Source: Bradyrhizobium sp. 149 (GTDB lineage Bacteria > Pseudomonadota > Alphaproteobacteria > Rhizobiales > Xanthobacteraceae). Taken from it: a DNA stretch of 64,000 nucleotides. This document shows positions 1-64,000 of the stretch, piece after piece. Within the stretch, counting starts at the first letter, position 1. Every line of letters starts with the position of its first letter. Made by a program: the position numbers and the translations under genes. The DNA is taken from the NCBI RefSeq assembly GCF_023073915.1, contig NZ_JADPKK010000013.1, positions 1 through 64,000 of the forward strand, read 5' to 3'. The notes under the pieces were generated by a model. That model saw nothing but the letters and a program-made list of their open reading frames with translations, did no database searches and had not been told where the DNA came from.

Positions 1-560
1 GGCGCAGGGAAGGCCGGGTGCCGGCTGGCACCCGCGGTCCGCTGCGCGAAAAGCACACGCAGGAAAACCGCACAGCAGCATACAGGTGTAGCCAATCACT
101 CGGCCTTCCCTGCGCAGTGGCTTTACGGCTTATGCCGTGCTCTCCCGGGAGCCGAGTTCGTTCTGGCCTCCCTCGCCCTCGCGAAAGTCACGGACACCGC
201 GCCGGTTGACGCGAATGCCGCTCCGCAAGAGCTTGACCGTAGCAACGACGGCCAGGACCACACGGTTTTGCCGTACGCACGGCCCGCCATTTCACCACCG
301 GTTTCGACGACTTTGTGCACGTTGCCGTCGACCTGGTGACGAGACGAACCTGACAGCGCCGTCCGTCCGCGCGACGCCTTGGGCTCACGGAGAGCAATCC
401 GCCCTGCCCTTAGCCTCGCGCCCGACGCTGCCGCGTCCACCGCAAGCCCGGCTCGCATATCGTGACGACGTACGATCGCCCCTCTTGGGTGAGCCGGGAT
501 GGGCGACACATACGCCAATTCCGAATTTCGGTAAAGTGAAATATTTTTGACGAGAGGGGT
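1..560. repeat. Probable multicopy Bradyrhizobium-type intergenic repeat, non-coding
   Basis: No convincing gene is present. Open frames exist on both strands, but all are arginine/proline/serine-rich with no recognisable domain, as expected of a GC-rich stretch read in arbitrary frames. The 3' part, around the A/T-rich run near 528-550 (a short palindrome ccgaatttcgg followed by gtaaagtgaaatattttt), resembles a sequence I remember seeing between genes in many Bradyrhizobium genomes. That is recollection, not a search result. The element lies downstream of the GH5 gene and may bound the polysaccharide locus. The left boundary is outside the window. Confidence 0.45.
2..115. repeat. 14-bp perfect inverted repeat flanking an 86-bp spacer
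   Basis: The sequence gcgcagggaaggcc at 2-15 is exactly complementary to ggccttccctgcgc at 102-115. The arms could form a long-range hairpin or be the ends of a small repeat element. The left arm begins at the window edge, so the repeat may extend further left. Confidence 0.7.
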
Positions 561-641
561 TGACGGAGCGGTGGGTGTTTTGCCCGACGGGTCTCGGCCC
601 GACACTCCTCCCGAGAAGCGAGTGGAGTCGGGGGCGCCGCT

Positions 642-1667
642 TCAACGCGACGGCGGCATCAGGGCGCGCAGGATGTCCGGCTTCCAGGCCTGGCGTGCGC
701 TGTCGAAGGCCGCGAAGTCGTGATCGAACTGCCAGTAAGCCCATGCCCAGCCCAGTCTGTCGGCACTTCTCGCCACGAACGACAGGTATCGCTGGCGACC
801 GTCGGATGGCGCACGCTCGTACACGCCGAACTCGCCGAGATAAACCGGGCGCTTCTCTTTCTCCGCCCAGGCGCTCATCTTCTTGAAATCGGCGGCAGCC
901 TTCGCTTCGTCGTCCGGGCTGCCCCAATCCAGGGGCCCGATCCGCGCAAACGTCGGAGACCACGGCGCGCCCTGATGGGTGAACTGTATCGGCGCGTAAT
1001 AATGAAACGTGACGATGAGATGCCTGTCGTCGGCCGGCAGAACCAGCTCGTCGACCGGGATCTCATCGGTGTTGAGAACGGCGGCAATGACCGGCCGTTC
1101 GGGATTGGTACGGCGGATGATGCCGAGACATTCATTGAGGAGCGAATTCCAGCCGGCGGACGTCATTTCGCCACCGGGCTCGTTCAACACCTCGAAGACA
1201 AGTGCCGGATATTTGCCGGCATAGCGCTCGGCGATCTGTCGCCAGAACGCCTTGAGCTTCTCGGCGCATTCGGAAACGTCGCGCTGGCAAAGGTGGGTGT
1301 CGTGCTCATCGACGATGGGGACGAGTTTCCTCGCGAGAACGTCCTCGATGACGGCGTCGAGCCGCCTCAGGACGATCTCGTCCAGGACATTCCCCGGGCC
1401 CATGAACTTGAAGCCGAAGAAATTGATCCTGACGTGCGAGAACCCGGCCTTCTTGATCGCGATCAGATTGTCCAGGCGAAATGGCGCGTTCTGGCCGCCT
1501 TCCCAGATTCCATCGTAGCCGAGAATGTTGATACCGCGACCCAGTTTTGGCGTGTCACGGGAGGCGGCCTGCTCGGCCGCGTGGGCGTGGGAGACCAGCG
1601 ACACCAGGAAAAACGCCGTTGCTGAAAGATTGAAGCTCCTCGGCCGACGAGCGCGTATGGCGGTCAT
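642..1667 (-). CDS. Secreted glycoside hydrolase family 5 (cellulase-like endoglycanase)
   Basis: About 341 residues. A signal peptide with a hydrophobic core at roughly residues 14-30, ending in AHA-AEQ, predicts export. The GH5 catalytic pair is visible: acid/base Glu163 in FEVLNEP and nucleophile Glu279 in YLGEFG, with an HYY motif near 222 typical of the substrate cleft. The start at 1667 was chosen because it precedes the signal peptide, has GGAAG upstream, and overlaps the stop of the polymerase gene as ATGA; an upstream in-frame ATG would mask the signal peptide. Glycanases in polysaccharide loci usually trim polymer length or free misplaced chains in the periplasm. Translational coupling to the Wzy-like gene supports that role here. 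The substrate is not known. Confidence 0.88.
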   Translation of the reverse strand: MTAIRARRPRSFNLSATAFFLVSLVSHAHAAEQAASRDTPKLGRGINILGYDGIWEGGQNAPFRLDNLIAIKKAGFSHVRINFFGFKFMGPGNVLDEIVLRRLDAVIEDVLARKLVPIVDEHDTHLCQRDVSECAEKLKAFWRQIAERYAGKYPALVFEVLNEPGGEMTSAGWNSLLNECLGIIRRTNPERPVIAAVLNTDEIPVDELVLPADDRHLIVTFHYYAPIQFTHQGAPWSPTFARIGPLDWGSPDDEAKAAADFKKMSAWAEKEKRPVYLGEFGVYERAPSDGRQRYLSFVARSADRLGWAWAYWQFDHDFAAFDSARQAWKPDILRALMPPSR

Positions 1668-2974
1668 ACTGCTTCCATTCGTAAAGACTGGAATTCCGTC
1701 GGTCGCACCGGTCTGCACGTCGCGAAGAAAAGCCCCACCAGGAGCACCGATGTGAACATCGTCGAACGAAGGAATGTCGTCTCCGTAAAATTGGTCTGAA
1801 AGCTGAGGACGACGAATCCGATGATGAGGGCACAGTGCGACCGGTCGATCGTGCGAGCGGAAATCAAATGGAGGATCTTGTGCGAGAACAGGAAGACGCT
1901 CGCGGCAAACAGCGTGTAGCCCAGAAATCCGGTTTCGATCAGGATCGCGATGTAGCCGCTGTGATAGTTATCGAGCACCCAGCCGTGGTTCTGCTCGAAA
2001 TAATCGTAGATCGACGGGACCGTCCAGAAGCCGTTGATGCCGAAGCCGAGCAGCGGCGCATCGTCGAAATGGCTTATCGCGTAGTGCCAGATGAAGGTCC
2101 GTTCGGTGAAATCGATACGCGCATCGCCGATATGGATGGCGTCATATCCCGTCGCATAAAAATACAGGATTAGAAGGCCGGCCAGAATGCACATGACGAA
2201 TGGCAGGACCGCATAGAGCCTCATGCAGCCGACCGACCACATCGAGGTCACGAGCATTGCGCAAGCAGCCAGGGCGACAGCGCCGGCGCCGCGCGATTCC
2301 GAAGCGAGGACGCATGTTGACGCCAGCAGGAATACGACGAGGAACGCCAGCCATCCTTGCCCCGTCATCTTTCGATAGCAGGCCAGGAACATCAGATACG
2401 CGCCGACGAAGCCGAGAGTCTGCTTGGATTCGTAGACGCCCTGCCATTGACCGTTGTGCATCCAGCTGTGGTCGATCCCGATGTCGGGCACGGCAACCGC
2501 ACAGACCGCCGATGCGGCGACCAATATGAAAAGCCCATGGGCCGTGGCTCTCACGATCTCGTCCAGGTCGACGCGCGTGACGAGACAGAATGCGCCGAAC
2601 GTCGTCATCGCAAGCGCCGCGCTCTTCATGATCGCTGCGACGCTCAGGCTGGACCAGAACACCGATACGATTGCGAAGGCGTAGAATGCGACCAGCGCCA
2701 CCAGATCGGGGTTGACCTGTAACCGCAGCCGCGGTTCCACGAATGCACTCGCGTAGATGAGGATCGCCCACATCAGAAGCGCGACGGCCTGCTGGAGAAA
2801 GCTCAGCTCCGCCGGCAGCAGCGCGGCGTTGAAGATGCCCATCGATGCGACCACGTTGATGGTGATCGAGCAGCCGATCGCGGCCCGGGCAATCCTCTCA
2901 ACGCCGACGCTGCGCGTCTTCCAGATCGCGCTCCCGGGTGTCCCGGAATCCACCTCGGTCTGCAGGCTGGCCAT
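1664..2974 (-). CDS. Wzy/ExoQ-like polysaccharide polymerase (O-antigen ligase family membrane protein)
   Basis: About 436 residues with roughly ten to eleven hydrophobic membrane segments and a large periplasmic loop near residues 290-340 carrying the HSGYIAILIETGFLG-type motif of the Wzy_C/O-antigen ligase family. Such proteins join lipid-linked repeat units into polymer at the periplasmic face. The start at 2974 is preceded by GGAAGG seven bases upstream. A much longer frame runs into the intergenic region, but its extra N-terminal residues are unlike a membrane protein. The stop overlaps the GH5 start by four bases, so the two are probably one transcript. Polymerase and ligase functions cannot be separated from sequence alone; the locus context favours polymerase. 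Confidence 0.85.
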   Translation of the reverse strand: MASLQTEVDSGTPGSAIWKTRSVGVERIARAAIGCSITINVVASMGIFNAALLPAELSFLQQAVALLMWAILIYASAFVEPRLRLQVNPDLVALVAFYAFAIVSVFWSSLSVAAIMKSAALAMTTFGAFCLVTRVDLDEIVRATAHGLFILVAASAVCAVAVPDIGIDHSWMHNGQWQGVYESKQTLGFVGAYLMFLACYRKMTGQGWLAFLVVFLLASTCVLASESRGAGAVALAACAMLVTSMWSVGCMRLYAVLPFVMCILAGLLILYFYATGYDAIHIGDARIDFTERTFIWHYAISHFDDAPLLGFGINGFWTVPSIYDYFEQNHGWVLDNYHSGYIAILIETGFLGYTLFAASVFLFSHKILHLISARTIDRSHCALIIGFVVLSFQTNFTETTFLRSTMFTSVLLVGLFFATCRPVRPTEFQSLRMEAV

Positions 2975-3199
2975 GAGATGACCTTCCTTAAGCGCGGTTA
3001 ATAATTTGCTAGCGCAGGTCGATCTCCACGCCGCCAAGCCGCTCCCGTGGGAAATTAACGGCTTGGTAACGATACGGGCGTTGCTCGAGCCATTAATGCA
3101 AATCACACGCCGCCGGTGTCTCGCCCGTAACGACCCTGCTATAAAGCACAGATCCGGCTCGATCGACCGTCCCGAGCTATCTGGTTTCCCTGGTTGCGC
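2975..3199. promoter_or_regulatory. Divergent promoter region of the polymerase and acyltransferase genes
   Basis: This 225-bp region drives the polymerase-GH5 pair leftward and the acyltransferase rightward. It is more A/T-rich than its neighbours and contains TTAA-type words at about 2998, 3055 and 3092. The 3055-3069 copy reads TTAA-N7-GTAA, one mismatch from the alphaproteobacterial CtrA site TTAA-N7-TTAA. No clear -35/-10 pair was identified. Confidence 0.4.
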
Positions 3200-4336
3200 A
3201 TGAACAGATCTAGCAGCACGTTCGACATCGCCATCGAGCAGGGATTCGACTTCCTGTCGCCGGACTACGCCGAGCTGTTCGACAACTCGGCAGCGACCGC
3301 GTTCCAGCATCCGCTCTGGCTGGATAGCCTCTACACCACGCTCGCGTCTCATGCAGGCGCAACTCCTCTGGTTGTCGTGGTCCGTCACCACGCGACGGGC
3401 GCCCTTGCGATGGTGCTGCCCTTGTTGCGGGTGCGGCGCGGTCCGATACGGACCGTCGAATTCGCTGACCTTCGTGTCTCCGACTATCTGGCGCCGGTAT
3501 GCAGCCCACAAATATTTAACGAGCTGCTGAAGGACGAGAGTGCGTGCGCAGAGATTAGGTGCCTCGTCCGCCCGTTCGATCTGCTCCGAATGACCAAGCT
3601 GCCGGACGGACGGCTTCCGATCGAGAACCTTCTGGCTACGCCTCGCCGCGTAGCGATGGACTCCAATGCCTACGCGACCGTTCTCGTCGCGCCGTTCGAG
3701 CAATGGCGCGCCAGTGCGATCGACCGTTCCTACCAGAAAGAGCTCGCAAAAAAATCCCGGCAGCTCCAGAAGAAGGGGGCATTGAGTTTCTCATGCTGCA
3801 GCGACAGTGCCTCCGCCCTCGACGCGCTGGACGTCATGAGGAAATTTCGCGGTCCGCGCTTTCAGGCACAAGGCGACGGAGATCTGCTCCAGCGCCCCGA
3901 ATATTACGGCTTCTATTCCGACGTGGCGCAGCGCGGCCTCGGCTCCTTTGTCCGGCTCTATGCCATGAAGATGGACGGCGATGTGATCGCCGCCGTGCTC
4001 GGACTCTGCCATCAAGGCAGCTTCCTCGTCATCATGAGCGCTTTCGACATTGCCGGATACAAGAGCCAGTCCCTGGGCGCGCTGATGTTCGAGCAGGTGG
4101 CGAGGGATTGCATCGAGCGCGGCGACCAGATGCTCGATTTCACCATCGGTGACGAGCCCTACAAGAAACTGTTCGGCGCGCAGCCTTCGCCGATGTGGGC
4201 GTTCACGCAGGCCGGCAGCACCGTGGGCGCCATTTCCTTGTTCGCACTGAAACAGGCGCCCTGGCTGAAACTGGCTGTCAAGCGAATGTCGGAGTTCAGG
4301 CTCCTGCCGACCCGCACCTCGACGCCGACGCGCTGA
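3200..4336 (+). CDS. FemAB/CelD-like GNAT-fold acyltransferase (BioF2-like), polysaccharide locus
   Basis: About 378 residues, soluble, with no signal peptide. The C-terminal half (about 180-345) has the arrangement of the acetyltransferase_6/BioF2-like family: a basic helix with KELAKKSRQLQKKG, then the RLYAMKMDGDVIAAVLGL strand pair, and the LDFTIGDEPYKKLFGA stretch that is highly characteristic of the family. Members of this group in exopolysaccharide operons are thought to transfer acyl groups to sugars or lipid-linked intermediates in the cytoplasm. Position among Wzx, Wzy and GumC homologues supports polymer decoration. A TTG six bases upstream (3194) is an alternative start. The acyl donor and acceptor cannot be read from the sequence. 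Confidence 0.82.
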   Translation: MNRSSSTFDIAIEQGFDFLSPDYAELFDNSAATAFQHPLWLDSLYTTLASHAGATPLVVVVRHHATGALAMVLPLLRVRRGPIRTVEFADLRVSDYLAPVCSPQIFNELLKDESACAEIRCLVRPFDLLRMTKLPDGRLPIENLLATPRRVAMDSNAYATVLVAPFEQWRASAIDRSYQKELAKKSRQLQKKGALSFSCCSDSASALDALDVMRKFRGPRFQAQGDGDLLQRPEYYGFYSDVAQRGLGSFVRLYAMKMDGDVIAAVLGLCHQGSFLVIMSAFDIAGYKSQSLGALMFEQVARDCIERGDQMLDFTIGDEPYKKLFGAQPSPMWAFTQAGSTVGAISLFALKQAPWLKLAVKRMSEFRLLPTRTSTPTR

Positions 4337-4366
4337 CCGGCGCGAGGCGCCGACTGGGTGCGGCTC

Positions 4367-5590
4367 TCAGGCGCGTAGCGCGCTTCGAACATGCGCGAGC
4401 CAGCCCGGCCGCATTTGATCGACCCGGTGAGTGATACTGCGCCGCAAGAAGTGCAGCCGCCGCCGCACGTCCCAGCCGATATCATTGCGGGACGTGAGCG
4501 CCTGCCGGAAGCGCGCCATCTTCAGCGATTGCTGGTCCGCCGCGTCCTTGTCGGGATCGGAATAGAATTCCGAAATCTTCGCCTTGCTCATGCCCTCGCT
4601 CATGAGCCAACGCGGCGCATATTCGGTGCAAAGGCGCTCGACGTCGACCAGCAGGCGGGCGACGCCCGTGCCCGCGGCCGGGCAATTGGTCTGGAACGCA
4701 TCGCCGATGAGCACGACGCCGGGCTGGAGATGTCCTTCCACGACGGACAGGTCCATCACCCAATTCTGCACCCGGTCGGTCACGTGGAAATCGCCAAGGT
4801 AAGGCTGCAATCCCGGCAGCAGGCGCAGAACCGTCGCTTCCGGCTGGCGGCGCAGCTCGCGCATGATCGGATCGGTCGGGTCGCGGAACATGAAGAGATT
4901 TGCCCGCATGCCGGCACGCACGGGAAACAGGCTGAGATAGTCGATGCCGTCCACCGTGCGCTCGCCGTAACAGGTCAGCGCCTCGAAATCGAACGGCGCA
5001 TTATCCCTGCGAGCGATCGTGAAGCCGAACGAAACCGAATGGCGCTCGGCCAGCACGCGCCGCTTGATGCCGAGCTTGTAGCCGAGAACGCCCGCCATGC
5101 CCGTGGCCAGCACGACGAGGCGTGCAGTTACGCGCCTCCCGGACGCGAGCTCGATGTGCTGGGTATCGTCACTGCAGTTGACGGAAGTGACCTCGTCGAC
5201 GATCAGGCTGGATGGATCAGGCAGCTGGCTGCGCGCCATGGCGACGAGATCGGCATATGGAAGTCCATAAGCACGGCCGACGCTGACATCGACCACCTTG
5301 CCTTCCCTGATATTGAGCACCTGATCATATCGGCAGGCCACATTGTCGAGCGCATTGAGGAAGCCCAGCTTGCGCAACATGTCCAGCTGATGGCCGCCGA
5401 TTTTCTCGACCCGGAACTCGTCCGGATAAACCGCGCGCTTGTCGATCAGAGCAACACGATGCCCTGCCCGCGCAAGCACCGCCGCCGCGAGCGAGCCGGC
5501 AAGGCCGCCGCCAACGATCGCGATGTCGGCGACGATCGTCGCGGTCGCTGATCCAGCGCTCGGCTCGGTCACGTTGCTATCCGCCGTCAT
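4367..5590 (-). CDS. FAD-dependent oxidoreductase (geranylgeranyl-reductase/halogenase-like fold) in polysaccharide locus
   Basis: About 407 residues. An N-terminal Rossmann motif (IVGGGLAGSLAAAVLARAG, about residues 23-41) is followed by an acidic/basic strand end LIDKR. A second FAD motif, GVVLIGDAFQTNCPAAGTG, lies near 300 and matches the GD motif of class A flavin monooxygenases and geranylgeranyl-reductase-like enzymes. No membrane segment is obvious. The start at 5590 has GGGAG eight bases upstream; an upstream in-frame ATG would add about 27 unconserved-looking residues. It shares a promoter region with the Wzx flippase gene. A redox enzyme is an uncommon member of such loci. It could modify a sugar, a lipid carrier or an unrelated substrate, and I cannot decide which. 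Confidence 0.8.
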   Translation of the reverse strand: MTADSNVTEPSAGSATATIVADIAIVGGGLAGSLAAAVLARAGHRVALIDKRAVYPDEFRVEKIGGHQLDMLRKLGFLNALDNVACRYDQVLNIREGKVVDVSVGRAYGLPYADLVAMARSQLPDPSSLIVDEVTSVNCSDDTQHIELASGRRVTARLVVLATGMAGVLGYKLGIKRRVLAERHSVSFGFTIARRDNAPFDFEALTCYGERTVDGIDYLSLFPVRAGMRANLFMFRDPTDPIMRELRRQPEATVLRLLPGLQPYLGDFHVTDRVQNWVMDLSVVEGHLQPGVVLIGDAFQTNCPAAGTGVARLLVDVERLCTEYAPRWLMSEGMSKAKISEFYSDPDKDAADQQSLKMARFRQALTSRNDIGWDVRRRLHFLRRSITHRVDQMRPGWLAHVRSALRA

Positions 5591-6055
5591 GGTCTGGGCT
5601 CCCACGGTCAACGAGGGTTGCACGTGCAATTCTCTCGCCTGATGTCGCATCGCAGGACCAAACGCGATCACTTCTCGATATCTCGGTTAATGCAGCAGAG
5701 GGCTGCCCGGCTCGACGAGATCCGGCACGCGCCTTGCTCGGGAGGCCCGGTAAATTCCGGTCTCCGACAACTCGGCGGCCATCCCCGGCGAGCCGGTCCG
5801 CATTCAAACGGCTCATCTCGCCTTCATTGGTCCTTCGATGCGGCGCTGCGCCGCCAAGCGATCGGGCTGCACTTTGCTCTATCTGGGACAATGGCGTCAG
5901 CGATGTTCCATAGTGAAGCAACAGGCATGGCCGCGACGTCGCGGTGGCGGGCAAGATCATGGAGCCGCCCATTAACACTCGCAGTTTTTCGGCATGCTAG
6001 GCTGTTGCCGGTATCGTAAAATGTCCCTCCAGGGGGAGTTGCCCGCTAAATTTCC
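5591..6055. promoter_or_regulatory. 465-bp divergent intergenic region, no gene seen
   Basis: The region lies between the FAD oxidoreductase (leftward) and Wzx (rightward). Short open frames cross it on both strands but have no domain, no good ribosome site and no codon bias. TTAA words occur near 5687 and 5973. No strong hairpin or sigma-70 pair was recognised. It presumably holds the two promoters. Confidence 0.4.
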
Positions 6056-7402
6056 ATGATCGAATCCATCGTCCAGTTCATGCGGCGCGACGTGACGCGC
6101 GGTGTTGCCGGAACCATCCTTCTCAAGGTTGGTAGCGGTGCGCTTGCCTTTGCGTTGTTCTCGCTGGCGGCACGAACGATGTCGCCCGATGGGTTCGGCA
6201 TCTTTGCGACCTGGCTTTCGGTGGCCCAGATGGCAGCGGTCGTCGGGCTGGTCGGCCAGGAATCGCTGCTGGTGCGATTTCTGAACGAGTATCGGGTGGG
6301 GAATCAACCCGATCTCACGAAAGGCGTGCTGCTATCGAGCTTCAAGATTTCCTCCGTCGCGATGCTGATCGCGATCGGCGCAATCGCGATCGGCGCGAAC
6401 ATCAGAGGCGCCTCGTGGCTGCTGGTTCTCGCGGTGTCGGCCTACACGGCCGTGAATGCGGGACTGATGCTTGGCAGCCAGATCGCACGCTCGCTGGTCA
6501 GCATTCTCATGGGAGAAGGAAACAGGGAGTTCTTCTGGCGCGTCAGCGTCGTGCTGTTTCTGCTCGCAATCATGTCCGGCCATCGGCAGCTCGATCCCGC
6601 CGAATTGATCGGCGTGATGACGATCGCCATGTCGGTCGGGCTGGTCGCACAGATCACCGCGATTGCGCGAGTTCTGCCGGATTTCCGCGGCACGGCGGTG
6701 CGTTCCGAGACGTCGCGCTGGAGATCGAGCGCGCTCCATTTCTGGGTCGCGTCGATCCTCGAAGCCGCGAACCAGTATTTCGACGTCATTCTGGTCTACT
6801 GGATGCTGGACCCGGCAACCGCCGGAATTTATTTTGCCGCTTCGCGCCTGGCCAACATCTTCGCCATGCTGTCGGCTGCATTGTACAGTTTTGGCGCGCG
6901 GCGGCTCCCGTCACTGTACTTCAGCAAGAACCACGAGGAATTCGAGCGAACGTTGCGGCTCATGGCGGAAGTGACCGCGTTGTGCGTGGTCAGCGGACTT
7001 CTCCTGATCTGGATCGGCGGTCCCCATCTTCTTAACCTGTTCGGACCGCACTTCGCCGCGCAGCACTGGGTCCTGATCGTGCTCGCGATCGGGACTGCGT
7101 TCCAGGCGGCGGGCGGTCCGTCTGCGGCGATATTGCAGCTGACCGGCTATGAGCGCGAGTACGTCCCGGTCATCGCCGGGAACGTGGCACTGCGGCTGGT
7201 CGGATTTCTCGTCCTGATTCCCTGGCTCGGCGTTCTTGGCGCTGCGATCTCGGCCACTGTTTCGCTGGCGCTCGCGACCATCGTCCTCAACATCCTCTGT
7301 CGCCGGCGAACCGGGGTCGACCCTTCGATTCTGGGCCTTCTGCGCTTGTCGGCATCGAAGCCTAGCGCCTACGCGATCCGGGGCGCGGACTCCGGCGAAT
7401 AG
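6056..7402 (+). CDS. Wzx-type polysaccharide flippase (MOP superfamily)
   Basis: About 448 residues with 12 or so predicted membrane segments spread evenly along the chain, the pattern of the polysaccharide synthase/MATE-like MOP family. The N-terminus (residues 15-40) has the family pattern of a short amphipathic lead followed by a helix containing SLAARTMSPDGFGIFATWLS, equivalent to the LxxxxLxPxxYGxxA signature. It would move undecaprenyl-linked repeat units across the inner membrane for the nearby polymerase. The start at 6056 gives the normal N-terminus. It is transcribed alone, converging with the GumC-like gene, with 54 bases between their stops. Confidence 0.88.
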   Translation: MIESIVQFMRRDVTRGVAGTILLKVGSGALAFALFSLAARTMSPDGFGIFATWLSVAQMAAVVGLVGQESLLVRFLNEYRVGNQPDLTKGVLLSSFKISSVAMLIAIGAIAIGANIRGASWLLVLAVSAYTAVNAGLMLGSQIARSLVSILMGEGNREFFWRVSVVLFLLAIMSGHRQLDPAELIGVMTIAMSVGLVAQITAIARVLPDFRGTAVRSETSRWRSSALHFWVASILEAANQYFDVILVYWMLDPATAGIYFAASRLANIFAMLSAALYSFGARRLPSLYFSKNHEEFERTLRLMAEVTALCVVSGLLLIWIGGPHLLNLFGPHFAAQHWVLIVLAIGTAFQAAGGPSAAILQLTGYEREYVPVIAGNVALRLVGFLVLIPWLGVLGAAISATVSLALATIVLNILCRRRTGVDPSILGLLRLSASKPSAYAIRGADSGE

Positions 7403-7456
7403 CCGTCGATTCAATCAAGGCAATTGCACGGCTCGGCAATCCGTTGCCGGGTGGCG

Positions 7457-9574
7457 TCAACCAGCCAGCCCGAGCACTTCGCCGCGATGCGAGGCCGACG
7501 GGCCGGCCGGCACACGATTGACGACGATGCCGGTCGGCGCACCGACAAACCGGGAGAGCGCAGCAATTGCCCTGCGCATTGCGGCCGAATCGATTGCGTC
7601 TTCGCGCGCGACCAGGATGACAAGATCGGCGTGAGCAGCCAGCGCGGCCGCCTCCGGCTGCAAGGCCAGAGAGGTGGCGTGGACGACGATCAGATCGAAC
7701 TCCGAACGAATATCGTCCGCGAGAAGCAGCTCGGGCCTCTTGCTGGCGCTCAGGAGCTCATCGACGCTGTGAAAGTCCGCGGTGGTCATGCGGTCGGCCT
7801 GGCCCTTGGCCTGATCCTTGGCCTGATCCTTGGCGAGGCCAGCCCCGGCACCGCCGAGGTCCGGCTCGACCCGGATCAGGACGCTCAGCTTCCCCGTGTT
7901 CACTGCCCATCGGTTCAGCGACCGCGCGACGGTGTTGCCGCCGGCCCGCTTCCCGACCGACATCACGAGGACGACCTTGCCACGAGGTCCCGGCACCTTC
8001 TCCAGCCGGTCGAGCACCGGACGCAGATGGGGGCTGATATCAAGTTCGTTCGTCGCGGACACCGGACCTCGCCAGATGTTTCTGGGGACTTCACCAGACG
8101 TCAGGTCGGGAATGCGGGCCCATACGGGCGGACGTGACCATGTCGCGGGCTGGCGCGGAGCCGGTTCGGGGTCGCGGATATCAGGAGCTGATTTGCCCGA
8201 TCCGAGCCCCGTGGCGGCAACCACCGCCGTCGATGTCAGCAGCGAACCGATCGCAAGAGCGGCGAGCAGCAAAGACAGCGGTGGAAGGGTCGAGCGCAGC
8301 GGCGGAATGGCGGACGACGCAATCTTGGTTTGGGAGCTCTGCAGGAGGCGCTGCTCGTTGGTCGTCTTGGAGCGCGAGAGGAACTGCTCGTAGATGTTTC
8401 TGTTGGCCTCGGCGTCGCGCTGCAGCTCCTGCAGCCTGACCAGAGCCTGACCGTCGACCAGAAGCTGCGATTCCGCAGCCTTCATCTGGCCTTCCAGCGC
8501 CTTCTGCTGCTCGCGCTGGGCCTCGTATTCCGATTTTGCGGTGTCGATGCCCTTCGTCCGCTCGACCTCGATCTGCCTGTTGAGGTCGGTCAACTGGCTG
8601 TACGACATGACGAGGTCGGGATGGCGATCGCCGAGCACCGCTCGCTTCTGCGCAATCTGGTCATTGAGCGCCGATCGCTGTGCGCGCAAAGCGCTCAGAA
8701 GATCCGGCTTTACTGGGCTCTCGACATTCGCCTTCGCGTCGCGCTGCGCCTGCTCATAGCGGGCCTTCGCCTCCTCGCTCCGGGCGCGCGCAGCGGCAAC
8801 CTGCTGTGACAGTTCGGTGACCCGCAATTGCTGGGTGGTGGAATCCTTGCCCGCGTTGACGATCCTGTGCTCGAGCTTGAACGTGGCAACGGCATCCTCG
8901 GACGCCTTCAGCCGCTCGCTCAATGACTTGAGCCGGCCACTGAGCCAGTCGGCGGCCTCGTCCGTGGCATCGGTGCGGATGCGGCTCTGGCTGGCGACGA
9001 ACGCCTCGGCGATGGCATTGGCATAATAAGCCGCCCGCTCCGGCCGGTTCGAGGTGAAGCGGATGGCGATGACATAGGTCAGCCCGCGACGGGAAATGTC
9101 GAGGCGATTGCGGAATCTCTCGAGCAGCCGCGCGGGGTCGGTATGTCCGCCGGCAATGTCTTCGTCATCCCGAAGCTTGAGCTGCTCGATCAGCGGCTTC
9201 AGGAAGCCGTCGGACTTCGCCACTTCGACCAGGCCTTGCAGCGCGGCGCTGTCCTGCCCTATGCCCGGCAGAACGTCCTGCTCCGTGGTCACGCGTTGCT
9301 CGCGAGGATCGACCACGACCAGCGCGGTCGCTGCAAATCGAACCGGAATCACCAACAGAACGACGATGCCAACGGCGAAAATCGCGAGAGCGAGCGTCAG
9401 GATGCGGCGAGCGTTGTCCCGCATGAAAGAAAGAGCACCCGCGGCTGTGAGCGCACCGCCGGAGCGTGCGGCGGATTCGCGAACCTCGCCGTTCGACGCA
9501 TTTTGGGTCTGCCACGACGCGGCGGCACCGGTCGATCCGGAACTTGTCGGGTCTGCGCGGCGACCGAACGTCAT
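7457..9574 (-). CDS. GumC/ExoP/Wzc-like chain-length protein with degenerate nucleotide-binding domain
   Basis: About 705 residues. The order is a cytoplasmic N-terminus, membrane segment at about 57-80, periplasmic Wzz region with long coiled coils rich in Ala/Glu/Arg (about 200-410), a second membrane segment at about 437-462 with a proline-rich lead, and a C-terminal region shaped like a BY-kinase ATPase. The Walker A position reads SVGKRAGGNT, lacking the usual GxGKS/T lysine-serine pair, and there is no C-terminal tyrosine cluster. I infer it regulates polymer length as a co-polymerase but is a pseudokinase. A short KDQAKDQAKGQ repeat sits in the C-terminal part. It is divergent from the GT4 gene. 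Confidence 0.85.
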   Translation of the reverse strand: MTFGRRADPTSSGSTGAAASWQTQNASNGEVRESAARSGGALTAAGALSFMRDNARRILTLALAIFAVGIVVLLVIPVRFAATALVVVDPREQRVTTEQDVLPGIGQDSAALQGLVEVAKSDGFLKPLIEQLKLRDDEDIAGGHTDPARLLERFRNRLDISRRGLTYVIAIRFTSNRPERAAYYANAIAEAFVASQSRIRTDATDEAADWLSGRLKSLSERLKASEDAVATFKLEHRIVNAGKDSTTQQLRVTELSQQVAAARARSEEAKARYEQAQRDAKANVESPVKPDLLSALRAQRSALNDQIAQKRAVLGDRHPDLVMSYSQLTDLNRQIEVERTKGIDTAKSEYEAQREQQKALEGQMKAAESQLLVDGQALVRLQELQRDAEANRNIYEQFLSRSKTTNEQRLLQSSQTKIASSAIPPLRSTLPPLSLLLAALAIGSLLTSTAVVAATGLGSGKSAPDIRDPEPAPRQPATWSRPPVWARIPDLTSGEVPRNIWRGPVSATNELDISPHLRPVLDRLEKVPGPRGKVVLVMSVGKRAGGNTVARSLNRWAVNTGKLSVLIRVEPDLGGAGAGLAKDQAKDQAKGQADRMTTADFHSVDELLSASKRPELLLADDIRSEFDLIVVHATSLALQPEAAALAAHADLVILVAREDAIDSAAMRRAIAALSRFVGAPTGIVVNRVPAGPSASHRGEVLGLAG
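7805..7834. repeat. 12-bp tandem repeat inside the GumC-like gene
   Basis: The unit cttggcctgatc occurs at 7805-7816 and 7817-7828, then half a unit follows to 7834. In the gene it encodes a repeating Lys-Asp-Gln-Ala tetrapeptide between the degenerate ATP loop and the next strand. Being a multiple of three, changes in copy number would keep frame. Confidence 0.8.
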
Positions 9575-9857
9575 GGATTTTACTCGGATTCAACTGGCGA
9601 ACACTGTTCAGTGGCCTGCTCCAACGTAAATATCTATGGTTAATCGGCGGTTACCCGCGCCAGGCGCAACCATGACCAATTGGTTAACGCGCCCGCTTCA
9701 CTTCTTCGGGAAGCAGCAGAATTCTCTCGCGAACGATGCCCGTGCGGCAAGGCGCGCATTAACTCCGTTTGCTGCTAGTCGGTGTCCGCGCGATGTCCGC
9801 ATGGTAGCTAAGGAGTTAAGAAGGTGAAAATTTCGTTTCTTCAGCGGGTCGGGATTC
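9575..9857. promoter_or_regulatory. Divergent promoter region of GumC-like and GT4 genes, with TTAA motifs
   Basis: The 283-bp region contains four TTAA words. TTAA at 9640-9643, seven bases, then TTAC at 9651-9654 is one mismatch from the CtrA consensus TTAA-N7-TTAA; TTAAC also occurs at 9684-9688 and 9759-9763. A strong aaggag ribosome-site-like sequence near 9810-9815 precedes a GTG at 9824 that is out of frame with the GT4 gene. No protein with recognisable content follows that GTG. Confidence 0.35.
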
Positions 9858-11033
9858 GTGCTCCATTACCAGCCAAACAAGGCGTTGGGCGAGACGACTG
9901 CGACGGCACTCCCGCCGCCCAACGGCGGCGGACGAAAGCTGCACGTGCTACTCGTACAGACCCAGGCCGAGAACGCCGGTGCGCAGGAGATCTCGCGGCT
10001 GCTTGGCGCCGGGCTGACCGCCCGCGGCTATCAGGTCACCAATCTGTTCTTCTTCCGCAAGTCGGATTCCTTCGATGAGCCGCCCGATACGATCTATTGC
10101 GCCTCAAGCCGGCCCGAAAATCCGCGGGCGCTGCTGCAAATGCTGTGGACGCTCCGCCGCCACATCAGGGCGACCAGAGCCGACGCCGTTCTGACATTCC
10201 AGCACTTCGGCAATGTCATCGGCGCCGGCGTGGCGCGCCTCGTTTGCCGCGCGCCCGTCATCGCCAATCAGGTTTCATCCGCGCTGTCGATGAGCTGGCC
10301 GGTCCGCACCGCCGACATCGTCATGGGCAGTCTCGGCTTCTTCGACCGCATCACGCTCAACTCGCTGGACATGCAGCGCGAGTATTCGCGCTACCCGAAA
10401 GCCTATCGCTCGCGCATGGTGCATGTCCCGCACGGCTTCGACGACAAGGCCCTCACGCTGTCGAAGCAAGCTGCGCGACAGAAGTTCGATCTGCCGCCGG
10501 ATCGCATCCTGCTCGGCTGCGCAGCAAGATTGCACCCGCACAAGCGACTTGATGCGGCCATACGTCTGTTGCCGGATCATTCATCCTGGCACCTCGCACT
10601 GGCCGGCCAGGGAGCCGACGAGGCCCGGCTGAGGCAGCTGGCGGATGATTTGAAAGTATCGGACAGGCTGCATCTGCTCGGCGAAATCACCCCGCGCCAG
10701 ATGGCGGAGTTTCTCGCCGCTCTCGACCTGTTCGTATTTCCGACACAGGCGGAGACCTTCGGTCTGGCCGCCGTGGAGGCCGCAAATGCCGGCGTTCCCT
10801 CGGTCGTCACCGATCTTCCGGTGTTGCGCGAGGTATTGTCCGTCGAAGGAAAGCCGACTGCGCTGTTCGTCGATGCCTCCGATCATACCAAGCTGTCGGC
10901 CGCCGTCTCCAGGCTCCTGACAGACCAGCAACTGAGCGACGAACTGCGACAAAACGCCAAGGGCCTGAAGCTGCGCTATTCAGTGGATGCCATGGTGGAG
11001 GAATACGTTCGAATTCTCGGCCAGGTCATGTGA
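9858..11033 (+). CDS. Glycosyltransferase family 4
   Basis: About 391 residues, GT-B fold. The N-terminal domain opens with HVLLVQTQAENAGAQEISRLL, the usual beta-alpha start with a sugar-acceptor glycine/alanine loop. The C-terminal domain has the nucleotide-sugar site: GCAARLHPHKRLDAAI (about residues 215-230) and FVFPTQAETFGLAAVEAANAG, the EX7E-type GT4 motif, followed by VVTDLP. It would add a sugar to the lipid-linked repeat unit at the cytoplasmic face. The only usable in-frame start is GTG at 9858, since the frame is closed by TGA at 9825. The GINT1-like gene follows 30 bases later on the same strand. Confidence 0.9.
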   Translation: MLHYQPNKALGETTATALPPPNGGGRKLHVLLVQTQAENAGAQEISRLLGAGLTARGYQVTNLFFFRKSDSFDEPPDTIYCASSRPENPRALLQMLWTLRRHIRATRADAVLTFQHFGNVIGAGVARLVCRAPVIANQVSSALSMSWPVRTADIVMGSLGFFDRITLNSLDMQREYSRYPKAYRSRMVHVPHGFDDKALTLSKQAARQKFDLPPDRILLGCAARLHPHKRLDAAIRLLPDHSSWHLALAGQGADEARLRQLADDLKVSDRLHLLGEITPRQMAEFLAALDLFVFPTQAETFGLAAVEAANAGVPSVVTDLPVLREVLSVEGKPTALFVDASDHTKLSAAVSRLLTDQQLSDELRQNAKGLKLRYSVDAMVEEYVRILGQVM

Positions 11034-11063
11034 TCGGAACGCATTGAAACGGATTGGCTCGAC

Positions 11064-12599
11064 ATGATCATCGAGTTTCGCTGTGAAATTGAGCATGCGC
11101 GGCGGTGGATGGGCCGCGAGACGCTGTCGATCGACGGCCGGGATGTACCGGTCCAGATCGCATGGACGGCAACGGCGGAGCCGCGGCCGGCAGGTCTCGA
11201 CATGCTGTTCGAACTCGAACGCTTGGTGTTGCACAAGGGCAAGCACAGCGGCAGCGACAGGCTGAAGATCAGTCCGGACCGGATCCAGGCTCGCGCCGGC
11301 ACGACTGAGGTGATCGTCGATTTCACCGGTGCCGCGCGGGATCCGAACTGCTCCGCCCGGCAGTATCTCCGCCCACTGTTCAATGGAACCGCAGGCGAAA
11401 ACGCCGCACTTGCCGCCATTCTCGCCGGCGATCTGCCGGTGATCGAAATCGTCAACGAGGTCGACGGTGCAGTCCTCGATCGCGGCCACCCCTCCGCCGA
11501 AATCGCAGCCGGCTTGAGTGGCGCGCTCGAAACGATCATGGCGCGAACGCTGACCATGGTGGCGGCCATCCTGTCGGGACGGCCAAGAATTCTGCCGCAG
11601 CTGACGCGTTCCGCCAGACACGGCATCGCCCGGCGTCCAGCGGCGTACGTCGCGCGCGGCCTCGCGGTATCGATCGCCAAGGAGATCTATCGCCTCTGCT
11701 GCTATGCCCCGCATTGGCATGTCGGATGGCGCATCAACAAGGGCGCAGGCGTCTGGCAGACCGGAGATCTGTCAGGGCCCCGCTGGAACGTCCTTGCAGA
11801 TCCCGGAAACCATTTCTACGCCGATCCTTTCCCCATCACCTGGCAGGGGCGAACATTCGTCTTCTTTGAAGATCTCGATCACCGGGTTGGGAAAGGAATC
11901 ATTTCCGCGATCGAGTTCGACGACAGGGGCCCGGTCGGAGAGGTCGTGCCCGTGCTGGACGAGCCGTGGCACCTTTCCTATCCATTCCTGATCGAGGACG
12001 ATGGTGCGTTGTGGATGATCCCGGAGAGCTCGCTCAATGGGGACGTCGCCATCTATAAATGCGTTCGGTTTCCGGACAAATGGGAGCGGCATGCGACGCT
12101 GCTTTCGGGCTTCGAGCTGGCCGATGCCACGATCACGCGGCACAACGGCTTGAACTATCTGTTCGGAGCCTGGCGCGACGGCACCGGCGGGTATTCGGAT
12201 TCGCTGGCGATCTATCACGCCGAGCATCTCATGGGCCCCTGGTTGCCGCATGCCAGCTACCCGGTCCTGATCGACCGCGCGAGCGCGCGGCCGGCGGGGA
12301 ATTTCGTCACCATCAATGACAAACTGTGGCGACCGGTCCAGGATTGTGCCGACGGATACGGCGCAGGGCTCGCCCTGGCGGAAATCGTCGACCTGTCGCC
12401 GATGACGTTCAAGCAGATCGTCCGCCACTCTCTCAAACCCGGACCGGCATGGCCCGGCAGGAAGTTGCACACCCTGAACCGGTGCGGGCTGCTCGAGGTG
12501 ATCGACGGATCGCGTGTCCAACCCAAGACCCGCGCCTTTGCCAGCAAACTTCCATCGGCTCTCTTGGCGCCGCGAACCATTCCCTATACCGCCAGCTAG
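11064..12599 (+). CDS. Two-domain protein with C-terminal GINT1_N-like beta-propeller, probable polysaccharide transferase
   Basis: About 511 residues. Residues 1-180 form an alpha/beta domain with VDFTGAARDP and a following AENAALAAILAGDLPVIEIVN-like helix-strand, reminiscent of formyltransferase-like N-termini in related bacterial proteins. Residues about 215-500 hold repeated beta-blade patterns beginning with NHFYADPFPITWQGRTFVFFED, which resembles the propeller at the N-terminus of glucosamine inositolphosphorylceramide transferase (GINT1_N) and GH43-type propellers. It has no signal peptide. Cotranscription with the GT4 gene suggests a sugar- or substituent-transfer step. The biochemical role is unknown. 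Its stop codon shares the palindrome CTAG with the convergent decarboxylase gene. Confidence 0.7.
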   Translation: MIIEFRCEIEHARRWMGRETLSIDGRDVPVQIAWTATAEPRPAGLDMLFELERLVLHKGKHSGSDRLKISPDRIQARAGTTEVIVDFTGAARDPNCSARQYLRPLFNGTAGENAALAAILAGDLPVIEIVNEVDGAVLDRGHPSAEIAAGLSGALETIMARTLTMVAAILSGRPRILPQLTRSARHGIARRPAAYVARGLAVSIAKEIYRLCCYAPHWHVGWRINKGAGVWQTGDLSGPRWNVLADPGNHFYADPFPITWQGRTFVFFEDLDHRVGKGIISAIEFDDRGPVGEVVPVLDEPWHLSYPFLIEDDGALWMIPESSLNGDVAIYKCVRFPDKWERHATLLSGFELADATITRHNGLNYLFGAWRDGTGGYSDSLAIYHAEHLMGPWLPHASYPVLIDRASARPAGNFVTINDKLWRPVQDCADGYGAGLALAEIVDLSPMTFKQIVRHSLKPGPAWPGRKLHTLNRCGLLEVIDGSRVQPKTRAFASKLPSALLAPRTIPYTAS

Positions 12600-14203
12600 C
12601 GCGGATGGCTGAACAGGTCCGTCGTGGCGTCGTCAACGGCGATATCGACCAGCGCCGGACCGCATGAGGCCAAGGCTTCGGCCAAGATGCGGTCGACATC
12701 GCCGGCATCGGTCACGCGCTGCCCCGGGCAACCCATTCCCCTGGCGAGCGCCACGAAGTCGAGCCCGGGCAAGTCGATTCCGGGCGGGCGATGCGCCCGC
12801 ATGAGTTGGCTGAAGGCGCGCATCGCGCCATAGCCTGAATTGTTCATGACCACGAAGGTGATCGGCAAGTGGCGTTGCGCCGCAGTCCAGATCGCCTGGA
12901 TACAGTACATCGCCGATCCGTCACCGATCAGGGCAACGATGCGGCGGCCGGGCCGCGCCAGCGCCACGCCGATGGAGGCCGGCAGGCTGTAACCAAGTCC
13001 ACCGCTCGCCATCGTGTAGAAGCTGTCCGCGCCCGGCCGCGGCAGGAATTGTTGAATGGCGGGACGATGCGACGGCGCCTCCTCGACCACGATCGCATCG
13101 CTCGGCGTCAAGGCCGAGAGCCGGGCGAGCGCATAAGCCGGCGGAATCGGATTTTGCGCGGCAGGCGCGGCAGACCGCGTCCCCGCGGCCGGCATCTCGC
13201 GCTCCGCGATTTCGGGCAGCACCGAGGACAGCACAGCCAGCGCTTTTGGGAGCGTGCTGATGATGGTTTCACCGACCGAAGCCGATGCGGCTTCCACCGG
13301 ATCATCCGTGATCTGCCAGACCGGCGTTCCGTCGACGAGCAAATCGCATTGTCCTTCGACATGGAAAGTAAACACCGGCGCGCCGACCACGACGATCAGA
13401 TCGGCGCCGCGCAGGGCGCGGGCGAGCCCTGCCGGCGCGGCCGGAAGGAAGCCGGCGAACAGCGGATGCAATTCCGGAAAGCTCGAACGGCTCGACATCG
13501 GGCTTGTCCAAACCGCCGCCCTCGCCTGTTCAGCCACAGCCACCATCGCATCGACACAGCCGCTACGATCGATCTCGGGGCCGACAACGAAAGCAGGCCT
13601 TTTGGCGGCTCCGATCGCCGCGCCAAGCCGAACGATCGCCGCCGGATCCGGCGCAAACTCCGTCGCGATGTGGCGGACCGGCGGAGCGACTGCGGGCCGC
13701 GCCCAATCATCCGAAGGTACCGACACGAATGTCGGACCGCGCGGGTGCTGCGTGGCGGTGAGGAAGGCTTGCGCGATCGCCGCTGGAACATCTTCGGCGC
13801 GCGCCGGTTCCGCGCTCCATTTCACATAGGGCTTTGGAAATTGTGCGGCGTCCTCGGCGAAGAGATACGGTCGCATCCGCAACAGGCTGCGCGCCTGCTG
13901 CCCGGCTGTCACGACCATCGGCGTCTTGTTGCGGAACGCAGTAAAGAGATTGCCAAGCGCATGACCGAGTCCGGCCGCCGAGTGCAAATTGACGAAGGCC
14001 GGTCGTCCGGTGGCCTGCGCATAGCCGTCCGCCATGCCGACGACGCAGGCTTCCTGCAAACCGAGCACGTAGTCGATGTCATCGGGCCAGTCGCCGAGAA
14101 AGGCAAGCTCGGTCGAGCCGGGATTGCCGAAAACGCGATCGACGCCAAAGGAGCGAAGCACACCGAGGGTCGCTTCCCGAACCGTGAGAACTTTCGAATT
14201 CAT
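12596..14203 (-). CDS. Thiamine-diphosphate enzyme, benzoylformate decarboxylase-like
   Basis: About 535 residues, full length for the family. Residues matching the benzoylformate decarboxylase active site are present: Ser30 in NPGST, Glu51 in LQEACVVGMADG, His73 in NLHSAAGLGH and the later histidine in GAPVFTFHVEG. The TPP/Mg motif starts at GDGSAMYC and ends about 25 residues later at VVMNN. It would convert an aromatic 2-oxoacid to the aldehyde and CO2. The aldehyde dehydrogenase gene ends 36 bases upstream on the same strand, so the pair could take a phenylglyoxylate-type acid to a benzoate-type acid. The exact ring substitution is not predictable. Other 2-oxoacid decarboxylases are less likely, given the paired histidines. 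Confidence 0.85.
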   Translation of the reverse strand: MNSKVLTVREATLGVLRSFGVDRVFGNPGSTELAFLGDWPDDIDYVLGLQEACVVGMADGYAQATGRPAFVNLHSAAGLGHALGNLFTAFRNKTPMVVTAGQQARSLLRMRPYLFAEDAAQFPKPYVKWSAEPARAEDVPAAIAQAFLTATQHPRGPTFVSVPSDDWARPAVAPPVRHIATEFAPDPAAIVRLGAAIGAAKRPAFVVGPEIDRSGCVDAMVAVAEQARAAVWTSPMSSRSSFPELHPLFAGFLPAAPAGLARALRGADLIVVVGAPVFTFHVEGQCDLLVDGTPVWQITDDPVEAASASVGETIISTLPKALAVLSSVLPEIAEREMPAAGTRSAAPAAQNPIPPAYALARLSALTPSDAIVVEEAPSHRPAIQQFLPRPGADSFYTMASGGLGYSLPASIGVALARPGRRIVALIGDGSAMYCIQAIWTAAQRHLPITFVVMNNSGYGAMRAFSQLMRAHRPPGIDLPGLDFVALARGMGCPGQRVTDAGDVDRILAEALASCGPALVDIAVDDATTDLFSHPR

Positions 14204-14239
14204 GAACTGGCGTCCTGGTGGGCTTGGCTTGCGGCGCGG

Positions 14240-15688
14240 TTAGAAGGGATAGTGCTGCGGCTGCGTCTCGATGGTGATCCAGCGCAGATCGGTGAACTCG
14301 GCGATCCCGGCCTGGCCGCCGAAGCGGCCGTAGCCCGATCCTTTCACGCCGCCGAACGGCATCTGCGCCTCGTCATGCACGGTCGGGCCGTTGACGTGGC
14401 AGATGCCGCTCTCGATGCGTTGTGCCACCGTCAGCGCCCTCGCGACGTCGCGGCCGAACACCGCGGCCGAGAGGCCGTACTCGGTGTCGTTCGCCAGTCG
14501 GACCGCGTCATCCACGCCACGTGCGCGGATCACCGAGACGACGGGACCAAAGCTCTCCTCGGTGTAGATGCGCATGCCGGGCGCCACCCGGTCGAGCACA
14601 GTCGCGGGGACGACCGTGCCAACCCGGTCGCCGCCCGCGAGCTTGACGGCGCCCTTGCCGATCGCATCGTCGATCAGTGCAACGACATGCCTGGCCGGCA
14701 CTTCGTCGATCATGGAGCCGACGACCACCGGACCGGAGCGCGGGTCCCCGGCCGGAAGCGCAGCTGTCTTTTTCGCGAGCTTCTCGACAAAGGACGCCGC
14801 CACCGCCTCGTCGACGATCACCCGCTCGGTCGACATGCAGACCTGGCCCTGATTGATGAAGGCGCCGAACGCCACAGCCGCGACGGCGGCATCGAGGTCG
14901 GCATCGTCGAGCACGACCAGAGGCGCCTTGCCACCAAGCTCGAGCAGCACCGGCTTGAGGTGGCGCCCGGCGAGTTCGGCGATGACCCGGCCGACGCGGG
15001 TCGAGCCGGTGAAGTTGATTCGCCGCACGGCAGGATTGGCGATAAGGCGCTCGACCAGATTGGGCGCATCGGCCGGTGCATTGGTCAGGACATTCACGAC
15101 GCCGGGCGGAAAGCCTGCGTCCTTGAAGACCTCGCCGATCAGCCGGTGCGTTCCCGGACAAATCTCGGATGCCTTGAGCACGACCGTATTGCCGCAGGCG
15201 AGCGCCGTCGCCACGGCGCGAACGCCGAGAATGATCGGCGCATTCCAAGGCGCGATGCCGAGGCAGACGCCGGCCGGCTGGCGAACGGACATCGCGAGAC
15301 ATCCCGGCTTGTCCGACGGGATCACCTCGCCCGCGATTTGCGTGGTGAGTGACGCCGCCTCGCGCAGCATGCCGGTCGCGAGCTTTACGTTGAAGGCCGA
15401 CCAGATCTCGGTCGTGCCGATCTCGGCCATCATGATCTTGACGAAGGCGTCGCGCTTGGCCTCGAGCGCATCTGCGGCCTTCAGCAACAGAGCGCGCCTC
15501 GCGTTCGGGCCGAACGCCGACCATGCGGCAAACGCGGCGGAGGCCGCCGCCACCGCAGCGTCGGCCTCGGAAGCGGTCGCGGCGGCCGCACGGCTTGCGA
15601 CCTCTTGCGACAGCGGATTGCGCCGCTCGAACACCTTGCCGCTGGAAGCGGCCTGATCCCGGCCGTTGATGAGAAGACTGACGTCCAT
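14240..15688 (-). CDS. NAD(P)-dependent aldehyde dehydrogenase (benzaldehyde/salicylaldehyde/vanillin type)
   Basis: About 482 residues. It has the ALDH fold signatures: cofactor loop with FTGSTRVGR at about 226-234, general base Glu250 in LLELGGKAP, and catalytic Cys284 in GQVCMSTERV, which is the variant seen in aromatic aldehyde dehydrogenases. The start at 15688 has AGGGAGG upstream; a longer upstream frame is arginine/serine-rich and overlaps the MHS transporter stop. It lies between the transporter and the benzoylformate-decarboxylase-like gene, so it probably oxidises that enzyme's aromatic aldehyde product to the acid. Located in the cytoplasm. Confidence 0.9.
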   Translation of the reverse strand: MDVSLLINGRDQAASSGKVFERRNPLSQEVASRAAAATASEADAAVAAASAAFAAWSAFGPNARRALLLKAADALEAKRDAFVKIMMAEIGTTEIWSAFNVKLATGMLREAASLTTQIAGEVIPSDKPGCLAMSVRQPAGVCLGIAPWNAPIILGVRAVATALACGNTVVLKASEICPGTHRLIGEVFKDAGFPPGVVNVLTNAPADAPNLVERLIANPAVRRINFTGSTRVGRVIAELAGRHLKPVLLELGGKAPLVVLDDADLDAAVAAVAFGAFINQGQVCMSTERVIVDEAVAASFVEKLAKKTAALPAGDPRSGPVVVGSMIDEVPARHVVALIDDAIGKGAVKLAGGDRVGTVVPATVLDRVAPGMRIYTEESFGPVVSVIRARGVDDAVRLANDTEYGLSAAVFGRDVARALTVAQRIESGICHVNGPTVHDEAQMPFGGVKGSGYGRFGGQAGIAEFTDLRWITIETQPQHYPF

Positions 15689-15722
15689 GAAAACCTCCCT
15701 GATGTAAGTGATGGCGCCCGGC

Positions 15723-17048
15723 CTAGCCGAGCAGGCGCGATTTGCTGGTTTCACGCGCGAAGCCGAGCGCGATGATCGCCGCGAGTGCGAGCGCGACGTA
15801 GTACGCGGTGATCGCGTAAGTGGAGCCTGTCTGCGCAAACAGGCTGGTGGCGACCAACGGCGCGATGCCGCCGCCCAGCACCGTCCCGAGCTGCTTTCCG
15901 ATCGAGACGCCGGTGAAGCGAATGCGGGTCGGAAACAGTTCCGGGAAATAGCTCCCTTCGCTGCCGAACATCAGTGGATGGATCACCCCTGCGGCGAGGA
16001 TCACCGCGCCCGTCACCAGCATCGTGTCACGGCTCGCGACCACACCGTAGAACGCAAACATCGAAATGGCTGCGAGCACGACGCCCGCCAGGAACAGACG
16101 CTTTCGTCCGATGCGGTCGGACCAGGCGCCGATGAGGGGCATCGCAACGAGCCCGACGAGATTGGCGAACAGCACGGCCTGCGTGATGACGTCCTTCTGG
16201 ACGCCGAGCTGACGGGTCGCGAAGGAGATGGTGAAGATGGCGGTCAGATAGAAATAGGATGTCTGCGCCATCTCGGCGAAGAACACGATCAGGATCGGTC
16301 GCCAGTGCTCCCTCAGCGCCTCGACCACAGGCGCTGCTTCAGTCACCTTCGCCTCGCGGAATGTCGCGCTCTCCTCGATGCGCAGGCGCATGTAGACGCC
16401 GAGCGCGACCAGCACCGCGCTGATCAGGAACGGAACGCGCCAGCCCCATGACAGCAGGTCCGCCTCCGGCAGCCGCGAGATCGTGAGCGCCGCAAACGAG
16501 GCGAGCACGACGCCGACGGGTCCCGCGGCCTGGATCACTGCGGCCGAGAAGCCGCGCTGATGGCCGGGCGCCGTCTCGATCGCCATGAGGATCGCCGCGG
16601 TCGACTCGCCGCCGAGCGCAAAACCCTGGAGGAAGCGCAGCATGACCAGCGCGACGGTCGCGGCCACACCCACACTGGCGTAGGTCGGCAACAGTCCGAT
16701 CGACATGGTCGCAAGTCCCATCATGAGCAGCGTACACAGCAAGACGGACTTTCGGCCGAGGCGGTCGCCGAAATGTCCGAACACAAGTCCGCCGAGCGGA
16801 CGCGCCAAAAATCCGACGGCGAATGTCGCGAACACCGCAATGCTCGCCGTGACCGGGTCGAACTTCGGAAAGAACAGCTGATCGAACACCAGCGGCCCGA
16901 TCAGGCCGTAGATGAAGAAGTCGTACCATTCGATCGCGGTGCCGATGGTGCCGGCGATCAGGATACGCCGGCGGCTGCTCGCCGTTTGCCCGGCAGTGGC
17001 GGCGATGGCGGCATGATCGTCGTAGTGCTCCAATGCTCTTGTTGTCAC
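15723..17048 (-). CDS. MFS transporter, metabolite:H+ symporter (MHS) family
   Basis: About 441 residues, 12 membrane segments. The N-terminus has the MHS pattern GTAIEWYDFFIYGLIGPLVF, and the loop between helices 2 and 3 has GHFGDRLGRKSVL, the MFS GxxxDRxGR motif. A second such motif, GAWSDRIGRKRLF, lies in the second half. MHS proteins import organic acids such as alpha-ketoglutarate, shikimate or aromatic acids. Here the neighbours (flavin monooxygenase, aldehyde dehydrogenase, decarboxylase) point to an aromatic acid. The start is GTG at 17048 behind a strong GGAGGAGG site. Confidence 0.9.
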   Translation of the reverse strand: MTTRALEHYDDHAAIAATAGQTASSRRRILIAGTIGTAIEWYDFFIYGLIGPLVFDQLFFPKFDPVTASIAVFATFAVGFLARPLGGLVFGHFGDRLGRKSVLLCTLLMMGLATMSIGLLPTYASVGVAATVALVMLRFLQGFALGGESTAAILMAIETAPGHQRGFSAAVIQAAGPVGVVLASFAALTISRLPEADLLSWGWRVPFLISAVLVALGVYMRLRIEESATFREAKVTEAAPVVEALREHWRPILIVFFAEMAQTSYFYLTAIFTISFATRQLGVQKDVITQAVLFANLVGLVAMPLIGAWSDRIGRKRLFLAGVVLAAISMFAFYGVVASRDTMLVTGAVILAAGVIHPLMFGSEGSYFPELFPTRIRFTGVSIGKQLGTVLGGGIAPLVATSLFAQTGSTYAITAYYVALALAAIIALGFARETSKSRLLG

Positions 17049-17126
17049 GGTTTCCTCCTCCGGTGTGATTGTTGTTTTTTATTGTTGGCCGCGCAGCCGC
17101 TGATCGGATGCGACGGCGAGAGCCGA

Positions 17127-18815
17127 TCAGCTTGCCAGGCGCGCGCCGTCGCTCGCGCTGTGTCCGAGTGCGCGGGCGAGGACGCGTCCGATCATCCCGG
17201 CCTGCGACGCGCTGCCGCGCCACGCGACGATCTGGTCGGGACGTATCAAGGCGAGATCCGCCTCGTAGAGATCGCGCAGGGATTTCGGCAGCGTGACGGG
17301 TTTCACATCGACCCCGATCGCGCGGATGGTCTCGGCGAATGACGCCTGAGCGGACATGACCTCGCCGAACTGGAGCAGCGTCCACTCGAACCCGAACAGG
17401 TCGTACAACGAGACGCCGTCGTCCAACCACGCATGCGGTGCGCGGCCGCCGGGACAGGCGCTCGGAACGTAGACGTTCGCAGCGTCGGGCGGCGGCCGGC
17501 TGCCATCGGAGACGATGATCGGCGAGCCGTCGTAGCGCCCGCCAAAGGTGATGCCGGGGATGTTGAATTCGGCGCGCGCGTGCTGCTCGAGATAGAGGCC
17601 CGCGGTTCGCCGCGCCTCGCTGCCGGCGTCGGTGGCGTCCTCGATCTCAGGCGCGGGAGCGAACAGACCGAGGGAGTCGGCGAAACGGCGCGCATAATCG
17701 GTGTTGCGCAGCGCCACCGGACGCCGCTCGACCTCATAGCTATCGAGCAGCCCCGCCGGGCTCACACCCTTGACGACGCTTGCTAGCTTCCAGCCTAGAT
17801 TGACCGCATCCTCGATCGCGGTGTTGTAGCCAAGCCCGCCGGTCGGCGTGAACAGATGCGCGGCGTCGCCGCCGAGGAACACCCGCCCCCGCTGCATTCC
17901 ATTCGCGACCAACGCGTGACCGGCGGTCCAGGTCAGGAACGACAGCACCTCGCAGTCGATCGGTGCGCCACAGGCACGCTGGAACGCGACCTTGGCCTCG
18001 TCGATCGTGATCGCACTCTCGTCTTCGCCGGGCCGAAGCTGCGTGTGAAACGCAAACTCGTCGCGACCGTTCACGGATGCCATGAAGGCGCGGCGGTCGC
18101 TGTTGAAGCAATTGTACATCCACGCCTTGGCGTGCGGGATGCTCGCGTAGAAGCCGGGCGAACGGAGATAGACCGCCAGCATGCGGCCGCCCATGAAGTC
18201 GCGCTGCGTTCCGGTTTCGCCGCCGTAGGAGATCCCCAGCGACTGGCGGACCATCGAGCGCGGCCCGTCCGCCCCGACCAGAAAGTCGGCCCGGACCTGA
18301 AAGCGGCTGCCATCATCGAGACATTCGACGTCGGCGACGATGCCCTCGTCGCTCTCGACATAGCCGACCAGCCGGTGGCCATAGTTGAGCTTTACTCCGG
18401 GGATTCGTTCGGCATGGCGGCGCAGCACCGCCTCGACGTATTTTTGCGAGACGCGATGCGGCAGCTCGGCCGCGCTCCACGAGCCCGACATGCCCTTGAC
18501 GAGCTCGCTCGCGCGTGACGATGACGGCAACTGAAATCGGGCCAGCTCGTAACCGGTGTAGCGCGTGAAATACGCAACGTCGGTCGGATAATCCGCAGGC
18601 AGACCTTCGCGTCGGATCTCGTCGGCAAAACCCAGCCGCCGGTAGTGCTCCATCGAACGCGCTTGCGTCGCATTGGCTTGCGGATTGAATGCCGTGCCCG
18701 GCTTTTCATCGACCAAGATCGCGGACACGCCGCGCCGGCCGAGCTCGTTGGCGAGCATCAGCCCGCAGGGCCCCCCGCCCACGATGAGCACCGAGGCCGT
18801 CAGACATGTTTCCAA
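17127..18815 (-). CDS. Class A FAD-dependent aromatic monooxygenase (PheA/TfdB family)
   Basis: About 562 residues. The FAD motif VLIVGGGPCGLMLANELGRRG is at the N-terminus; the central DG motif FLVGADGPRSMVR and the second FAD motif GDAAHLFTPTGGLGYNTAIED are those of single-component phenol/resorcinol hydroxylases. A C-terminal thioredoxin-like domain is present, ending with IRPDQIVAWRG. It hydroxylates a phenolic ring using NAD(P)H and oxygen. In this locus the product would logically be hydroxyquinol (1,2,4-trihydroxybenzene), the substrate of the dioxygenase encoded at 24139. I chose TTG at 18815 because GGGAGA lies six bases upstream; GTG at 18836 is the alternative. Confidence 0.87.
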   Translation of the reverse strand: METCLTASVLIVGGGPCGLMLANELGRRGVSAILVDEKPGTAFNPQANATQARSMEHYRRLGFADEIRREGLPADYPTDVAYFTRYTGYELARFQLPSSSRASELVKGMSGSWSAAELPHRVSQKYVEAVLRRHAERIPGVKLNYGHRLVGYVESDEGIVADVECLDDGSRFQVRADFLVGADGPRSMVRQSLGISYGGETGTQRDFMGGRMLAVYLRSPGFYASIPHAKAWMYNCFNSDRRAFMASVNGRDEFAFHTQLRPGEDESAITIDEAKVAFQRACGAPIDCEVLSFLTWTAGHALVANGMQRGRVFLGGDAAHLFTPTGGLGYNTAIEDAVNLGWKLASVVKGVSPAGLLDSYEVERRPVALRNTDYARRFADSLGLFAPAPEIEDATDAGSEARRTAGLYLEQHARAEFNIPGITFGGRYDGSPIIVSDGSRPPPDAANVYVPSACPGGRAPHAWLDDGVSLYDLFGFEWTLLQFGEVMSAQASFAETIRAIGVDVKPVTLPKSLRDLYEADLALIRPDQIVAWRGSASQAGMIGRVLARALGHSASDGARLAS

Positions 18816-18882
18816 GACGCTTCTCCCTACCAGCACTATTCTGCATGGTAAGGTTGCCTGACGATATCGTCAAGTAGCCTGA

Positions 18883-19350
18883 CTACCTGGCGTCGTCGAG
18901 CGTATCGAACGTCGCGCCATAGACTGCCAGTCCCTTCAGGATCGCATCCATCGTGGCCTTGCCGAGCTCGGCGCGCATCTCCTGCTCGGCGACGTCGACC
19001 GCATCGCGGAACGCGTCGAGCCATTTGCGCCCGGCCGGCGTGAACATGACGATGCGCGCGCGCCGATCGGTGGGATCGGCGATGCGATCGACCAGGCCGA
19101 GCTCGGCGCACTGGTCGACGAGCTCGCCCATCGCTTGCTTGCTCATGGAGGCGCGGCGCGCGAGTTCCGTGAGTCTGGTCCCCTCCACGTCGAGATTGCG
19201 TGTGAGGCCGACATGCGCGATCCGCGTTTCGTCATGCCCCTTCTCGGTCATCAGTTCGAGCACACGACCTTCGAAGCGCCGCACCGCGTTGTTGAGCAGC
19301 CGACCGATGTTGGCATGCCGCCATGCGGTGCCGGATGTCCTGGCTTTCAA
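18883..19350 (-). CDS. MarR-family transcriptional regulator
   Basis: About 155 residues, the usual MarR length. A winged helix is seen around residues 55-115: LTELARRASMSKQAMGELVDQ is the recognition helix region, and DPTDRRARIVMFTPAGRKWL is the wing with the family DxRxR signature. The likely start is TTG at 19350 with AGAAGG upstream, 43 bases after the LysR gene; the frame upstream is low-complexity. It precedes the monooxygenase gene by 67 bases and probably controls that unit in response to a phenolic ligand, which is typical for MarR proteins but unproven here. Confidence 0.82.
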   Translation of the reverse strand: MKARTSGTAWRHANIGRLLNNAVRRFEGRVLELMTEKGHDETRIAHVGLTRNLDVEGTRLTELARRASMSKQAMGELVDQCAELGLVDRIADPTDRRARIVMFTPAGRKWLDAFRDAVDVAEQEMRAELGKATMDAILKGLAVYGATFDTLDDAR

Positions 19351-19393
19351 TGGATGTGCCTTCTGCAAAGCCGCCTGAGTTCGAAAATGTCGC

Positions 19394-20317
19394 TCACTTC
19401 GCCGCGTCGATCCAGATCCCCGGCTGCGAATGCTCGCGAATGTGTGTGACCAGGAAGTCGGAAAAGACCCTGATCTTGGCGGGCAGTCCGGCACGGTTCT
19501 GGTAGGCGATGTTCATCGTGAGCAGTGGCAGCTCCCAGTCCAACAGGACCGGGACGAGACGGCCCGCCGCGATATCGCTTTGCACGATGTAGAGCGGCTG
19601 GATGAGAATGCCGAGCCCCGCCAGTGCGGCGCCGCGGATGACCTGGCCGTCATTGCTGTCGAGCGTCGGCGAGACACGGACAGTCTGCGCGCCCTGACCT
19701 TTGCGCAGGCGCAGCGAATAGGGATCGTTGGCGAGATTGTAGACCAGCATGTTGTGGCGCGTGAGATCGGCGGGCTGTTCCGGCTCGCCGCAGCTTGCGA
19801 GATATGACGGTGCGGCCGCGAGCACGCGCCGCATCTGGCCGATGCGGCGGACGATGATGTTCGAATCCGGCTCCTGCTCGCGCGTCCTGATCGCCACGTC
19901 GATGCCGGCCTCGATGAAATCGGAGTACCGATTGGCGGTGGTGATCTGCATGTTGAGCTTCGGATAACGCGCGCGGAAGGCCGGCAGCATCGGCGCCAGA
20001 TAGATCACTGCAAAGGACAGCGAGCTCGTGACCCGCAGCGTGCCCTGCGGCGACAGCGCGCGATCACTGACGATGTCCTCGGCCTCGGCCAGCTCGCTCA
20101 ACACCCGGCTGGAGCACTCCAGCAGCTCCTGCCCCGCCTCCGTCAACCACAGCCGGCGGGTGTTGCGCTCGATCAGCCGGACGGCAAGCCGCTCCTCGAG
20201 CGCGCTGAGATGGCGACTGGCGGCAGCATTCGACATGCGCAGGGCTTCGGCAGCTTTGGACAGGCTGCCGAGCTCGGCTGTCTTGGAGAACACTTCCAAT
20301 TGGAGCAGGCGGTCCAT
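19394..20317 (-). CDS. LysR-family transcriptional regulator
   Basis: About 307 residues. The N-terminal helix-turn-helix (residues 3-60) contains FSKTAELGSLSKAAEALRMS and the following recognition helix. Residues 90-295 form the periplasmic-binding-like effector domain. It is divergent from the hydroxyquinol unit with 107 bases between them, the classical arrangement for a LysR activator of an adjacent catabolic operon. TTGCG/CGCAA repeats in that gap are candidate sites. It is followed by MarR on the same strand, so the locus seems to carry two regulators for two units. Confidence 0.92.
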   Translation of the reverse strand: MDRLLQLEVFSKTAELGSLSKAAEALRMSNAAASRHLSALEERLAVRLIERNTRRLWLTEAGQELLECSSRVLSELAEAEDIVSDRALSPQGTLRVTSSLSFAVIYLAPMLPAFRARYPKLNMQITTANRYSDFIEAGIDVAIRTREQEPDSNIIVRRIGQMRRVLAAAPSYLASCGEPEQPADLTRHNMLVYNLANDPYSLRLRKGQGAQTVRVSPTLDSNDGQVIRGAALAGLGILIQPLYIVQSDIAAGRLVPVLLDWELPLLTMNIAYQNRAGLPAKIRVFSDFLVTHIREHSQPGIWIDAAK

Positions 20318-20424
20318 TTTTTCGCAAACAGGAAAAGAGAGTTGCGATTATTGACCTTTATTTCCGCATTCCGCAAGCCAAAATGGCCAGAACACAAGCA
20401 AGATAGCAGGCGAGGAAACAGGGA
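20318..20424. promoter_or_regulatory. Divergent LysR/hydroxyquinol-unit promoter with TTGCG-CGCAA repeats
   Basis: The 107-bp gap contains TCGCAA at 20322-20327, TTGCGA at 20342-20347 and CGCAA at 20372-20376. The first two are perfect 6-bp inverted repeats, and the last two form TTGCG-N25-CGCAA. LysR proteins bind dyads with spaced half-sites in just such gaps, so this is a candidate operator. No database match was available. Confidence 0.4.
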
Positions 20425-20748
20425 ATGTCGGGCCCGATCAGACACATCGTGATGTGGCGACTGCGCGGGGAGACGCCAGCGGAGCGTTCCGCCGCCCGGG
20501 TCAAGGTCAAGACCCTGTTCGAGGGCCTGCGCGGCCGGATCGACGGCCTCACCCACATCGAAGTCGGCCTCGATGTCAGCGATGTCGACTACGCCTGCGA
20601 TGTCGTTCTGTTCTCCGAATTCACCGACCACGCTGCACTTGCGGCCTACGCCACCCACCCGGAACATTTGCGCGTACGCGAGGCGCTGGGCGACTTGCGG
20701 ATCGGGCGCTTCCAGGTCGATTATCCCATCAAAGAGACCGGCGCATGA
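20425..20748 (+). CDS. Dabb-domain (stress-responsive A/B barrel) protein
   Basis: About 107 residues. It starts with IRHIVMWRL, the invariant first strand of the Dabb ferredoxin-like fold, and has the HIEVGLDVS and ACDVVLFSEFTDHAALAAYATHPEH segments typical of the family. Such dimeric barrels accompany aromatic and polyketide pathways, sometimes as cyclases or isomerases. Its stop overlaps the start of maleylacetate reductase (ATGA), so the two are translationally coupled. The specific reaction is not known. Confidence 0.88.
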   Translation: MSGPIRHIVMWRLRGETPAERSAARVKVKTLFEGLRGRIDGLTHIEVGLDVSDVDYACDVVLFSEFTDHAALAAYATHPEHLRVREALGDLRIGRFQVDYPIKETGA

Positions 20749-21822
20749 TCGGTACGTTCACCTTCGAAAACCTGCCCTGCCGCGTCGTGTTCGGCAGCGG
20801 AACGCTTGCCTTGGCGAAGGCCGAGGTCGAGCGGCTCGGCGGCAAGCGCGCGCTGGTGCTGACGACGCCGCAACAGGAGGCGCAAGGCAAGAGCCTGGGC
20901 GCGGCGCTCGGTCCGCTCTACGCCGGCATCTTTCCGGGCGCGACCATGCATACGCCGGTGGAGGTCACGGCGCGGGCGCTCGCGGCGATGAAGGCGTGCG
21001 AGGCCGACTGCGTCATTTCCCTCGGTGGCGGATCCACGACCGGCCTCGGCAAGGCGCTCGCCTTGAGCACCGGAATCAACCAGCTCTGCATTCCCACAAC
21101 CTATGCCGGCTCGGAGATGACGCCGATCGTCGGCCAGACCGAGAATGGCCTGAAGACCACGGTACGCGACGCCGCCATCCTGCCGGAGACCGTGATCTAC
21201 GATGTCGATCTCACTTTGACTCTGCCGGCGAGCCTGGCTGCTACCTCCGGCATCAACGCGATCGCGCATGCGGTCGAAGCGCTCTACGCGCGCGACACCA
21301 ATCCCGTGACGTCGCTGATGGCGGAAGAAGGCATTCGCGCGCTGGCACGTGCCCTGCCCGCCATCGCCGCCAAGAGCGACGACCGCGGGGCCCGCACCGA
21401 AGCGCTCTACGGCGCCTGGCTGTGCGGCGTCTGCCTCGGCACCGTCGGCATGGCGCTGCATCACAAACTCTGCCACACGCTCGGCGGCACCTTCGACTTG
21501 CCGCATGCCGAGACCCACACCATCGTGCTGCCGCACGCGCTGGCCTACAACGCCCGCCGTGCCCGATGCGATGGCGCGCATCTCACGCGCGATCGGCGCC
21601 GCCGATGCATCGCAAGGACTTTTCGAGCTCGCGAAGCGGCTGGGTGCAAAGGCCGCACTGCGCGACATCGGCATGCCCGAAGGCGGCATCGACAAGGCTG
21701 CCGACCTCGCCGTCACCAATGCCTACTGGAATCCGCGCCCGCTCGAACGCGACGCCATCCGCGACCTGATCGCGCGCGCCTGGGCCGGCGAGCCGCCCGG
21801 CGCCAACAAAGTGACGGCTTGA
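20745..21822 (+). pseudogene. Maleylacetate reductase, frameshifted near 21552
   Basis: Iron-containing alcohol dehydrogenase family. It would reduce maleylacetate to 3-oxoadipate with NAD(P)H. The first frame (20745 to about 21552) gives the family signatures SLGGGSTTGLGKA, CIPTTYAGSEMTPI and the metal-binding run with HAVEALYA, LHHKLCHTLGG and HAETHTIVLPHALAYN. There the frame ends, and the rest of the protein (PAVPDAMARISRAIG to the end at 21822) lies in the next frame. The family sequence AYNAPAVPDAM can be restored by adding two bases, so loss of one GC from a GCGC step is the simplest explanation. A sequencing error or a real null allele are both possible. As read, the product would be truncated and fused to out-of-frame residues. 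Confidence 0.85.
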
Positions 21823-21826
21823 TTCG

Positions 21827-23200
21827 ATGCGGCGCACGCTCATCAAATCCGCCGTCATCATCAGCATGGATGATTCGATCGGCGATTTACCTGGCGGCGA
21901 CGTGCTGATCGAGGGGAGCCGCATCGTTGACGTGCGTCCATCGATCGACATCGGCGGCGGCGCGGCCGAAACGGAGATCGTGAACGGCACCGGGCGCATC
22001 GTCATCCCAGGCCTGATCAACGCGCATATGCACACTTGGCAGACGGGCCTGCGCGGCTATGCCGCCAACTGGACGCTGCTGGAATATTTCCGCCGCATGC
22101 ATGCCGGGCTCGCAACGGTCTTCCGGCCCGAGGACATCCATATCGCGACCTTGGTCGGCGCGCTGAACCAGATCAATCAAGGGACCACCACGCTGGTGGA
22201 CTGGTGCCACAACAATCCGACGCCCGATCATACCGACGCCGCCGTGCGCGGCCTGATCGAGAGCGGCATCCGCGCGGCCTTCTTCCACGGCTCGCCAAAA
22301 CCCGAGCCGAAACCGGGCGAGCCGCATTTCTCGGAGATCCCGCATCCACGCCGTGAGGTCGAGCGGCTGCTGGCCGGGCCCCTCGCCGACCGCGACGGCC
22401 TCGTCACGCTTGGGCTCGCCATCCTCGGCCCGCACTATTCGACGCTCGACGTCGCCATGCACGATTTCCGCCTGGCGCGCGAGCTCAAGCTGATCGCATC
22501 GATGCATCAGGGCGGCGGCCCGGCCAAGACGCCTGATGGCTGGGAGAAGCTGATCGAGGCGGGCCTGGTCGGCGCCGGAATCAATATCGTCCATGGCAAC
22601 GATCTGCCGGACGATCTTCTGGACCGGATGGTCGATCTCGGCATCTCCTTCTCGGTGACGCCGGAGAACGAGATGATCCAGGGCCACGGCTTTCCCATCA
22701 CCGGACGGCTGCTCAAGCGCGGCGTGCGGCCGACCATCGGCATCGATCTGGAATCCGTGCTCGCCGGCGATCTCTTCTCCGCCGCGCGCGTTGCGCTGTC
22801 GATGCAGCGGTCGCTCGACAATGCGGAGGCGCGCAAGGCCAGCGGCACCATTCCGGCGACGACCACGATCCCCGTCCGCGAGGCGCTGCGCTGGATCACG
22901 ACGGAAGGCGCCCGCATGCTCGGCCGCGAGGACCAGATCGGCGCGCTGACGCCGGGCAAGCTCGCCGACCTCGTCATCATCGATGCCAGCGATCTCAACC
23001 TCGTCCCGGTGCACGATCCCGTCTCCACCGTGGTGATGCAGACGAGCCTCGCCAATATCGAGGCCGTGATGATCGGCGGCGTGTGGAAGAAGCGGAATGG
23101 ACGGCTGCTGGCCGACGGTCTGGAGGCGAAAAAGCAACTGCTCGTGCAATCCGGTCGGCGCCTGGTGCACGACATCGAACGACAGGGACACGCCGCCTGA
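21827..23200 (+). CDS. Metal-dependent amidohydrolase (AtzA/TrzN/cytosine-deaminase-like)
   Basis: About 457 residues. It has the amidohydrolase metal set: His67 and His69 in NAHMHTWQ, a later His in SMHQGG, His in IVHGNDL and Asp in IGIDLES. This is the mononuclear-metal deaminase/chlorohydrolase subgroup. The barrel is flanked by the small beta-sandwich seen in PGKLADLVIIDASDL. It begins four bases after the maleylacetate reductase. Substrates in this group are N-heterocycles or aminated or chlorinated aromatics, so it may hydrolyse or deaminate a precursor feeding the hydroxyquinol route. Exact specificity is not readable. Confidence 0.85.
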   Translation: MRRTLIKSAVIISMDDSIGDLPGGDVLIEGSRIVDVRPSIDIGGGAAETEIVNGTGRIVIPGLINAHMHTWQTGLRGYAANWTLLEYFRRMHAGLATVFRPEDIHIATLVGALNQINQGTTTLVDWCHNNPTPDHTDAAVRGLIESGIRAAFFHGSPKPEPKPGEPHFSEIPHPRREVERLLAGPLADRDGLVTLGLAILGPHYSTLDVAMHDFRLARELKLIASMHQGGGPAKTPDGWEKLIEAGLVGAGINIVHGNDLPDDLLDRMVDLGISFSVTPENEMIQGHGFPITGRLLKRGVRPTIGIDLESVLAGDLFSAARVALSMQRSLDNAEARKASGTIPATTTIPVREALRWITTEGARMLGREDQIGALTPGKLADLVIIDASDLNLVPVHDPVSTVVMQTSLANIEAVMIGGVWKKRNGRLLADGLEAKKQLLVQSGRRLVHDIERQGHAA

Positions 23201-23220
23201 GGGTGTCAAGGACAACGACA

Positions 23221-24123
23221 ATGACAGACGCTACGAAGAACATCGCATTCATCGGGATCGGCAAGATGGGCCTGCCGATGTCGGCGCTCGTCGCCAAGGC
23301 CGGTTTCGCCGTGACCGCGTTCGACCGGAACGACGCGCGGCTCAACGAGGCGCGCGCGCAAGGCATTTCGATTGCCGCTTCACCGGCCGAGGCCGTGGGC
23401 GGCAAGGCCGCGATCGTCACGTCCTTGCCCGATGACGCCGCCTTGCGCGGCGCGTTGCTCGGCTCCACCGGCACCATCGCCGCGATGGCGCCCAAAACCG
23501 TTTTGATCGAGACCAGCACCGTGAGCGTCGAGGCGTCTGCTGAAGTCGACGCAGCCGCACAGGCGCGCGGTGTCTTCTACCTGCGTGCGCCGGTTTCGGG
23601 CAATGCCAGCATCGTCCACACCGGCGCGCTGAGCTGCTTTGTCTCGGGTCCGAAGGAGGCCTACGAAAACGCAAAGCCGCTGTTCGCCGCCTTTACACGC
23701 GCCCAGACCTATCTCGGGCCTGGCGAGGAGGCCCGATATGCGAAACTTGCGGTCAATCTGATGATCGCGGTGTCGGCGGCAATGATGGCGGAGAGCCTAG
23801 CGCTGGCGCGCAAGGGCGGCATCGGCTGGCAGGACATTCTGAGAGTTCTCGACGACAGCGCTGTGGCCTCACCGATGGTGAAGTACAAGACCGCACCGCT
23901 GCGTCACCGCAATTTCGACTCGACCTTCTCCTGCAAGCAGATGGCCAAGGATCTCGACTTGATCCTCGGCGCCGGCCACGCCGTCGGCGTGCCGCTTCAG
24001 CTCGCAGCCCAAGTGCGCGAGACCTATGGCTCGCTGGTCGCCCGGGGCGACGGCGACGCCGATTTCATCGCGACGGTCAAGCACATCGAGCGGCTGTCCG
24101 GCCTCGGCGAGCCCAAACTCTGA
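23221..24123 (+). CDS. NAD(P)-dependent 3-hydroxyisobutyrate dehydrogenase-like reductase
   Basis: About 300 residues. An N-terminal Rossmann motif, FIGIGKMGLPMSALVAKAGF, is followed by FDRN at the end of strand two. The substrate motif reads FYLRAPVSGNASIVHTGALSCFVSG (family DAPVSGG...AGTL), and the catalytic lysine lies in AKLAVNLMIAVSA (family KxxxN). The C-terminal dimerisation helices follow. It is 20 bases downstream of the amidohydrolase in the same operon. Beta-hydroxyacid dehydrogenases oxidise short hydroxyacids or reduce semialdehydes. Its role relative to the ring-cleavage genes is open. Confidence 0.85.
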   Translation: MTDATKNIAFIGIGKMGLPMSALVAKAGFAVTAFDRNDARLNEARAQGISIAASPAEAVGGKAAIVTSLPDDAALRGALLGSTGTIAAMAPKTVLIETSTVSVEASAEVDAAAQARGVFYLRAPVSGNASIVHTGALSCFVSGPKEAYENAKPLFAAFTRAQTYLGPGEEARYAKLAVNLMIAVSAAMMAESLALARKGGIGWQDILRVLDDSAVASPMVKYKTAPLRHRNFDSTFSCKQMAKDLDLILGAGHAVGVPLQLAAQVRETYGSLVARGDGDADFIATVKHIERLSGLGEPKL

Positions 24124-24138
24124 TTCACGGAGCCAACT

Positions 24139-25022
24139 ATGCGCAATTTCAACGAGAACACGATCACGGACGCGGTGCTGGAGCGGATCGCGGGCGCGAG
24201 CGATCCGCGGATCAAAGAGGTCAGCGAAGCGCTGGTGCGCCACCTTCATGCCTTCGTCCGCGAGGTGCGACCGTCCCAGAAGGAATGGGACTACGGCATC
24301 GACTTCCTGACCCGCACCGGCCACATGTGCGATGACAAGCGCCAGGAGTTCATCCTGCTCTCGGACGCGCTCGGCGTCTCCATGCTGGTCGACGCGATCA
24401 ACCATCCGGTGCCGGAAGGCGCAACCGAAACCACGGTGCTCGGTCCGTTCTTCGTGCAGGCATCGCCCGAGAAAAGCAACGGCGAGGACATCTCCGGTCC
24501 CATGGAGGGCGATCCGATGCTCGTCACCGGCTCGGTGTCATCCGTCGACGGACGGCCGCTCGCCGGCGCCGTCGTGGACGTCTGGCATTCCGACGATGAC
24601 GGCTATTACGATGTGCAGCAGCTCGACAAGATCGGCGATCTCGCGATGCGCGCGCGCTTCCACACCGACCAGAACGGCCGCTTCAACTTCTGGTCGTCAA
24701 GCCGGCCGCCTATCCGATCCCGCATGACGGCCCGGTCGGCGACATGCTGGAAGTCCAGGGCCGCCATCCCTGGCGCCCGGCGCATGTGCATTTCATGATC
24801 TCGACGCCCGGCTTCGAGCAGCTCGTGACCCATGTGTTCGTCGCCGGCGACCAGTATCTCGACTCTGACGTGGTGTTCGGGGTCAAGGACAGCCTGATCC
24901 GCGACTTTGTGCGCTGCCCGCCCGGCCGTGCGCCGGATGGTCGCATGGCAGACAGCGAGTATTTTCATCTCAACTATGATTTCGGCCTGAAGCAGGTCGC
25001 GAGCAGCGCAAGAGCCGCTTAA
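24139..25022 (+). pseudogene. Hydroxyquinol 1,2-dioxygenase (intradiol), frameshifted near 24696
   Basis: The intradiol dioxygenase cleaves hydroxyquinol to maleylacetate using Fe(III). The N-terminal helical dimerisation domain (residues 1-100) and the start of the beta barrel (VLGPFFVQASPE, VVDVWHSDDDGYYDVQ) are in the first frame. After FNFWS the reading frame breaks. Adding one base restores VKPAAYPIPHDGPVGDM in the second frame, which runs on with HPWRPAHVHFMISTPGF, containing the iron-ligand HxH histidines, to the stop at 25022. A single-G deletion at about 24695-24697 is the simplest cause. The restored protein would be about 294 residues, normal for the family. As given, the iron histidines are lost. 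Confidence 0.87.
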
Positions 25023-25080
25023 GCTGAACGACGGCGGACCAGACAAGAGTCCGACAACAGGGGCTAGACAGGGAGCAAGG

Positions 25081-26475
25081 ATGGAACCGCGGGTCAGCAC
25101 GAGCATATTGGCCGATCGCCTCACAGGCATGATCGGACCGCGCGCGAGCGTCGCGCGCGGCGTGCTCGACCAGCATGGGCAGAGCGAGTCGCATTATCGC
25201 ATTCTGCCGCCCGACATCGTCGTCTTCCCCGAGACGACACAGGAAGTCGCCGAGATCGTCGAGCTGTGCGCCGGCGCGAATATGCCCATCGTGCCGTTCG
25301 GCGCCGGGACCTCGCTCGAAGGCAATGCGGCCTCGGTCGCCGGCGGGGTCTGCTTCGACTTCGCGCGCATGAACAAGGTGCTGACCGTGCACGACAGCGA
25401 CATGGACGTCGTGGTGCAGCCCGGCATCACGCGAAAGCAGCTCAATGCGGAGCTGCGCGGCACCGGACTTTTCTTTCCGATCGATCCCGGCGCCGACGCC
25501 TCGATCGGCGGAATGACGTCCACGCGTGCCTCCGGCACGATGGCGGTGCGCTACGGCACCATGAAGGACAACGTCATGGCGCTGGAGGTGGTGCTGGCCG
25601 ACGGCCGCGTCATCCGCACCGCCAGACGCGCGCGCAAGTCGGCCGCCGGTTACGACCTGACGCGCATGTTCGTCGGCGCCGAGGGCACGCTCGGAATCAT
25701 CACCGAGATCACGCTGAAGGTGCATCCCGTCCCGCAGGCGATCTCGGCCTCGGTGTGCAGCTTCGACACACTGAAAAATGCCGTCGACACCGCGATTTCC
25801 GTGATCCAGTCGGCGATCCCCGTCGCACGCATCGAGCTGCTCGACGACGTCATGATGCGCGGTATCAACGCCTATGCGAAGCTCGGCTATCGCGAAGCCC
25901 CGACCCTGTTCTTCGAATTCCACGGTTCCGAGACGTCCGTTGCCGAGCAGGCCGAGGCCGCGCAGGCCATTGCCTCCGATCATGGCGGTCACGGCTTCGC
26001 CTGGGCGAAGGCGCCGGAGGATCGCAGCCGGCTCTGGCACGCCCGCGACAACACGCTCTATGCGGGCCTCGGCTTGCGCCCCGGCGCGCGCGCCGTGATC
26101 ACCGATGTCTGCGTGCCGATCTCGCGGCTTGCGGAATGCCTCACCGAGACCCGGCGTGACGCGGACGAGCATGGTTTTGTCGCCCCGATCGTCGGCCATG
26201 TCGGCGACGGCAATTTCCACATGCTGATCCTGATCGATCCCGCAAGATCGGAGGAAGTCGAAGGCGCCAAGTCGCTGCAGGCCCGCATGGTCGCCCGTGC
26301 CATTGCCATGGACGGCACCTGCACCGGCGAGCACGGCATCGGGCTCGGCAAGATCGACTATCTCACCGACGAGCTCGGCGAAGCTGTCGACGTGATGCGG
26401 TCGATCAAGACCGCGCTCGATCCTGGCGGACTGATGAACCCCGGAAAGATCTTTGCAAGCGGAGCGCGCGCATGA
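25081..26475 (+). CDS. FAD-linked oxidase (GlcD/D-lactate dehydrogenase family)
   Basis: About 464 residues. It has an FAD_binding_4 (PCMH) domain at about residues 30-210 with PFGAGTSLEGNAASVAGGVCF and VGAEGTLGIITEITL, and a C-terminal FAD-oxidase domain with GHVGDGNFHMLILID and CTGEHGIGLGK, the metal/substrate motifs of D-2-hydroxyacid dehydrogenases. It oxidises a 2-hydroxyacid and passes electrons to a quinone or flavoprotein. The stop overlaps the ABC ATPase start by four bases, so it belongs to the same operon as the importer. The operon may handle a hydroxyacid released from the imported compound. Confidence 0.88.
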   Translation: MEPRVSTSILADRLTGMIGPRASVARGVLDQHGQSESHYRILPPDIVVFPETTQEVAEIVELCAGANMPIVPFGAGTSLEGNAASVAGGVCFDFARMNKVLTVHDSDMDVVVQPGITRKQLNAELRGTGLFFPIDPGADASIGGMTSTRASGTMAVRYGTMKDNVMALEVVLADGRVIRTARRARKSAAGYDLTRMFVGAEGTLGIITEITLKVHPVPQAISASVCSFDTLKNAVDTAISVIQSAIPVARIELLDDVMMRGINAYAKLGYREAPTLFFEFHGSETSVAEQAEAAQAIASDHGGHGFAWAKAPEDRSRLWHARDNTLYAGLGLRPGARAVITDVCVPISRLAECLTETRRDADEHGFVAPIVGHVGDGNFHMLILIDPARSEEVEGAKSLQARMVARAIAMDGTCTGEHGIGLGKIDYLTDELGEAVDVMRSIKTALDPGGLMNPGKIFASGARA

Positions 26476-27998
26476 GCACCGCCGCATTAACTGCCGACAC
26501 CTCCTCCCCTGTTCCGTTGCTGGAGCTGCGCGGCATCAGCAAGGAGTTCCCCGGCGTCAAGGCGCTGGACGACGTGTCCTTTGCCGTCTTCCCCGGCGAA
26601 GTCCACATGCTGTTAGGGGAGAACGGCGCCGGCAAGTCGAGCCTGATGAAGGTGCTGTGCGGAGCCTACCGCGCCGATGCCGGCGAGTTCTACCATGAGG
26701 GCGAGAAGGTCGCTATCAATTCGACCGCGGATGCGCAGAAGCTCGGCATTGCCGTGATCTTCCAGGAGTTCTCGCTCGTACCCCATCTCGATATCGCCCA
26801 GAACATCTTCCTCGGCCGCGAGCCAAAGGGCCGCATCCCCGGCACGATCGACCGCCGCAAGATCTTGGCTGACGCAACGCGCGTGCTCGGTATGATTGGG
26901 TTCGAGATCGATCCCTCCACCATTGTTGACAAGTTGGGTGTGGCGCAGCAGCAGATGGTCGAGATCGCGAAAGCGATCAGCCAGAACGCCCGCATCCTCG
27001 TGATGGACGAACCGAGCGCGGCGCTGTCCGATCGCGAGACCGAGCTGCTGTTCGCACTGATCGCGCGGCTGAAGGCCGACGGCGTCTCGATCGTCTACAT
27101 TTCGCACCGCATGGCCGAGGTGTTCGCGCTCGGCGACCGCATCACCGTGCTGCGCGACGGCCGCCGCATCGACGGCGTTCGCCCGGCAGACGTCACGCCG
27201 GACCAGCTCGTCCGCATGATGGTCGGCCGCAACGTGGACATGACCTATCCGCGCAATTTTGCCGACGAGCCCGGCGAAGTGCTGCTGGAGGTCAAGGGCC
27301 TAAGCGCCTCCACCGGCATCTCGGACATCAACATCGAGGTGCGCAGGGGCGAGATCGTCGGCCTGTGTGGGCTGGTTGGCTCCGGCCGCAGCGAGGTCGC
27401 CCGCGCCATCTTCGGTGCCGATCCCGTGAGTGCAGGCGAGATCATCTTCGACGGAAAGGCCATGTCCGGCGAACCGGACCTCGCCGCCCGCCGCGGCATC
27501 GCGCTGATCCCGGAGAGCCGCAAGAGCGAGGGCCTCGCGCTGTTGCGGTCGGTCGGCGACAATCTCGTCGTGTCGGCGCTGCGAAAGCTGTTCCCGAGCG
27601 GTCTGTTCGACCAGCGCCGTGCGCAGCGCACGTCCGAGGGCCTGATCCGGCAGTTGCGCATTGCGACGCCGGGCGCGCGCCAGATCGTCGGCCTGCTTTC
27701 GGGCGGCAATCAGCAGAAGGTCGTGATCGGCAAATGGCTCGCCGCCGGTTCAAAGCTTTTCATCTTCGACGAGCCCACCCGAGGCATCGACGTCGGCGCC
27801 AAGTCTGAAATCTTCGCCCTGATCGACCGCCTTGTCGCGGAAGGCGCGGCGGCGCTGATGATTTCATCCGAACAGGTCGAGATCTGCCATGTCTGCGACC
27901 GTGCTTATGTCATGCGCGAGGGGCGCATTGCCGGGCACCTGGCGCGCAGCGAGCTGACAGAGGAGAACATCGTGCGACTGGGGATGCATCATGCGTGA
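26472..27998 (+). CDS. Ribose-type (CUT2) ABC transporter ATP-binding protein, RbsA-like
   Basis: About 508 residues, with two fused ATPase halves. The first half has Walker A GENGAGKSSLMKVL and Walker B ILVMDEPSAAL. The second half has a degenerate Walker A (GLVGSGRSEVA), the signature LSGGNQQKVVIGKW and FIFDEPTRGIDVGAKSE. This asymmetry is normal for RbsA/MglA proteins. It energises the two permeases that follow, with an 8-base overlap to the first. CUT2 systems usually carry pentoses or similar small polar molecules. Placement in an aromatic locus suggests a glycoside or other polar precursor. Confidence 0.93.
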   Translation: MSTAALTADTSSPVPLLELRGISKEFPGVKALDDVSFAVFPGEVHMLLGENGAGKSSLMKVLCGAYRADAGEFYHEGEKVAINSTADAQKLGIAVIFQEFSLVPHLDIAQNIFLGREPKGRIPGTIDRRKILADATRVLGMIGFEIDPSTIVDKLGVAQQQMVEIAKAISQNARILVMDEPSAALSDRETELLFALIARLKADGVSIVYISHRMAEVFALGDRITVLRDGRRIDGVRPADVTPDQLVRMMVGRNVDMTYPRNFADEPGEVLLEVKGLSASTGISDINIEVRRGEIVGLCGLVGSGRSEVARAIFGADPVSAGEIIFDGKAMSGEPDLAARRGIALIPESRKSEGLALLRSVGDNLVVSALRKLFPSGLFDQRRAQRTSEGLIRQLRIATPGARQIVGLLSGGNQQKVVIGKWLAAGSKLFIFDEPTRGIDVGAKSEIFALIDRLVAEGAAALMISSEQVEICHVCDRAYVMREGRIAGHLARSELTEENIVRLGMHHA

Positions 27999-28941
27999 GG
28001 CCGCGGTCGTTTCACCATCCAATCCGCTGCAACGCATTCCCGGCGTCGCCATCGTGCTGGTGCTGCTGGTCGCGGTGTTCGGCGCCATCGCGCCCGGATT
28101 CCTGTCCGTCGCCAACCTCTCCAACGTGCTGGTGCAGTCGACCATCCTGACCATGCTCGCGCTGCCGATGACGCTGATCATCATGACCGAGGGGCTGGAC
28201 CTGTCGATGGGCGCGGTGCTGACGCTGACCTCGCTCTGCGTCGCGATCGTATCGCTCGCGACCCAATCGATGCTGCTGGGCCTCGGCGCCGGGCTTCTCG
28301 TCGGCGCGGCCTTCGGCACCGTCAACGGCTGGCTGGTTGCAATCCTTGGGATACCGCCCTTCGTCGCGACGCTGGGCACGCTCGGCATGGCGCAGGGCCT
28401 GTCGCTGATCGTCAGCGACGGCCAGAGCGTGGTCGGCATTCCCCACAGCGTGCGCGACATCTATTCGGCGACGCTGCTGGGTATTCCCGTGCCGATCGTG
28501 ATGGCGCTGGTGACCTATGCGGCGTTTCACGGCCTGCTCTATCATACCCGCTTCGGCACCTACATCTTCGCGCTCGGAGGCAACCGGGAGGCGCTGCGCT
28601 ATGCCGGCCTCTCGCCGAACCGGCTCTTGATCGTCGTCTATGCGATCGGCGGCGCCATGGCCGGCATCGCCGGCCTGCTGATGACAGCGCGGATGAATTC
28701 CGGGCATCCAACTGCCGGCCTCGGTCTCGAATTCGATGCGATCGCGGCCGTCGCCGTCGGCGGCACCTCGTTCGAGCGCGGCAATGGCTGGCTGCTCGGC
28801 ACATTGCTCGGCGTGATCTCGGTCGGCGTGCTGCGCAACGGGCTGAACCTGATCTCGCTGCCGTCCTCGGTGCAAGTCGCAAGTGTCGGCGTCCTGGTCA
28901 TCGTTGCCCTCTTCCTAGACGGCCTGCGGAGCCGCGCATGA
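27991..28941 (+). CDS. CUT2 ABC transporter permease, RbsC-like (first of two)
   Basis: About 316 residues and about nine membrane segments. It carries the family stretch IIMTEGLDLSMGAVLTLTSL near the N-terminus and the permease-ATPase coupling segment TYIFALGGNREALRYAGL at about 190, followed by AAVAVGGTSFERGNG near 250. The presence of two different permease genes suggests a heterodimeric channel. Its stop overlaps the second permease by four bases. Confidence 0.92.
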   Translation: MREAAVVSPSNPLQRIPGVAIVLVLLVAVFGAIAPGFLSVANLSNVLVQSTILTMLALPMTLIIMTEGLDLSMGAVLTLTSLCVAIVSLATQSMLLGLGAGLLVGAAFGTVNGWLVAILGIPPFVATLGTLGMAQGLSLIVSDGQSVVGIPHSVRDIYSATLLGIPVPIVMALVTYAAFHGLLYHTRFGTYIFALGGNREALRYAGLSPNRLLIVVYAIGGAMAGIAGLLMTARMNSGHPTAGLGLEFDAIAAVAVGGTSFERGNGWLLGTLLGVISVGVLRNGLNLISLPSSVQVASVGVLVIVALFLDGLRSRA

Positions 28942-29915
28942 CCGACATCAGCAAAGACGCCATCGCGCCGCCCCGCTCGTTCCTGTCGCAGGACGCGATC
29001 CAGGCGTTCTATCGCCTGCTCGCGGCGCTGCTGATCTGTGCGGTGCTCGCCGTGCTCAGCGATTCCTTCCTGAGCCTCGGCAACATCCTCAATGTGCTCA
29101 GGCAGGCGAGCCTGACCTTCTTCATCGCCTCGGGCCTGACCCTGGTGGTGCTGACCGCGGGCCTCGATCTCTCCGTCGGCGCCAATGTCGCGCTGTCGGC
29201 CTGTATCGCCGGGACCGTGATCCACAAGACCGGCTCGCCGGCGCTCGGCATCCTCACCGGGCTCGCCTGCGGCGGCATCGTTGGCCTCCTCAACGGCATC
29301 ATGGTCACCGCGCTGCGCATCCCCTCGTTCATCGCCACCTACGGCATGCTCTGGGTGCTGAACGGCCTCACCTATTGGTACATGGCGGGCGAAACCCTTC
29401 ACGGCTTCCCGGCAGGCTTTCGCCAGATCGGCAGCGGCTATCTATTCGGCCTGCCTATCCCGGTCTATCTGCTGCTGGTGTTCCTCGGGATCGGAACGCT
29501 GTTTGCGCAGCGAACGATCTGGGGCCAGGAGATCTATGCGATCGGCGCCAATCCAGTCGCAGCGCGCCTCTCCGGCATTCCGGTCGCACGGCGCCTGCTG
29601 CTCGTCTACGCCGTCTCCGGCACCATGGCGGGGCTCGCCTCGATCATCTTCCTGTCGCGGCTCAATTCGGCCGAGGCCGACATCGGCGAAAGCCTGACGC
29701 TGCCCGCGATCGCCGCCGTGCTGATTGGCGGCACCTCGCTGTTCGGCGGCGTAGGCACTGTGTTCGGCACTTTCATCGGCGCATTGATCCTGACGCTGGT
29801 GCTGAACGGCATGAACCTCTTGTCGGTCAGCGCCAACTGGCAGCCGCTCGTCACCGGCATCATCGTCATTCTGGCGGTCTGGCTCGACATGAAGACCCGC
29901 CGCCGCGCGCAATGA
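28938..29915 (+). CDS. CUT2 ABC transporter permease, RbsC-like (second of two)
   Basis: About 325 residues with the same membrane layout as the preceding gene: LVVLTAGLDLSVGANVALSAC in the N-terminal third, coupling segment EIYAIGANPVAARLSGI at about 195, and AVLIGGTSLFGGVGTVFGT near 260. It pairs with the first permease. The substrate-binding protein gene starts 42 bases after its stop. Confidence 0.92.
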   Translation: MTDISKDAIAPPRSFLSQDAIQAFYRLLAALLICAVLAVLSDSFLSLGNILNVLRQASLTFFIASGLTLVVLTAGLDLSVGANVALSACIAGTVIHKTGSPALGILTGLACGGIVGLLNGIMVTALRIPSFIATYGMLWVLNGLTYWYMAGETLHGFPAGFRQIGSGYLFGLPIPVYLLLVFLGIGTLFAQRTIWGQEIYAIGANPVAARLSGIPVARRLLLVYAVSGTMAGLASIIFLSRLNSAEADIGESLTLPAIAAVLIGGTSLFGGVGTVFGTFIGALILTLVLNGMNLLSVSANWQPLVTGIIVILAVWLDMKTRRRAQ

Positions 29916-29957
29916 GTTCTTGAACTACCAACAAGCAAAACGAGGGATGGAGGCAAC

Positions 29958-30932
29958 ATGAAACAGACACTGGGTTATTTGGCGCTGCCGCTGCTGATGG
30001 CGGCCGCGTTCACCACGCCAGCGCGAGCCGACGGCGAGACCATCGCCGTCTTCACCAAGAACCAGACCAACCCGTTCTTCCAGACAGTGCGGGTCGGCGC
30101 CGACAACATGGCAAAAACGCTGAACGCGAAAACGCTGCAGTACATCCCGACCAAGCCCGACAGCATCCCCGAACAGCTCAGCCAGATCGAGGACGTCGTG
30201 GTGAAGAAGCCCAGCGCGATCGTCTTCACGCCGGTCGACTACAAGGCGATGGTGCCGGGCGTCGAAAAGATCAACGAAGCCAAGATCCCCGTCGTCAACA
30301 TCACCGATCGCTCCGCCGGCGGCAAGTTCCTGTCCTTCGTCGGCGCCGATGATTACAGCCTCGGGCTCGAGACCGCGCGCTTCCTGCTCAAGACGCTCGG
30401 CGGCAAGGGCAATATCGTCATCATTGAGGGTGTCAAGGGCTCGCTGACCAATGTCGACCGCGTCCGCGGTTTCAATGACGCATTGAAGGAAAACGCCGGC
30501 GCAAAACTGCTGGCCTCGCAACCCGGCAATTACCAGCGGCTCCAGGCGCTCCAGGTGATGGAAAATCTGATGCAATCGAACGCGCAGATCCATGGCGTCC
30601 TCGCCGCCAACGACGCCATGGCGGTCGGCGCGATCGAAGCGCTCGACGGCGCCAACCGCAAGGCCCAGGTGATCGGCATCAACGGCACCAAGGAGGCGAT
30701 CGACGCGATCAAGTCCGGCAAGCTGCTCGCCAGCGGCGACTATAACGGGTTCTTTCAGGGATGCCTTGGCACCATGATGGCGATCCGCTCCTTGCGCAAC
30801 CAGCCCGTCATTGCCGAGATCGTGCTGAAGCCCACCGTCATCACCAAGGACAATTACCAGCCGTTCGACGTGCCGCTGGAGCAACAGAGCTGCCCGACTT
30901 TCGAAGAAGCCAGCAAGCTCGGCGGCAAGTAA
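29958..30932 (+). CDS. Periplasmic sugar-type substrate-binding protein (RbsB-like)
   Basis: About 324 residues. A Sec signal peptide (residues 1-24, ending PARA-DG) precedes the type I periplasmic-binding fold, with TKNQTNPFFQTVRVGADNMAK as the opening strand-helix and VLAANDAMAVGAIEALD as the hinge-region motif. It captures the ligand for the two RbsC-like permeases. A strong hairpin follows the gene at 30959-30982. The ligand class is undetermined; many RbsB-like proteins of catabolic loci do not bind ribose. Confidence 0.92.
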   Translation: MKQTLGYLALPLLMAAAFTTPARADGETIAVFTKNQTNPFFQTVRVGADNMAKTLNAKTLQYIPTKPDSIPEQLSQIEDVVVKKPSAIVFTPVDYKAMVPGVEKINEAKIPVVNITDRSAGGKFLSFVGADDYSLGLETARFLLKTLGGKGNIVIIEGVKGSLTNVDRVRGFNDALKENAGAKLLASQPGNYQRLQALQVMENLMQSNAQIHGVLAANDAMAVGAIEALDGANRKAQVIGINGTKEAIDAIKSGKLLASGDYNGFFQGCLGTMMAIRSLRNQPVIAEIVLKPTVITKDNYQPFDVPLEQQSCPTFEEASKLGGK

Positions 30933-30958
30933 GTCAGCGCACCCATCACGACAAGCCC

Positions 30959-30982
30959 GGACGGCCGCAGCCGCGGCCGTCC
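30959..30982 (+). terminator. Perfect 10-bp GC hairpin between binding protein and YciI genes
   Basis: The arms ggacggccgc (30959-30968) and gcggccgtcc (30973-30982) are perfectly complementary around a four-base loop. There is no following T-run, so it is more likely a 3'-end stabiliser or attenuator that lets the binding protein outnumber downstream products than a classical intrinsic terminator. Confidence 0.6.
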
Positions 30983-31012
30983 CAAGAAACGGACACATAA
31001 ACGGAGACCATC

Positions 31013-31300
31013 ATGCTGTTCGCCATCCACGCCCTCGACCGCGCCGGGGCGTTGCCGACCCGGCTCGCCAATTACGACGCCCACAAGGCTTTCCTGAGCG
31101 ACACCTCGCGCTTCGGCGTCAAGATCGTGATGTCGGGACCGCTGGTCTCCGACGACAATCAGACGATGATCGGCAGCCTGTTCCTGATCGAGGCGCCGGG
31201 CCGCAGCGAGGTCGAAGCGTTCAACAAAGCCGATCCCTTCGCCGCGGCGGGCATCTGGGAAAAGGTCGCGATCACGGGCTTCCTGCGCCGCCAAGGCTGA
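31013..31300 (+). CDS. YciI-like protein
   Basis: About 95 residues, with the ferredoxin-like YCII fold. The conserved histidine-containing helix DAHKAFL and the DPFAAAGIWEKVAIT segment are both visible, and these hold the His-Asp pair thought to be catalytic in the family. It closes the hydroxyquinol/ABC operon 80 bases after the binding-protein gene. YciI relatives include muconolactone-isomerase-like and hydrolase enzymes in aromatic pathways, which suits the locus, but the reaction is not known. Confidence 0.87.
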   Translation: MLFAIHALDRAGALPTRLANYDAHKAFLSDTSRFGVKIVMSGPLVSDDNQTMIGSLFLIEAPGRSEVEAFNKADPFAAAGIWEKVAITGFLRRQG

Positions 31301-31502
31301 CGCCGGCCAAAACCAAAAGCGCGAAAACAACCCCATGCACAGTAGCCGGCGATAGCGCAATCAACGACTTAGCTCGGAAGGCAAAGCGGCCGATGCAAAC
31401 CGCAACGCTGTTTGACTCGTCGGGCAAAACAGGAGCAAAGTGCCATCATCGCCGATGGCCGCCCCTGCGCCTCGATCCAGAGCTTTGGCGCCGCCCAAAC
31501 GG

Positions 31503-32495
31503 CTAGCCGCTCGTCACCGTCGCACCATCCTCAAGATGACAAGCTACCCACTGCTCGCTTCCGGCCGCGCGCAATGTCGGCTCCTCGGCCCGGCAGCGAT
31601 CGAATACGTAGGGGCAACGGGTGTGGAAGCGGCACCCGCTGGGCGGATTGATCGGGCTCGGCACGTCTCCCTTGAGGATGATGGGATTGCGCTCAGCGCC
31701 GGGCTCGGGCAGCGGCACCGCCGAGAGCAGCGCCTTGGTGTAGGGATGCTTTGGCGCGGCGAAGATCTCGCGGCGGGGCGCCACCTCGACGATCTTGCCG
31801 AGATACATCACCGCGACGCGATGGGTCATGTGCTCGACGATCGCGAGGTCATGGCTGATGAACAGCAGCGCCAGGCCGAACTCGTTCTGGAGGTCCTGCA
31901 AGAGATTGACGATCTGTGCCTTGACCGAGACGTCGAGCGCCGAGACCGCCTCGTCGCAGACAATCAGCTCGGGCTCGGCGGCCAGCGCCCGCGCGATGCC
32001 GATGCGCTGGCGTTGGCCGCCGGAGAATTCGTGCGGCCTGCGGTTCAAAGCCTCGCGCGGCAGGCGCACGGTGTCCATCAGCGCCGTGACCCGGGTTTCG
32101 AGGTCGATCGCGGATTTGGCGAGGCCGAAATTGCGGATCGGCTCGGCCAGAATGTCGCGCACACGCATGCGCGGATTGAGGCTCGAGAACGGGTCCTGGA
32201 ACACCACCTGCACGCGGCGGCGCATCTGGCGCATCGTGGCCGGCGCCGCGTCGTCGATACGCTGGCCGTCGAGAATGACCTGCCCCGAGGTGATGTCGAA
32301 CAGGCGCAAAATGGCGCGGCCGACCGTCGACTTGCCGCAGCCGGATTCGCCGACCAGCGACAGCGTCTCGCCGCGCGCGATCTCGAACGACACGCCGTCC
32401 ACCGCATAGACCCATTCGGATCTGCGGCTGAACAGGCCCTTTTTGACCGGGAAGTGCTTTTTGAGGTCGTTGACCTGGAGCAGCGGGGGACTCAT
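31503..32495 (-). CDS. Peptide-type ABC transporter ATP-binding protein, DppF/OppF-like
   Basis: About 330 residues. Walker [16 protein letters not shown], signature [15 protein letters not shown] and Walker [15 protein letters not shown] are present. The C-terminal oligopeptide extension with a [14 protein letters not shown] cysteine motif, typical of Dpp/Opp ATPases, follows. Its start overlaps the stop of the upstream ATPase gene by four bases. It is the last gene of a five-gene importer operon (binding protein, two permeases, two ATPases) transcribed leftward. Confidence 0.92.
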
Positions 32496-33481
32496 GCCGC
32501 GACCGCTCCCTTGGCCGCATAGTGGCAGGCCGCGACGTGACGTGGCCCCTTCTCTTCGAGCCCCGGCGCGTACTGCCGGCAGAGATCGGTCGCGAGCGCG
32601 CAGCGACCGGCGAAGACGCAGCCGACGATGGGCTTGCGCAGATCAGGTACCTGCCCGGGGATTTCGGCCAGCCGTCTCGTGGTGCCGGTCAGCGACGAGC
32701 CGAGCCGCGGCACTGCGCCGAGCAGGCCCTGCGTATAGGGATGACGCGGCGAACGGAATAGTTCCGCCACCGGGGCCTCCTCGACCTTGCGGCCGGCATA
32801 CATGACCATGACGCGTTCGGCGATCTCGGCGACGACGCCGAGATCGTGGGTGATCAGGATGATCGCAGCACCAACCCGGTGCTTGAGATCAAGCATCAAT
32901 TTCAGGATCTGCGCCTGGATCGTCACGTCGAGCGCGGTGGTCGGCTCGTCGGCAATGAGAAGTTTTGGGTTGCAGGCGAGTGCAATGGCGATCATGACGC
33001 GCTGGCGCATGCCGCCGGAAAGCTGATGCGGATATTCGCGTACGCGACGCTTCGGCTCGGGAATGCCGACGAGGATCAGCATCTCGATCGCCTGCGCCTC
33101 GGCGGCCTGCTTGTCGAGGCCCTGGTGGATCATCAGCGTCTCGCGGATCTGACGGCCGACGGTCAGGACCGGATTGAGGCTGGTCATCGGCTCCTGAAAA
33201 ATCATCGAGATGTCGTTGCCGCGGATCGCGCGCATCTCGCGATCGGACAGTTGCAGCAGGTCCCTGCCCGCGAAGCGGATGCTGCCGGCGATCCTGCCGG
33301 GCGGCTCGGGGATCAGCCGCATCAGCGACATCGAGGTCACCGACTTGCCGCAGCCGGACTCGCCGACGATGGCGAGCGTCTCGCCCTCGTTGACATGGAA
33401 CGACACGCCTTCCACCGCGCGGTTGATGCCGCTGGGCGTGCGGAAGTGGGTTTGCAAATTCTCGACTTCGAGCAATGCCAT
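32492..33481 (-). CDS. Peptide-type ABC transporter ATP-binding protein, DppD-like
   Basis: About 329 residues. Walker [16 protein letters not shown], signature [15 protein letters not shown] and Walker [15 protein letters not shown] are present. The C-terminal domain contains [14 protein letters not shown], the cysteine cluster that in several DppD proteins binds an iron-sulfur cluster. It pairs with the DppF-like protein to power the permeases encoded just upstream. Confidence 0.92.
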
Positions 33482-33500
33482 CGCGATCAGCCCCTAGACA

Positions 33501-34424
33501 TCAGAGGCTCTTGGCCATGCGCGGGTCGAGCGCATCGCGAAGGCCATCGCCGAGCAGGTTCACGGCGAGCACAGTGACGGACAGAAAGGCCGCCGGAAAG
33601 AACACGATGTAGGGCTTGACCTGCCACAGCGCGCGGCCCTCGGCCATGATATTGCCCCAGGACGGAATGGTCGGCGGCGTGCCCGCGCCGATGAAGGACA
33701 GGATCGCCTCCGTGATCATCGCACTGGCGCAAATGTAAGTCGCCTGCACCAGCATCGGCGCCACCGTGTTGGGCAGGATGTGGCGCAGGATGATCATCGG
33801 TGTGCGCGTGCCGCAAGCCACCGCCGCATCCACGTAAGGCTGCTCGCGCAACGACAGCACGACGCTGCGCACGAGGCGCGAGACGCGCGGAATCTCAGCA
33901 ATAGTGATCGCGAGAATGACGTTGCCGACGCTGCCGCGCGTCAGCGCCATCAATGCGATCGCCAGCAGGATCGGCGGGATCGACATCAGGCCGTCCATGA
34001 AGCGCATCAAGATGCCGTCGGCCCAGCGGATGAAGCCGGAGACGATGCCGATGGCGAGACCGGCCGCGGAGGCGAATATCGCAACGGAGAGCCCGACCGT
34101 GAGCGAGACGCGCGCGCCAAACAGCACGCGCGAATAGATGTCGCGGCCGAGGACGTCGGTGCCGAACCAGTAAAGCTCAGACGGTGCGCGGGTCCGCTTG
34201 GCCGGCGCGAGTGCGGTCGGATCCACCGTTCCGAGATAAGGCGCAAAGATCGCGATCAGGACGAGCGTCAGCAACAACGTGCCGCCGATCGCAACGGTGG
34301 GATGGCCGCGCAGCAGTCCGATGAAGCCGCGCCGGATCGCGACCGGCCGGAGGATTTCGGGCAGCTGCGGCGCGAGGACGAAACCCGTTGGCAGCGTTTG
34401 CGGATTGACGGTCGTGTCGGTCAA
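33501..34424 (-). CDS. Peptide-type ABC transporter permease, DppC-like
   Basis: About 307 residues with six membrane segments and an N-terminal cytoplasmic lead. The DppC features are TDVLGRDIYSRVLFGARVSLTVG after the first helix and the coupling loop DAAVACGTRTPMIILRHILPN. It overlaps the DppB-like gene by four bases and forms the heterodimeric channel with it. Confidence 0.92.
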   Translation of the reverse strand: MTDTTVNPQTLPTGFVLAPQLPEILRPVAIRRGFIGLLRGHPTVAIGGTLLLTLVLIAIFAPYLGTVDPTALAPAKRTRAPSELYWFGTDVLGRDIYSRVLFGARVSLTVGLSVAIFASAAGLAIGIVSGFIRWADGILMRFMDGLMSIPPILLAIALMALTRGSVGNVILAITIAEIPRVSRLVRSVVLSLREQPYVDAAVACGTRTPMIILRHILPNTVAPMLVQATYICASAMITEAILSFIGAGTPPTIPSWGNIMAEGRALWQVKPYIVFFPAAFLSVTVLAVNLLGDGLRDALDPRMAKSL

Positions 34425-35362
34425 TAGCGGATCCTCGGGTCAACGAGCGTATAGATGACGTCGATCATCAGATTGACGAGGACGTAGACGAAGCTGAACA
34501 GCAGCACGATGCCCTGGATGACGGGATAATCGCGGCGTAGGATCGCGTCGATGGTGAGCCGGCCGAGGCCGGGAATGGCGAACACGCTTTCCGTGACGAC
34601 CGCGCCGCCGATCAGGAGCGCAATGCCGATCCCGATCACGGTGACGATCGGCACCGCCGCGTTCTTCAGCGCGTGGATGAACAGGACGCCGCCCTGCCCG
34701 AGGCCCTTGGCGCGCGCGGTGCGGATATAATCCTGCTGCAACACTTCGAGCATGGTGGCGCGCGTGATGCGCGCGACGAGCGCGATGTAGACACAGCCGA
34801 GTGCGACCGCCGGCAGGATCAGGTTTTGCAGCCAGGGCCAGACGCCCTGGGAAAGTGGCGTATAGCCCTGCACGGGAAGCCATTCGAGCTCCAGCGCGAA
34901 GACGTAGGCGAGGACATAACCCACGACGAAGACGGGCAGCGAGAACCCGAACACGGCGAACGCCATGATGGCGCGGTCGATGAAGCTGCCGGCCTTCCAC
35001 GCCGCTACCACGCCGAGCGGCACCGCGACCACGATCGTGAGCAGAAGCGTGATGATCATGAGCGACAGCGTCGGCCCCAAACGCTGCCCGATCATCGTCG
35101 AAACAGGCAGATTGGTGAAGATCGAGGTGCCGAGATCGCCATGCAGAATGCGCCAGACCCAGCTTCCGAACTGGATCAGGAAGGGCCGATCGAGGCCGAG
35201 GCTCTGACGGATGCGCTCCACATCCTCCGGGCTTGCCTGGTCGCCTGCGATCACCACGGCGGGATCCCCCGGCGCGATGTAGAGCAGACTGAACACGAAC
35301 AGCGCGACGATCGCCATCACTGGCAGGGTCGAGGCGATACGCCGGAGGATGTAGGAGAGCAT
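34421..35362 (-). CDS. Peptide-type ABC transporter permease, DppB-like
   Basis: About 313 residues and six membrane segments, with the N-terminal LRRIASTLPVMAIVALFVFSLLYIAPGDPA stretch of DppB (first segment, then a periplasmic PGDPA). The ATPase coupling loop reads DYIRTARAKGLGQG. The start at 35362 lies 17 bases after the binding-protein stop. Confidence 0.92.
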   Translation of the reverse strand: MLSYILRRIASTLPVMAIVALFVFSLLYIAPGDPAVVIAGDQASPEDVERIRQSLGLDRPFLIQFGSWVWRILHGDLGTSIFTNLPVSTMIGQRLGPTLSLMIITLLLTIVVAVPLGVVAAWKAGSFIDRAIMAFAVFGFSLPVFVVGYVLAYVFALELEWLPVQGYTPLSQGVWPWLQNLILPAVALGCVYIALVARITRATMLEVLQQDYIRTARAKGLGQGGVLFIHALKNAAVPIVTVIGIGIALLIGGAVVTESVFAIPGLGRLTIDAILRRDYPVIQGIVLLFSFVYVLVNLMIDVIYTLVDPRIRY

Positions 35363-35379
35363 CTGGCTTCAGCGCAGGG

Positions 35380-36981
35380 TCATGCGGATTTCGACACGCC
35401 CCAGAAGAACGGCAGCGGCCCTTTCGTGATGCCGGTGACGTTCTTGCGCCAGGCGGTGTAGCTGAGGAAGAACCCGGTCGGCGCGTAGACGACGTCCTCG
35501 AGCGCGACCTTGTTGAGGCGAGCGACCGCGGCCTTCTCCTCTTCGAGGCCCTTGGCCTCGAACCAGGACGTGACCTCCTTTTCGGTGCCGGGGCTGTTCG
35601 GCCAGCCGAACCAGGCCTTGTCGCCGTTGGCGCGAATGGCGGTGTAGGGCGCCGGATTGATGCAGTCCGAACCCGCATGCCAGGTGTGGAACATGTTCCA
35701 GCCACCCTGTCCGGGCGGCGTCTTCTGCGCTCGGCGCGAGCCGACCGTACCCCAATCGGTCGCGACGAAGTCGACATTCATGCCGAGCTTCTTCAGCAGA
35801 TCCGCGGTCACATCGCCGAAGGCCTTGGTGATCGGCTGGTCCTGCGCCACCAGGCATGTCACGGGCTGGCCGGAATAACCGCTCTCGGCGAGCAGCTTCT
35901 TTGCAGCGTCGAGATCGCGCTTGCCCTTCAGGACCTCGCCGCCCGCTTCGGTGTAGAGCGGCGTGTCCGGTGTGAAGTAGCCGGGCAGCGGCTTCCACAG
36001 CGAATTGTCGTCGCCGACGAGCGCGCGCATATAGTCTTCCTGGCTCATGGCCATCAGCACCGCGCGCCGCGCCCGCACGTCGTTGAAGGGCGGATACAGG
36101 AAGTTCATGCGGAACGAACCGACATTGCCGAGCGGATCGCCGATATCGACGCTGATGTTCTTGTTCTTCTTCAGGACTGGGACGAGGTCCGCGATCGGGT
36201 TCTCCCACCAGTCGATCTCGCCGTTCTGCAACGCGGCCGCGGCGGTCGCCGGATCGGGCATCACGATCCATTCGACGCGGTCGATCAGCATCTGCTTGCC
36301 GCCGGCGAGCCACGACGCCTTCTCCTGCCGCGGCACATAGTCGGCGAACTTCTCGAACACGGCTTTCGCGCCGGGCACCCATTCGCCCTTGGCGAACTTC
36401 ATCGGGCCTGAGCCGACATAATCACCGATCTGCTTGAACGGGTCGGTCTGCGCAATGCGTTCCGGCATGATGAAGGCGCAAGGCGAATTGTTCTTGCCAA
36501 GCGCGTAAAGCATTTTCGGGAACGGCTGCTTCAGCACCCATTTGAAGGTGCGGTCGTCGACGGCCGTGAGCTCCTGCTGGTTCGCCTTGAGCATCAGGCC
36601 CATGGGATCGCGCGCAGCCCAGCGGTTGAGGCTCGCAACCACGTCCTTGCTCAGCACCGGCTCGCCGTCGTGGAATTTGAGCCCCGACCGCAATTTGAAT
36701 GTCCAAATGGTGCCATCGTCGGTCACTTCCTCGGACTCGACCATCTGCCGCTGCGGCTGGAGCGAGGAATCAACGCCGTAGAGCGTATCCCAAACCAGCG
36801 CGGCGGCATTGCGCACGACATATTGCGTGCCCCAGATCGGGTCGAAATTCGCAAGGTTCGCTTGCGGCACGAAGCGCAGGGTGCGCGCGGAGGCGCCTTG
36901 TGCGATCGCCGGCGCCGAGAGGCCGCTCAGTGCCAGACCGCCCGCGCCGGCCAGTCCCTTCAATACGGTCCTGCGATCCAT
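35380..36981 (-). CDS. Peptide-type ABC substrate-binding protein (SBP family 5), Tat-exported
   Basis: About 533 residues. The N-terminus MDRRTVLKGLAGAGGLALSG has a twin-arginine pattern and an AIA cleavage region near residue 27. The family-5 signature is seen in LRSGLKFHDGEPVLSKDV. The periplasmic protein delivers ligand to the four downstream gene products. Similar proteins bind dipeptides, glutathione, nickel or small heterocyclic compounds. Neighbouring hydantoin-type enzymes suggest a non-peptide ligand, but that is inference. Confidence 0.92.
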   Translation of the reverse strand: MDRRTVLKGLAGAGGLALSGLSAPAIAQGASARTLRFVPQANLANFDPIWGTQYVVRNAAALVWDTLYGVDSSLQPQRQMVESEEVTDDGTIWTFKLRSGLKFHDGEPVLSKDVVASLNRWAARDPMGLMLKANQQELTAVDDRTFKWVLKQPFPKMLYALGKNNSPCAFIMPERIAQTDPFKQIGDYVGSGPMKFAKGEWVPGAKAVFEKFADYVPRQEKASWLAGGKQMLIDRVEWIVMPDPATAAAALQNGEIDWWENPIADLVPVLKKNKNISVDIGDPLGNVGSFRMNFLYPPFNDVRARRAVLMAMSQEDYMRALVGDDNSLWKPLPGYFTPDTPLYTEAGGEVLKGKRDLDAAKKLLAESGYSGQPVTCLVAQDQPITKAFGDVTADLLKKLGMNVDFVATDWGTVGSRRAQKTPPGQGGWNMFHTWHAGSDCINPAPYTAIRANGDKAWFGWPNSPGTEKEVTSWFEAKGLEEEKAAVARLNKVALEDVVYAPTGFFLSYTAWRKNVTGITKGPLPFFWGVSKSA

Positions 36982-37122
36982 GAAATCCTCCCAATAGTGC
37001 CGTGATGCCGGCCATCGTTGGCCAAGAACAGGTGAAACCAGAGCTCATTGGCGTGCAAATGGTATGCCACTAACCGGACCTTCGCCAGCGGGATCTCGTC
37101 GTCATCTTCGCCGGTTTGGACC

Positions 37123-38793
37123 TCAAAGAACGGTTGCCAGCATCGGTTTGGCCTCGATATGCGGGATCGCCTCGACCAATTTGCGCGTGTAGTCCGTCTT
37201 CGGATTATCGAACAGCGCCCGGCTCTCGCCCTGCTCCACGATGGCGCCATTGCGCAGCACGATGGTGCGGTCGCAGAGCATACGCACCACGTTGAGATCG
37301 TGGCTGACGAACAGCAGCGCGATGTCGTTCTCGCGCCTGAGGCGATCGAGCAGTTGCAGCACCACCGCCTGCACCGAGACGTCGAGCGCGGCGGTCGGTT
37401 CGTCCAGCACCAGAAGTCGCGGCCGGCACGCAATGGCGCGGGCAATCCCGACGCGGGCCTTCTGGCCGCCGGAGAGCTGATGCGGAAAGCGCGGCAACAG
37501 ATCCAGCGGCAGCCCCACACGCTCGGCGCATTCCTCGACGCGCTGGCGCAGCGCGTCCCCCGCACGCATGCTATCCAGCCGCATCAAGGGATGGGCGATG
37601 CAGTCGAAGGCGGTGAAGCGCGGGTTGAGGCTCTCGTTCGGGTCCTGGAAGACCATCTGGATGTCTTTGCGGAAGCGCGAGCGGTGAAAGTCGCGCGACG
37701 CCACATGGCCGATCGACTGCCCGTCGAACACGATGTCGCCTTCGCTCGGATCGATCAGGCGGCAGATCATCCGCGACGTCGTGCTCTTGCCGGACCCGGA
37801 TTCGCCGACGAGCCCGACGCTCTCGCCGCCGGCCATCGTCATGGAGAAGTCCGCCACCGCCGCGGCGCCCTGGTCGAAGCGTTTTGCGAGATTGCGCGCC
37901 TCCAGCAGCGGCGGAGTCCCATGGGCGGGCTCTTGCCTCGGCCTGTTGACAACCGCCGCGTAGCCTTCCCTCTCCTCTTCCGTCACGAGGTCTTCGATGC
38001 GGGACGTTGCCGTGGGCGATGCCGCGACTAGGCGCCTGGTATAGGCGTGCTGCGGCGCGCTGAAGAGCGTCCTCGGGCTCGCCTCCTCGACGATGCGGCC
38101 GCGCTCCATCACCGCGATACGGCCACAATATCGCGCCGCTAACCCGAGATCGTGCGTGATCAGGATCGTCGCCATGCCGCGGGCGGCGGCAATCTCCGCC
38201 AGCAGGTCCATCACCACCTTCTGCGTGGTGACGTCGAGCCCCGTCGTCGGCTCGTCGGCGATCAACAGCGCGGGATTGCAGGAAATCGCGATCGCGATCA
38301 TGACGCGCTGGCACATGCCGCCCGAGAGCTCGTGCGGATAGGCGTTCATCCGCGTTTCAGGGTCTCGGATCTGAACGGCGCGCAACAGCTCCAGCGCCTC
38401 GGCGCGCGCGGCGTCTTTCGATATCCGCTTGTGAGTGAGGATTGCGTCCGCGATCTGCAGGCCGATCGCGCGGATCGGATTGAGCGCTGCCCGCGGGTTC
38501 TGGAAGATCATCGACATCGCGGCGCCCTGGAGGTGACGAAGGTCGTCACCCCTGAGCTTCGTCACATCCTGCCCGCGAAACAGGATCTTGCCGCCGGTGA
38601 TGCGCCCGGCTGCGTCGAGCAGCCGCGTCGTGGCAAAGCCGGTGACCGATTTGCCGGAACCGCTCTCGCCGACGAGGCCGAGCATCTCGCCGGCCTTGAC
38701 AGTGATCGTGACCCCGCGCACGGCCTCGACTATCCCGCGCCGCGTCGAGAACGAGACGTGGAGATCCTCGATCCCTAGGAGTTCCTCGCTCAT
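37123..38793 (-). CDS. Fused two-domain peptide-type ABC ATPase (YejF/GsiA-like)
   Basis: About 556 residues with two complete ATPase domains. The first has GESGSGKSVTGF, LSGGMCQRVMIA and [14 protein letters not shown]; the second has GESGSGKSTTSRM, LSGGQKARVGIARA and LLVLDEPTAALDVS. Both halves look catalytically intact. It replaces the separate DppD/DppF pair of the neighbouring importer and serves the second transporter encoded at 38790-42317. The start overlaps the permease stop by four bases. Confidence 0.92.
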   Translation of the reverse strand: MSEELLGIEDLHVSFSTRRGIVEAVRGVTITVKAGEMLGLVGESGSGKSVTGFATTRLLDAAGRITGGKILFRGQDVTKLRGDDLRHLQGAAMSMIFQNPRAALNPIRAIGLQIADAILTHKRISKDAARAEALELLRAVQIRDPETRMNAYPHELSGGMCQRVMIAIAISCNPALLIADEPTTGLDVTTQKVVMDLLAEIAAARGMATILITHDLGLAARYCGRIAVMERGRIVEEASPRTLFSAPQHAYTRRLVAASPTATSRIEDLVTEEEREGYAAVVNRPRQEPAHGTPPLLEARNLAKRFDQGAAAVADFSMTMAGGESVGLVGESGSGKSTTSRMICRLIDPSEGDIVFDGQSIGHVASRDFHRSRFRKDIQMVFQDPNESLNPRFTAFDCIAHPLMRLDSMRAGDALRQRVEECAERVGLPLDLLPRFPHQLSGGQKARVGIARAIACRPRLLVLDEPTAALDVSVQAVVLQLLDRLRRENDIALLFVSHDLNVVRMLCDRTIVLRNGAIVEQGESRALFDNPKTDYTRKLVEAIPHIEAKPMLATVL

Positions 38794-39638
38794 GTGCGCA
38801 TGCGCGGGTCGAGAATGTCCCGCATCCCGTCACCGAGAAGGTTGAAGCACAGCACGGCCATCATCAACGCGAGGCCGGGAAAGGCCACCAGCCACCACCG
38901 CCCGGTCGAGATGAAGCGCGCGCCTTCCGCGACCATGATGCCCCATTCCGGCGTCGGCGGCTTGACGCCAAGACCGATGAAGGACAGGCCGGCTGCGTTG
39001 AGAATAGCCCAGCCGAGATTGAGCGAGATCTGCACTGCCATCGCCGGCAGGATGTTCGGGAGCAGGAAGCGCAGCACCACCGAGAAATGGCTCTCGCCGC
39101 AGGCGCGCGCCGCCTCCACCCAGCCGACATTGCGCCGGACATTGACCTCGGCGCGCGCGAAACGGATGTAGAAGGGAAGATTGATGATCGCGGTCGCGAT
39201 TACGATGTTCTCGATCCGGTTGCCGAGAGCCGCGACCATCGCCATCGCCAGCACGAACAGCGGAAAGGCCATCATGACGTCGACGAAGCGGCCGACCGCG
39301 CGGTCGAGCCTGCCGCCGGCATAGCCGCAGAAGGAGCCTACGACGGCGCCGATCACGAAGGAGATGCCGACCGCCGAGACCGCGATGGCAAGATCGAGCC
39401 GGGCCGCAACGACGAGGCGGCTGAACACGTCGCGCCCGAGCTGGTCCGTGCCAGCGAGATGCGCCGCGCTCGGCGGCTGTAGCGCCTCCGAGACATTGGA
39501 GACGACGGGATCATAGGGCACGAGCCACGGCCCGAAGATCGCGATCAGGACAAACAGCAGGACACCGGCCGCGGCGACACCGGTCAGCGGGTTGCCGCGC
39601 AAAATCCAGACCGAATGGCGGAGGGTTGCGCTGGTCAT
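38790..39638 (-). CDS. Peptide-type ABC transporter permease, DppC-like (second system)
   Basis: About 282 residues and six membrane segments. It has TDQLGRDVFSRLVVAARLD after the first helix and the coupling loop EAARACGESHFSVVLRFLLPN. The start at 39638 was chosen because it overlaps the upstream permease stop as ATGA; the long frame before it is arginine-rich and not membrane-like. It forms the channel with the DppB-like product of 39635-40669. Confidence 0.9.
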   Translation of the reverse strand: MTSATLRHSVWILRGNPLTGVAAAGVLLFVLIAIFGPWLVPYDPVVSNVSEALQPPSAAHLAGTDQLGRDVFSRLVVAARLDLAIAVSAVGISFVIGAVVGSFCGYAGGRLDRAVGRFVDVMMAFPLFVLAMAMVAALGNRIENIVIATAIINLPFYIRFARAEVNVRRNVGWVEAARACGESHFSVVLRFLLPNILPAMAVQISLNLGWAILNAAGLSFIGLGVKPPTPEWGIMVAEGARFISTGRWWLVAFPGLALMMAVLCFNLLGDGMRDILDPRMRT

Positions 39639-40669
39639 CCGATCGACACCCGGGGATCGGCGATGCCGTAGCAGATATCGACGACGAGATTGACCATCAC
39701 GAAGATGCCAGCCATCAGCAGCACAAATCCCTGCACCGGCGCATAGTCGGACGACAGCAGAGCATCGAGCGCGTAGGAGGCGACGCCCGGCCAGGAGAAC
39801 ACCTTCTCCACCAGGACATTCGCACCAAGCATGGTCGAGAACACGATGCCGGCAATGGTGATGACAGGAAGGATCGCGTTGCGCAGCGCATAGGTAACGA
39901 CGACCTTTTGCCAGGACAATCCGACCGAGCGCGCGGTGCGCACGAAATCGCTGCCGAGCGAGACCAGCATCGAAGCACGCGTGATCCGCGCCAGCGGCGC
40001 GATGACGAACAGAGCCATGCTCAGCGCCGGCAGGATCAACTGCTTGCAGGCCGTCCACCAGCCCTCGATGTCGCCCGCGAGCAGGAAATCGATCGACAGG
40101 AATCCGGTGCGCTGCGGCGGCAACGACGTAAAGACGTCGATCCGCCCGGTCGGGTCAGGCGCAAAACCGAGCAGATAGTAGAAGACATAGATCAACAAGA
40201 GGCCCGAGACGAAGGTCGGCACGCAGACACCGAGCGCGCAGAACAACCGCACGCCGTGATCGACCAGCGATCCCGGTCGCAGCGCCGCCACCACGCCGAG
40301 CGGCACCGCCGCGATCAGCGCGATCAGGAGCGCCGTGAAGGTGAGTTCGAGCGAGGCCGGCAGCCGTTCGCGAAGGTCCTTCAGGACCGGCTGGCCGGTC
40401 ATCATGGAGCGGCCGAGATTGCCGCGGCCGATATCGGACAGATAGAACACGAGTTGCTCCGGCACGGACTTATCGAGCCCCATCTGCTTGCGGATCTGCT
40501 CGATCTCCTCCTTGCCGGCGTTGGGCCCCGAAGCGAAGAACACGGCGGGGTCTCCGGGCAGGACCCGCATCAGGAGAAAGGTGAAGACCAGCACACCGAA
40601 CAGCGCCGGCAGCGACGACAGAAGCCGCCTGCCCGCCCGCGCCATTGTTGCACCAAGTCCGGTCATCAC
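39635..40669 (-). CDS. Peptide-type ABC transporter permease, DppB-like (second system)
   Basis: About 344 residues. The N-terminal helix ends in LLMRVLPGDPAVFFASG and is followed by the periplasmic segment with IEQIRKQMGLDKSVPEQL, standard for DppB proteins. The coupling loop reads DFVRTARSVGLSWQK. It sits 28 bases downstream of the binding-protein gene. An internal ATG nine codons in is an alternative start. Confidence 0.9.
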   Translation of the reverse strand: MMTGLGATMARAGRRLLSSLPALFGVLVFTFLLMRVLPGDPAVFFASGPNAGKEEIEQIRKQMGLDKSVPEQLVFYLSDIGRGNLGRSMMTGQPVLKDLRERLPASLELTFTALLIALIAAVPLGVVAALRPGSLVDHGVRLFCALGVCVPTFVSGLLLIYVFYYLLGFAPDPTGRIDVFTSLPPQRTGFLSIDFLLAGDIEGWWTACKQLILPALSMALFVIAPLARITRASMLVSLGSDFVRTARSVGLSWQKVVVTYALRNAILPVITIAGIVFSTMLGANVLVEKVFSWPGVASYALDALLSSDYAPVQGFVLLMAGIFVMVNLVVDICYGIADPRVSIG

Positions 40670-40697
40670 CTTTCAGAGCTCCTCGAATTTGCGGGTG

Positions 40698-42317
40698 TCA
40701 TTTGCGACTGACGTCGCGGTAGTCGACCTGGCGGTGGAACTCGTAGGTATAGCCCTCGATCGACGACGCCATCACGGCGTCCTGGTTCGGCTGCCATAGC
40801 GGGATCTGCGGCATTTCGCTGAAATGGATCGCGTTGAGCTTGCGACCGGCCTCCTCATACTTGGCCTTGTCGGGCTCGAAGCGCGCTTCCTGCGCGATCG
40901 TAGCCAGTTCGGGATTGTTGATCGAGCTGTAATTCCAGCGCTGATTGCCGGTGTAGAAGTTGCGGTAGAAGTAATCGGTCGAGGGCAGCCAGGCGACGAT
41001 GCCTTCAGTGAACAAGGGCAGCTTCTTCTCGTTGATCTGTGTCGACATCTGCGCATCCGGCAGCTTCTGGATGTCCACCTTGATCCCGATCTTGGCAAGC
41101 GATTCCTTCACGAGGGCGGCCATCGGCTCCGCGGTCGAGGCCTGGCCGACGTTGAAGCTGAAGGTGGTCGAAAAACCCTCGGAGAGTCCTGCGGCCTTCA
41201 GATACTCCCTCGCCTTGTCGAGATCGGTCTTCAGCGGCGCCTGGAACGGATAGATGCCGTTCAGCGGCTTGCCGTCCGGCCAATTCGCACCGAACAGCGG
41301 CGCGCCGCGACCGAACAGCGCCGCCTTGAACATGTCCTCGTAGGGCAGAGCGAAGGCAACCGCACGGCGGACGTTGACATTGTCGAACGGTGGGATCTGG
41401 TTGTTCATCGAGACGAAGGTGATCGAATTGTACTGCGGTGTCGAGATCACCTTGAGCTTGCCCTTGGCCTCCAGCGACTGCACGTCGCTGGCCTGGAGAT
41501 CGACGACGAGATCGGCGTCGCCGCGCTCGACCAGATTGGCGCGGGTCGCGGGCTCAGGCACAGACTGCACGATCACGCGCTTGAAAAACGCCGGCTTGTC
41601 GGGCGAGCCACGGTTCCAGTCCTCGTTGCGCTTGACGATGACCTGCTCGCCGGGCTTGAAGCTCTCGATCACATAAGCACCGCTGCCGGCAGTGTGCTCC
41701 TTCAGCCAGGCGGTGGCCCAGGGATCCTCCGGGGTCGCATGCTCCTTGGCGACTTTCGAGTTGATGATCAGCGGGTAGACCGTGGCGAGATTCGGCAGCG
41801 CGAGCTTATCGGGTTTTGGCAGCGTCACTTCGATCGTGAGGGGATCGATCACCTTGAACTGGTCGGCGGACGTCAGTGATCCCGTCAGCAATTGTGCCTT
41901 GCCGAGGATCGGCGCGCTGACGCAGCGATCGAGCGACCATTTGACGTCCTCGGCGGTGACAGGCGAGCCGTCCTGGAACTTGGCATCCTTGCGCAGGCGG
42001 AACGTCAGCTTCAGTCCATCGGGGCTGACGTCGTAGGATTCAGCGAGCTCGCCGGTGATCTTGTCGAGATCGAACACCCATTTGCCGTTGAGCTGCTTGC
42101 GGCCGAACGCCACCAGCCGATCATATGTGCTCATGCTCAGCGCGAAGGACTCGCGCGTCGAACCGGGGATGTTGGGATCGAGCGTGTTGACGGATGCGCC
42201 GGTGACGTAGCGCAACGTCTCCGCTCTGGTTTGCGCCTGCGCAGGCGCGGCGGCGACCAGCAGAAGCGCAGCGGTGGCGAGCACGCAGGATGCCGGCCTG
42301 AAAGACACAAAACGCAT
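40698..42317 (-). CDS. Peptide-type ABC substrate-binding protein (SBP family 5), Sec-exported (second system)
   Basis: About 539 residues. A Sec signal peptide (residues 1-28, ending PAQA-QT) is followed by the mature fold with TFRLRKDAKFQDGSPVTAEDV, the SBP family-5 signature. It differs clearly from the first binding protein (Sec rather than Tat export, different sequence), so the two importers probably take different ligands. It leads the operon SBP, DppB, DppC, fused ATPase. Confidence 0.92.
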   Translation of the reverse strand: MRFVSFRPASCVLATAALLLVAAAPAQAQTRAETLRYVTGASVNTLDPNIPGSTRESFALSMSTYDRLVAFGRKQLNGKWVFDLDKITGELAESYDVSPDGLKLTFRLRKDAKFQDGSPVTAEDVKWSLDRCVSAPILGKAQLLTGSLTSADQFKVIDPLTIEVTLPKPDKLALPNLATVYPLIINSKVAKEHATPEDPWATAWLKEHTAGSGAYVIESFKPGEQVIVKRNEDWNRGSPDKPAFFKRVIVQSVPEPATRANLVERGDADLVVDLQASDVQSLEAKGKLKVISTPQYNSITFVSMNNQIPPFDNVNVRRAVAFALPYEDMFKAALFGRGAPLFGANWPDGKPLNGIYPFQAPLKTDLDKAREYLKAAGLSEGFSTTFSFNVGQASTAEPMAALVKESLAKIGIKVDIQKLPDAQMSTQINEKKLPLFTEGIVAWLPSTDYFYRNFYTGNQRWNYSSINNPELATIAQEARFEPDKAKYEEAGRKLNAIHFSEMPQIPLWQPNQDAVMASSIEGYTYEFHRQVDYRDVSRK

Positions 42318-42435
42318 TGGTTTTCCCCAAAATTTCGACTAGAACGCCAGCAAGGCAGGTCAAGAAAGAAGCAAGTCGCGCGCCAGTCACATGGTGCGCT
42401 CCTGCGGACGCTTCGTCGCGGCGGCGCATGGATAA

Positions 42436-43872
42436 TCATCGTGATTCCCCCATATCTCGCTGCGGCCGCGTGACCACGGCCTGCGGCACGTCATAGGCGC
42501 AGAGCGAAGCCCAGTGCTGCGCGACATCGGCGCGGAACAGGCCGCGTGTCAGGCCATTGACCAGCTTCGGCACCGCGGTCGTCATTGCGTTGATCGAGGA
42601 TCCAGACGGACCAAAGCTCATGGTGGAGGCGATGGCGAAGAGATGGATGTCAGCGATCCACGGCGTCTCGCCCGCGACACGTTCTGTGAAGGCGTAATCG
42701 TCGGCGAGATAGGGAAAGCGGCCGAGCCGCGCGTTGCGCTCGCTCTCCGGCGGCTGGTAGCGGTCGGCCCAGGTCGCGATATTGCCGGCAAACGCGCGCA
42801 GTTCGCCGCGCCCGGCAAAATTCATGTCGATGCCGGTGCCGCAGATGACGAAATCCGCAGTGATGGCGCCGCGCGGCGTCTGCAATTCGACGCCGCGATC
42901 GGTCTCGCGGGCCGCCTCGATCGGCGCGCCCTCGTGCAATTCGAAATTGGCGTGACGTGCGCAGCGATCGTAAGTTGGTTGCGGGAAGCCTTCGCGCATC
43001 TCGAGGATGGTGCGCATGAAGCGCCAGCGCCAGGCATCATCGAGATCGCTGAGATGCCGCAGGAAACCGCGGAAGGTCAGCCAGCGATAGGGCTGGATCA
43101 CCTGGATCTGCGCCCGGCGACACAGCAGGTGCACTTCCGCCGCGCCCGCTTCCAGTGCGGTGGCCGCATTGTCGAAGGCCGACGCGCCGGCGCCGATCAC
43201 GGCGACGCGCTTGCCGCGGAGGCGTTCGAAATCGATGTCCTCGGCGACAGTCACCACAGAGCTGGCCGGCAGATGGCGCAACGGCCCCGGGACTATCCAG
43301 CCGCCCATTCCCTCCTGCCCCGTCGCGAGCACGATCTTGCGCGCATGGAGCGTCTCGACGCCATCGCCACGTTTCACGCGTGCGGCCAGCAAACCTTCTG
43401 CCGCCGGCAGGATTTCCAGAAGCTCGCTCCCGTTGCGCACGGGCAAGTCGATCGTGCGCCGCAACCAGAGCAGATACTCGGCCCAGTGCCCGCGCGGAAT
43501 CAGATCGAGTGTCTGCCAGCCCTCTTTGCCGAAGCGGGCTTCGTGCCAGGACTGATAGGTCAAGCTCGGGATATCGAGGTCCGGGCCGGTATAATCCTTC
43601 GGGCTGCGCAGCGTCGGCATGCGGGCATAGGTGAGCCAAGGGCCTTCCATCCCCTCCTCGGCCTTGTCCAGCAGCAGAATGTTGCCGACGCGGGAGCGCA
43701 TCAGGCCGAAGCCGATGGCGATGCCAGATTGGCCGGCGCCGATCACGAGCACATCCAGCGCCGGCTTGCCATCCGGTCCCGTCTTCGGTTCGAGCCAGGC
43801 GGCACCGGGATGCGCGATCCGCGCGAGATCGGCGCGAACGTTCACTTCCAGCTCTGTCAGCGCATCACTCAT
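42436..43872 (-). CDS. Flavoprotein monooxygenase-like NAD(P)/FAD oxidoreductase
   Basis: About 478 residues. Two Rossmann motifs are present: an FAD site VLVIGAGQSGIAIGFGLMR near residue 42 and a NADPH site VAVIGAGASAFDNAATALEAG near 215. This places it among the two-dinucleotide-binding flavoprotein monooxygenases (FMO, Baeyer-Villiger and N-hydroxylase types). It has no signal peptide. The start at 43872 overlaps the SDR stop as ATGA. In this operon it could oxygenate the ring or a nitrogen of the imported compound. The gene family does not fix the reaction. Confidence 0.83.
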   Translation of the reverse strand: MSDALTELEVNVRADLARIAHPGAAWLEPKTGPDGKPALDVLVIGAGQSGIAIGFGLMRSRVGNILLLDKAEEGMEGPWLTYARMPTLRSPKDYTGPDLDIPSLTYQSWHEARFGKEGWQTLDLIPRGHWAEYLLWLRRTIDLPVRNGSELLEILPAAEGLLAARVKRGDGVETLHARKIVLATGQEGMGGWIVPGPLRHLPASSVVTVAEDIDFERLRGKRVAVIGAGASAFDNAATALEAGAAEVHLLCRRAQIQVIQPYRWLTFRGFLRHLSDLDDAWRWRFMRTILEMREGFPQPTYDRCARHANFELHEGAPIEAARETDRGVELQTPRGAITADFVICGTGIDMNFAGRGELRAFAGNIATWADRYQPPESERNARLGRFPYLADDYAFTERVAGETPWIADIHLFAIASTMSFGPSGSSINAMTTAVPKLVNGLTRGLFRADVAQHWASLCAYDVPQAVVTRPQRDMGESR

Positions 43873-44618
43873 GCCGCGAGCCAGCCTCCGTCGACCGCCA
43901 TCACGGTGCCGGTCGTGAAGGACGACGCATCGCTGGCGAGATGCAGCGCCGTCTGCGCGATCTCCTCGGCCTCGCCGAACCGCTTCATGGCATGGCGATT
44001 GCGGGAGGCTTCGCGCACCTCGTCCGCATTGGCGTGACGGGCAAAGCTGCGGCGAAGCATCGGCGTGTCGATCGCACCGGGTGCAATCGCGTTGACGCGG
44101 ATGCCGTCGGTCGCGAAATCCACCGCCATCGTCCGGGTCAGGCTGACGATCGCGCCCTTGGCGGCGATATAGGCGCTGTTGCCCTTGCCGCCGGCCAGGG
44201 CGAGCTGCGAGGCCAGCGTGATGATCGAACCGCTCTTCTGTCGCTGCATGTGCGGCACGGCGGCGCGCGCCCACAGCCAGGTGCCGCCGACATTGGTGCG
44301 GAACACCGCGTCCCAATCGGCGGGGTCCGTCGTCAGCACCGTGCCGCCGCAGGAAAAGCCTGCGGCCGTCATCAGGATATCGAGCCGGCCGTGCCGCGCG
44401 ATCACCGCGCCGACAACGGTCTCTGCGAAAACGGCATCGCCGACATCGCCAACATGCGTCATCGCCTCGCCCACCAGGCCCAGCGTCTCCTGAAGCCCTG
44501 CGGCATCGCAATCGACCAGAGCGAGACGCGCGCCCTCGTCTGCAAACAGCTTTGCGCTGGCACGGCCGATGCCGGAAGCTGCTCCCGTGATGATGGCCGT
44601 GCGCCCCTGGAGCCGCAT
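43869..44618 (-). CDS. Short-chain dehydrogenase/reductase
   Basis: About 249 residues, classical SDR length. The cofactor motif is GAASGIGRASAKLF, with an acidic residue after strand two (VDCD) favouring NAD(H). The catalytic tetrad is seen as the Ser in LASQLALAGGKGNSAYIAAKG and the Tyr/Lys of YIAAK. The epimerase-like gene ends one base before this gene's coding region on the same strand. It probably oxidises an alcohol or reduces a ketone intermediate of the island's pathway. Confidence 0.9.
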   Translation of the reverse strand: MRLQGRTAIITGAASGIGRASAKLFADEGARLALVDCDAAGLQETLGLVGEAMTHVGDVGDAVFAETVVGAVIARHGRLDILMTAAGFSCGGTVLTTDPADWDAVFRTNVGGTWLWARAAVPHMQRQKSGSIITLASQLALAGGKGNSAYIAAKGAIVSLTRTMAVDFATDGIRVNAIAPGAIDTPMLRRSFARHANADEVREASRNRHAMKRFGEAEEIAQTALHLASDASSFTTGTVMAVDGGWLAA

Positions 44619-44619
44619 C

Positions 44620-45594
44620 TCAGATCCACTCCTTGTGCTGTGTCAACCAAGCGCTCATCGCGGCGGCGGACTCGGCGCTCCCGAACCGCGCGCGCCAGCC
44701 GAATTCATCCGCCATCCGCGTCACCGACAGCGGCGCGCGATAGCGCCCATGCAGCTTGATGGCGGTTTTCTCGCCGGGCGCCGCGAGGCGGCACTCCAGG
44801 CCCGGATGCAACGCCGCAAAGGCCTCGCCCCATTGCAGCGCTGGCCAAAGCCCTCCGCGGGAGATGTTGTAGAGCCCGTGGCGCGGCCGCTCGGCTTCGA
44901 TCAGCAGTGCGACGGCCTCGGCCGCATCCGGCGCGTAGATCCAGTCCCTCATGCCCGCTTCAGGCATGATCGCCGGCTCGCCGCGCGCGAACGCGGCCCG
45001 AATTTGGTACTGGAGGCTTGGCGTGTCGCGTACGGAACTCGGTCGCTCCCACGGTCCGAACAGGGCGCTCAGCCGCACGCTCAGGAAATCGCCGCCAAAG
45101 AGCTCGGCATGGCGCGCGACAGATCGTTCAGATGTGAACTTGCTGATGGCGTAGAACGAGACCGGATCGCAAGGCGTGTCCTCGTCCAGAATCTCGACCC
45201 GCGCACCCGCGGCGCCGTAGGCCGATGCCGAGGAGAGATTGACGACGCGGCGCACGCCATGGCGGATCGCGGAGCGCAGGATCGGGATCTGCGCCATCAC
45301 GTTGATCTCGAGAACGCGCGCGGGCGATGCCCTCTCCAGTTCATCACCGGCGGTGATCGCCGCGCCCAGCACGATCGCATCGACGCCCTCGGCGACGAGG
45401 GCATCGATGGCATCCGCATCGGTGATATCGCCCTGCACGGCCTTGAGCCGCGCGCCGTACTCGGCAAGAGACCGCCGCGCGGATGGCGGCAGTTCCGTGC
45501 GATCATACAGCGTCACCTCATGCCCGCGCGCGAGCAGCGCCTCCGCGAGATTGAGGCCGACAAAGCCCGTGCCGCCGAAGATGACGATCCTCAT
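44620..45594 (-). CDS. NAD-dependent epimerase/dehydratase-family oxidoreductase
   Basis: About 324 residues, extended SDR. It has N-terminal GGTGFVGLNLAEALLARG, an SSASAYGA serine motif at about 120, and the YAISKF Tyr-Lys pair near 150. It ends one base before the SDR gene. The start at 45594 gives the normal first strand MRIVIFGG; 12 residues further upstream another ATG exists. Sugar epimerases are the namesake, but many family members reduce ketones or lactones, and nothing nearby implies sugar metabolism. Confidence 0.82.
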   Translation of the reverse strand: MRIVIFGGTGFVGLNLAEALLARGHEVTLYDRTELPPSARRSLAEYGARLKAVQGDITDADAIDALVAEGVDAIVLGAAITAGDELERASPARVLEINVMAQIPILRSAIRHGVRRVVNLSSASAYGAAGARVEILDEDTPCDPVSFYAISKFTSERSVARHAELFGGDFLSVRLSALFGPWERPSSVRDTPSLQYQIRAAFARGEPAIMPEAGMRDWIYAPDAAEAVALLIEAERPRHGLYNISRGGLWPALQWGEAFAALHPGLECRLAAPGEKTAIKLHGRYRAPLSVTRMADEFGWRARFGSAESAAAMSAWLTQHKEWI

Positions 45595-45610
45595 CGCGCG
45601 CGATCCACCC

Positions 45611-47080
45611 TCACAGCAGTTTTGCTCCAAAATTTCGCTCGGGATCCATGTCGGCGACGAGCCGGCCGGTGGGCTTCGCCGCCTCGCCGCCGCTGCGTGC
45701 GAGGAACTTGCCGCTGCCGGGGTTCGCGAGACACTTGTTGCCGTCGACGATGACGCGGCCGCGCGAGAGCACGGTGACCGGCCATCCCTTCAGCTTGCGG
45801 CCGGCAAACGGCGTGTAGCCGGTCAGATCGTGCATCATCTCATCGGCAATCTCGACCTCGCGTTCGGGATCCCAGATCGCGATATCGGCATCGGCGCCGA
45901 CCGCGATCGAGCCCTTGCGCGGATGCAGATTGTAGATCTTCGCTGGCGCGGTCGCGGTCAGTTCGACGAACTTCTCCAGGCCGAGCCGCCCCTTCGACAC
46001 CATCGCGTCGAACAGCAGCGGCAGCCGCAACTCCAGCCCCGGCAGGCCGTTGGCGACCTGCTTGAAGTTGGGATTGGGACCGGCGCGCAGCTTGCCGGTC
46101 TCATCGTAACGATAGGGCGCATGGTCCGACGAAATGGTCTGGAGATCGCCGAGCGACAGCGCCTGCCACAGCGCCTCCTGATCCGAATGCGTACGCGGCG
46201 GCGGGCTGCACATCCATTTGGCGCCTTCCGCGCCGGGCTTGTCGAGATCGGCTGCAGTCAGGAACAGGTACTGCGGACAGGTCTCGGCAAATACCTTCAG
46301 TCCCTGCCCGCGCGCGTCGCGAATGACCTTGGCCCCCTCGGCGGTGGAGACGTGGAAGATCATGATGGGCTGGTCGATCAGCGCCGCCATGCCGATCAGC
46401 CGGGTGAAGGCTTCCGCTTCAGACACACGGGCGTGGCTGACGGCGTGGTATTTCGGCATCGTGTAGCCGCGCGCGAGCAGCCGCTTCACCATCCAGGCAA
46501 TGATGCCGTGATTCTCGGCATGGGCGCACAACATCGCGCCGGATTGGCGCGCGGCGAGGAGGATGTCCAGCAGCGGCTCGTCGTCCACCTTGAGCCGATC
46601 GTAGGTCATGAAGATCTTGATCGAGGCATGGCCCTGCTTCACCAGCGCTGGAATATGCTCCTCGACCGTTTCCTTGGTGGCATCAGCAATGATCATGTGA
46701 AAGGCGTAGTCGATCACGGCGCCCTTCTTTGCCAGCGCGTGATAATCCTCCACCACTTGCGGCAGCTTCATGCCGACATGCTGGGCGGCGAACGGAATCA
46801 CCGTGGTGGTGCCGCCAAAAGCCGCGGATATGGTCGCGCTTTCAAAGGTGTCGGCGTTCATGATGCCGGCAGCGGACAGTTGCTCGATATGCGCATGACT
46901 GTCGACGCCGCCGGGCAGAACGAGCTTCCCGCGCGCGTCGATCTCGCGCTTCGCCGGCGGAAGCCCGCGACCGATAGCGGCGATGGTCTCGCCGGAGATG
47001 GCGACGTCCGCTTCAAAGACGTCGGTTGTCGTCGCAACGCGCCCACCGCGAATGATCAGGTCGTAAGCGGGTTCAGTCAT
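45611..47080 (-). CDS. D-hydantoinase/dihydropyrimidinase-type cyclic amidohydrolase
   Basis: About 489 residues. The metal-binding residues of hydantoinases are all visible: HxH in GVDSHAHIEQ, carboxylated lysine in ASIKIFMTYD, His in AHAENHG, His in MIFHVST and Asp in SSDHAPY. It opens the ring of hydantoins, dihydropyrimidines or related cyclic ureides without ATP, giving N-carbamoyl acids. The start at 47080 has GGAG six bases upstream. It is divergent from the racemase gene with 56 bases between them, and shares the island with a nitrilase-type carbamoylase. The stereochemistry (D or L) is inferred from those partners, not seen directly. Confidence 0.9.
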   Translation of the reverse strand: MTEPAYDLIIRGGRVATTTDVFEADVAISGETIAAIGRGLPPAKREIDARGKLVLPGGVDSHAHIEQLSAAGIMNADTFESATISAAFGGTTTVIPFAAQHVGMKLPQVVEDYHALAKKGAVIDYAFHMIIADATKETVEEHIPALVKQGHASIKIFMTYDRLKVDDEPLLDILLAARQSGAMLCAHAENHGIIAWMVKRLLARGYTMPKYHAVSHARVSEAEAFTRLIGMAALIDQPIMIFHVSTAEGAKVIRDARGQGLKVFAETCPQYLFLTAADLDKPGAEGAKWMCSPPPRTHSDQEALWQALSLGDLQTISSDHAPYRYDETGKLRAGPNPNFKQVANGLPGLELRLPLLFDAMVSKGRLGLEKFVELTATAPAKIYNLHPRKGSIAVGADADIAIWDPEREVEIADEMMHDLTGYTPFAGRKLKGWPVTVLSRGRVIVDGNKCLANPGSGKFLARSGGEAAKPTGRLVADMDPERNFGAKLL

Positions 47081-47136
47081 AAGGCACTCCATGATAGGCT
47101 TTGGGCAAGTGATCGCAATTTTGCAGGAAGACCAGC

Positions 47137-47799
47137 ATGTCCCGACCGCGCATTCTCGTCATCAACCCAAATTCCAACCCTGCTGTCACGCAGGGGCTGG
47201 AGGAGGCGCTGAAGCCGCTCGGTTTCGAGGGCGGGCCGGAACTGGTCTGCCAGACGCTGGCCGAAGGTCCGTTCGGCATTGAAAGCCAGGCCGATGTCGA
47301 TAGCGTCGCGATGCCGCTGCGCCGGCTGGTCGAAGGCGACAACAGCTCGGCCGCCTTTGTCATCGCCTGCTACAGCGATCCCGGGCTTAAGGTCTGCCGC
47401 GAAGGCACCGATCGCCCCGTGTTCGGCATCGCCGAGTGCGGCGTGCTGACCGCACTGGCCCGCGCCGAAACCTTTGGCGTCATCGCGATCGCCCAACGCT
47501 CGATCCCGCGTCACATGCGCTATCTCAGGCAGATGGGACTGACCGAACGCCTCGCCGGCGAGCGGCCGCTCAACATGAGCGTCGCGGAAACCGCCTCGGG
47601 TGAAGGCACCCTGGCCAAAATGATCGACATCGGCCGCGCGCTGCGCGACGAGGACGGCGCCCGCGCCATTGTGATGGGCTGCGCCGGCATGGCGCGCCAT
47701 CGCCGTCCCCTGGAAGACGCGCTCGGCATTGCCGTGATCGACCCGACACAGGCGGCCGTCACCATGGCGCTGGGTACGGTGCAGTTCTCTAATCACTAG
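47137..47799 (+). CDS. Hydantoin racemase/Asp-Glu racemase family
   Basis: About 220 residues, two-domain Asp/Glu racemase fold. The two catalytic cysteines are Cys78 in IACYSDPG and Cys182 in VMGCAGMARH, the positions and contexts of hydantoin racemases. The N-terminus ILVINPNSNPAVT is also characteristic. It is the only plus-strand gene in the island, with a short divergent promoter region facing the hydantoinase and a stop codon (CTAG palindrome) shared with the flavin-reductase gene. It would interconvert D- and L-5-substituted hydantoins so that both can be processed. Confidence 0.88.
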   Translation: MSRPRILVINPNSNPAVTQGLEEALKPLGFEGGPELVCQTLAEGPFGIESQADVDSVAMPLRRLVEGDNSSAAFVIACYSDPGLKVCREGTDRPVFGIAECGVLTALARAETFGVIAIAQRSIPRHMRYLRQMGLTERLAGERPLNMSVAETASGEGTLAKMIDIGRALRDEDGARAIVMGCAGMARHRRPLEDALGIAVIDPTQAAVTMALGTVQFSNH

Positions 47800-48464
47800 G
47801 CGTCCTTCAGCTCTTTGGCATTCTGCCGCGCGAGCCACTGTGCGTGGTTCTCGCGCGAAAGCGCGAACGTATCCCGCTGCGTCGTATAGAGATTGCCGAA
47901 CATGCGGCCGATCGGCCGGTAGGCGTCGAGGTCGACATACATGTTCGCCTCGTCGACGAGACCCTCGCGAGCGTGAACCCTGAGGACTTCGCCGACCAGC
48001 AGTTCGCGATCAGGCGAGAAGGTCAGCACGACGTGGCGCCGGCATTCGAGCGCGAAGGGGGCTGCAGCGAGGCGCGGCACCTTCACGTCGACCGACGCGA
48101 GCGTGGCGAGTCCCGTTGCCGCAACCTCGCTGTCACCGGAGGGAAAATCGACCGCGCAATCATTCATCACCGCCGACAGCGCCTCGTCCACCATGTGAAC
48201 GACGAACTCCCCGTCACGATGGATGTTGCGGGTGGTGTCCTTCGGGCTGTGATCCGGCTTGTGCTGAAGCCCGAGCACGATCAGCGCCGGACTCTCCGAG
48301 AACACGTTGAAGAAGCTGAACGGCGCGGCGTTGACGGCCCCGTTCGCATCGAGCGTTGTCACCAGCGCGATCGGCCGTGGCACCACCACGCCGCAAAGCA
48401 GCTTGTAGCGATCGCGCGGATCGAGCTCGCGCAAAGAAATGCCCAATTTGCCCTTGTCCGGCAT
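47796..48464 (-). CDS. Flavin reductase-like (FMN-binding split barrel) protein
   Basis: About 222 residues. The FMN-binding split-barrel signature VVVPRPIALVTTLDANGAVNAAPFSFFNV and SPALIVLGLQ mark the flavin-reductase-like family. It would supply reduced flavin to a two-component monooxygenase or act alone as an NAD(P)H:flavin reductase. The start at 48464 lies six bases past the carbamoylase stop. The neighbouring oxygenase at 42436 has its own FAD and NADPH sites, so the partner is uncertain. Confidence 0.87.
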   Translation of the reverse strand: MPDKGKLGISLRELDPRDRYKLLCGVVVPRPIALVTTLDANGAVNAAPFSFFNVFSESPALIVLGLQHKPDHSPKDTTRNIHRDGEFVVHMVDEALSAVMNDCAVDFPSGDSEVAATGLATLASVDVKVPRLAAAPFALECRRHVVLTFSPDRELLVGEVLRVHAREGLVDEANMYVDLDAYRPIGRMFGNLYTTQRDTFALSRENHAQWLARQNAKELKDA

Positions 48465-48469
48465 TGGCG

Positions 48470-49402
48470 TCACTTCTCCGGCGGCGGCACTGCGCCGGTT
48501 TGGCTGGTGATCAGGCCATAGTGCTCGATGCGGCGGTGCTGCGCGAAATTGAAGATCGTGGACTTGCCGAATGTGGTGGCGTCGAGGTCGCAAGGATGGA
48601 CCAGCAATTCGTCCTCCTCCGTCTTCGCTTCGGCGACAATTTCGCCATTGGGATCGACGATCAGGCTGCCACCAAACAGCGGATGTCCATCCTCGACGCC
48701 GGCCTTGGCCACCGCGACGACCCAGGTCGCGTTCTGATAGGCGCCGGCCTGCACCGAGAGGCGGTTGTGAAACAGGCGTTTCTCGACGCCCTCCTCGCTC
48801 TTCTCCGCGTTGACGGACGGCGTGTTGTAGCCGATCAGCACCATCTCGACGCCCTGCAAGCCCATCACGCGATAGGTTTCGGGCCAGCGCCGGTCGTTGC
48901 AGACGGCCATGCCGATGATACCGCCCAGTTCGCGCCAGACCTTGAAGCCGAGATCGCCCGGCTCGAAATAGCGCTTCTCCAGATGCTGGTGCGAGCGCTT
49001 GGTGTCGCATTCCATATGGCCGGGCAAATGGATCTTGCGATATTTTCCGACGATCTTGCCGGATTTATCGGTGAGGATTGCAGTGTTGAAATGATGCCCG
49101 TCCGGCGTCAGCTCCGCATAGCCAAAATTCATCGCCATCTGATGCTGCGACGCGCGCTCGAACAGCGGCTTTGTCGCCGCGTTGGGCATCTCGCGCTCGA
49201 ACCAGATGTCGAACTCGGCCCGGTCCTCCACGTACCAGCGCGGGAAGAAGGTCGTGAGAGCCAGTTCCGGATAGACGATCAGGTCGGCGCCCCTGCCTTT
49301 GGCCTCGTCCATCAGCGCAATCATGCGCTTGACCACCGCCTCGCGGCTGTCGGCTTTCTGGATCGGGCCCATCTGGGCGGCGGCCACATTGACGATACGC
49401 AT
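48470..49402 (-). CDS. N-carbamoyl-D-amino-acid hydrolase (nitrilase superfamily)
   Basis: About 310 residues, full length. The nitrilase triad is Glu46 in VYPELAL, Lys123 in GKYRKIHLPG and Cys168 in AVCNDRRWPE. The LALTTFFPRWY stretch is characteristic of D-carbamoylases. It removes the carbamoyl group, giving the amino acid, ammonia and CO2, which is the step after hydantoinase. Together with the racemase and hydantoinase it completes the known hydantoin-to-amino-acid set. It is in the HyuA-led operon. L-specific carbamoylases belong to another family (M20), so D-specificity is the natural call. Confidence 0.9.
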   Translation of the reverse strand: MRIVNVAAAQMGPIQKADSREAVVKRMIALMDEAKGRGADLIVYPELALTTFFPRWYVEDRAEFDIWFEREMPNAATKPLFERASQHQMAMNFGYAELTPDGHHFNTAILTDKSGKIVGKYRKIHLPGHMECDTKRSHQHLEKRYFEPGDLGFKVWRELGGIIGMAVCNDRRWPETYRVMGLQGVEMVLIGYNTPSVNAEKSEEGVEKRLFHNRLSVQAGAYQNATWVVAVAKAGVEDGHPLFGGSLIVDPNGEIVAEAKTEEDELLVHPCDLDATTFGKSTIFNFAQHRRIEHYGLITSQTGAVPPPEK

Positions 49403-49538
49403 CAGCGAATTCCTGGTGATGTCTTGGATGAAGCTGCAGTTTCAATCACGTGCCGGCGCGCGCAGCATAACGCAGCATCGCGCGGACATTCCAGTCGGTG
49501 CCAGCCCATCGGCATGGTGTGCGTTACATGATCCACGC

Positions 49539-50834
49539 TCATTTCTGCTCCGCATCGGCGACATCGAGGCCATAGTCGAGTGCAGCCAGAAGCTGCTCGG
49601 CCTCATGCTCGGAGATCACGAGTGGCGGTGCCAGGAACAGCGAGGTCTGCTCGCCGCTGGTCCCGATCACGGCGCCAGCCTCCAGCGCCCGGTCCGCCAC
49701 CCGCGAGGCGATCGGCACTTCGGTGGTGTCGGCATGCCAGTTGCGCCAATCCGGGCCGTGCAGTTCCACCGTCCAGTGCAACCCCTGTCCCGCCACGCGC
49801 TGCACGCTCGGATGCTTTTGCGCGATGGCGAGCAGGCGTCGGGTGAACAGCTTTTCGAGGCTCTTCACGTGTTCCAGAATGTTGTCTTCGTTGACGACCT
49901 TCAGATAGGCGCTGACGGCGGCCATGCTGATGGGATGCCCGCGCAGCGTGCCGTAATTCTGCCAGCTCGCGCCCTTGAGCCGCTCGACGACGTCTTTCGA
50001 CACGACGACCGCGGCGACCGCAGCCGCGCCGCCGCCGAGCGATTTTCCGAGCGTCACGATGTCGGGCCGGCTCTCGGCTCCCTGGAACGCAAACCAGCGC
50101 CCGGCGCGGCCCGCACCAGTAACCACTTCGTCGGCGATCCAGTAGGAGCCGGCTTGGCGAGCGCAACGGGCTACCTCGTCTTGATAGGCGCCGTCGTAAT
50201 AGATGCCGCCCTGCGTGTAGTCGATGATCGTCGCCGCGGTATCCGAAAGCAGGTGCGTGGCATCGGCCAGATACTCGCTCGGGGGAACATTGTTGACCGG
50301 CGCGCCATAGATCGCGCCGTCCGGTGCCGGCAAGATTCGCACCGGCGCCATCGACGCCGGCCGCTGCGAGCCGCCGGCATGCACCGCAAGGCCGCCATGC
50401 CATTGCGGCTGCACCGTCATGCTGCGCGACAGGCCCGTGATGCCGTGATAGGCGCGCTCGCGCGTCGCCAGCGCGGAGCGTTGCGTCAGCGCCTGGCACA
50501 GCGACAGCGCCATGTCGTTGGCCTCGCTGCCGCTGATGCAGAAGCGCACCGCGCCAACCCAATCCTCTTCGCCACTGAACGCGGTCGCCATCAAATCGTC
50601 GGCAGCCTGCTCGCGGCCGACCCAGGTCCACCCCTCGTTCACGACCGGCGTATCGGCGGCGCGGCGGATCGCCTCCACCATCGCGGGATGACGATGTCCG
50701 AGACCGCCGCCGGTGTTGCTGCCGTCGATGAGCTTGCGACCATCTGACAGATGGAAATAGACGCCCTCGCCGCCGACCACGGCCATCGGCGCGCCGTCGC
50801 CGGCATTCAGCCCGGTTCGCAACAATCTGCTCAT
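49539..50834 (-). CDS. Class III PLP-dependent aminotransferase
   Basis: About 431 residues. The PLP lysine is in VTLGKSLGGG, the PLP-ring aspartate in YWIADEVVTGAGR, and the phosphate-binding GSEAND motif lies near 100. Glutamate-1-semialdehyde aminomutase-like and omega-amino-acid transaminases belong here. It probably removes the amino group of the product made by the carbamoylase. It is followed by the carbamoylase gene with a 136-base gap. The substrate could be an amino acid, beta-amino acid or amine. Confidence 0.9.
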   Translation of the reverse strand: MSRLLRTGLNAGDGAPMAVVGGEGVYFHLSDGRKLIDGSNTGGGLGHRHPAMVEAIRRAADTPVVNEGWTWVGREQAADDLMATAFSGEEDWVGAVRFCISGSEANDMALSLCQALTQRSALATRERAYHGITGLSRSMTVQPQWHGGLAVHAGGSQRPASMAPVRILPAPDGAIYGAPVNNVPPSEYLADATHLLSDTAATIIDYTQGGIYYDGAYQDEVARCARQAGSYWIADEVVTGAGRAGRWFAFQGAESRPDIVTLGKSLGGGAAAVAAVVVSKDVVERLKGASWQNYGTLRGHPISMAAVSAYLKVVNEDNILEHVKSLEKLFTRRLLAIAQKHPSVQRVAGQGLHWTVELHGPDWRNWHADTTEVPIASRVADRALEAGAVIGTSGEQTSLFLAPPLVISEHEAEQLLAALDYGLDVADAEQK

Positions 50835-50844
50835 TGCAATCCCT

Positions 50845-52425
50845 TCATTCCGCGGCCCCGACGCCGTAGCCGCCGCCGCCGCAGGTCTCGATCGTGACGA
50901 GATCGCCTTGCTGCAGCACCAAATTCGACTTGCCGTCGATCGCGATGTTAGCGCCCTGCCGGATCAATGAGATGCGGCAGGTCTTGCCGGATTCGCCGCC
51001 CTGCATCCCGAACGGCGCAATCACCATGCGCTCGATACAGGTGGTCAGGTGCATCGACGGTGCCAGGATGCGATAGCTACGAATAACGCCATCACCACCG
51101 CGATGCGCGCCCGCGCCGCCGGACTGCCAGCGAATGGCCTGTTGCTCGACGCGGATCGCGTAGCTCGCCTCAATTACTTCGATCGGCGTGTTCGAGGTGT
51201 TGGACAGATGCACCCGAGTCGCCGAGATGCCGGCCCGATCATGCCGTGCGCCTTCGCCACCACCGTGAACCTCGTAGAGCATCTTCCATGATCCGTTTTG
51301 CCGCGGCTCGGCAAAGAACAGGACGCCCGCTGTGGTCGCCCCACCGGCCGACAATCGTTCGGGAATAGTGTCCTGCATCGCGCGAAAAATCGCATCGACG
51401 ATGCGCATGGAGGTCTCGTGGTTGCCGGCAGCGACAGATGCGTTCCAGCCCGGCTCCAGGATCGAACCCGGACGCGTGATGATGGTCAGCGGCCGCAGCG
51501 CGCCGGCGTTCTGGTGCATGTCGCGCCCGCTCATGATGCGCGCGGCATAGGCCACCGCCGAGCGCGCCATGAAGGGCGTCGTGTTGCAGAAATTCGACAC
51601 GCGGTCGCAGCTTCCCGAAAGATCGAAGGTCGCTTCGTCGCCTGCAATGGTGATCTTGACATGAATGCGCGCAGGCGCGTCGTTGACGCCGCCGTCGTCC
51701 AGATAATCCTCGCCCTCGTAGACACCGTCGGGCAGATCGCGCAACGCATCGCGCATCTCGATCTCGGAGAGATCGTGCAGGCGCGACTGCGCCGCCGTGA
51801 AGACCGCCTTGCCGTGCTCGCGGCAAAGCTCGACGATGCGCCGCTCGCCGGCTTTCGTTGCCGCGATCTGGGCGAGAAGATCGCCTTCGCAGGATTGGGG
51901 ATCGCGAACATTGGCCTTGAGCAGCTGCACGATCGGCGTATTGACGCCGGCCGCTGTGGCGATCAGAACCGGCGGAATGCGCATCGCCTCCTGGAAGGTG
52001 TCGATCGCTTTGGCAAAATAGCTGCCGGGCCATGTGCCGCCGATATCGGGCCAGTGTGCGAGGCTGACCGCGAACGCCACGATCTCGCCGTCGACGAAGA
52101 CGGGGCGCACGACCTTGACGTCATTGAGATGATTGCCGCCGAGCGGGCCGACATTGTAGATCAGTGCGTCGCCCTCGTTCAGGCCGTCGCGCGGCACCAC
52201 TTTCAGCAATTCGGGGACCGTATAGGCCATCGCGCCGAGATGAATCGGGATGTCGCGGCCCTGGCCGACCAGATCGCCGCGGCCATCCGTGATCGCCGAC
52301 GACAGATCGCCGGCCTCACGCAGCAGCGGCGAGCGCGCCGACCGCGTCATCACCAGGCTCATCTCCTCGGCCGCGGCCGAGAGCCCGTGCCGGATGACTT
52401 CGACGACGAACGGATCGAGCTTCAT
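50845..52425 (-). CDS. hyuB: HyuB: ATP-dependent hydantoinase/oxoprolinase B subunit
   Basis: About 526 residues, the small-subunit length of the hydantoinase B/oxoprolinase family. The family stretch SLVMTRSARSPLLREAGDLSSAI and the glycine-rich GGSYGVGAAE-like end (here CGGGGYGVGAAE) are recognisable. It pairs with the HyuA protein, whose gene overlaps this start by four bases as ATGA. Together they hydrolyse cyclic amides with ATP, as N-methylhydantoinase and 5-oxoprolinase do. Acetone carboxylase is related but needs a third subunit, which is not seen. Confidence 0.92.
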   Translation of the reverse strand: MKLDPFVVEVIRHGLSAAAEEMSLVMTRSARSPLLREAGDLSSAITDGRGDLVGQGRDIPIHLGAMAYTVPELLKVVPRDGLNEGDALIYNVGPLGGNHLNDVKVVRPVFVDGEIVAFAVSLAHWPDIGGTWPGSYFAKAIDTFQEAMRIPPVLIATAAGVNTPIVQLLKANVRDPQSCEGDLLAQIAATKAGERRIVELCREHGKAVFTAAQSRLHDLSEIEMRDALRDLPDGVYEGEDYLDDGGVNDAPARIHVKITIAGDEATFDLSGSCDRVSNFCNTTPFMARSAVAYAARIMSGRDMHQNAGALRPLTIITRPGSILEPGWNASVAAGNHETSMRIVDAIFRAMQDTIPERLSAGGATTAGVLFFAEPRQNGSWKMLYEVHGGGEGARHDRAGISATRVHLSNTSNTPIEVIEASYAIRVEQQAIRWQSGGAGAHRGGDGVIRSYRILAPSMHLTTCIERMVIAPFGMQGGESGKTCRISLIRQGANIAIDGKSNLVLQQGDLVTIETCGGGGYGVGAAE

Positions 52426-54431
52426 GCGACCCCCCGCGTCAGGAACAGATTGCCTGAAGCATCCGGCCTCGCCTGCCAGCCGGGCGGGACCACGACCGTT
52501 GACCAAGCATCTTCGATGATGGCTGGGCCGCTGACGGTTTCGGTCAGCGAGGCACGGTCGATGATCGCCGTTTCGATCTCGTGGAAACCGTCGAACGAGC
52601 AGATGCGCTTGCCGGTGGATATCGTCCTGGCCGCTGTGGCCAGCCGGCTCACGACGGTGCTCGACGGGCGGCGAGCCTGCACCCGCACGGATTCGATGAC
52701 GCAGCTCTCGCTTGTCGCATAACCGAACAGCTCGTGGTGTCGCGTCAGAAAATCCTTTTTCAGCCTGATGACGTCGAGCGGCCGCGCGAACGGCACCGGA
52801 ATAGCGTCGTTCTGCGCCGCGTAGCGCATCAGGGCCACCAACTCGACCTGAATTTCAGCTGTGGCAACGCCGTTGGCGATGAGCGGGGCCGAAGCATCGT
52901 CAATCAGCGCTCCGATCCGCTCGGACACACGGGCGAGATCGATGCGATCAAGCGCAGCGCGCAGGGTCTGCTGCTCGAGGAAGCTGAAGTCGGCTGTGAG
53001 ACAGCCCAGCGCTGAAAACGCGCTTGATGCGCTGGGAACCACGACCTCCGCGATCCCGTAGAGATCGGCAAGGCCCGCGGCGTGCATCGGGCCACCTCCG
53101 CCAAAGGCGAGCAGCGTGCAGTCGCGCCCGTCGATGCCGCGCTCGACGGTGACACGGCGGAGCGCGCGGGCCATCGTCGCATTCGCGACCTTGATGATGC
53201 CGAGCGCGGTTTCGGTCAGGCTCAGCCCCAAGCTGCGCGGGATCGGCGCGATGACATCGATCGCTGCCTTGATGTCGATTCCGATCCGGTCGCCGAGCCT
53301 GGTTTCAGGATTGAGATAGCCGAGCACGGCGTTGGCGTCGGTGATGGTCGGCTCGGTACCGCCGCGGCCGTAGCAGGCCGGTCCCGGCTCGGAGCCAGCG
53401 CTCTCCGGCCCAACCGTCAAGCCACCCGGGCCGTTGCGCACGATCGATCCACCACCCGCCCCGATCGAATGAACCGCGAGCATCGGCTGGCGCAGCGGCT
53501 TGTCGCCAAGCATGCGGCCGTCGGTCATCTCGGCCTGGCCGTCCACGATCAGGCACACGTCGGTCGTGGTGCCGCCCATGTCGAACGTCAGCATCCGCGA
53601 GGTGCCGAGCTGACGCGCGATGCTGACCGACGCCGAGACGCCGGCCGCCGGGCCCGACATCGCCATCACCAGCGGCCGCCGCTTCACGGCCGAGATCGGG
53701 ATCATGGCGCCTGCCGAATGAAACACCTGCAGCCCGGGGCCGATCGGCAGCCACTGCTCCAGCTCGCTGAGATACTCTACCGCGATCGGCATCGCGGCCG
53801 CGTTGAACACGGTCGCCGAGGTCCGCTCGTATTCGCGCGCCTCGGGATTGACTTCGTGCGACAGCGAGACGTGGGCAATGACGCCCTTGAGGCGCTCGCC
53901 GAGCATTTTCTCGTGCACGGGATTGGCATAGGCGTGAAGCAGTGCGACCGCGACGCTCTGAACGCCCGTCGTTTTCAGCCATGCCACCAGACGCTCGATC
54001 TCCGCTTCGTCCAGCGCCTTCAGCACCTGCCCCTCGTGATCGAGGCGCTCGGCAAGCCCGAAGCATCGTTCAGGCGGCACCAGGGGCGGCGATTTCGGCG
54101 GGATGTCGAGACGATAGAGATCGCGGCGGCGATAGCGCGCGATCTCCAGCACGTCGGCAAATCCTTCGGTCGCGACCAGCGCCACTTTCGGCAGCCGTCC
54201 TTCGACGATCGCGTTGGTCACGCGCGTGGTGCCGTGGACGAAGCGCTTGACCTCGCTCTTGCGCAGTCCGACCGCCTCGATCGCCTCAAGCATCGCCTGA
54301 ACCGGAGCCTGCGGTCGCGATGGCACTTTCGCGATCCGTGCCTCCGCGGGGAAGCGCCGGATGGCGATGATGTCGGTGAAGGTACCGCCGATATCGGTGC
54401 CGACTTCCCAGTGGTTTTCGTCAGTGCTCAT
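52422..54431 (-). CDS. hyuA: HyuA: ATP-dependent hydantoinase/oxoprolinase A subunit
   Basis: About 669 residues. The ASKHA-type nucleotide motifs are seen: phosphate-1 GTDIGGTFTDIIAI at the N-terminus, TFDMGGTTTDVCLI near 285, and FGGGGPMHAAG in the C-terminal half. It binds ATP and phosphorylates the cyclic amide for hydrolysis by the AB complex. It is the first gene of the leftward operon hyuA-hyuB-aminotransferase-carbamoylase-flavin reductase. The 490 bases upstream contain no gene and an inverted repeat at 54586-54600. Confidence 0.93.
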   Translation of the reverse strand: MSTDENHWEVGTDIGGTFTDIIAIRRFPAEARIAKVPSRPQAPVQAMLEAIEAVGLRKSEVKRFVHGTTRVTNAIVEGRLPKVALVATEGFADVLEIARYRRRDLYRLDIPPKSPPLVPPERCFGLAERLDHEGQVLKALDEAEIERLVAWLKTTGVQSVAVALLHAYANPVHEKMLGERLKGVIAHVSLSHEVNPEAREYERTSATVFNAAAMPIAVEYLSELEQWLPIGPGLQVFHSAGAMIPISAVKRRPLVMAMSGPAAGVSASVSIARQLGTSRMLTFDMGGTTTDVCLIVDGQAEMTDGRMLGDKPLRQPMLAVHSIGAGGGSIVRNGPGGLTVGPESAGSEPGPACYGRGGTEPTITDANAVLGYLNPETRLGDRIGIDIKAAIDVIAPIPRSLGLSLTETALGIIKVANATMARALRRVTVERGIDGRDCTLLAFGGGGPMHAAGLADLYGIAEVVVPSASSAFSALGCLTADFSFLEQQTLRAALDRIDLARVSERIGALIDDASAPLIANGVATAEIQVELVALMRYAAQNDAIPVPFARPLDVIRLKKDFLTRHHELFGYATSESCVIESVRVQARRPSSTVVSRLATAARTISTGKRICSFDGFHEIETAIIDRASLTETVSGPAIIEDAWSTVVVPPGWQARPDASGNLFLTRGVA

Positions 54432-54921
54432 GTGGGGGGATCAGCTACGGACGACGTCCGAACCGGACGCCGGGTCCTTCCCGTCCATCGCCAGTTCAAT
54501 GCCAAACCGAGAGCGCTCATCATCATCCCCTGTCATGCCACCGCTTGCGAGCGTGCGACAGAGCGATGGGCTCGGGATAGAGCCAGCGTTGTCGCAACGC
54601 GCAGGATCGGCGTGCGACCGGTGCGGCGCGCCGCGGCACATTTTGGTGCAGCGCTGCCCGCATCGAGAGCACGTCGACCTGGATCGTTTCACGCCAGAAA
54701 AGTGCAGCGCACCACGGTTTTCTCCGCGCGAAACGTGGCATCCGCTGCACTGCAATCCGCGCGCCCCGCACTGGCTGTCTAATTTGCAGGCGATCGACCG
54801 GCACTGCCGCGCATCCGATTGCCTATGAGCTATGCATGGTGGGCGGCTCAGCCTCTCTTTATTGTACGATCAGTAAGAGGTGGTTTTGCCCGCTCGACGC
54901 ATCGCGACCTCGCTCCGGCTC
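54432..54921. promoter_or_regulatory. 490-bp region upstream of hyuA, no gene seen
   Basis: The region lies between the hyuA start and the PepSY gene stop. It must hold the hyu promoter. Open frames crossing it are cysteine- and arginine-rich with no domain match and are not credible. An imperfect hairpin near 54852-54880 (CCTCT/AGAGG arms followed by TTTT on the plus strand) might be a weak terminator. No sigma-54 pattern was found at the correct spacing. Confidence 0.5.
54586..54600. promoter_or_regulatory. 15-bp inverted repeat upstream of hyuA (candidate operator)
   Basis: The arms GCGTTG (54586-54591) and CAACGC (54595-54600) flank TCG. It is about 155 bases upstream of the hyuA start, a plausible distance for an activator or repressor site. 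No matching regulator is encoded in the island. Confidence 0.35.
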
Positions 54922-56355
54922 TCAGCCCGCGAAGGACCGACGCAGGCGGCGCCAGCCGATGACGATGCCCGTGGTGGAGAACAGAAAGCCGAGGGCGCAG
55001 AGCCCGACGACCAAGCCGTCGCGCAGCCACGGATGCGCGATGAGCGCTGGAAAATCCAGCGTGTGCAGCGCGCCGTAGAACCAGCGATAAGCCCGCCGCG
55101 ACGAATCCAGCCTTTGCAGCAAATTGCCGTCGGCGCCGTCGATGTCGAACCAGAGGCCGCCGCAGTACGAGCGGTAGACCGGGGCACCCGGGACGGTGGA
55201 CTGCGCGGGATAGTTGTCGTTGCCGGCAAGTCCGGACGGTGCGCCGCAGCCGACCGCGAGGCGCGCGATTAGCCTTTGAACCTCGTGCACATCGAGAAAT
55301 CCCGTTGCCCTATCGAGGGGCGCATCGCCTGCTTTGAACAATGTCTGACCGGCCAGGCCCATCCGATCCCGCCGATAAAGACTGCCGTTGAAGGCGAACC
55401 ATTCGATCTCACGGGCCGACGGCGGTACCGGCTGCCGATCGAGCGATGAGGCAGTCGTCCAGTTCGGTCCAGCGTTCATCACGCTGGATTCAGCCGAGGT
55501 CAATTGCCCACGCGAGAACAGCCGCCCGTGATCCATGGAGAGCCAGCCACTGAAAATCCACGTCAGCACGAAGACCGTCGCTGCGAGGCCGATGAGATGA
55601 TGCAGGGCATGCCAGCCGCGATAGGGTGAGCCGATCAGACCTCCGCGAAGCTTGATCCGCACAAGGCCGAGCACGGCGCCAAGCAAAGCCGCGATCAGGG
55701 CCAGCAGCGACAAGGTCCAGACCACGCAATCCCATAGCGACCAGTTGCTTCGCAGGACCGTTGGATAGATCCAGTGCAGCACACTGCCGACGAGATTCCA
55801 GCCGCGCTCGCTTCTTGTGGTATCCAGGACGATCTCGCCGGTGAGCGAGGAGACATAGACCTCGGTTCCGCCATGGTCGCCGAGGGCAACCCGAAACAAG
55901 GGTCGGTGGCGGTCAAAGCCATTCGGCACGCTCCATTGGTCATAGTCCGAGCGCGCAACGACCGCGGGCCGCGCAGCATCAAGTCCGCGGCTGCGTGCGT
56001 GATCTCGCGCGATGGCCAGCGCGACGTCGGAAGACGCAACCGACGCGCCGCCGCCGTCGGAGGCGCGGACTGCGCCTGCACGCGACCGCCCCGAGACGAC
56101 ATAGACCGGTCCGTCGCTGCGCTGGATCAAGCGGACGCGCGTCGCATCCGCGATGCCGCTCGCGGCAACGGCATCGGCGACCGCGATGCCCGTCTCAGCA
56201 CCATCCAGCGGCATGAGACCGGCGAAGCGTTCCGCTTCCGTCAAGGACGGAAACGGAACGAAGTGCATCACGATCCCCGTCGCGAACCACATCGCGAACA
56301 GCAGGCAGAACGCGACCCCGAGCCATCGATGCAGCAGGACGATCGCGCGCATCAT
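54922..56355 (-). CDS. PepSY-associated membrane protein
   Basis: About 477 residues. There are membrane segments at about 5-30, 195-235, 268-290 and near the C-terminus (about 445-468), with PepSY-type periplasmic segments between (for example VYVSSLTGEIVLDTTRSERG near 170). HRW in the first helix and HALHHLI in the third supply histidines like those that bind heme in relatives such as FsrB-type and PiuB-type reductases. Only 11 bases after the receptor stop, it is presumably cotranscribed under the B12 riboswitch. I infer reductive release or handling of the imported metal complex, which is unproven. Confidence 0.85.
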   Translation of the reverse strand: MMRAIVLLHRWLGVAFCLLFAMWFATGIVMHFVPFPSLTEAERFAGLMPLDGAETGIAVADAVAASGIADATRVRLIQRSDGPVYVVSGRSRAGAVRASDGGGASVASSDVALAIARDHARSRGLDAARPAVVARSDYDQWSVPNGFDRHRPLFRVALGDHGGTEVYVSSLTGEIVLDTTRSERGWNLVGSVLHWIYPTVLRSNWSLWDCVVWTLSLLALIAALLGAVLGLVRIKLRGGLIGSPYRGWHALHHLIGLAATVFVLTWIFSGWLSMDHGRLFSRGQLTSAESSVMNAGPNWTTASSLDRQPVPPSAREIEWFAFNGSLYRRDRMGLAGQTLFKAGDAPLDRATGFLDVHEVQRLIARLAVGCGAPSGLAGNDNYPAQSTVPGAPVYRSYCGGLWFDIDGADGNLLQRLDSSRRAYRWFYGALHTLDFPALIAHPWLRDGLVVGLCALGFLFSTTGIVIGWRRLRRSFAG

Positions 56356-56366
56356 CGATCAGCGTC

Positions 56367-58724
56367 CTACCATTTGAACGCGGCCGAGATCTCATAGGTC
56401 CGCGGCGCACCCAGCAGGATCTGGTCCGGATAGAACGGATCGCCCCAGATCGCATAACGCTTGTCGGCGATATTGCGCACCCGGAAGGTCAGGCGGGCCT
56501 GGTCGACCGCATTGAACACCGTTTTGGGGATGTCGACGAAGGCATAGACATCAGCCAACGTGTAGGCCTTCAGCGTCACGACGTTGGCGTCAGTGTTGTA
56601 GCGGTCGCCGACATGGCGGCCGGTGATGCCGAGCTCGACCGCCCAGGGCGTGAAGAACCGGTACGACGCACCGGCGTTCGCGACGATGCGCGGCACGTTC
56701 GGCGGCGTATTGCCGGAGAACGAGCCGCCGACGAAATTGTAATCGGCGTAGCGCGCATCGACATAGGCGATGTTGCCCCAGAGACGCAGCGGCTCGATCG
56801 GCCGCACGGACGCGGCGAGTTCCACGCCCTTGGATTCCTGCCGCCCCGCGAGGTTGAGCTGCATGCCGCCGGCCGCGGCATAGACGTTCTTGCGCAGGAT
56901 GTCGTAGGCCGAGAACGACCATTCAGCCCGGTTGTCCCAGAACAGGTGCTTGACGCCGGTCTCATAGGTGCGCGCGCTGGTCAGGTTGAGCGGATCGGTC
57001 GGATTGAGCAGGAAGATGTTGTTGGCGGCGATGTCGGCGCCGGTGGCATACTGGCTGAAGAAGGTCAGGCCCGGAACGGCGTCCCACGTGTAACCGATAC
57101 GCCCCGTTGTCGGGACCCAGGATTTCGAGAAGGGAAAATTCGCGTTCTCCAGTCCGGCCTTGTCAGTAGAGTTGCGGTCTAGCCCGATATGCTCGACGCG
57201 GAGGCCGCCGACCAGCGCGAAGCTTCGCGTGAGCTTCAGCCGATCCTCGAACGATAGCGCCTCGTTGTCGATGCGGGCGGTCTGCTGCTTGGTCGTGAGC
57301 AGGCCGTAATAGCCGCGCGGCGGATCGACTAGCGGAACGCTATCGCCGGGAAAGTTTGCGGCACCCGGCCTGATAAAATCGAGGTAGCTCGACGAAAGCG
57401 TCGTAACCAGGCGGTTGTCGAAACCGGCGATGCTTGCGTCCCAGATCAGGTCGGTGATGTTGCCGACCAAGCGTTGGCTGTGCGCGACATAGAAGCGCTC
57501 ACGGTCGACCATGTTCGTACCGGAATTAAACGCCTCGACCTCGTTATTGAACCAACTGCGCTCCGCGCCATAGCCATAGGCCTGGCTTTTCAACGTCAGG
57601 TCGGGCGCCAGCTTCAGCTCGAAGCCACCGCGCAGCCACACCTCCTGTGCGACGTTGCGATTGTCCAGGACGTTGTAGTTGGTGTTGAAGGTGCGGTCGT
57701 CGATCGTGACCGCGCCGAGATTCGTCTTGTTGTAGTTCGAGACGTAGTTCCCGGAAACGATCCCCGTCGTCGCGTGCGAGCCGCTGAAGGCGATCGGCAC
57801 CAACGGCACGCCCCAATAAGCCTTCGAGCGATCTTCCCGATACTCGATCGCGCCCCAGATCTTGAGACTGTCCGAGATGCGATAGTTGAGCTGGCCCGAT
57901 ACGTCGAGCGTTTTGGTGTTGGTGTCGTCGGCAAAGCCGTTGAGCGAGGAGCGGCTCACGTCGAAGCGGTAATCGAGTCCCTGGACGTTGGTGCTGCCGC
58001 CCGAGCCGTAATGCGCGCGGAACGAGTTGAGGGAATCCCAGGAGAAATCCGCCTCGTTGCGGATCGCTCCGGTGTGCGGCTGCTTGGTGACGAAGTTGAT
58101 CGCGCCGCCGGCGGCCCCCTCGCCCGAGATCAGCGAGGCCGGGCCTTTGAGGAATTCCACCGCCTCCAGATTAGCCGTGTCCATGACCCGCGAGGTCATG
58201 TTCTGCGGGCCGATCTTGATGCCGTTGTAGAGCGTGTTGATCTGGCTGTTGGTGAAGCCGCGCATCGAGAACGCCGCGGGCTCGGCCGGGTTATCGCCGG
58301 AGGTGACGCCGACGGCGCCCTGGGCGACCTCGGAGACGGTGCGATAGCCCTGCTCGCGCATGGTCTCGGCCGAGATTACTTCAACGGTCGCGGGGATCTC
58401 CCGCACGGTGAGACCGAGACGCGAGGCGCTTTCGGCGACTGCATTGGTGTTGAGCGGCGTTTGCGCCGCTGCGGTCGGCGCGATTGGCTTGGACGCAGCG
58501 GATGCCGTCGCTGTCCGGCGCGCTGCTGCGCGGCGTTGGCTCTGCGCGTCCCGGCCGGCCGGCCTGGCCTGCTTGCGGGATTGGGAGGGCGATACCTCGA
58601 CGGGCGGCAGAGGTTCGCGAGCCTGCTGCGCCAGTGCGGCGGGCAGATCAAGGACGGCAAAGGATGTGAGCGCAGCGGACGCAAGCAGGAATTTGCGCGG
58701 CCGGGTGGCTTGGACGGAAAACAT
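56367..58724 (-). CDS. TonB-dependent outer-membrane receptor under B12 control
   Basis: About 785 residues. It has a signal peptide to about residue 32, a proline/alanine/arginine-rich lead (33-90), then the plug domain with IPATVEVISAETM and RGFTNSQINTLYNGIKIG, and a beta-barrel with alternating strand patterns that ends in SAAFKW, the aromatic C-terminus expected of outer-membrane barrels. By sequence the plug resembles siderophore receptors (FhuE type). The upstream B12 riboswitch instead points to a corrinoid or cobalt-complex ligand. The SD GAGG is paired in a possible hairpin at 58730-58774. Confidence 0.9.
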   Translation of the reverse strand: MFSVQATRPRKFLLASAALTSFAVLDLPAALAQQAREPLPPVEVSPSQSRKQARPAGRDAQSQRRAAARRTATASAASKPIAPTAAAQTPLNTNAVAESASRLGLTVREIPATVEVISAETMREQGYRTVSEVAQGAVGVTSGDNPAEPAAFSMRGFTNSQINTLYNGIKIGPQNMTSRVMDTANLEAVEFLKGPASLISGEGAAGGAINFVTKQPHTGAIRNEADFSWDSLNSFRAHYGSGGSTNVQGLDYRFDVSRSSLNGFADDTNTKTLDVSGQLNYRISDSLKIWGAIEYREDRSKAYWGVPLVPIAFSGSHATTGIVSGNYVSNYNKTNLGAVTIDDRTFNTNYNVLDNRNVAQEVWLRGGFELKLAPDLTLKSQAYGYGAERSWFNNEVEAFNSGTNMVDRERFYVAHSQRLVGNITDLIWDASIAGFDNRLVTTLSSSYLDFIRPGAANFPGDSVPLVDPPRGYYGLLTTKQQTARIDNEALSFEDRLKLTRSFALVGGLRVEHIGLDRNSTDKAGLENANFPFSKSWVPTTGRIGYTWDAVPGLTFFSQYATGADIAANNIFLLNPTDPLNLTSARTYETGVKHLFWDNRAEWSFSAYDILRKNVYAAAGGMQLNLAGRQESKGVELAASVRPIEPLRLWGNIAYVDARYADYNFVGGSFSGNTPPNVPRIVANAGASYRFFTPWAVELGITGRHVGDRYNTDANVVTLKAYTLADVYAFVDIPKTVFNAVDQARLTFRVRNIADKRYAIWGDPFYPDQILLGAPRTYEISAAFKW

Positions 58725-58729
58725 CGTTC

Positions 58730-58774
58730 AGACCTCGGTATGACGTCAGTGGCACGTCACAGCGAACGAGGTCT
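58730..58774 (-). promoter_or_regulatory. Ribosome-binding-site-sequestering inverted repeat in receptor leader
   Basis: In the receptor mRNA, AGACCTCG (complement of 58774-58767) is perfectly complementary to CGAGGTCT (58737-58730), with 29 bases between. The second arm contains the GAGG ribosome site lying 8-9 bases before the ATG. Such a helix, located downstream of a B12 aptamer, is a likely translational switch. Folding with the aptamer was not computed. Confidence 0.5.
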
Positions 58775-58849
58775 CACCTTGGCTTGTCAGCCTTCCGATG
58801 AAGCCGAATGTCTGTACTCCCCGACCGACATCTTCGCGTGTGACCACGG

Positions 58850-59026
58850 CTGACGGCAGGTCTCCTGGCTCGCGGGTCACTACCTTGCGTCGCCTTCCCG
58901 GGACCGAGATACCCAGTGGCTCGTGACGCAAGATTCGCCGCTTACAGTTGCGGGGGCAGCCACGGCATTGGGGACAAAGTCCCCGCACCGCATTCCCTTT
59001 TCATCCCCTCTCGGGGAAACCGTCAC
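58850..59026 (-). ncRNA. Cobalamin riboswitch upstream of TonB receptor
   Basis: Read on the minus strand, the element shows the conserved B12 box as GCCCCCGCAACTGTAAGCGG (about 58936-58960) and the 3' motif GCGAGCCAGGAGACCTGCCG (about 58853-58874). GACGG near 59020-59024 can pair with CCGTC at 58852-58856 as the closing P1 helix. GGGAAGGCG occurs between them as expected. It lies about 125 bases upstream of the receptor start. Confidence 0.93.
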
Positions 59027-59111
59027 GAGCATCTAGGATTACGATCCAGACAGAGTCAATGTACCAGTTGCGGCGTTAGTGCCACAGCGACCAATTTCCC
59101 TGGAGAAAAGC
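59027..59111. promoter_or_regulatory. Divergent promoter region of riboswitch transcript and phosphatase gene
   Basis: On the minus strand TTGACT (59054-59059) resembles a -35 box ahead of the riboswitch. A matching -10 is poor (TAGATG, about 18 bases further). The plus-strand phosphatase start follows at 59112 with GGAG upstream. Confidence 0.35.
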
Positions 59112-59684
59112 ATGGAAGGCGAGACCTTCCTCTGGCTGATACGGCACGCGCCCGTCGACGGGATCGCCGGGACCATCCATGCAGCCGACGCACCGGCCGA
59201 TCTCCGCGATCGGGCGGCGTTGGAGGCGCTGCGGCAGCGCCTCCCGCGGGACGCCGGTAGCTATGCGAGTCCCTCGCGGCGCACGGTCGAAACGGCCCGC
59301 GCGCTGGGGCTCGAGCCGCTGCAGGTGCGCGAATTCAGCGAGCAAGACTTTGGTGACTGGACCGGCCGTCGGCACGACGAACTCGCCGCGACCGGTGGCG
59401 AGGCCTATGCAAAGTTCTGGAGCGATCCGGCGCGCGGACGGCCGCCGGGCGGCGAAAGCTTTGAGGATCAGGTCGCGCGCGTCCGGCTGGGTCTGTCAGG
59501 GATCGACGCCGGGGCCGCGACGCTGGTCGTGCATTCCGGCACGATCCGCGCGGCGCTGTGCATCGCGCTGGATCTGACGCCGCAAGCAGCCCTGCGCTTT
59601 GTGATCGATCCGCTGTCGCTGACCCGGATCGACCGGCTCGCGAGCGGCTGGCGCGTCGTCCGCGTCAATCAGCGGATGATCTGA
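59112..59684 (+). CDS. Histidine phosphatase family protein, probable alpha-ribazole phosphatase (CobC-like)
   Basis: About 190 residues. The phosphatase motif is LWLIRHAPVDG (phospho-histidine in IRHA), and the second catalytic histidine lies in VVHSGTIRAAL. The EQDFGDWTGRRHDEL stretch is typical of CobC/GpmB-like enzymes. Its stop TGA abuts the cobT stop exactly (TGATCA at 59682-59687). Neighbouring cob genes support the alpha-ribazole-5'-phosphate phosphatase role in lower-ligand attachment. A general phosphatase cannot be excluded. Confidence 0.85.
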   Translation: MEGETFLWLIRHAPVDGIAGTIHAADAPADLRDRAALEALRQRLPRDAGSYASPSRRTVETARALGLEPLQVREFSEQDFGDWTGRRHDELAATGGEAYAKFWSDPARGRPPGGESFEDQVARVRLGLSGIDAGAATLVVHSGTIRAALCIALDLTPQAALRFVIDPLSLTRIDRLASGWRVVRVNQRMI

Positions 59685-60737
59685 TCAGGCCGGACGATCG
59701 GGCACATTGGCCTGCGCAAAGGTCGCCATCCCGTTGTGAAGCGTGCAGGCCGACCGCACCAGCGGCAGCGCGATGGCCGCGCCCGATCCTTCGCCGAGCC
59801 TGAGATCGAGGCTGATCAGCGGTTGCACATTCAGCGCGCGAAGCACCAGCCGATGGCCCTGCTCCGCCGATTGGTGCGATGGCAGCAGAAACGGTTGGCA
59901 CGACGGGTTCAGCCGCACCGCCGCCAGCGCCGCCACCGACACGATGAAGCCGTCGATCAACACGGGAATCCGGCGTTGCGCGGCGGCGATGATCGCGCCG
60001 CAAATGGCTGCGATTTCGAGACCGCCGACGGCGCACAGTATCTTTTCTGGCGAAGCGCCCGCAACGCCATGGTGTGCAATCGCAGCGTCGATCACCCGCG
60101 CCTTGTGCGCACGGCCGGCCGCGTCGACGCCGGTACCGCTGCCCGCGATCTCCTCGGCGCCCATGCCGAGCAGGCTCGCCGCAATCGCCGCCGATGTGGT
60201 GGTATTGCCGATGCCCATCTCGCCGAAGATCAGCAGATCGGGGTGCCCGGCCTGCGCACGCGTCACCGCACGTCGGCCGGCTTCGAACGCAAATGCCAGC
60301 TCTGTGAGCGTGAGCGCCGCTTCGACACTGAAGTCCCGCGTGCCGCTACGTGGCTTGTCGATAACGATTCCAGCCATCTCCTCCTGCGCCAGCGTGCCAG
60401 CATCGACGACCTCCAGGCTAGAGCCCAGCTCACTCGCGAGCACCGAGATCGCGGCACCGCCGGAGGCAAAATTCGCCAGCATCGCGATGGTCACTTGTTG
60501 CGGATAGGCCGAGACGCGCTGCGCGACGATGCCGTGATCGCCGGCGAAGATGATGATCGGCACCCGCGCCGCGCGCGGCTGCTCAGTTGCTTGCAGGCCC
60601 GCAAGCTCGATCGCGAGCTGCTCGAGCCGGCCGAGCGCGCCGGTCGGTTTCGTCAGTTGCGCCTGCCGGGCCACCGCCGCCTCGCGATGGACTGCCGAGA
60701 TATCGGGGCACTGTTGGTAGACCCATTCGGGGAGCAT
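59685..60737 (-). CDS. cobT: Nicotinate-nucleotide-dimethylbenzimidazole phosphoribosyltransferase (CobT)
   Basis: About 350 residues, the normal length. It makes alpha-ribazole 5'-phosphate from DMB and nicotinate mononucleotide. The catalytic glutamate is in DLRLGEGSGAAIALPL, and the substrate-binding GEMGIGNTTTSAAIAASLLG and FAGDHGIVAQRVSAYPQ are typical. The cobF gene ends 15 bases upstream on the same strand, so cobF-cobT form the end of the riboswitch-led unit. It lies head-to-tail against the plus-strand phosphatase. Confidence 0.95.
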   Translation of the reverse strand: MLPEWVYQQCPDISAVHREAAVARQAQLTKPTGALGRLEQLAIELAGLQATEQPRAARVPIIIFAGDHGIVAQRVSAYPQQVTIAMLANFASGGAAISVLASELGSSLEVVDAGTLAQEEMAGIVIDKPRSGTRDFSVEAALTLTELAFAFEAGRRAVTRAQAGHPDLLIFGEMGIGNTTTSAAIAASLLGMGAEEIAGSGTGVDAAGRAHKARVIDAAIAHHGVAGASPEKILCAVGGLEIAAICGAIIAAAQRRIPVLIDGFIVSVAALAAVRLNPSCQPFLLPSHQSAEQGHRLVLRALNVQPLISLDLRLGEGSGAAIALPLVRSACTLHNGMATFAQANVPDRPA

Positions 60738-60752
60738 GCTGCCTCGCTTGCC

Positions 60753-61502
60753 TCACGGCCTGCGCTTGAGCATGTAACTGTCCATGATCCAGCCATACCG
60801 CTCGCGCGCCTCCTGTCGCACGGCGACGATGCGCGGGCCGATCTCCGCAAGCGCGCCGCACATGATGATCTGATCCGGCATGCCGAGATAGGCGCCCCAC
60901 CAGATGTGCAGGCCCGCCGGATCAAGCGACTGGAACGCCGTGCCGCCGTCGAGCATCACCACCACGGTATCGACACCTTGCGGCCAGCCGCCATCGCGCA
61001 AGCGGCGTCCCGTCGTCACCAGGAATGGCTCGCCGATATCGTTGAGCGGCAGCGCATGCGCTGCGCACAGCGCCTGGATCGAGGTGATGCCGGGCACGAC
61101 CTCGATGTCAGGCAAGGGATTGAGCCGCCGCGCAATACGCAGCGAAGAATCATAAAGCGAGGGATCGCCCCAGATCAACAGCGCGACCTTGCCATGACCT
61201 TCGAGATGACTCGCAATCGTCTGCGACCAGGTCGCGGCTACGGCATCGTGCCAATCGTCCACGCCCTTGCGGTAATCGGCTTTAGCCGCGTCGCGTACGG
61301 GAAGATCGAACTCGGCGATGCGCGTCTTGTCGCTGGTGAGCACATCCGCGCAGATCGTCCGCCTGAGATCGGCGAGATCGGATTTTGCAGGCCCCTTGCG
61401 CGGGATCAGGACGAGATCGGCCGCGTTGATCGCACCGATCGCGGCGCGCGTCAGCTGATCAGGGTTGCCGCAACCGATGCCTATCAAGGAGAGCGTGAAC
61501 AT
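60753..61502 (-). CDS. cobF: Precorrin-6A synthase, deacetylating (CobF)
   Basis: About 249 residues, SAM-dependent methyltransferase of the cobalamin family. The N-terminal SLIGIGCGNPDQLTRAA is the SAM-site loop, and VALLIWGDPSLYDSSLR is the second conserved stretch. CobF, found only in the aerobic pathway, converts precorrin-5 to precorrin-6A with loss of acetate. It lies 48 bases downstream of the CbiM-like gene. The start at 61502 is just after an AGG site. Confidence 0.93.
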   Translation of the reverse strand: MFTLSLIGIGCGNPDQLTRAAIGAINAADLVLIPRKGPAKSDLADLRRTICADVLTSDKTRIAEFDLPVRDAAKADYRKGVDDWHDAVAATWSQTIASHLEGHGKVALLIWGDPSLYDSSLRIARRLNPLPDIEVVPGITSIQALCAAHALPLNDIGEPFLVTTGRRLRDGGWPQGVDTVVVMLDGGTAFQSLDPAGLHIWWGAYLGMPDQIIMCGALAEIGPRIVAVRQEARERYGWIMDSYMLKRRP

Positions 61503-61550
61503 CTTACCTGCGAAGGGCGGCCGCACATCGGCCGCCCGTTCGCTTGTCTC

Positions 61551-62228
61551 TTAAGCTGCGTTGTGCAAACGCGGGGTGACGAGGCCGGGCGCGGTGACGC
61601 CGCGCAACGACTTTGCCAGCGCCAGCACGCCGAGATCGGCGAGCGGCTCGATCACGATGACCAGCGCGTAGGACGCCGCGAACGTCGCGATGCTGGCGAG
61701 GTTGGTGGCGCCAAAGCCTGATCCATAAATCGCCCAGAACGCCACCCAGGCGATGACGCCGGACTGATACGTGGTCGAAAGCGCCAGTGCCTGGCGGTAC
61801 TTCAGATCGACATAGGCCGTGTTGCGCGAAATGATCCGCGTGGCGATCGCCTGGATCGCGAACAGCGGCACCAGCAGGGTTGTGACGTTCATGCCATATT
61901 GCGGCAGGTCGGGCGGCTCGAAGAAGATGCCCTGGAACAGCAGGCCGAAAGCGAGGCCGAACGCCGCAGGCGCAGCTCCAAACAGGAGAAACAAGGTCGA
62001 GCCGAGGATGAAGTGCACTTCGGAGACGCCGACCGGGAAGTGCGGCAGGATCTCGAAGAAGACGAACACGAGGCTCGTGGTGGCGAGCGTCCGCGCCGCG
62101 AACGACGTGATGCCCTGCTGGCGCACGGTCTCGACCGCGAGCTTCAGGGCAACGCCGCCGACGGCGATGCCGGTTGCGTAACTCAACACGAGCTTGGCGT
62201 CCGAGACTAGTCCGGGTTCGATATGCAT
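61551..62228 (-). CDS. CbiM-like cobalt ECF-transporter permease component, orphan
   Basis: About 225 residues with roughly six membrane segments. The N-terminus MHIEPG matches the MHI metal-binding N-terminus of CbiM, in which His2 binds Co2+, and HFILGSTLFLLFGAAPAAFGLA is the family core. No CbiN, CbiQ or CbiO gene is present in the window, so energising partners must be encoded elsewhere or absent. It is 49 bases after a cobalamin riboswitch, strongly supporting a cobalt-uptake role. Confidence 0.82.
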   Translation of the reverse strand: MHIEPGLVSDAKLVLSYATGIAVGGVALKLAVETVRQQGITSFAARTLATTSLVFVFFEILPHFPVGVSEVHFILGSTLFLLFGAAPAAFGLAFGLLFQGIFFEPPDLPQYGMNVTTLLVPLFAIQAIATRIISRNTAYVDLKYRQALALSTTYQSGVIAWVAFWAIYGSGFGATNLASIATFAASYALVIVIEPLADLGVLALAKSLRGVTAPGLVTPRLHNAA

Positions 62229-62276
62229 GGCTCAGATCCTTCTTGCCGTCACACCCGACGGCCTTGGCCTCAAAAC

Positions 62277-62467
62277 GTGCACGGCCGGTCTCCTGGCTCG
62301 CGGTTCACTGGGAGTCTCCGGCCTTCCCGAACCTTGCGGGCCAGTGGCTGATCGAAGTCCCTCACCGCTTACAGTCGCGGGGGCGGCTGGGGTTTTGGGC
62401 GCCGCAACTGGGTCCGCCCACCCCCATTCCCGATTATGCTCCGGCGCTTTGCGCCGCGTCGAGCACC
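62277..62467 (-). ncRNA. Cobalamin riboswitch upstream of cbiM-like/cobF/cobT
   Basis: On the minus strand the B12 box GCCGCCCCCGCGACTGTAAG (about 62366-62386) and the 3' motif GCGAGCCAGGAGACCGGCC (about 62282-62300) are present, with GGGAAGGCCGGAGA between. GTGC near 62463-62466 can pair with GCAC at 62277-62280 as P1. The CbiM-like start follows 49 bases downstream. Confidence 0.93.
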
Positions 62468-62485
62468 ATGCCTCTCCTGTGTGCC

Positions 62486-62518
62486 CCTTTCGCCGGCCGG
62501 GCGTCAAGGGGCGAAGGG
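62486..62518 (-). terminator. Possible hairpin at the end of the cobA transcript
   Basis: The arms CCTTTCGCC (62486-62494) and GGCGAAGGG (62510-62518) form a nine-pair stem (one T-G pair) with a 15-base loop. It lies between the cobA stop and the riboswitch. There is no T-run, so it may be a weak or Rho-dependent end. Low certainty. Confidence 0.3.
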
Positions 62519-62530
62519 CGGCCGAGGCCG

Positions 62531-63262
62531 TCATGACGGATAATCCCCCGCCATCGCGCCGAACAGGATGACCGCGGCGGTCGAAGCCGCCCCGCCCCGC
62601 GCAAGCTGCTCGCCAAGCTCGGAAATGGTGGTGCGGACCAGCCGCTCATCGGGACGGCCGAGCGATTCGGCGAACAACGCCGGAGTGGTTGGGGAAAGGC
62701 CGTGCTCGATCAATTTTACGACAAGCGCAGGAAACGTGCGGCGGCCCATATAGACCACGGTCGTCGCCTCCGGATCGGCCAACGCGGCCCAATTGAGATT
62801 TTGCGGCAGCTCGCCGGTGACGTCCGCCCCGGTCACGAACTGCACGCGGCGCGCGGTGTGGCGCCGGGTCAAGGGAATTCCGGCCTGGGCCGCGGCGACA
62901 CAGGCCGAGGTGACGCCCGGAATGATCTCGTAGCCGATGCCGGCGTCGCGCAGCGTCTCGAGCTCCTCCTCAAGCCGGCCAAAGATGCCAGCATCGCCCG
63001 ACTTCAATCGCACCACGCGCGCGCCTGTTGCGGCATAGTCGACCAGCAAGCGGTTGACGTGGTGCTGCTTGGTCGAGGGCCGCCCTGCCCGCTTTCCGAC
63101 CGCGACGAGATTGGCGCCGGGACGGGCGAGATCGAGGATCGCGCCCGAAGCAAGATCGTCATAGAGCACGACGTCGGCCTCGCGCAGCCGCGCGGCACCC
63201 TTGAGCGTGAGGAGCTCGGGATCGCCGGGGCCGGCGGAGACGAAGGAGACAAAACCGCTCAC
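62531..63262 (-). CDS. cobA: Uroporphyrinogen-III C-methyltransferase (CobA)
   Basis: About 243 residues. The SAM-dependent tetrapyrrole methyltransferase motifs are GPGDPELLTLKGAARLREAD at the N-terminus, VVRLKSGDAGIFGRLEEEL near 85, and PGVTSACVAAAQAGIPLTRR near 120. It makes precorrin-2, the branch point toward cobalamin and siroheme. The start is GTG at 63262, overlapping the cobB stop by four bases (GTGA). There is no fused siroheme dehydrogenase domain. Confidence 0.94.
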   Translation of the reverse strand: MSGFVSFVSAGPGDPELLTLKGAARLREADVVLYDDLASGAILDLARPGANLVAVGKRAGRPSTKQHHVNRLLVDYAATGARVVRLKSGDAGIFGRLEEELETLRDAGIGYEIIPGVTSACVAAAQAGIPLTRRHTARRVQFVTGADVTGELPQNLNWAALADPEATTVVYMGRRTFPALVVKLIEHGLSPTTPALFAESLGRPDERLVRTTISELGEQLARGGAASTAAVILFGAMAGDYPS

Positions 63263-64000
63263 CGGTCCTCCGCGATCAGATGAAAGAACGTGCCGGTGGC
63301 TTGTCCCCGCCGCGAACCGGTTTCGGCGATGACTGCGCCTGTCGCGTCGCGCACGACCGCCAGCGGCGTGTCGGGCTGCGCGAGGATCGTCGAATAGTGG
63401 AATTCGTGGCCACGCAGGCGTGCACCCGCCTGATGACCCGGCATCGGCGCGGCGAGCTCGGCCAGACGATAACCAAGATGCATGCGGCGTTTGGCAAAGC
63501 TGGTCTCCAGACCGAGCAGGCCCGTCATCTCGTGGCTGATGCCATCGGCGTCGGTCAAGGCGGTGCCCAGCACCATATAGCCTCCGCACTCGCCGTGCAC
63601 CGGGCGCGTTTCGGCGAAGGCGCGCAATCCGCTGCGAAAGCGCGCATTGGCCGCGATCTTGCCGGCCTGCAGCTCGGGATAGCCGCCAGGCAGCCAGCAC
63701 ACGTCTGCACTCGCGTCAGGACCTTCGTCGGCGAGCGGCGAGAATGTCGATATCTCTGCGCCCGCCGCGCGCCACGCTTCCAGCATATGCGGATAGACGA
63801 AGGAGAACGCGGCGTCACGGGCGAGCGCAATGCGCTGGCCCGGCGGCGTCACGTTCACGCCGCTTGCGGCAGGTTGCGGCGACCAAGTGGCAGCCGAACG
63901 CAGCACCGCTTCGAGATCGACATGCTCGGCGACGAAGCGTGCGGCCTCGTCGATCAGCTTGCCGATTTCCGCCTGCTCTTCGGCCTGGACCAGCCCGAGA
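63259..64000 (-). CDS. cobB: Cobyrinate a,c-diamide synthase/hydrogenobyrinate amidase (CobB), partial at window edge
   Basis: Only the C-terminal 247 codons are in the window; the gene continues past 64000. It holds the glutamine amidotransferase domain with catalytic Cys in VHGECGGYMVLG, the RIALARDAAFSFVYPHMLE lead and the GHEFHYS histidine motif of the type 1 amidotransferase. The N-terminal ATP-binding domain is outside the window. It amidates the a and c carboxylates of hydrogenobyrinate in the aerobic pathway. Cotranscribed with cobA. Confidence 0.93.
   Translation of the reverse strand, partial: LGLVQAEEQAEIGKLIDEAARFVAEHVDLEAVLRSAATWSPQPAASGVNVTPPGQRIALARDAAFSFVYPHMLEAWRAAGAEISTFSPLADEGPDASADVCWLPGGYPELQAGKIAANARFRSGLRAFAETRPVHGECGGYMVLGTALTDADGISHEMTGLLGLETSFAKRRMHLGYRLAELAAPMPGHQAGARLRGHEFHYSTILAQPDTPLAVVRDATGAVIAETGSRRGQATGTFFHLIAEDR

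Follow-up and report, generated by a model that had tools for sequence, protein, structure and literature searches.

A conserved modular island of Bradyrhizobium with a proposed role in nitrogen scavenging from cyclic ureides and lactams

A 64 kb stretch of DNA from Bradyrhizobium sp. 149 (hereafter the window) carries at positions 31503-54431 an island of three catabolic modules and two cognate importers, which we consider probably to serve nitrogen scavenging from cyclic ureides and lactams. Both ends of the island are gene boundaries and every gene named by a first-pass annotation of this DNA was found within it (Table 1). Both ABC importers are complete according to Pfam. RAC lies on the plus strand and all of the other island genes on the minus strand, so the island is not a single operon, and the divergent RAC together with several intergenic gaps implies more than one transcript. 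The genes HYD, EPI, SDR and FMO are closely packed, with gaps of 16, 1 and -4 bp.

Table 1. Features of the island, in window coordinates, with the matches on which each assignment rests.
Feature	Coordinates	Strand	Evidence
HyuA, ATP-dependent hydantoinase/oxoprolinase subunit A	52422..54431	-	Pfam Hydantoinase_A 275 bits and Hydant_A_N
HyuB, subunit B, metal site	50845..52425	-	Pfam Hydantoinase_B 550 bits
AT3, class III aminotransferase	49539..50834	-	Pfam Aminotran_3
DCAR, D-carbamoylase, nitrilase superfamily	48470..49402	-	Pfam CN_hydrolase; PDB 6lei
FRED, flavin-reductase-like protein	47796..48464	-	Pfam Flavin_Reduct; PDB 4z85
RAC, hydantoin racemase	47137..47799	+	Pfam Asp_Glu_race 178 bits; PDB 3qvj
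HYD, D-hydantoinase/dihydropyrimidinase	45611..47080	-	NCBIfam above cut-off; PDB 1nfg
EPI, extended SDR, NAD-dependent epimerase/dehydratase family	44620..45594	-	Pfam Epimerase 148 bits
SDR, classical short-chain dehydrogenase	43869..44618	-	adh_short_C2 207 bits
FMO-like flavoprotein, two dinucleotide-binding motifs	42436..43872	-	Pfam Pyr_redox_3 and Lys_Orn_oxgnase (longer ORF scanned)
Predicted sigma-54 (-24/-12) element, importer 1	42370..42385	-	TGGCGCGCGACTTGCT, 53 bp upstream of SBP1
Importer 1 substrate-binding protein SBP1	40698..42317	-	SBP_bac_5 294 bits
Importer 1 permease B	39635..40669	-	BPD_transp_1
Importer 1 permease C (start inferred)	38790..39638	-	BPD_transp_1
Importer 1 dual ATPase	37123..38793	-	Two ABC_tran stretches
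Predicted sigma-54 (-24/-12) element, importer 2	37054..37069	-	TGGCATACCATTTGCA, 73 bp upstream of SBP2
Importer 2 substrate-binding protein SBP2	35380..36981	-	SBP_bac_5 231 bits
Importer 2 permease B	34421..35362	-	BPD_transp_1
Importer 2 permease C	33501..34424	-	BPD_transp_1
Importer 2 ATPase	32492..33481	-	ABC_tran and oligo_HPY
Importer 2 ATPase, second	31503..32495	-	ABC_tran and oligo_HPY

The set of hydantoinase, racemase and nitrilase-type D-carbamoylase claimed by the first-pass annotation is borne out by NCBIfam, Pfam and PDB matches. HYD scores above the NCBIfam cut-offs of TIGR02033 (648 bits versus 393) and PRK13404 (784 versus 647), and its HxH, K, H, H and D positions (HxH, lysine, two His and Asp), which we take to be the metal-binding residues, align with the D-hydantoinase of PDB 1nfg. 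Judged by these curated scores and residues, HYD is a D-hydantoinase/dihydropyrimidinase of predicted D-selectivity. The best PDB matches of DCAR are N-carbamoyl-D-amino-acid hydrolases (6lei, 403 bits, E 7e-120); the motifs CNDRRW and KYRKIH are common to DCAR and 6lei, PELALTTF is nearly so, and the Glu, Lys and Cys roles presumably reside in these motifs. DCAR falls below every NCBIfam cut-off, the best match being AguB (131 versus 410), and a D-carbamoylase model is absent from the 11 NCBIfam matches listed for it. RAC belongs to Pfam PF01177 (Asp/Glu/Hydantoin racemase), its best PDB match is the putative hydantoin racemase 3qvj, and its motifs IACYSDPG and MGCAGMA align, providing the two cysteines of a hydantoin racemase.

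HyuA and HyuB represent the second, ATP-dependent ring-opening route. The top PDB match of HyuA is the N-methylhydantoinase 7hk5, followed by 6yra, labelled 5-oxoprolinase, which we take to be the caprolactamase entry. The translation of HyuA contains DIGGTFTD, DMGGT and GxxPGP, corresponding to the ATP motifs DxGGTxTD, DxGGT and GxxPGP of the family, whose roles are described in the available portion of PMC8453981, and the four CapB metal ligands given there (D41/H99/D102/H124) align with D, H, D and H in HyuB. Two narrower identities were rejected: caprolactamase CapAB, for which HyuAB reach 424.5 and 234.5 against an NCBIfam equivalog cut-off of 1000, and acetone/acetophenone carboxylase, for which scores are below those of hydantoinase and caprolactamase and extra subunit genes were not recognised. 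The best PDB matches of AT3 are the transaminases 5g2p and 5g09, presumably amine transaminases, neither of which is labelled as a beta-alanine enzyme. An acyl-CoA ligase is absent from the window island; it is present near AT3 in 33 of the 49 complete islands of other records, and 43 of the 64 HyuAB-containing loci have it close to HyuAB-AT3. Thiolases are seen near the HyuAB-AT3 module in two loci (L138 and L071).

The remaining components listed by the first-pass annotation, namely HyuA/HyuB, the aminotransferase, a flavin reductase, a flavoprotein monooxygenase, two reductases and two importers, are all present, although the term monooxygenase could not be upheld. The FMO-like protein contains two GxGxxG/A dinucleotide motifs (VIGAGQSG and VIGAGASA in the family alignment). 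An FxGxxxH-type fingerprint is the expected signature of flavin-containing monooxygenases, and in the same alignment no such motif was found between the two dinucleotide sites of the window protein. Some distant relatives carry AHS or AHT between these sites. The single sequence matched nothing in the PDB at E 0.001, and a profile search gave weak matches to oxidoreductases and monooxygenases. It is, as far as its motifs indicate, a flavoprotein with two dinucleotide domains and no clear FMO signature, and a putative monooxygenase at most. One of the two reductases, EPI, is an extended SDR of the epimerase/dehydratase type, and none of the NCBIfam models listed for it is above cut-off. The nearest solved relative of FRED is the 2-nitrobenzoate nitroreductase 4z85.

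Conservation was assessed in 79 named loci gathered through AT3. HyuAB, AT3, DCAR, HYD and FMO occur together in 49 of them, so that the search for the same gene set in other genomes suggested earlier succeeded for the complete enzyme set, and the recurrence of the same gene order in tens of loci indicates that the arrangement is not due to chance. HyuAB and the AT3 family are together in 64 of these 79 aminotransferase-derived loci at at least 40% identity. In a 26-genome sample of the genus, with many draft assemblies and with genes on different contigs scored as non-neighbouring, 8 of the 9 orthologous HyuA genes have a hydantoinase-family neighbour (E<=1e-80, no more than 25 kb away, coordinates judged by eye) as compared to 1 among 50 other HyuA-like rows, the exception flanking an island. 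The co-occurrence of both ring-opening routes with two importers is thus conserved, and in the genus sample it is rare for other HyuA-like genes; the first-pass annotation had called the presence of both routes next to oxygenases unusual.

The modules can nevertheless be found apart. Within the stretches examined, L157 contains only DCAR, HYD and importer 2, while in L158 and L160 importer 2 adjoins DCAR and HyuAB is lacking. The FMO-SDR-EPI-importer 1 set occurs without an orthologous HYD in L047-L052, L054-L056 and L068, of which L055 and L056 carry relatives of RAC and HYD, with a D-amino-acid transaminase in L055. In 12 of the 79 loci HyuAB-AT3 is found but DCAR, orthologous HYD and FMO are not, and 11 of these 12 have a binding protein of the importer 1 type. 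A hydantoinase-family gene is present in 19 of 23 module 3 loci (13 orthologous, 6 at 45-48% identity) and absent from the stretches examined of the other 4. Since each enzyme set is found without the others and with its own importer, the island is a mosaic. Such modularity also fits the co-residence of unrelated catabolic units.

This bears on the proposal of the first-pass annotation that one larger or oxidised heterocycle is the substrate. A single dedicated pathway, in which all enzymes would act in sequence on one such nitrogen heterocycle requiring both openers and an oxygenase, gains from the 49 complete loci, from the tight spacing of HYD, EPI, SDR and FMO and from the 26-genome sample, where HYD and FMO are present in 9/9 genomes with a HyuA ortholog and HYD in 13/13 with an FMO ortholog. 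However, the modules separate together with their importers: the stretches of L045, L158 and L160 lack HyuAB-AT3 and keep the rest, and the Bradyrhizobium records L122, L124 and L126 have HyuAB-AT3 without DCAR, orthologous HYD or FMO in the stretch examined. FMO, a putative monooxygenase, is missing from the otherwise similar island L119, and FRED, nearest to a nitroreductase, was not found in the hydantoin clusters L046, L053 and L060. The inference to one larger or oxidised heterocycle is therefore not supported, though such a compound is a possible substrate, and we regard the single pathway as unlikely.

A scan of the whole 64 kb window with a strict sigma-54 pattern (TGGCR-N6-TTGCW) returned 2 matches only, against 0.70 expected, one 53 bp before SBP1 and the other 73 bp before SBP2, and both contain the -24 GG and -12 GC. 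Among 82 upstream regions of SBP1-type genes (a few genomes counted twice) the strict element is present in 60 and a relaxed form in 7 more; the 15 lacking it comprise 12 HyuAB-linked importers, L054 (module 3), L174 and L175. In the window, the 300 bp preceding HYUA, HYD, RAC and DCAR are each free of elements scoring at least 15 of 16. One scoring 15 is found about 319 bp before HYUA, and such elements occur within 450 bp before HYUA in 3 of 49 relatives and before HYD, DCAR and AT3 in 0 of 49. With predicted elements in front of the importers alone, the enzyme genes may be under different control. In the available part of its Table 1, PMC13207237 lists predicted RpoN sites (RpoNc) of Bradyrhizobium sp. 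DOA9, among them dppE (BRADOA9_v1_42073, site -73) and yddS (BRADOA9_v1_42069, filed under glutathione). In the DOA9 record, both sites were traced to positions next to the orthologs of the island genes SBP2 (dppE) and SBP1 (yddS). The dppE site and its spacing are the same as those of the window SBP2 element; the published yddS site shares bases with the end of FMO, whereas nearer to yddS there is a better -24/-12 element. Island enzyme genes are not among the available entries of PMC13207237, and the word hydantoin appears nowhere in its main text. The shared promoter type and the presence of both orthologs in a published table of predicted sites suggest that the importers, at least, are probably co-regulated. 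What is new here is the predicted sigma-54 promoter-like element heading each importer and conserved in relatives.

What follows on the substrates, the order of the reactions, how the modules cooperate and which reactions module 3 precisely carries out is inferred. In module 1, importer 2 would bring in a 5-substituted hydantoin or a dihydropyrimidine-like ring, the zinc-type HYD would open it, DCAR would split the carbamoyl product into amino acid, CO2 and NH3, and RAC would supply the usable enantiomer. In module 2, HyuA/HyuB may use ATP to open a ring amide resembling a lactam, imide or ureide and AT3 may transaminate off the freed amino group, after which, in most relatives, an acyl-CoA ligase would channel the carbon skeleton into CoA metabolism. 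The module would be analogous to a caprolactamase with an omega-aminotransferase. In module 3, the FMO-like flavoprotein, SDR and EPI with importer 1 would oxidise or reduce the imported compound or its products. The predicted RpoN elements on both importers lead us to expect uptake to rise under nitrogen shortage.

The family of HYD spans both activities, and HYD could act in vivo as a dihydropyrimidinase, converting plant or nodule dihydrouracil-type compounds through N-carbamoyl-beta-amino acids to beta-amino acids with AT3 as a beta-amino-acid aminotransferase; a hydantoin racemase and a D-carbamoylase better suit 5-substituted hydantoins, and the labels of 5g2p and 5g09 do not favour this role for AT3, which makes it rather improbable. 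Mere juxtaposition of unrelated units adjoining by descent would agree with the separability of the modules, but hydantoinase-family genes recur beside module 3, as non-orthologous copies in 6 of 23 loci, and the importers share a promoter element type and a published list of predicted RpoN sites, and we hold it to be very unlikely. Least probable is an acetophenone-carboxylase-like HyuAB that carboxylates a ketone made by AT3 from an amine, the product being cleaved by CoA ligase and thiolase: the ligase (43/64 loci) and the thiolases of L138 and L071 would suit it, but HyuA and HyuB are nearer to N-methylhydantoinase and caprolactamase than to carboxylases, further carboxylase subunit genes were not recognised and the ligase is absent from the window.

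The statement that no described pathway has exactly this set holds for the whole among the literature matches listed, where parts are described, and fails for the hydantoin core, the order of which was published in 2012 (Engel et al., PMC3546935, available in part). According to that text, Bradyrhizobium BTAi1 and ORS278 have, like the island, the D-carbamoylase before the hydantoinase and, between the two, a racemase in the opposite orientation, whereas the USDA 110 hyu cluster has two hypothetical genes at that place; the HyuAB-AT and FMO-SDR-EPI modules, the two importers and sigma-54 control are absent from the description available. In the caprolactam pathway of Pseudomonas jessenii (PMC6061476 and PMC8453981, as excerpted) CapAB cluster with an omega-aminotransferase, as HyuAB do with AT3, and metal and ATP residues are kept; in contrast, HyuAB are far below the CapA/CapB cut-offs, the importer type differs, and an aldehyde dehydrogenase was not recognised in the window set, many relatives having an acyl-CoA ligase. 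HyuAB of Pseudomonas sp. NS671 open 5-substituted hydantoins with ATP (PMC8453981), but the enzyme cleaving the carbamoyl amino acid in that system is HyuC, whereas the island has the nitrilase-type DCAR and an ATP-independent HYD beside HyuAB. The part of the DOA9 RpoN regulon given in PMC13207237 has in common with the island its two importer binding proteins, whose orthologs are listed there with predicted sites.

The company that HyuAB keep with the AT3 family suggests that alpha- and betaproteobacteria possess an amide-opening pathway yet to be characterised. Hydantoinases are industrial enzymes, although what they do in nature is called unclear in the available text of PMC3546935. We tentatively suggest that the island may be the physiological home of the hydantoinase/D-carbamoylase pair, in RpoN-driven nitrogen scavenging by free-living and nodule Bradyrhizobium: the two sigma-54 importers would bring in plant-, nodule- or soil-derived cyclic ureides and lactams, the ATP-independent and ATP-dependent openers would work side by side, which would allow even rings whose stability puts them beyond the zinc enzyme to be opened, and the flavoprotein, SDR and EPI with the aminotransferase would strip the remaining nitrogen. 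With a conserved island, predicted ligand-binding proteins and a likely inducer, nitrogen limitation acting via RpoN, the natural role of hydantoinases becomes directly testable.

All genes named for the region 31503-54431 by the first-pass annotation were confirmed by their open reading frames (ORFs) and by Pfam, NCBIfam and PDB comparisons, and their arrangement is listed in the table. The region cannot be a single transcript, because the racemase gene lies on the plus strand, divergent from the hydantoinase gene and overlapping the end of the flavin-reductase-like gene. Gene spacing suggests transcription units running from HyuA to FRED and from HYD to FMO, with importer 1 and importer 2 each forming a unit of its own. 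None of the ORFs called within 31503-54431 was recognised as a regulator gene.

Features of the island and of its surroundings in the window
Feature	Content or position	Coordinates	Strand
First run, in transcription order	HyuA, HyuB, class III aminotransferase (AT3), D-carbamoylase (DCAR), flavin-reductase-like protein (FRED)		-
Racemase (RAC)	between FRED and HYD; 56-base gap to divergent HYD; overlaps FRED end		+
Second run, after the first	hydantoinase (HYD), NAD-epimerase (EPI), short-chain dehydrogenase (SDR), FMO-like flavoprotein (FMO), importer 1, importer 2		-
Importer 1	substrate-binding protein SBP1, two permeases, dual ATPase		-
Importer 2	substrate-binding protein SBP2, two permeases, two ATPases		-
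Sigma-54 element	53 bp before SBP1; pattern TGGCR-N6-TTGCW	42370-42385	
Sigma-54 element	73 bp before SBP2; pattern TGGCR-N6-TTGCW	37054-37069	
Conserved blocks	5' of HyuA	54432-54681	-
PepSY-TM protein and TonB-dependent siderophore receptor	upstream of HyuA	54922-58724	-
Separate cluster	adjoins the island	17127-31300	
Intradiol (catechol-type) dioxygenase	two reading frames: ORF 1, Dioxygenase_C 3-90; ORF 2, 108-165	24139-25022	+

The PepSY-TM and siderophore receptor genes are retained as neighbours in several Bradyrhizobium loci. The separate cluster on the other side encodes a FAD-binding aromatic hydroxylase and a LysR regulator on the minus strand, and an amidohydrolase, a 3-hydroxyisobutyrate-type dehydrogenase, a dioxygenase, a FAD-linked oxidase, a sugar-type ABC importer and a YCII protein on the plus strand. 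The split of the intradiol dioxygenase suggests either a frameshift or an error in the assembly.

The ring-opening enzymes retain their catalytic equipment. HYD scores above the NCBIfam cut-offs and its metal-binding positions align with those of 1nfg, DCAR aligns over its full length, catalytic motifs included, with solved N-carbamoyl-D-amino-acid hydrolases, and both cysteine motifs are kept in RAC. The translated HyuA contains DIGGTFTD, DMGGT and GSEPGP. In HyuB, D, H, D and H are aligned with the metal ligands D41, H99, D102 and H124 of caprolactamase subunit B (PMC8453981, the abstract of which gives D101). N-methylhydantoinase and caprolactamase are the nearest PDB relatives of HyuA and HyuB, the carboxylases being more distant. 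The top PDB matches of AT3, 5g2p and 5g09, are each labelled transaminase and are presumably (S)-selective amine transaminases; an amino-lactam racemase was dropped as an identity for AT3 (96 bits against 175 for the transaminases).

The flavoprotein monooxygenase of the first-pass annotation stands as a flavoprotein gene, with two dinucleotide motifs visible in the family alignment, and is at most a putative monooxygenase. The FMO fingerprint is missing from the window's protein in that alignment, the protein searched as a single sequence gave no match in the PDB, and its AlphaFold model (mean pLDDT 51) is too poor for a fold search. 'Monooxygenase' therefore remains a label. A YUCCA-like (auxin) role was considered and dropped for want of support.

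The three enzyme modules of the island, namely the hydantoin core, HyuAB-AT3 and FMO-SDR-EPI, come apart in its relatives. One fetched stretch (L157) carries DCAR, HYD and importer 2 alone, the rest of the island set being missing, and in two others (L158, L160) importer 2 lies ahead of DCAR; both lack HyuAB, and so does L045. Genome G685 has its HYD ortholog next to importer 2 on a separate contig, and the remaining island is without HYD (L156, L163). The FMO module was followed in 23 loci, out of 29 FMO matches in other genomes with at least 62% identity. An orthologous HYD is present in 13 of the 23; six carry another hydantoinase-family gene (45-48%), on the strand opposite FMO in four cases; and the stretches of the other four (L047, L050, L054 and L068, the last a 12.5 kb contig) contain no hydantoinase-family gene. 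The neighbours in L055 include a D-amino-acid transaminase scoring above its NCBIfam cut-off. Glycoside or apionate chemistry, hinted at by an OiaX-like RuBisCO neighbour in L050 that scores below its cut-off, likewise found no support and was dropped.

Conservation was assessed in a sample of 26 genomes of the genus and in 79 named loci drawn with AT3 as bait among the matches listed; the former is less biased, islands with AT3 being over-represented in the latter, where 'absent' means below the script thresholds within the stretch examined. In the genus sample, orthologs of HYD (at least 87%) occur in 14 genomes and those of FMO (at least 72%) in 13, all with HYD, while HyuA orthologs (at least 82%) occur in nine, all with HYD and FMO. 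Among the AT3-bait matches listed, the closest loci are from Bradyrhizobium, and the same gene set does recur elsewhere, with HyuAB, AT3, DCAR, HYD and FMO all present in 49 of the 79 loci. An acyl-CoA ligase lies near AT3 in 33 of these 49 listed islands; 16 are without it, as is the window. HyuAB-AT3 stands without DCAR, HYD and FMO in 12 of the 79 listed loci (Bradyrhizobium, Tardiphaga, Chelatococcus, Pseudodonghicola, Albibacillus, Ottowia and Bordetella ansorpii), and is accompanied in 11 of these by a binding protein of the importer-1 type, the exception, L153, being a short contig. No HyuAB reaching 40% identity is present in 15 of the 79 listed, two of which (L142, L152) carry more distantly related HyuAB genes close to AT3, and three of the 79 listed hold partial sets (L116, a short contig; L119, without FMO; L129, without HYD).

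Two further observations were made in these loci. L107 (JAUEPE010000001.1), recorded as Frankia sp. RB7, has a Bradyrhizobium-type island at 93% identity and is probably a mislabelled record. In non-Bradyrhizobium loci, AT3 is followed on its 3' side by a gene for a small protein, with ORFs of 121-153 residues (L073:10323-10706, a Pfam Lumazine_bd_2 match, and similarly L130, L138, L142, L145 and L147); in the window there is no space for such a gene behind AT3.

The presence of two ring-opening routes next to oxygenases had been called unusual, and the genus sample bears this out for the pairing of the two routes. Among its 59 HyuA-like rows, a hydantoinase-family gene (E<=1e-80) lies within 25 kb of HyuA for eight of the nine island orthologs against one of the 50 others (coordinates read by eye, without a script), and that one flanks an island in genome G683. 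The two systems are thus not usually neighbours in the genus. The gene order of the hydantoin core is already known: in Bradyrhizobium BTAi1 and ORS278, a racemase of opposite orientation was described together with D-carbamoylase and hydantoinase, USDA 110 having two hypothetical genes at the place of the racemase (Engel et al. 2012, PMC3546935). No description of the full set was found among the open-licence literature matches listed.

SBP1 belongs to a wider family. In genome G026, its two best matches are the binding proteins of the FMO module (80% identical) and of the HyuAB module (62%), the third being at 42%. In the tree, the FMO-linked binding proteins form a clade (support 92/99, just below the starred level of the tool) near the HyuAB-linked ones, and SBP2 stands apart. 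In the window's own genome, a second hydantoinase-like gene directly adjoins an SBP1-type gene (contig C17), and an AtzE-family amidase (757 bits against a cut-off of 426) follows an importer-1-type ABC operon (L175; contig C2, 190000-206378), which may be a second nitrogen locus of the cyclic-ureide or carboxybiuret type. Together with the module separations, these two genes show that the importer-1 family accompanies cyclic-amide and ureide hydrolases.

Alignment of the upstream regions of the islands revealed a conserved block 5' of SBP1 with the form of a sigma-54 -24/-12 element; it is the sole block named, none being recognised among the others in these alignments, including those 5' of HyuA. 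The latter blocks, common to 15 aligned islands and without a sigma-54 match, are possibly another promoter or operator. TGGCR-N6-TTGCW occurs twice in the 64 kb window, against 0.70 matches expected, each time just 5' of a binding-protein gene, and 13 times in the whole genome against five for the reversed control. Among 82 SBP1-type upstream regions, in which some genomes are counted twice (e.g. L038/L107, L039/L099, L071/L125), 60 have the strict element, seven a relaxed form and 15 none, namely 12 HyuAB-linked importers, L054, L174 and L175. The element is kept in FMO-module loci without an orthologous hydantoinase, where its flanking bases have diverged. All 17 chosen SBP1-type regions match it within 200 bp, L054 (no match) and L056 (relaxed match) having been excluded, and their core conservation is partly built in since the search pattern itself requires the core. 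Upstream of SBP2, TGGCATACC-N2-TTGCA is present in five of seven regions, the two without it being relatives at 41% identity. In 49 relatives, the 450 bp ahead of HYD, DCAR or AT3 yielded no sigma-54 element, and only three of the 49 share the weak, sigma-54-like site that the window has about 319 bp 5' of HyuA. The missing elements before the enzyme genes count against a simple regulatory picture.

Published data from Bradyrhizobium sp. DOA9 bear on both importers. PMC13207237 (2026) compared the wild type with rpoN mutants under microaerobic nitrogen-free conditions, and its Table 1 lists predicted RpoNc sites, for which the authors report close correspondence to differentially expressed genes. 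The site predicted for dppE (BRADOA9_v1_42073; TGGCATACCATTTGC at -73) has a single occurrence in the DOA9 record, where the SBP2 ortholog (91% identity) begins 73 bp further on, and that for yddS (BRADOA9_v1_42069; TGGGGGAATCGCTGT at -121) is followed after 121 bp by the SBP1 ortholog (L095). The published yddS site (L095:20014-20028) falls partly within the FMO gene, at its 3' end; TGGCGCGCAACTTGCT, a far better element, is located before yddS at about -69 by script count. According to the paper, yddS is down in the mutants, a name that two table entries bear. Both genes are called peptide or glutathione transporters, and the word 'hydantoin' does not occur in the main text of that paper.

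We read the island, with its observed gene identities, intact motifs, modularity, conservation and promoter elements, as a nitrogen-scavenging system of three enzyme modules and two RpoN-driven importers. Importer 2 would carry hydantoin-like compounds and importer 1 related cyclic amides. HyuAB may open a lactam-like ring, after which AT3 would remove the ring-derived amino group, and the FMO-like protein, SDR and EPI may modify the same compounds. The larger or oxidised heterocycle suggested by the first-pass annotation is a possible substrate, though required by no result here. The natural role of hydantoinases is unclear, and the island makes it testable.

Follow-up and report, generated by a model that had tools for sequence, protein, structure and literature searches.

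Downstream of a cobalamin riboswitch in Bradyrhizobium sp. 149, we identified a two-gene operon encoding a TonB-dependent receptor and a PepSY_TM membrane protein. We propose that this operon is a cobalt-acquisition module, which would take up a cobalt chelate for B12 synthesis and be shut off by B12. We assign this reading a probability of roughly 60%. Sequence comparison shows the riboswitch, a conserved gene order, kinship to the receptor CrtA and the reductase FoxB, the absence of BtuC and linked cobalt permeases. All coordinates refer to the window, which is the whole 64-kb stretch of DNA that was analysed, unless a contig or locus is named.

The riboswitch, the receptor and the PepSY protein

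The cobalamin riboswitch aptamer (58838-59039, minus strand) matched RF00174 over its full length without truncation, and its cmscan score of 134 bits (E = 1.6e-33) was well above the gathering score of 31.5 bits. An earlier note on this DNA had placed the receptor under B12-riboswitch control, and this was borne out. The riboswitch is real, but the interval given in that note ended at 59026 and dropped 13 bases of the 5' end of the aptamer. Judging from the riboswitch class, plentiful B12 would lower expression of the receptor. The 136-nt leader from the aptamer to the start codon had a folding z-score of only -1.4 as a whole. It contains a hairpin (58731-58774, minus strand) that encloses a putative Shine-Dalgarno sequence, CGAGGT, about 8 nt 5' of the receptor ATG, and that is likely the expression platform. 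CGAGGT was present in all 15 aligned Bradyrhizobium leaders; the opposite strand reads GACCUCG or GACCUUGG, and pairing is still possible in most of the 15. The enclosed Shine-Dalgarno sequence suggests that the riboswitch acts at the level of translation.

The receptor gene (56367-58724, minus strand) encodes a CrtA-like TonB-dependent receptor of 785 aa, with Pfam Plug and barrel matches far over the cut-offs. Its scores against the BtuB models were 59.1 bits for TIGR01779 (cut-off 599.7) and 35.3 bits for NF007926 (cut-off 836). The best NCBIfam model was the siderophore-receptor model TIGR01783, with 184.9 bits, under the cut-off of 223.5. The receptor had been described as siderophore-type and not BtuB-type; this agrees with the ranking of the models, and by their cut-offs the protein falls outside both BtuB and the classified siderophore receptors. 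The nearest solved structure was 9RVQ/9RVX (249.5 bits, E = 6.8e-73) of CrtA, through which Bordetella pertussis imports copper chelates; the next was FhuA with 92 bits. The ligand site of CrtA was taken as six residues, Y130, W265, E337, Q356, H358 and R395, and the receptor has P173, W304, E395, V413, H415 and R452 at these positions. Thus, four of the six are kept (W304, E395, H415 and R452) and two are changed (Y130 to P173 and Q356 to V413). H415, the counterpart of the essential His358 of CrtA, and E395 were invariant in 28 of 28 aligned receptors. For the receptor, AlphaFold2 gave a model of poor quality (mean pLDDT 54) in which the plug did not fold, and we made no use of it.

The PepSY_TM gene (54922-56355, minus strand) encodes a four-helix membrane protein of 477 aa. 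It starts 11 bases downstream of the receptor gene, exactly the gap reported in the earlier note, although the gene lies outside the interval 56367-59026 that the note covered. The protein matched PF03929 with 44.4 bits (cut-off 28.8), and two other PepSY_TM proteins in the genome scored higher, with 185-205 bits; by sequence it is a divergent PepSY_TM member. Its AlphaFold2 model (mean pLDDT 78, with the membrane part least certain) has helices at residues 2-32, 205-232, 248-274 and 442-476, in agreement with the four transmembrane helices that had been predicted. A Foldseek search with the model returned FoxB (7abw, E = 5.8e-5) as the sole PDB match at E ≤ 0.001, with low TM-scores of 0.26/0.32, and this best fold match is in line with the reductase-like character that had been suggested. 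Searches of the PDB by sequence, with the protein (phmmer) or its profile, gave no match, FoxB included, so the kinship to FoxB rests on fold.

Histidines 9, 194, 252 and 431 of the PepSY protein were invariant in 26 relatives, with two on each membrane face when the faces are read off the helix positions in the model (pLDDT 78). This placement fits the way in which FoxB is described, and CrpH proposed, to hold two haems, and from this we infer that the protein may bind haem. Given the fold and the four invariant histidines, reduction of a metal by this protein, the step that the earlier note had suggested, is plausible, although the zinc-type relatives described below complicate this reading. 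The protein resembles the ferrisiderophore reductases FoxB and FsrB in its PepSY_TM family, four transmembrane helices, two periplasmic PepSY-like moieties and histidines on both faces. It differs from them in lacking a sequence match to FoxB and in having genetic partners that indicate cobalt, not iron.

Conservation and genomic setting of the pair

We compared 80 loci encoding relatives of the PepSY protein, nearly all from Bradyrhizobium. The riboswitch, the receptor gene and the PepSY gene were kept together in 73 of them, and an exact B12 box was found 144-150 nt upstream of the receptor start in 73/80. The gap between receptor and PepSY genes was 12 bases in 59 of the 80 loci. The conserved position of the B12 box and the conserved gap argue that the arrangement is not due to chance. 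The seven exceptions were L048, L107, L109, L113, L115, L116 and L117. L048 and L117 were ended by a contig edge, L107 had a broken receptor, and L109 and L113 had the riboswitch according to Rfam, which left L115 and L116 as the only loci of the 80 truly without it. At L109 (3217-11375), riboswitch and CrtA-like receptor each occurred twice, in tandem around a single PepSY gene. At another locus (L134, 6726-8150, minus strand), an orphan PepSY gene of the Bradyrhizobium sp. 149 type, without a receptor, was found upstream of a riboswitch-controlled NrdA-like gene. Hydantoinase genes of the hyuA/hyuB type downstream were considered as operon members and rejected, as they were absent or displaced in most loci.

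Searches over the whole class and order used a PepSY profile. Divergent riboswitch-controlled pairs occurred in Methylobacterium, sphingomonads, Caulobacter and metagenome-assembled genomes, with PepSY proteins 35-56% identical. At 35-39% identity the riboswitch was kept in Methylobacterium, Sphingomonas, Novosphingobium, Sphingobium and Caulobacter plasmids. Bradyrhizobium itself has a second family of riboswitch-controlled pairs, with PepSY proteins about 40% identical. On Caulobacter plasmid p2 (L144), the receptor and PepSY genes are each annotated in two pieces, so that this copy may be defective or contain sequencing errors.

The receptor-PepSY pair adjoins a B12-synthesis cluster containing cobT, cobF and further cob genes. 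A divergent neighbour (59079-59684, plus strand) encodes a CobC-like histidine phosphatase (PF00300, 113 bits), which scored 85.6 bits against TIGR03162, under the cut-off of that model, and which is kept in most loci. It is followed by cobT and cobF (59685-61526, minus strand; TIGR03160, 413 bits, and TIGR02434, 351 bits). A second cobalamin riboswitch (62266-62485, minus strand; RF00174, 103.4 bits) lies upstream of a gene for a CbiM-like protein (61551-62228, minus strand; PF01891, 61.8 bits), and the order on the minus strand is the second riboswitch, the CbiM-like gene, cobF and cobT. The CbiM-like protein is a candidate inner-membrane partner for Co2+. No CbiNQO genes were seen beside its gene, and the protein is possibly a solitary cobalt S-component. 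The CbiM-like gene was located 5.8-6.7 kb from the PepSY gene in 32 of 32 genomes compared. It was rejected as an obligate partner, since 12 of the 46 pair-bearing genomes lack it. The genome has one more cobalamin riboswitch, its third and final one (C13:75618-75837), in the cob region about 13 kb past the second. The same genome also has a NiCoT gene (L147, C1:1571426-1572304) with the gene for another TonB-dependent receptor directly after it; no cobalamin riboswitch is present there, and these genes possibly serve nickel uptake.

Genes for cobalt permeases were found beside the pair in relatives. L113 has the order riboswitch-NiCoT-PepSY plus a riboswitch-receptor unit, and L117 has the order receptor-PepSY-NiCoT. 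A Caulobacter plasmid carries CbtB, a CbtA-like ORF (recognised by eye), riboswitch, receptor, PepSY and DUF4198, the last of which we take to be COG5266, the family of IcuB. Genes for a metallophore were not seen next to the receptor-PepSY pair.

Cargo of the receptor and alternative explanations

In the proposed cobalt-acquisition module, low cellular cobalamin would cause the riboswitch to permit translation of the receptor and PepSY genes. The TonB-driven CrtA-like receptor would carry chelated cobalt to the periplasm, where a PepSY protein of the FoxB/CrpH type, probably with two haems on its four invariant histidines, would assist in releasing the metal, possibly through reduction of Co(III) to Co(II). 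Co2+ would then cross the inner membrane by a separate permease, CbiM-like here and NiCoT or CbtAB in relatives, and supply de novo B12 synthesis. The adjoining B12-synthesis genes, the riboswitch and CbiM-like gene in the window and the retained essential histidine of CrtA support this reading. Against it stand the lack of metallophore genes beside the pair, the genomes that have the pair but not the CbiM-like gene, and an anti-association of the pair with BtuC.

We analyzed corrinoid uptake genes in the genome and across the genus. The single FecCD permease of Bradyrhizobium sp. 149 is located in a haem-uptake-type cluster. When the genome was searched with the BtuC-like permease of relatives, nothing matched at E ≤ 1e-60, and their BtuB-like receptor had no counterpart either. 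The pair differs in this respect from BtuB-BtuFCD, with which it shares a cobalamin riboswitch preceding a TonB-dependent receptor, and the earlier view that this is not a classical BtuB/BtuCDF system was upheld by the BtuB model scores and the setting of the FecCD permease. Across the genus, 5 genomes had both the pair and the BtuC-like permease, 41 had the pair only, 36 had BtuC only and 7 had neither (Fisher p = 1.2e-12, with kinship ignored). In pair-free Bradyrhizobium (L179-L184), the riboswitch precedes a different, BtuB-like receptor and the BtuC-like permease is divergent; btuC/btuF-like genes lie near this receptor, including one for a BtuF-like protein in L180. Other riboswitch targets in relatives (L163-L178), identified by eye, were MetE-like and class I NrdA-like B12-independent isozymes.

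The avoidance between the pair and BtuC is as expected of a functional substitute for corrinoid uptake, and it could also reflect shared ancestry. The same pattern would be expected if genomes either rely on salvage or build B12 de novo from cobalt. The receptor could accordingly be read as a replacement for BtuB that imports corrinoids (cobalamin or cobinamide), with the PepSY protein reducing cob(III)alamin or helping it onward to some inner-membrane importer. The B12 riboswitch in front of the receptor and the BtuB-like arrangement of pair-free strains are in keeping with this, but we consider it unlikely. The receptor keeps the metal-chelate site of CrtA and falls far short of the BtuB cut-off, the genome is without BtuC, the relatives travel with cobalt permeases, and the riboswitch-controlled pairs of about 40% identity occur together with BtuC. 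The earlier note had allowed either a cobalt complex or a corrinoid as cargo. Because relatives adjoin NiCoT or CbtAB genes and the search for an inner-membrane importer of B12 gave none, the cobalt complex fits much better than the corrinoid.

A metal other than cobalt was also considered, either nickel or another divalent ion, or an unselective receptor whose riboswitch adjusts only one part of a wider uptake of metals. NiCoT permeases transport Ni or Co, CrtA has been described as a low-selectivity scavenger (PMC12914433), and zinc-type and copper-type relatives exist. However, a cobalamin riboswitch is sensible for a cobalt need and not for nickel or zinc, and the pocket is consistently distinct from those of the copper-type and zinc-type relatives, which makes this explanation improbable. 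It is highly improbable that the pair consists of a common receptor for ferric (xeno)siderophores and a ferrisiderophore reductase of the FoxB/FsrB type, tied to B12 status by happenstance. TIGR01783 as the best receptor model and FoxB as the closest PepSY fold point that way; the model score is below its cut-off, however, among receptors of known structure the copper importer CrtA is far closer to this one than any siderophore receptor is, and cobalamin riboswitches are conserved over divergent relatives.

The proposed cobalt module has partial precedents. IcuA of Methylobacterium extorquens AM1 is a TonB-dependent receptor that raises cobalt uptake for B12 demand (PMC2732905, PMC2773004). 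Like IcuA, the receptor described here is a TonB-dependent receptor, and it is proposed to supply cobalt for B12; unlike in that system, its partner is a PepSY protein and not a COG5266 periplasmic protein, and a riboswitch is unmentioned in the text of PMC2732905. A Novosphingobium operon of riboswitch, receptor, NiCoT and CobW genes has been predicted to serve cobalt (PMC7689651). There too an AdoCbl riboswitch precedes a receptor predicted to take cobalt, and no PepSY partner is mentioned. The same 2021 review stated that a cobalt-specific outer-membrane receptor was not yet confirmed (PMC7689651). Our literature search, which was incomplete in coverage, found TonB-dependent cobalt uptake and a predicted riboswitch-receptor-NiCoT cobalt operon already known, and no description of a riboswitch-receptor-PepSY unit.

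Copper-type and zinc-type sister pairs

The CruR-CrtA-CrpH copper operon of Bordetella pertussis ends with crpH, a PepSY_TM gene (PMC12914433, PMC13038864). The Bradyrhizobium pair has the same order of a receptor gene and then a PepSY_TM gene, and shares the four invariant PepSY histidines, as far as CrpH can be compared by description and not by sequence. It has a B12 riboswitch in place of CruR and is located at a B12-synthesis cluster. The pair would work in the manner of CrtA-CrpH, but because the regulator and two pocket residues differ, we did not file it as a CrtA copper system.

Three pairs without a riboswitch (L122, L124 and L126) were located beside COG0523 GTPase genes and were termed zinc-type; in L122 a ZnuA gene also adjoins the pair. 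The three face ABC-2 genes, an arrangement like that of Caulobacter znuK opposite znuGHI. Using a palindrome scan and a pattern search, we located a Zur-like palindrome, TGTAAYGTTATAACATTACA, at these loci and at L123, two bases off in L122. L123, which falls in the zinc-type group by the tree, has a perfect palindrome before the receptor gene. The window has no such palindrome. The receptors of all four loci carry W304 to E and A414 to H changes, and the riboswitch-type pocket differs consistently from those of copper-type and zinc-type relatives. In the PepSY tree, a Variovorax pair followed by an SCO gene (a copper-type context) was placed outside, and the zinc-type group inside several riboswitch-controlled lineages. 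The haem-type histidines are also kept in the PepSY proteins of pairs with a Zur-like box. Zinc is not redox-active, so metal reduction may not be the whole function of these proteins.

These comparisons raise an even chance that receptor-PepSY pairs belong to a single modular family for metal-chelate uptake, whose members have been adapted to copper, cobalt or zinc by exchange of the control element (CruR, cobalamin riboswitch or Zur-like operator) along with a few pocket residues around the invariant histidine and glutamate, with the Bradyrhizobium sp. 149 pair as the cobalt version. Comparing the sister systems for copper, cobalt and zinc could show, as a natural experiment, how receptor pockets select a metal and whether PepSY proteins act by reduction. 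B12-making soil bacteria must obtain scarce cobalt, and the pair provides a defined and conserved candidate for this task, with a partner, residues and a regulatory readout. If the family reading is true, the cobalt version would contain the first receptors for cobalt in the outer membrane to have a PepSY partner of their own.
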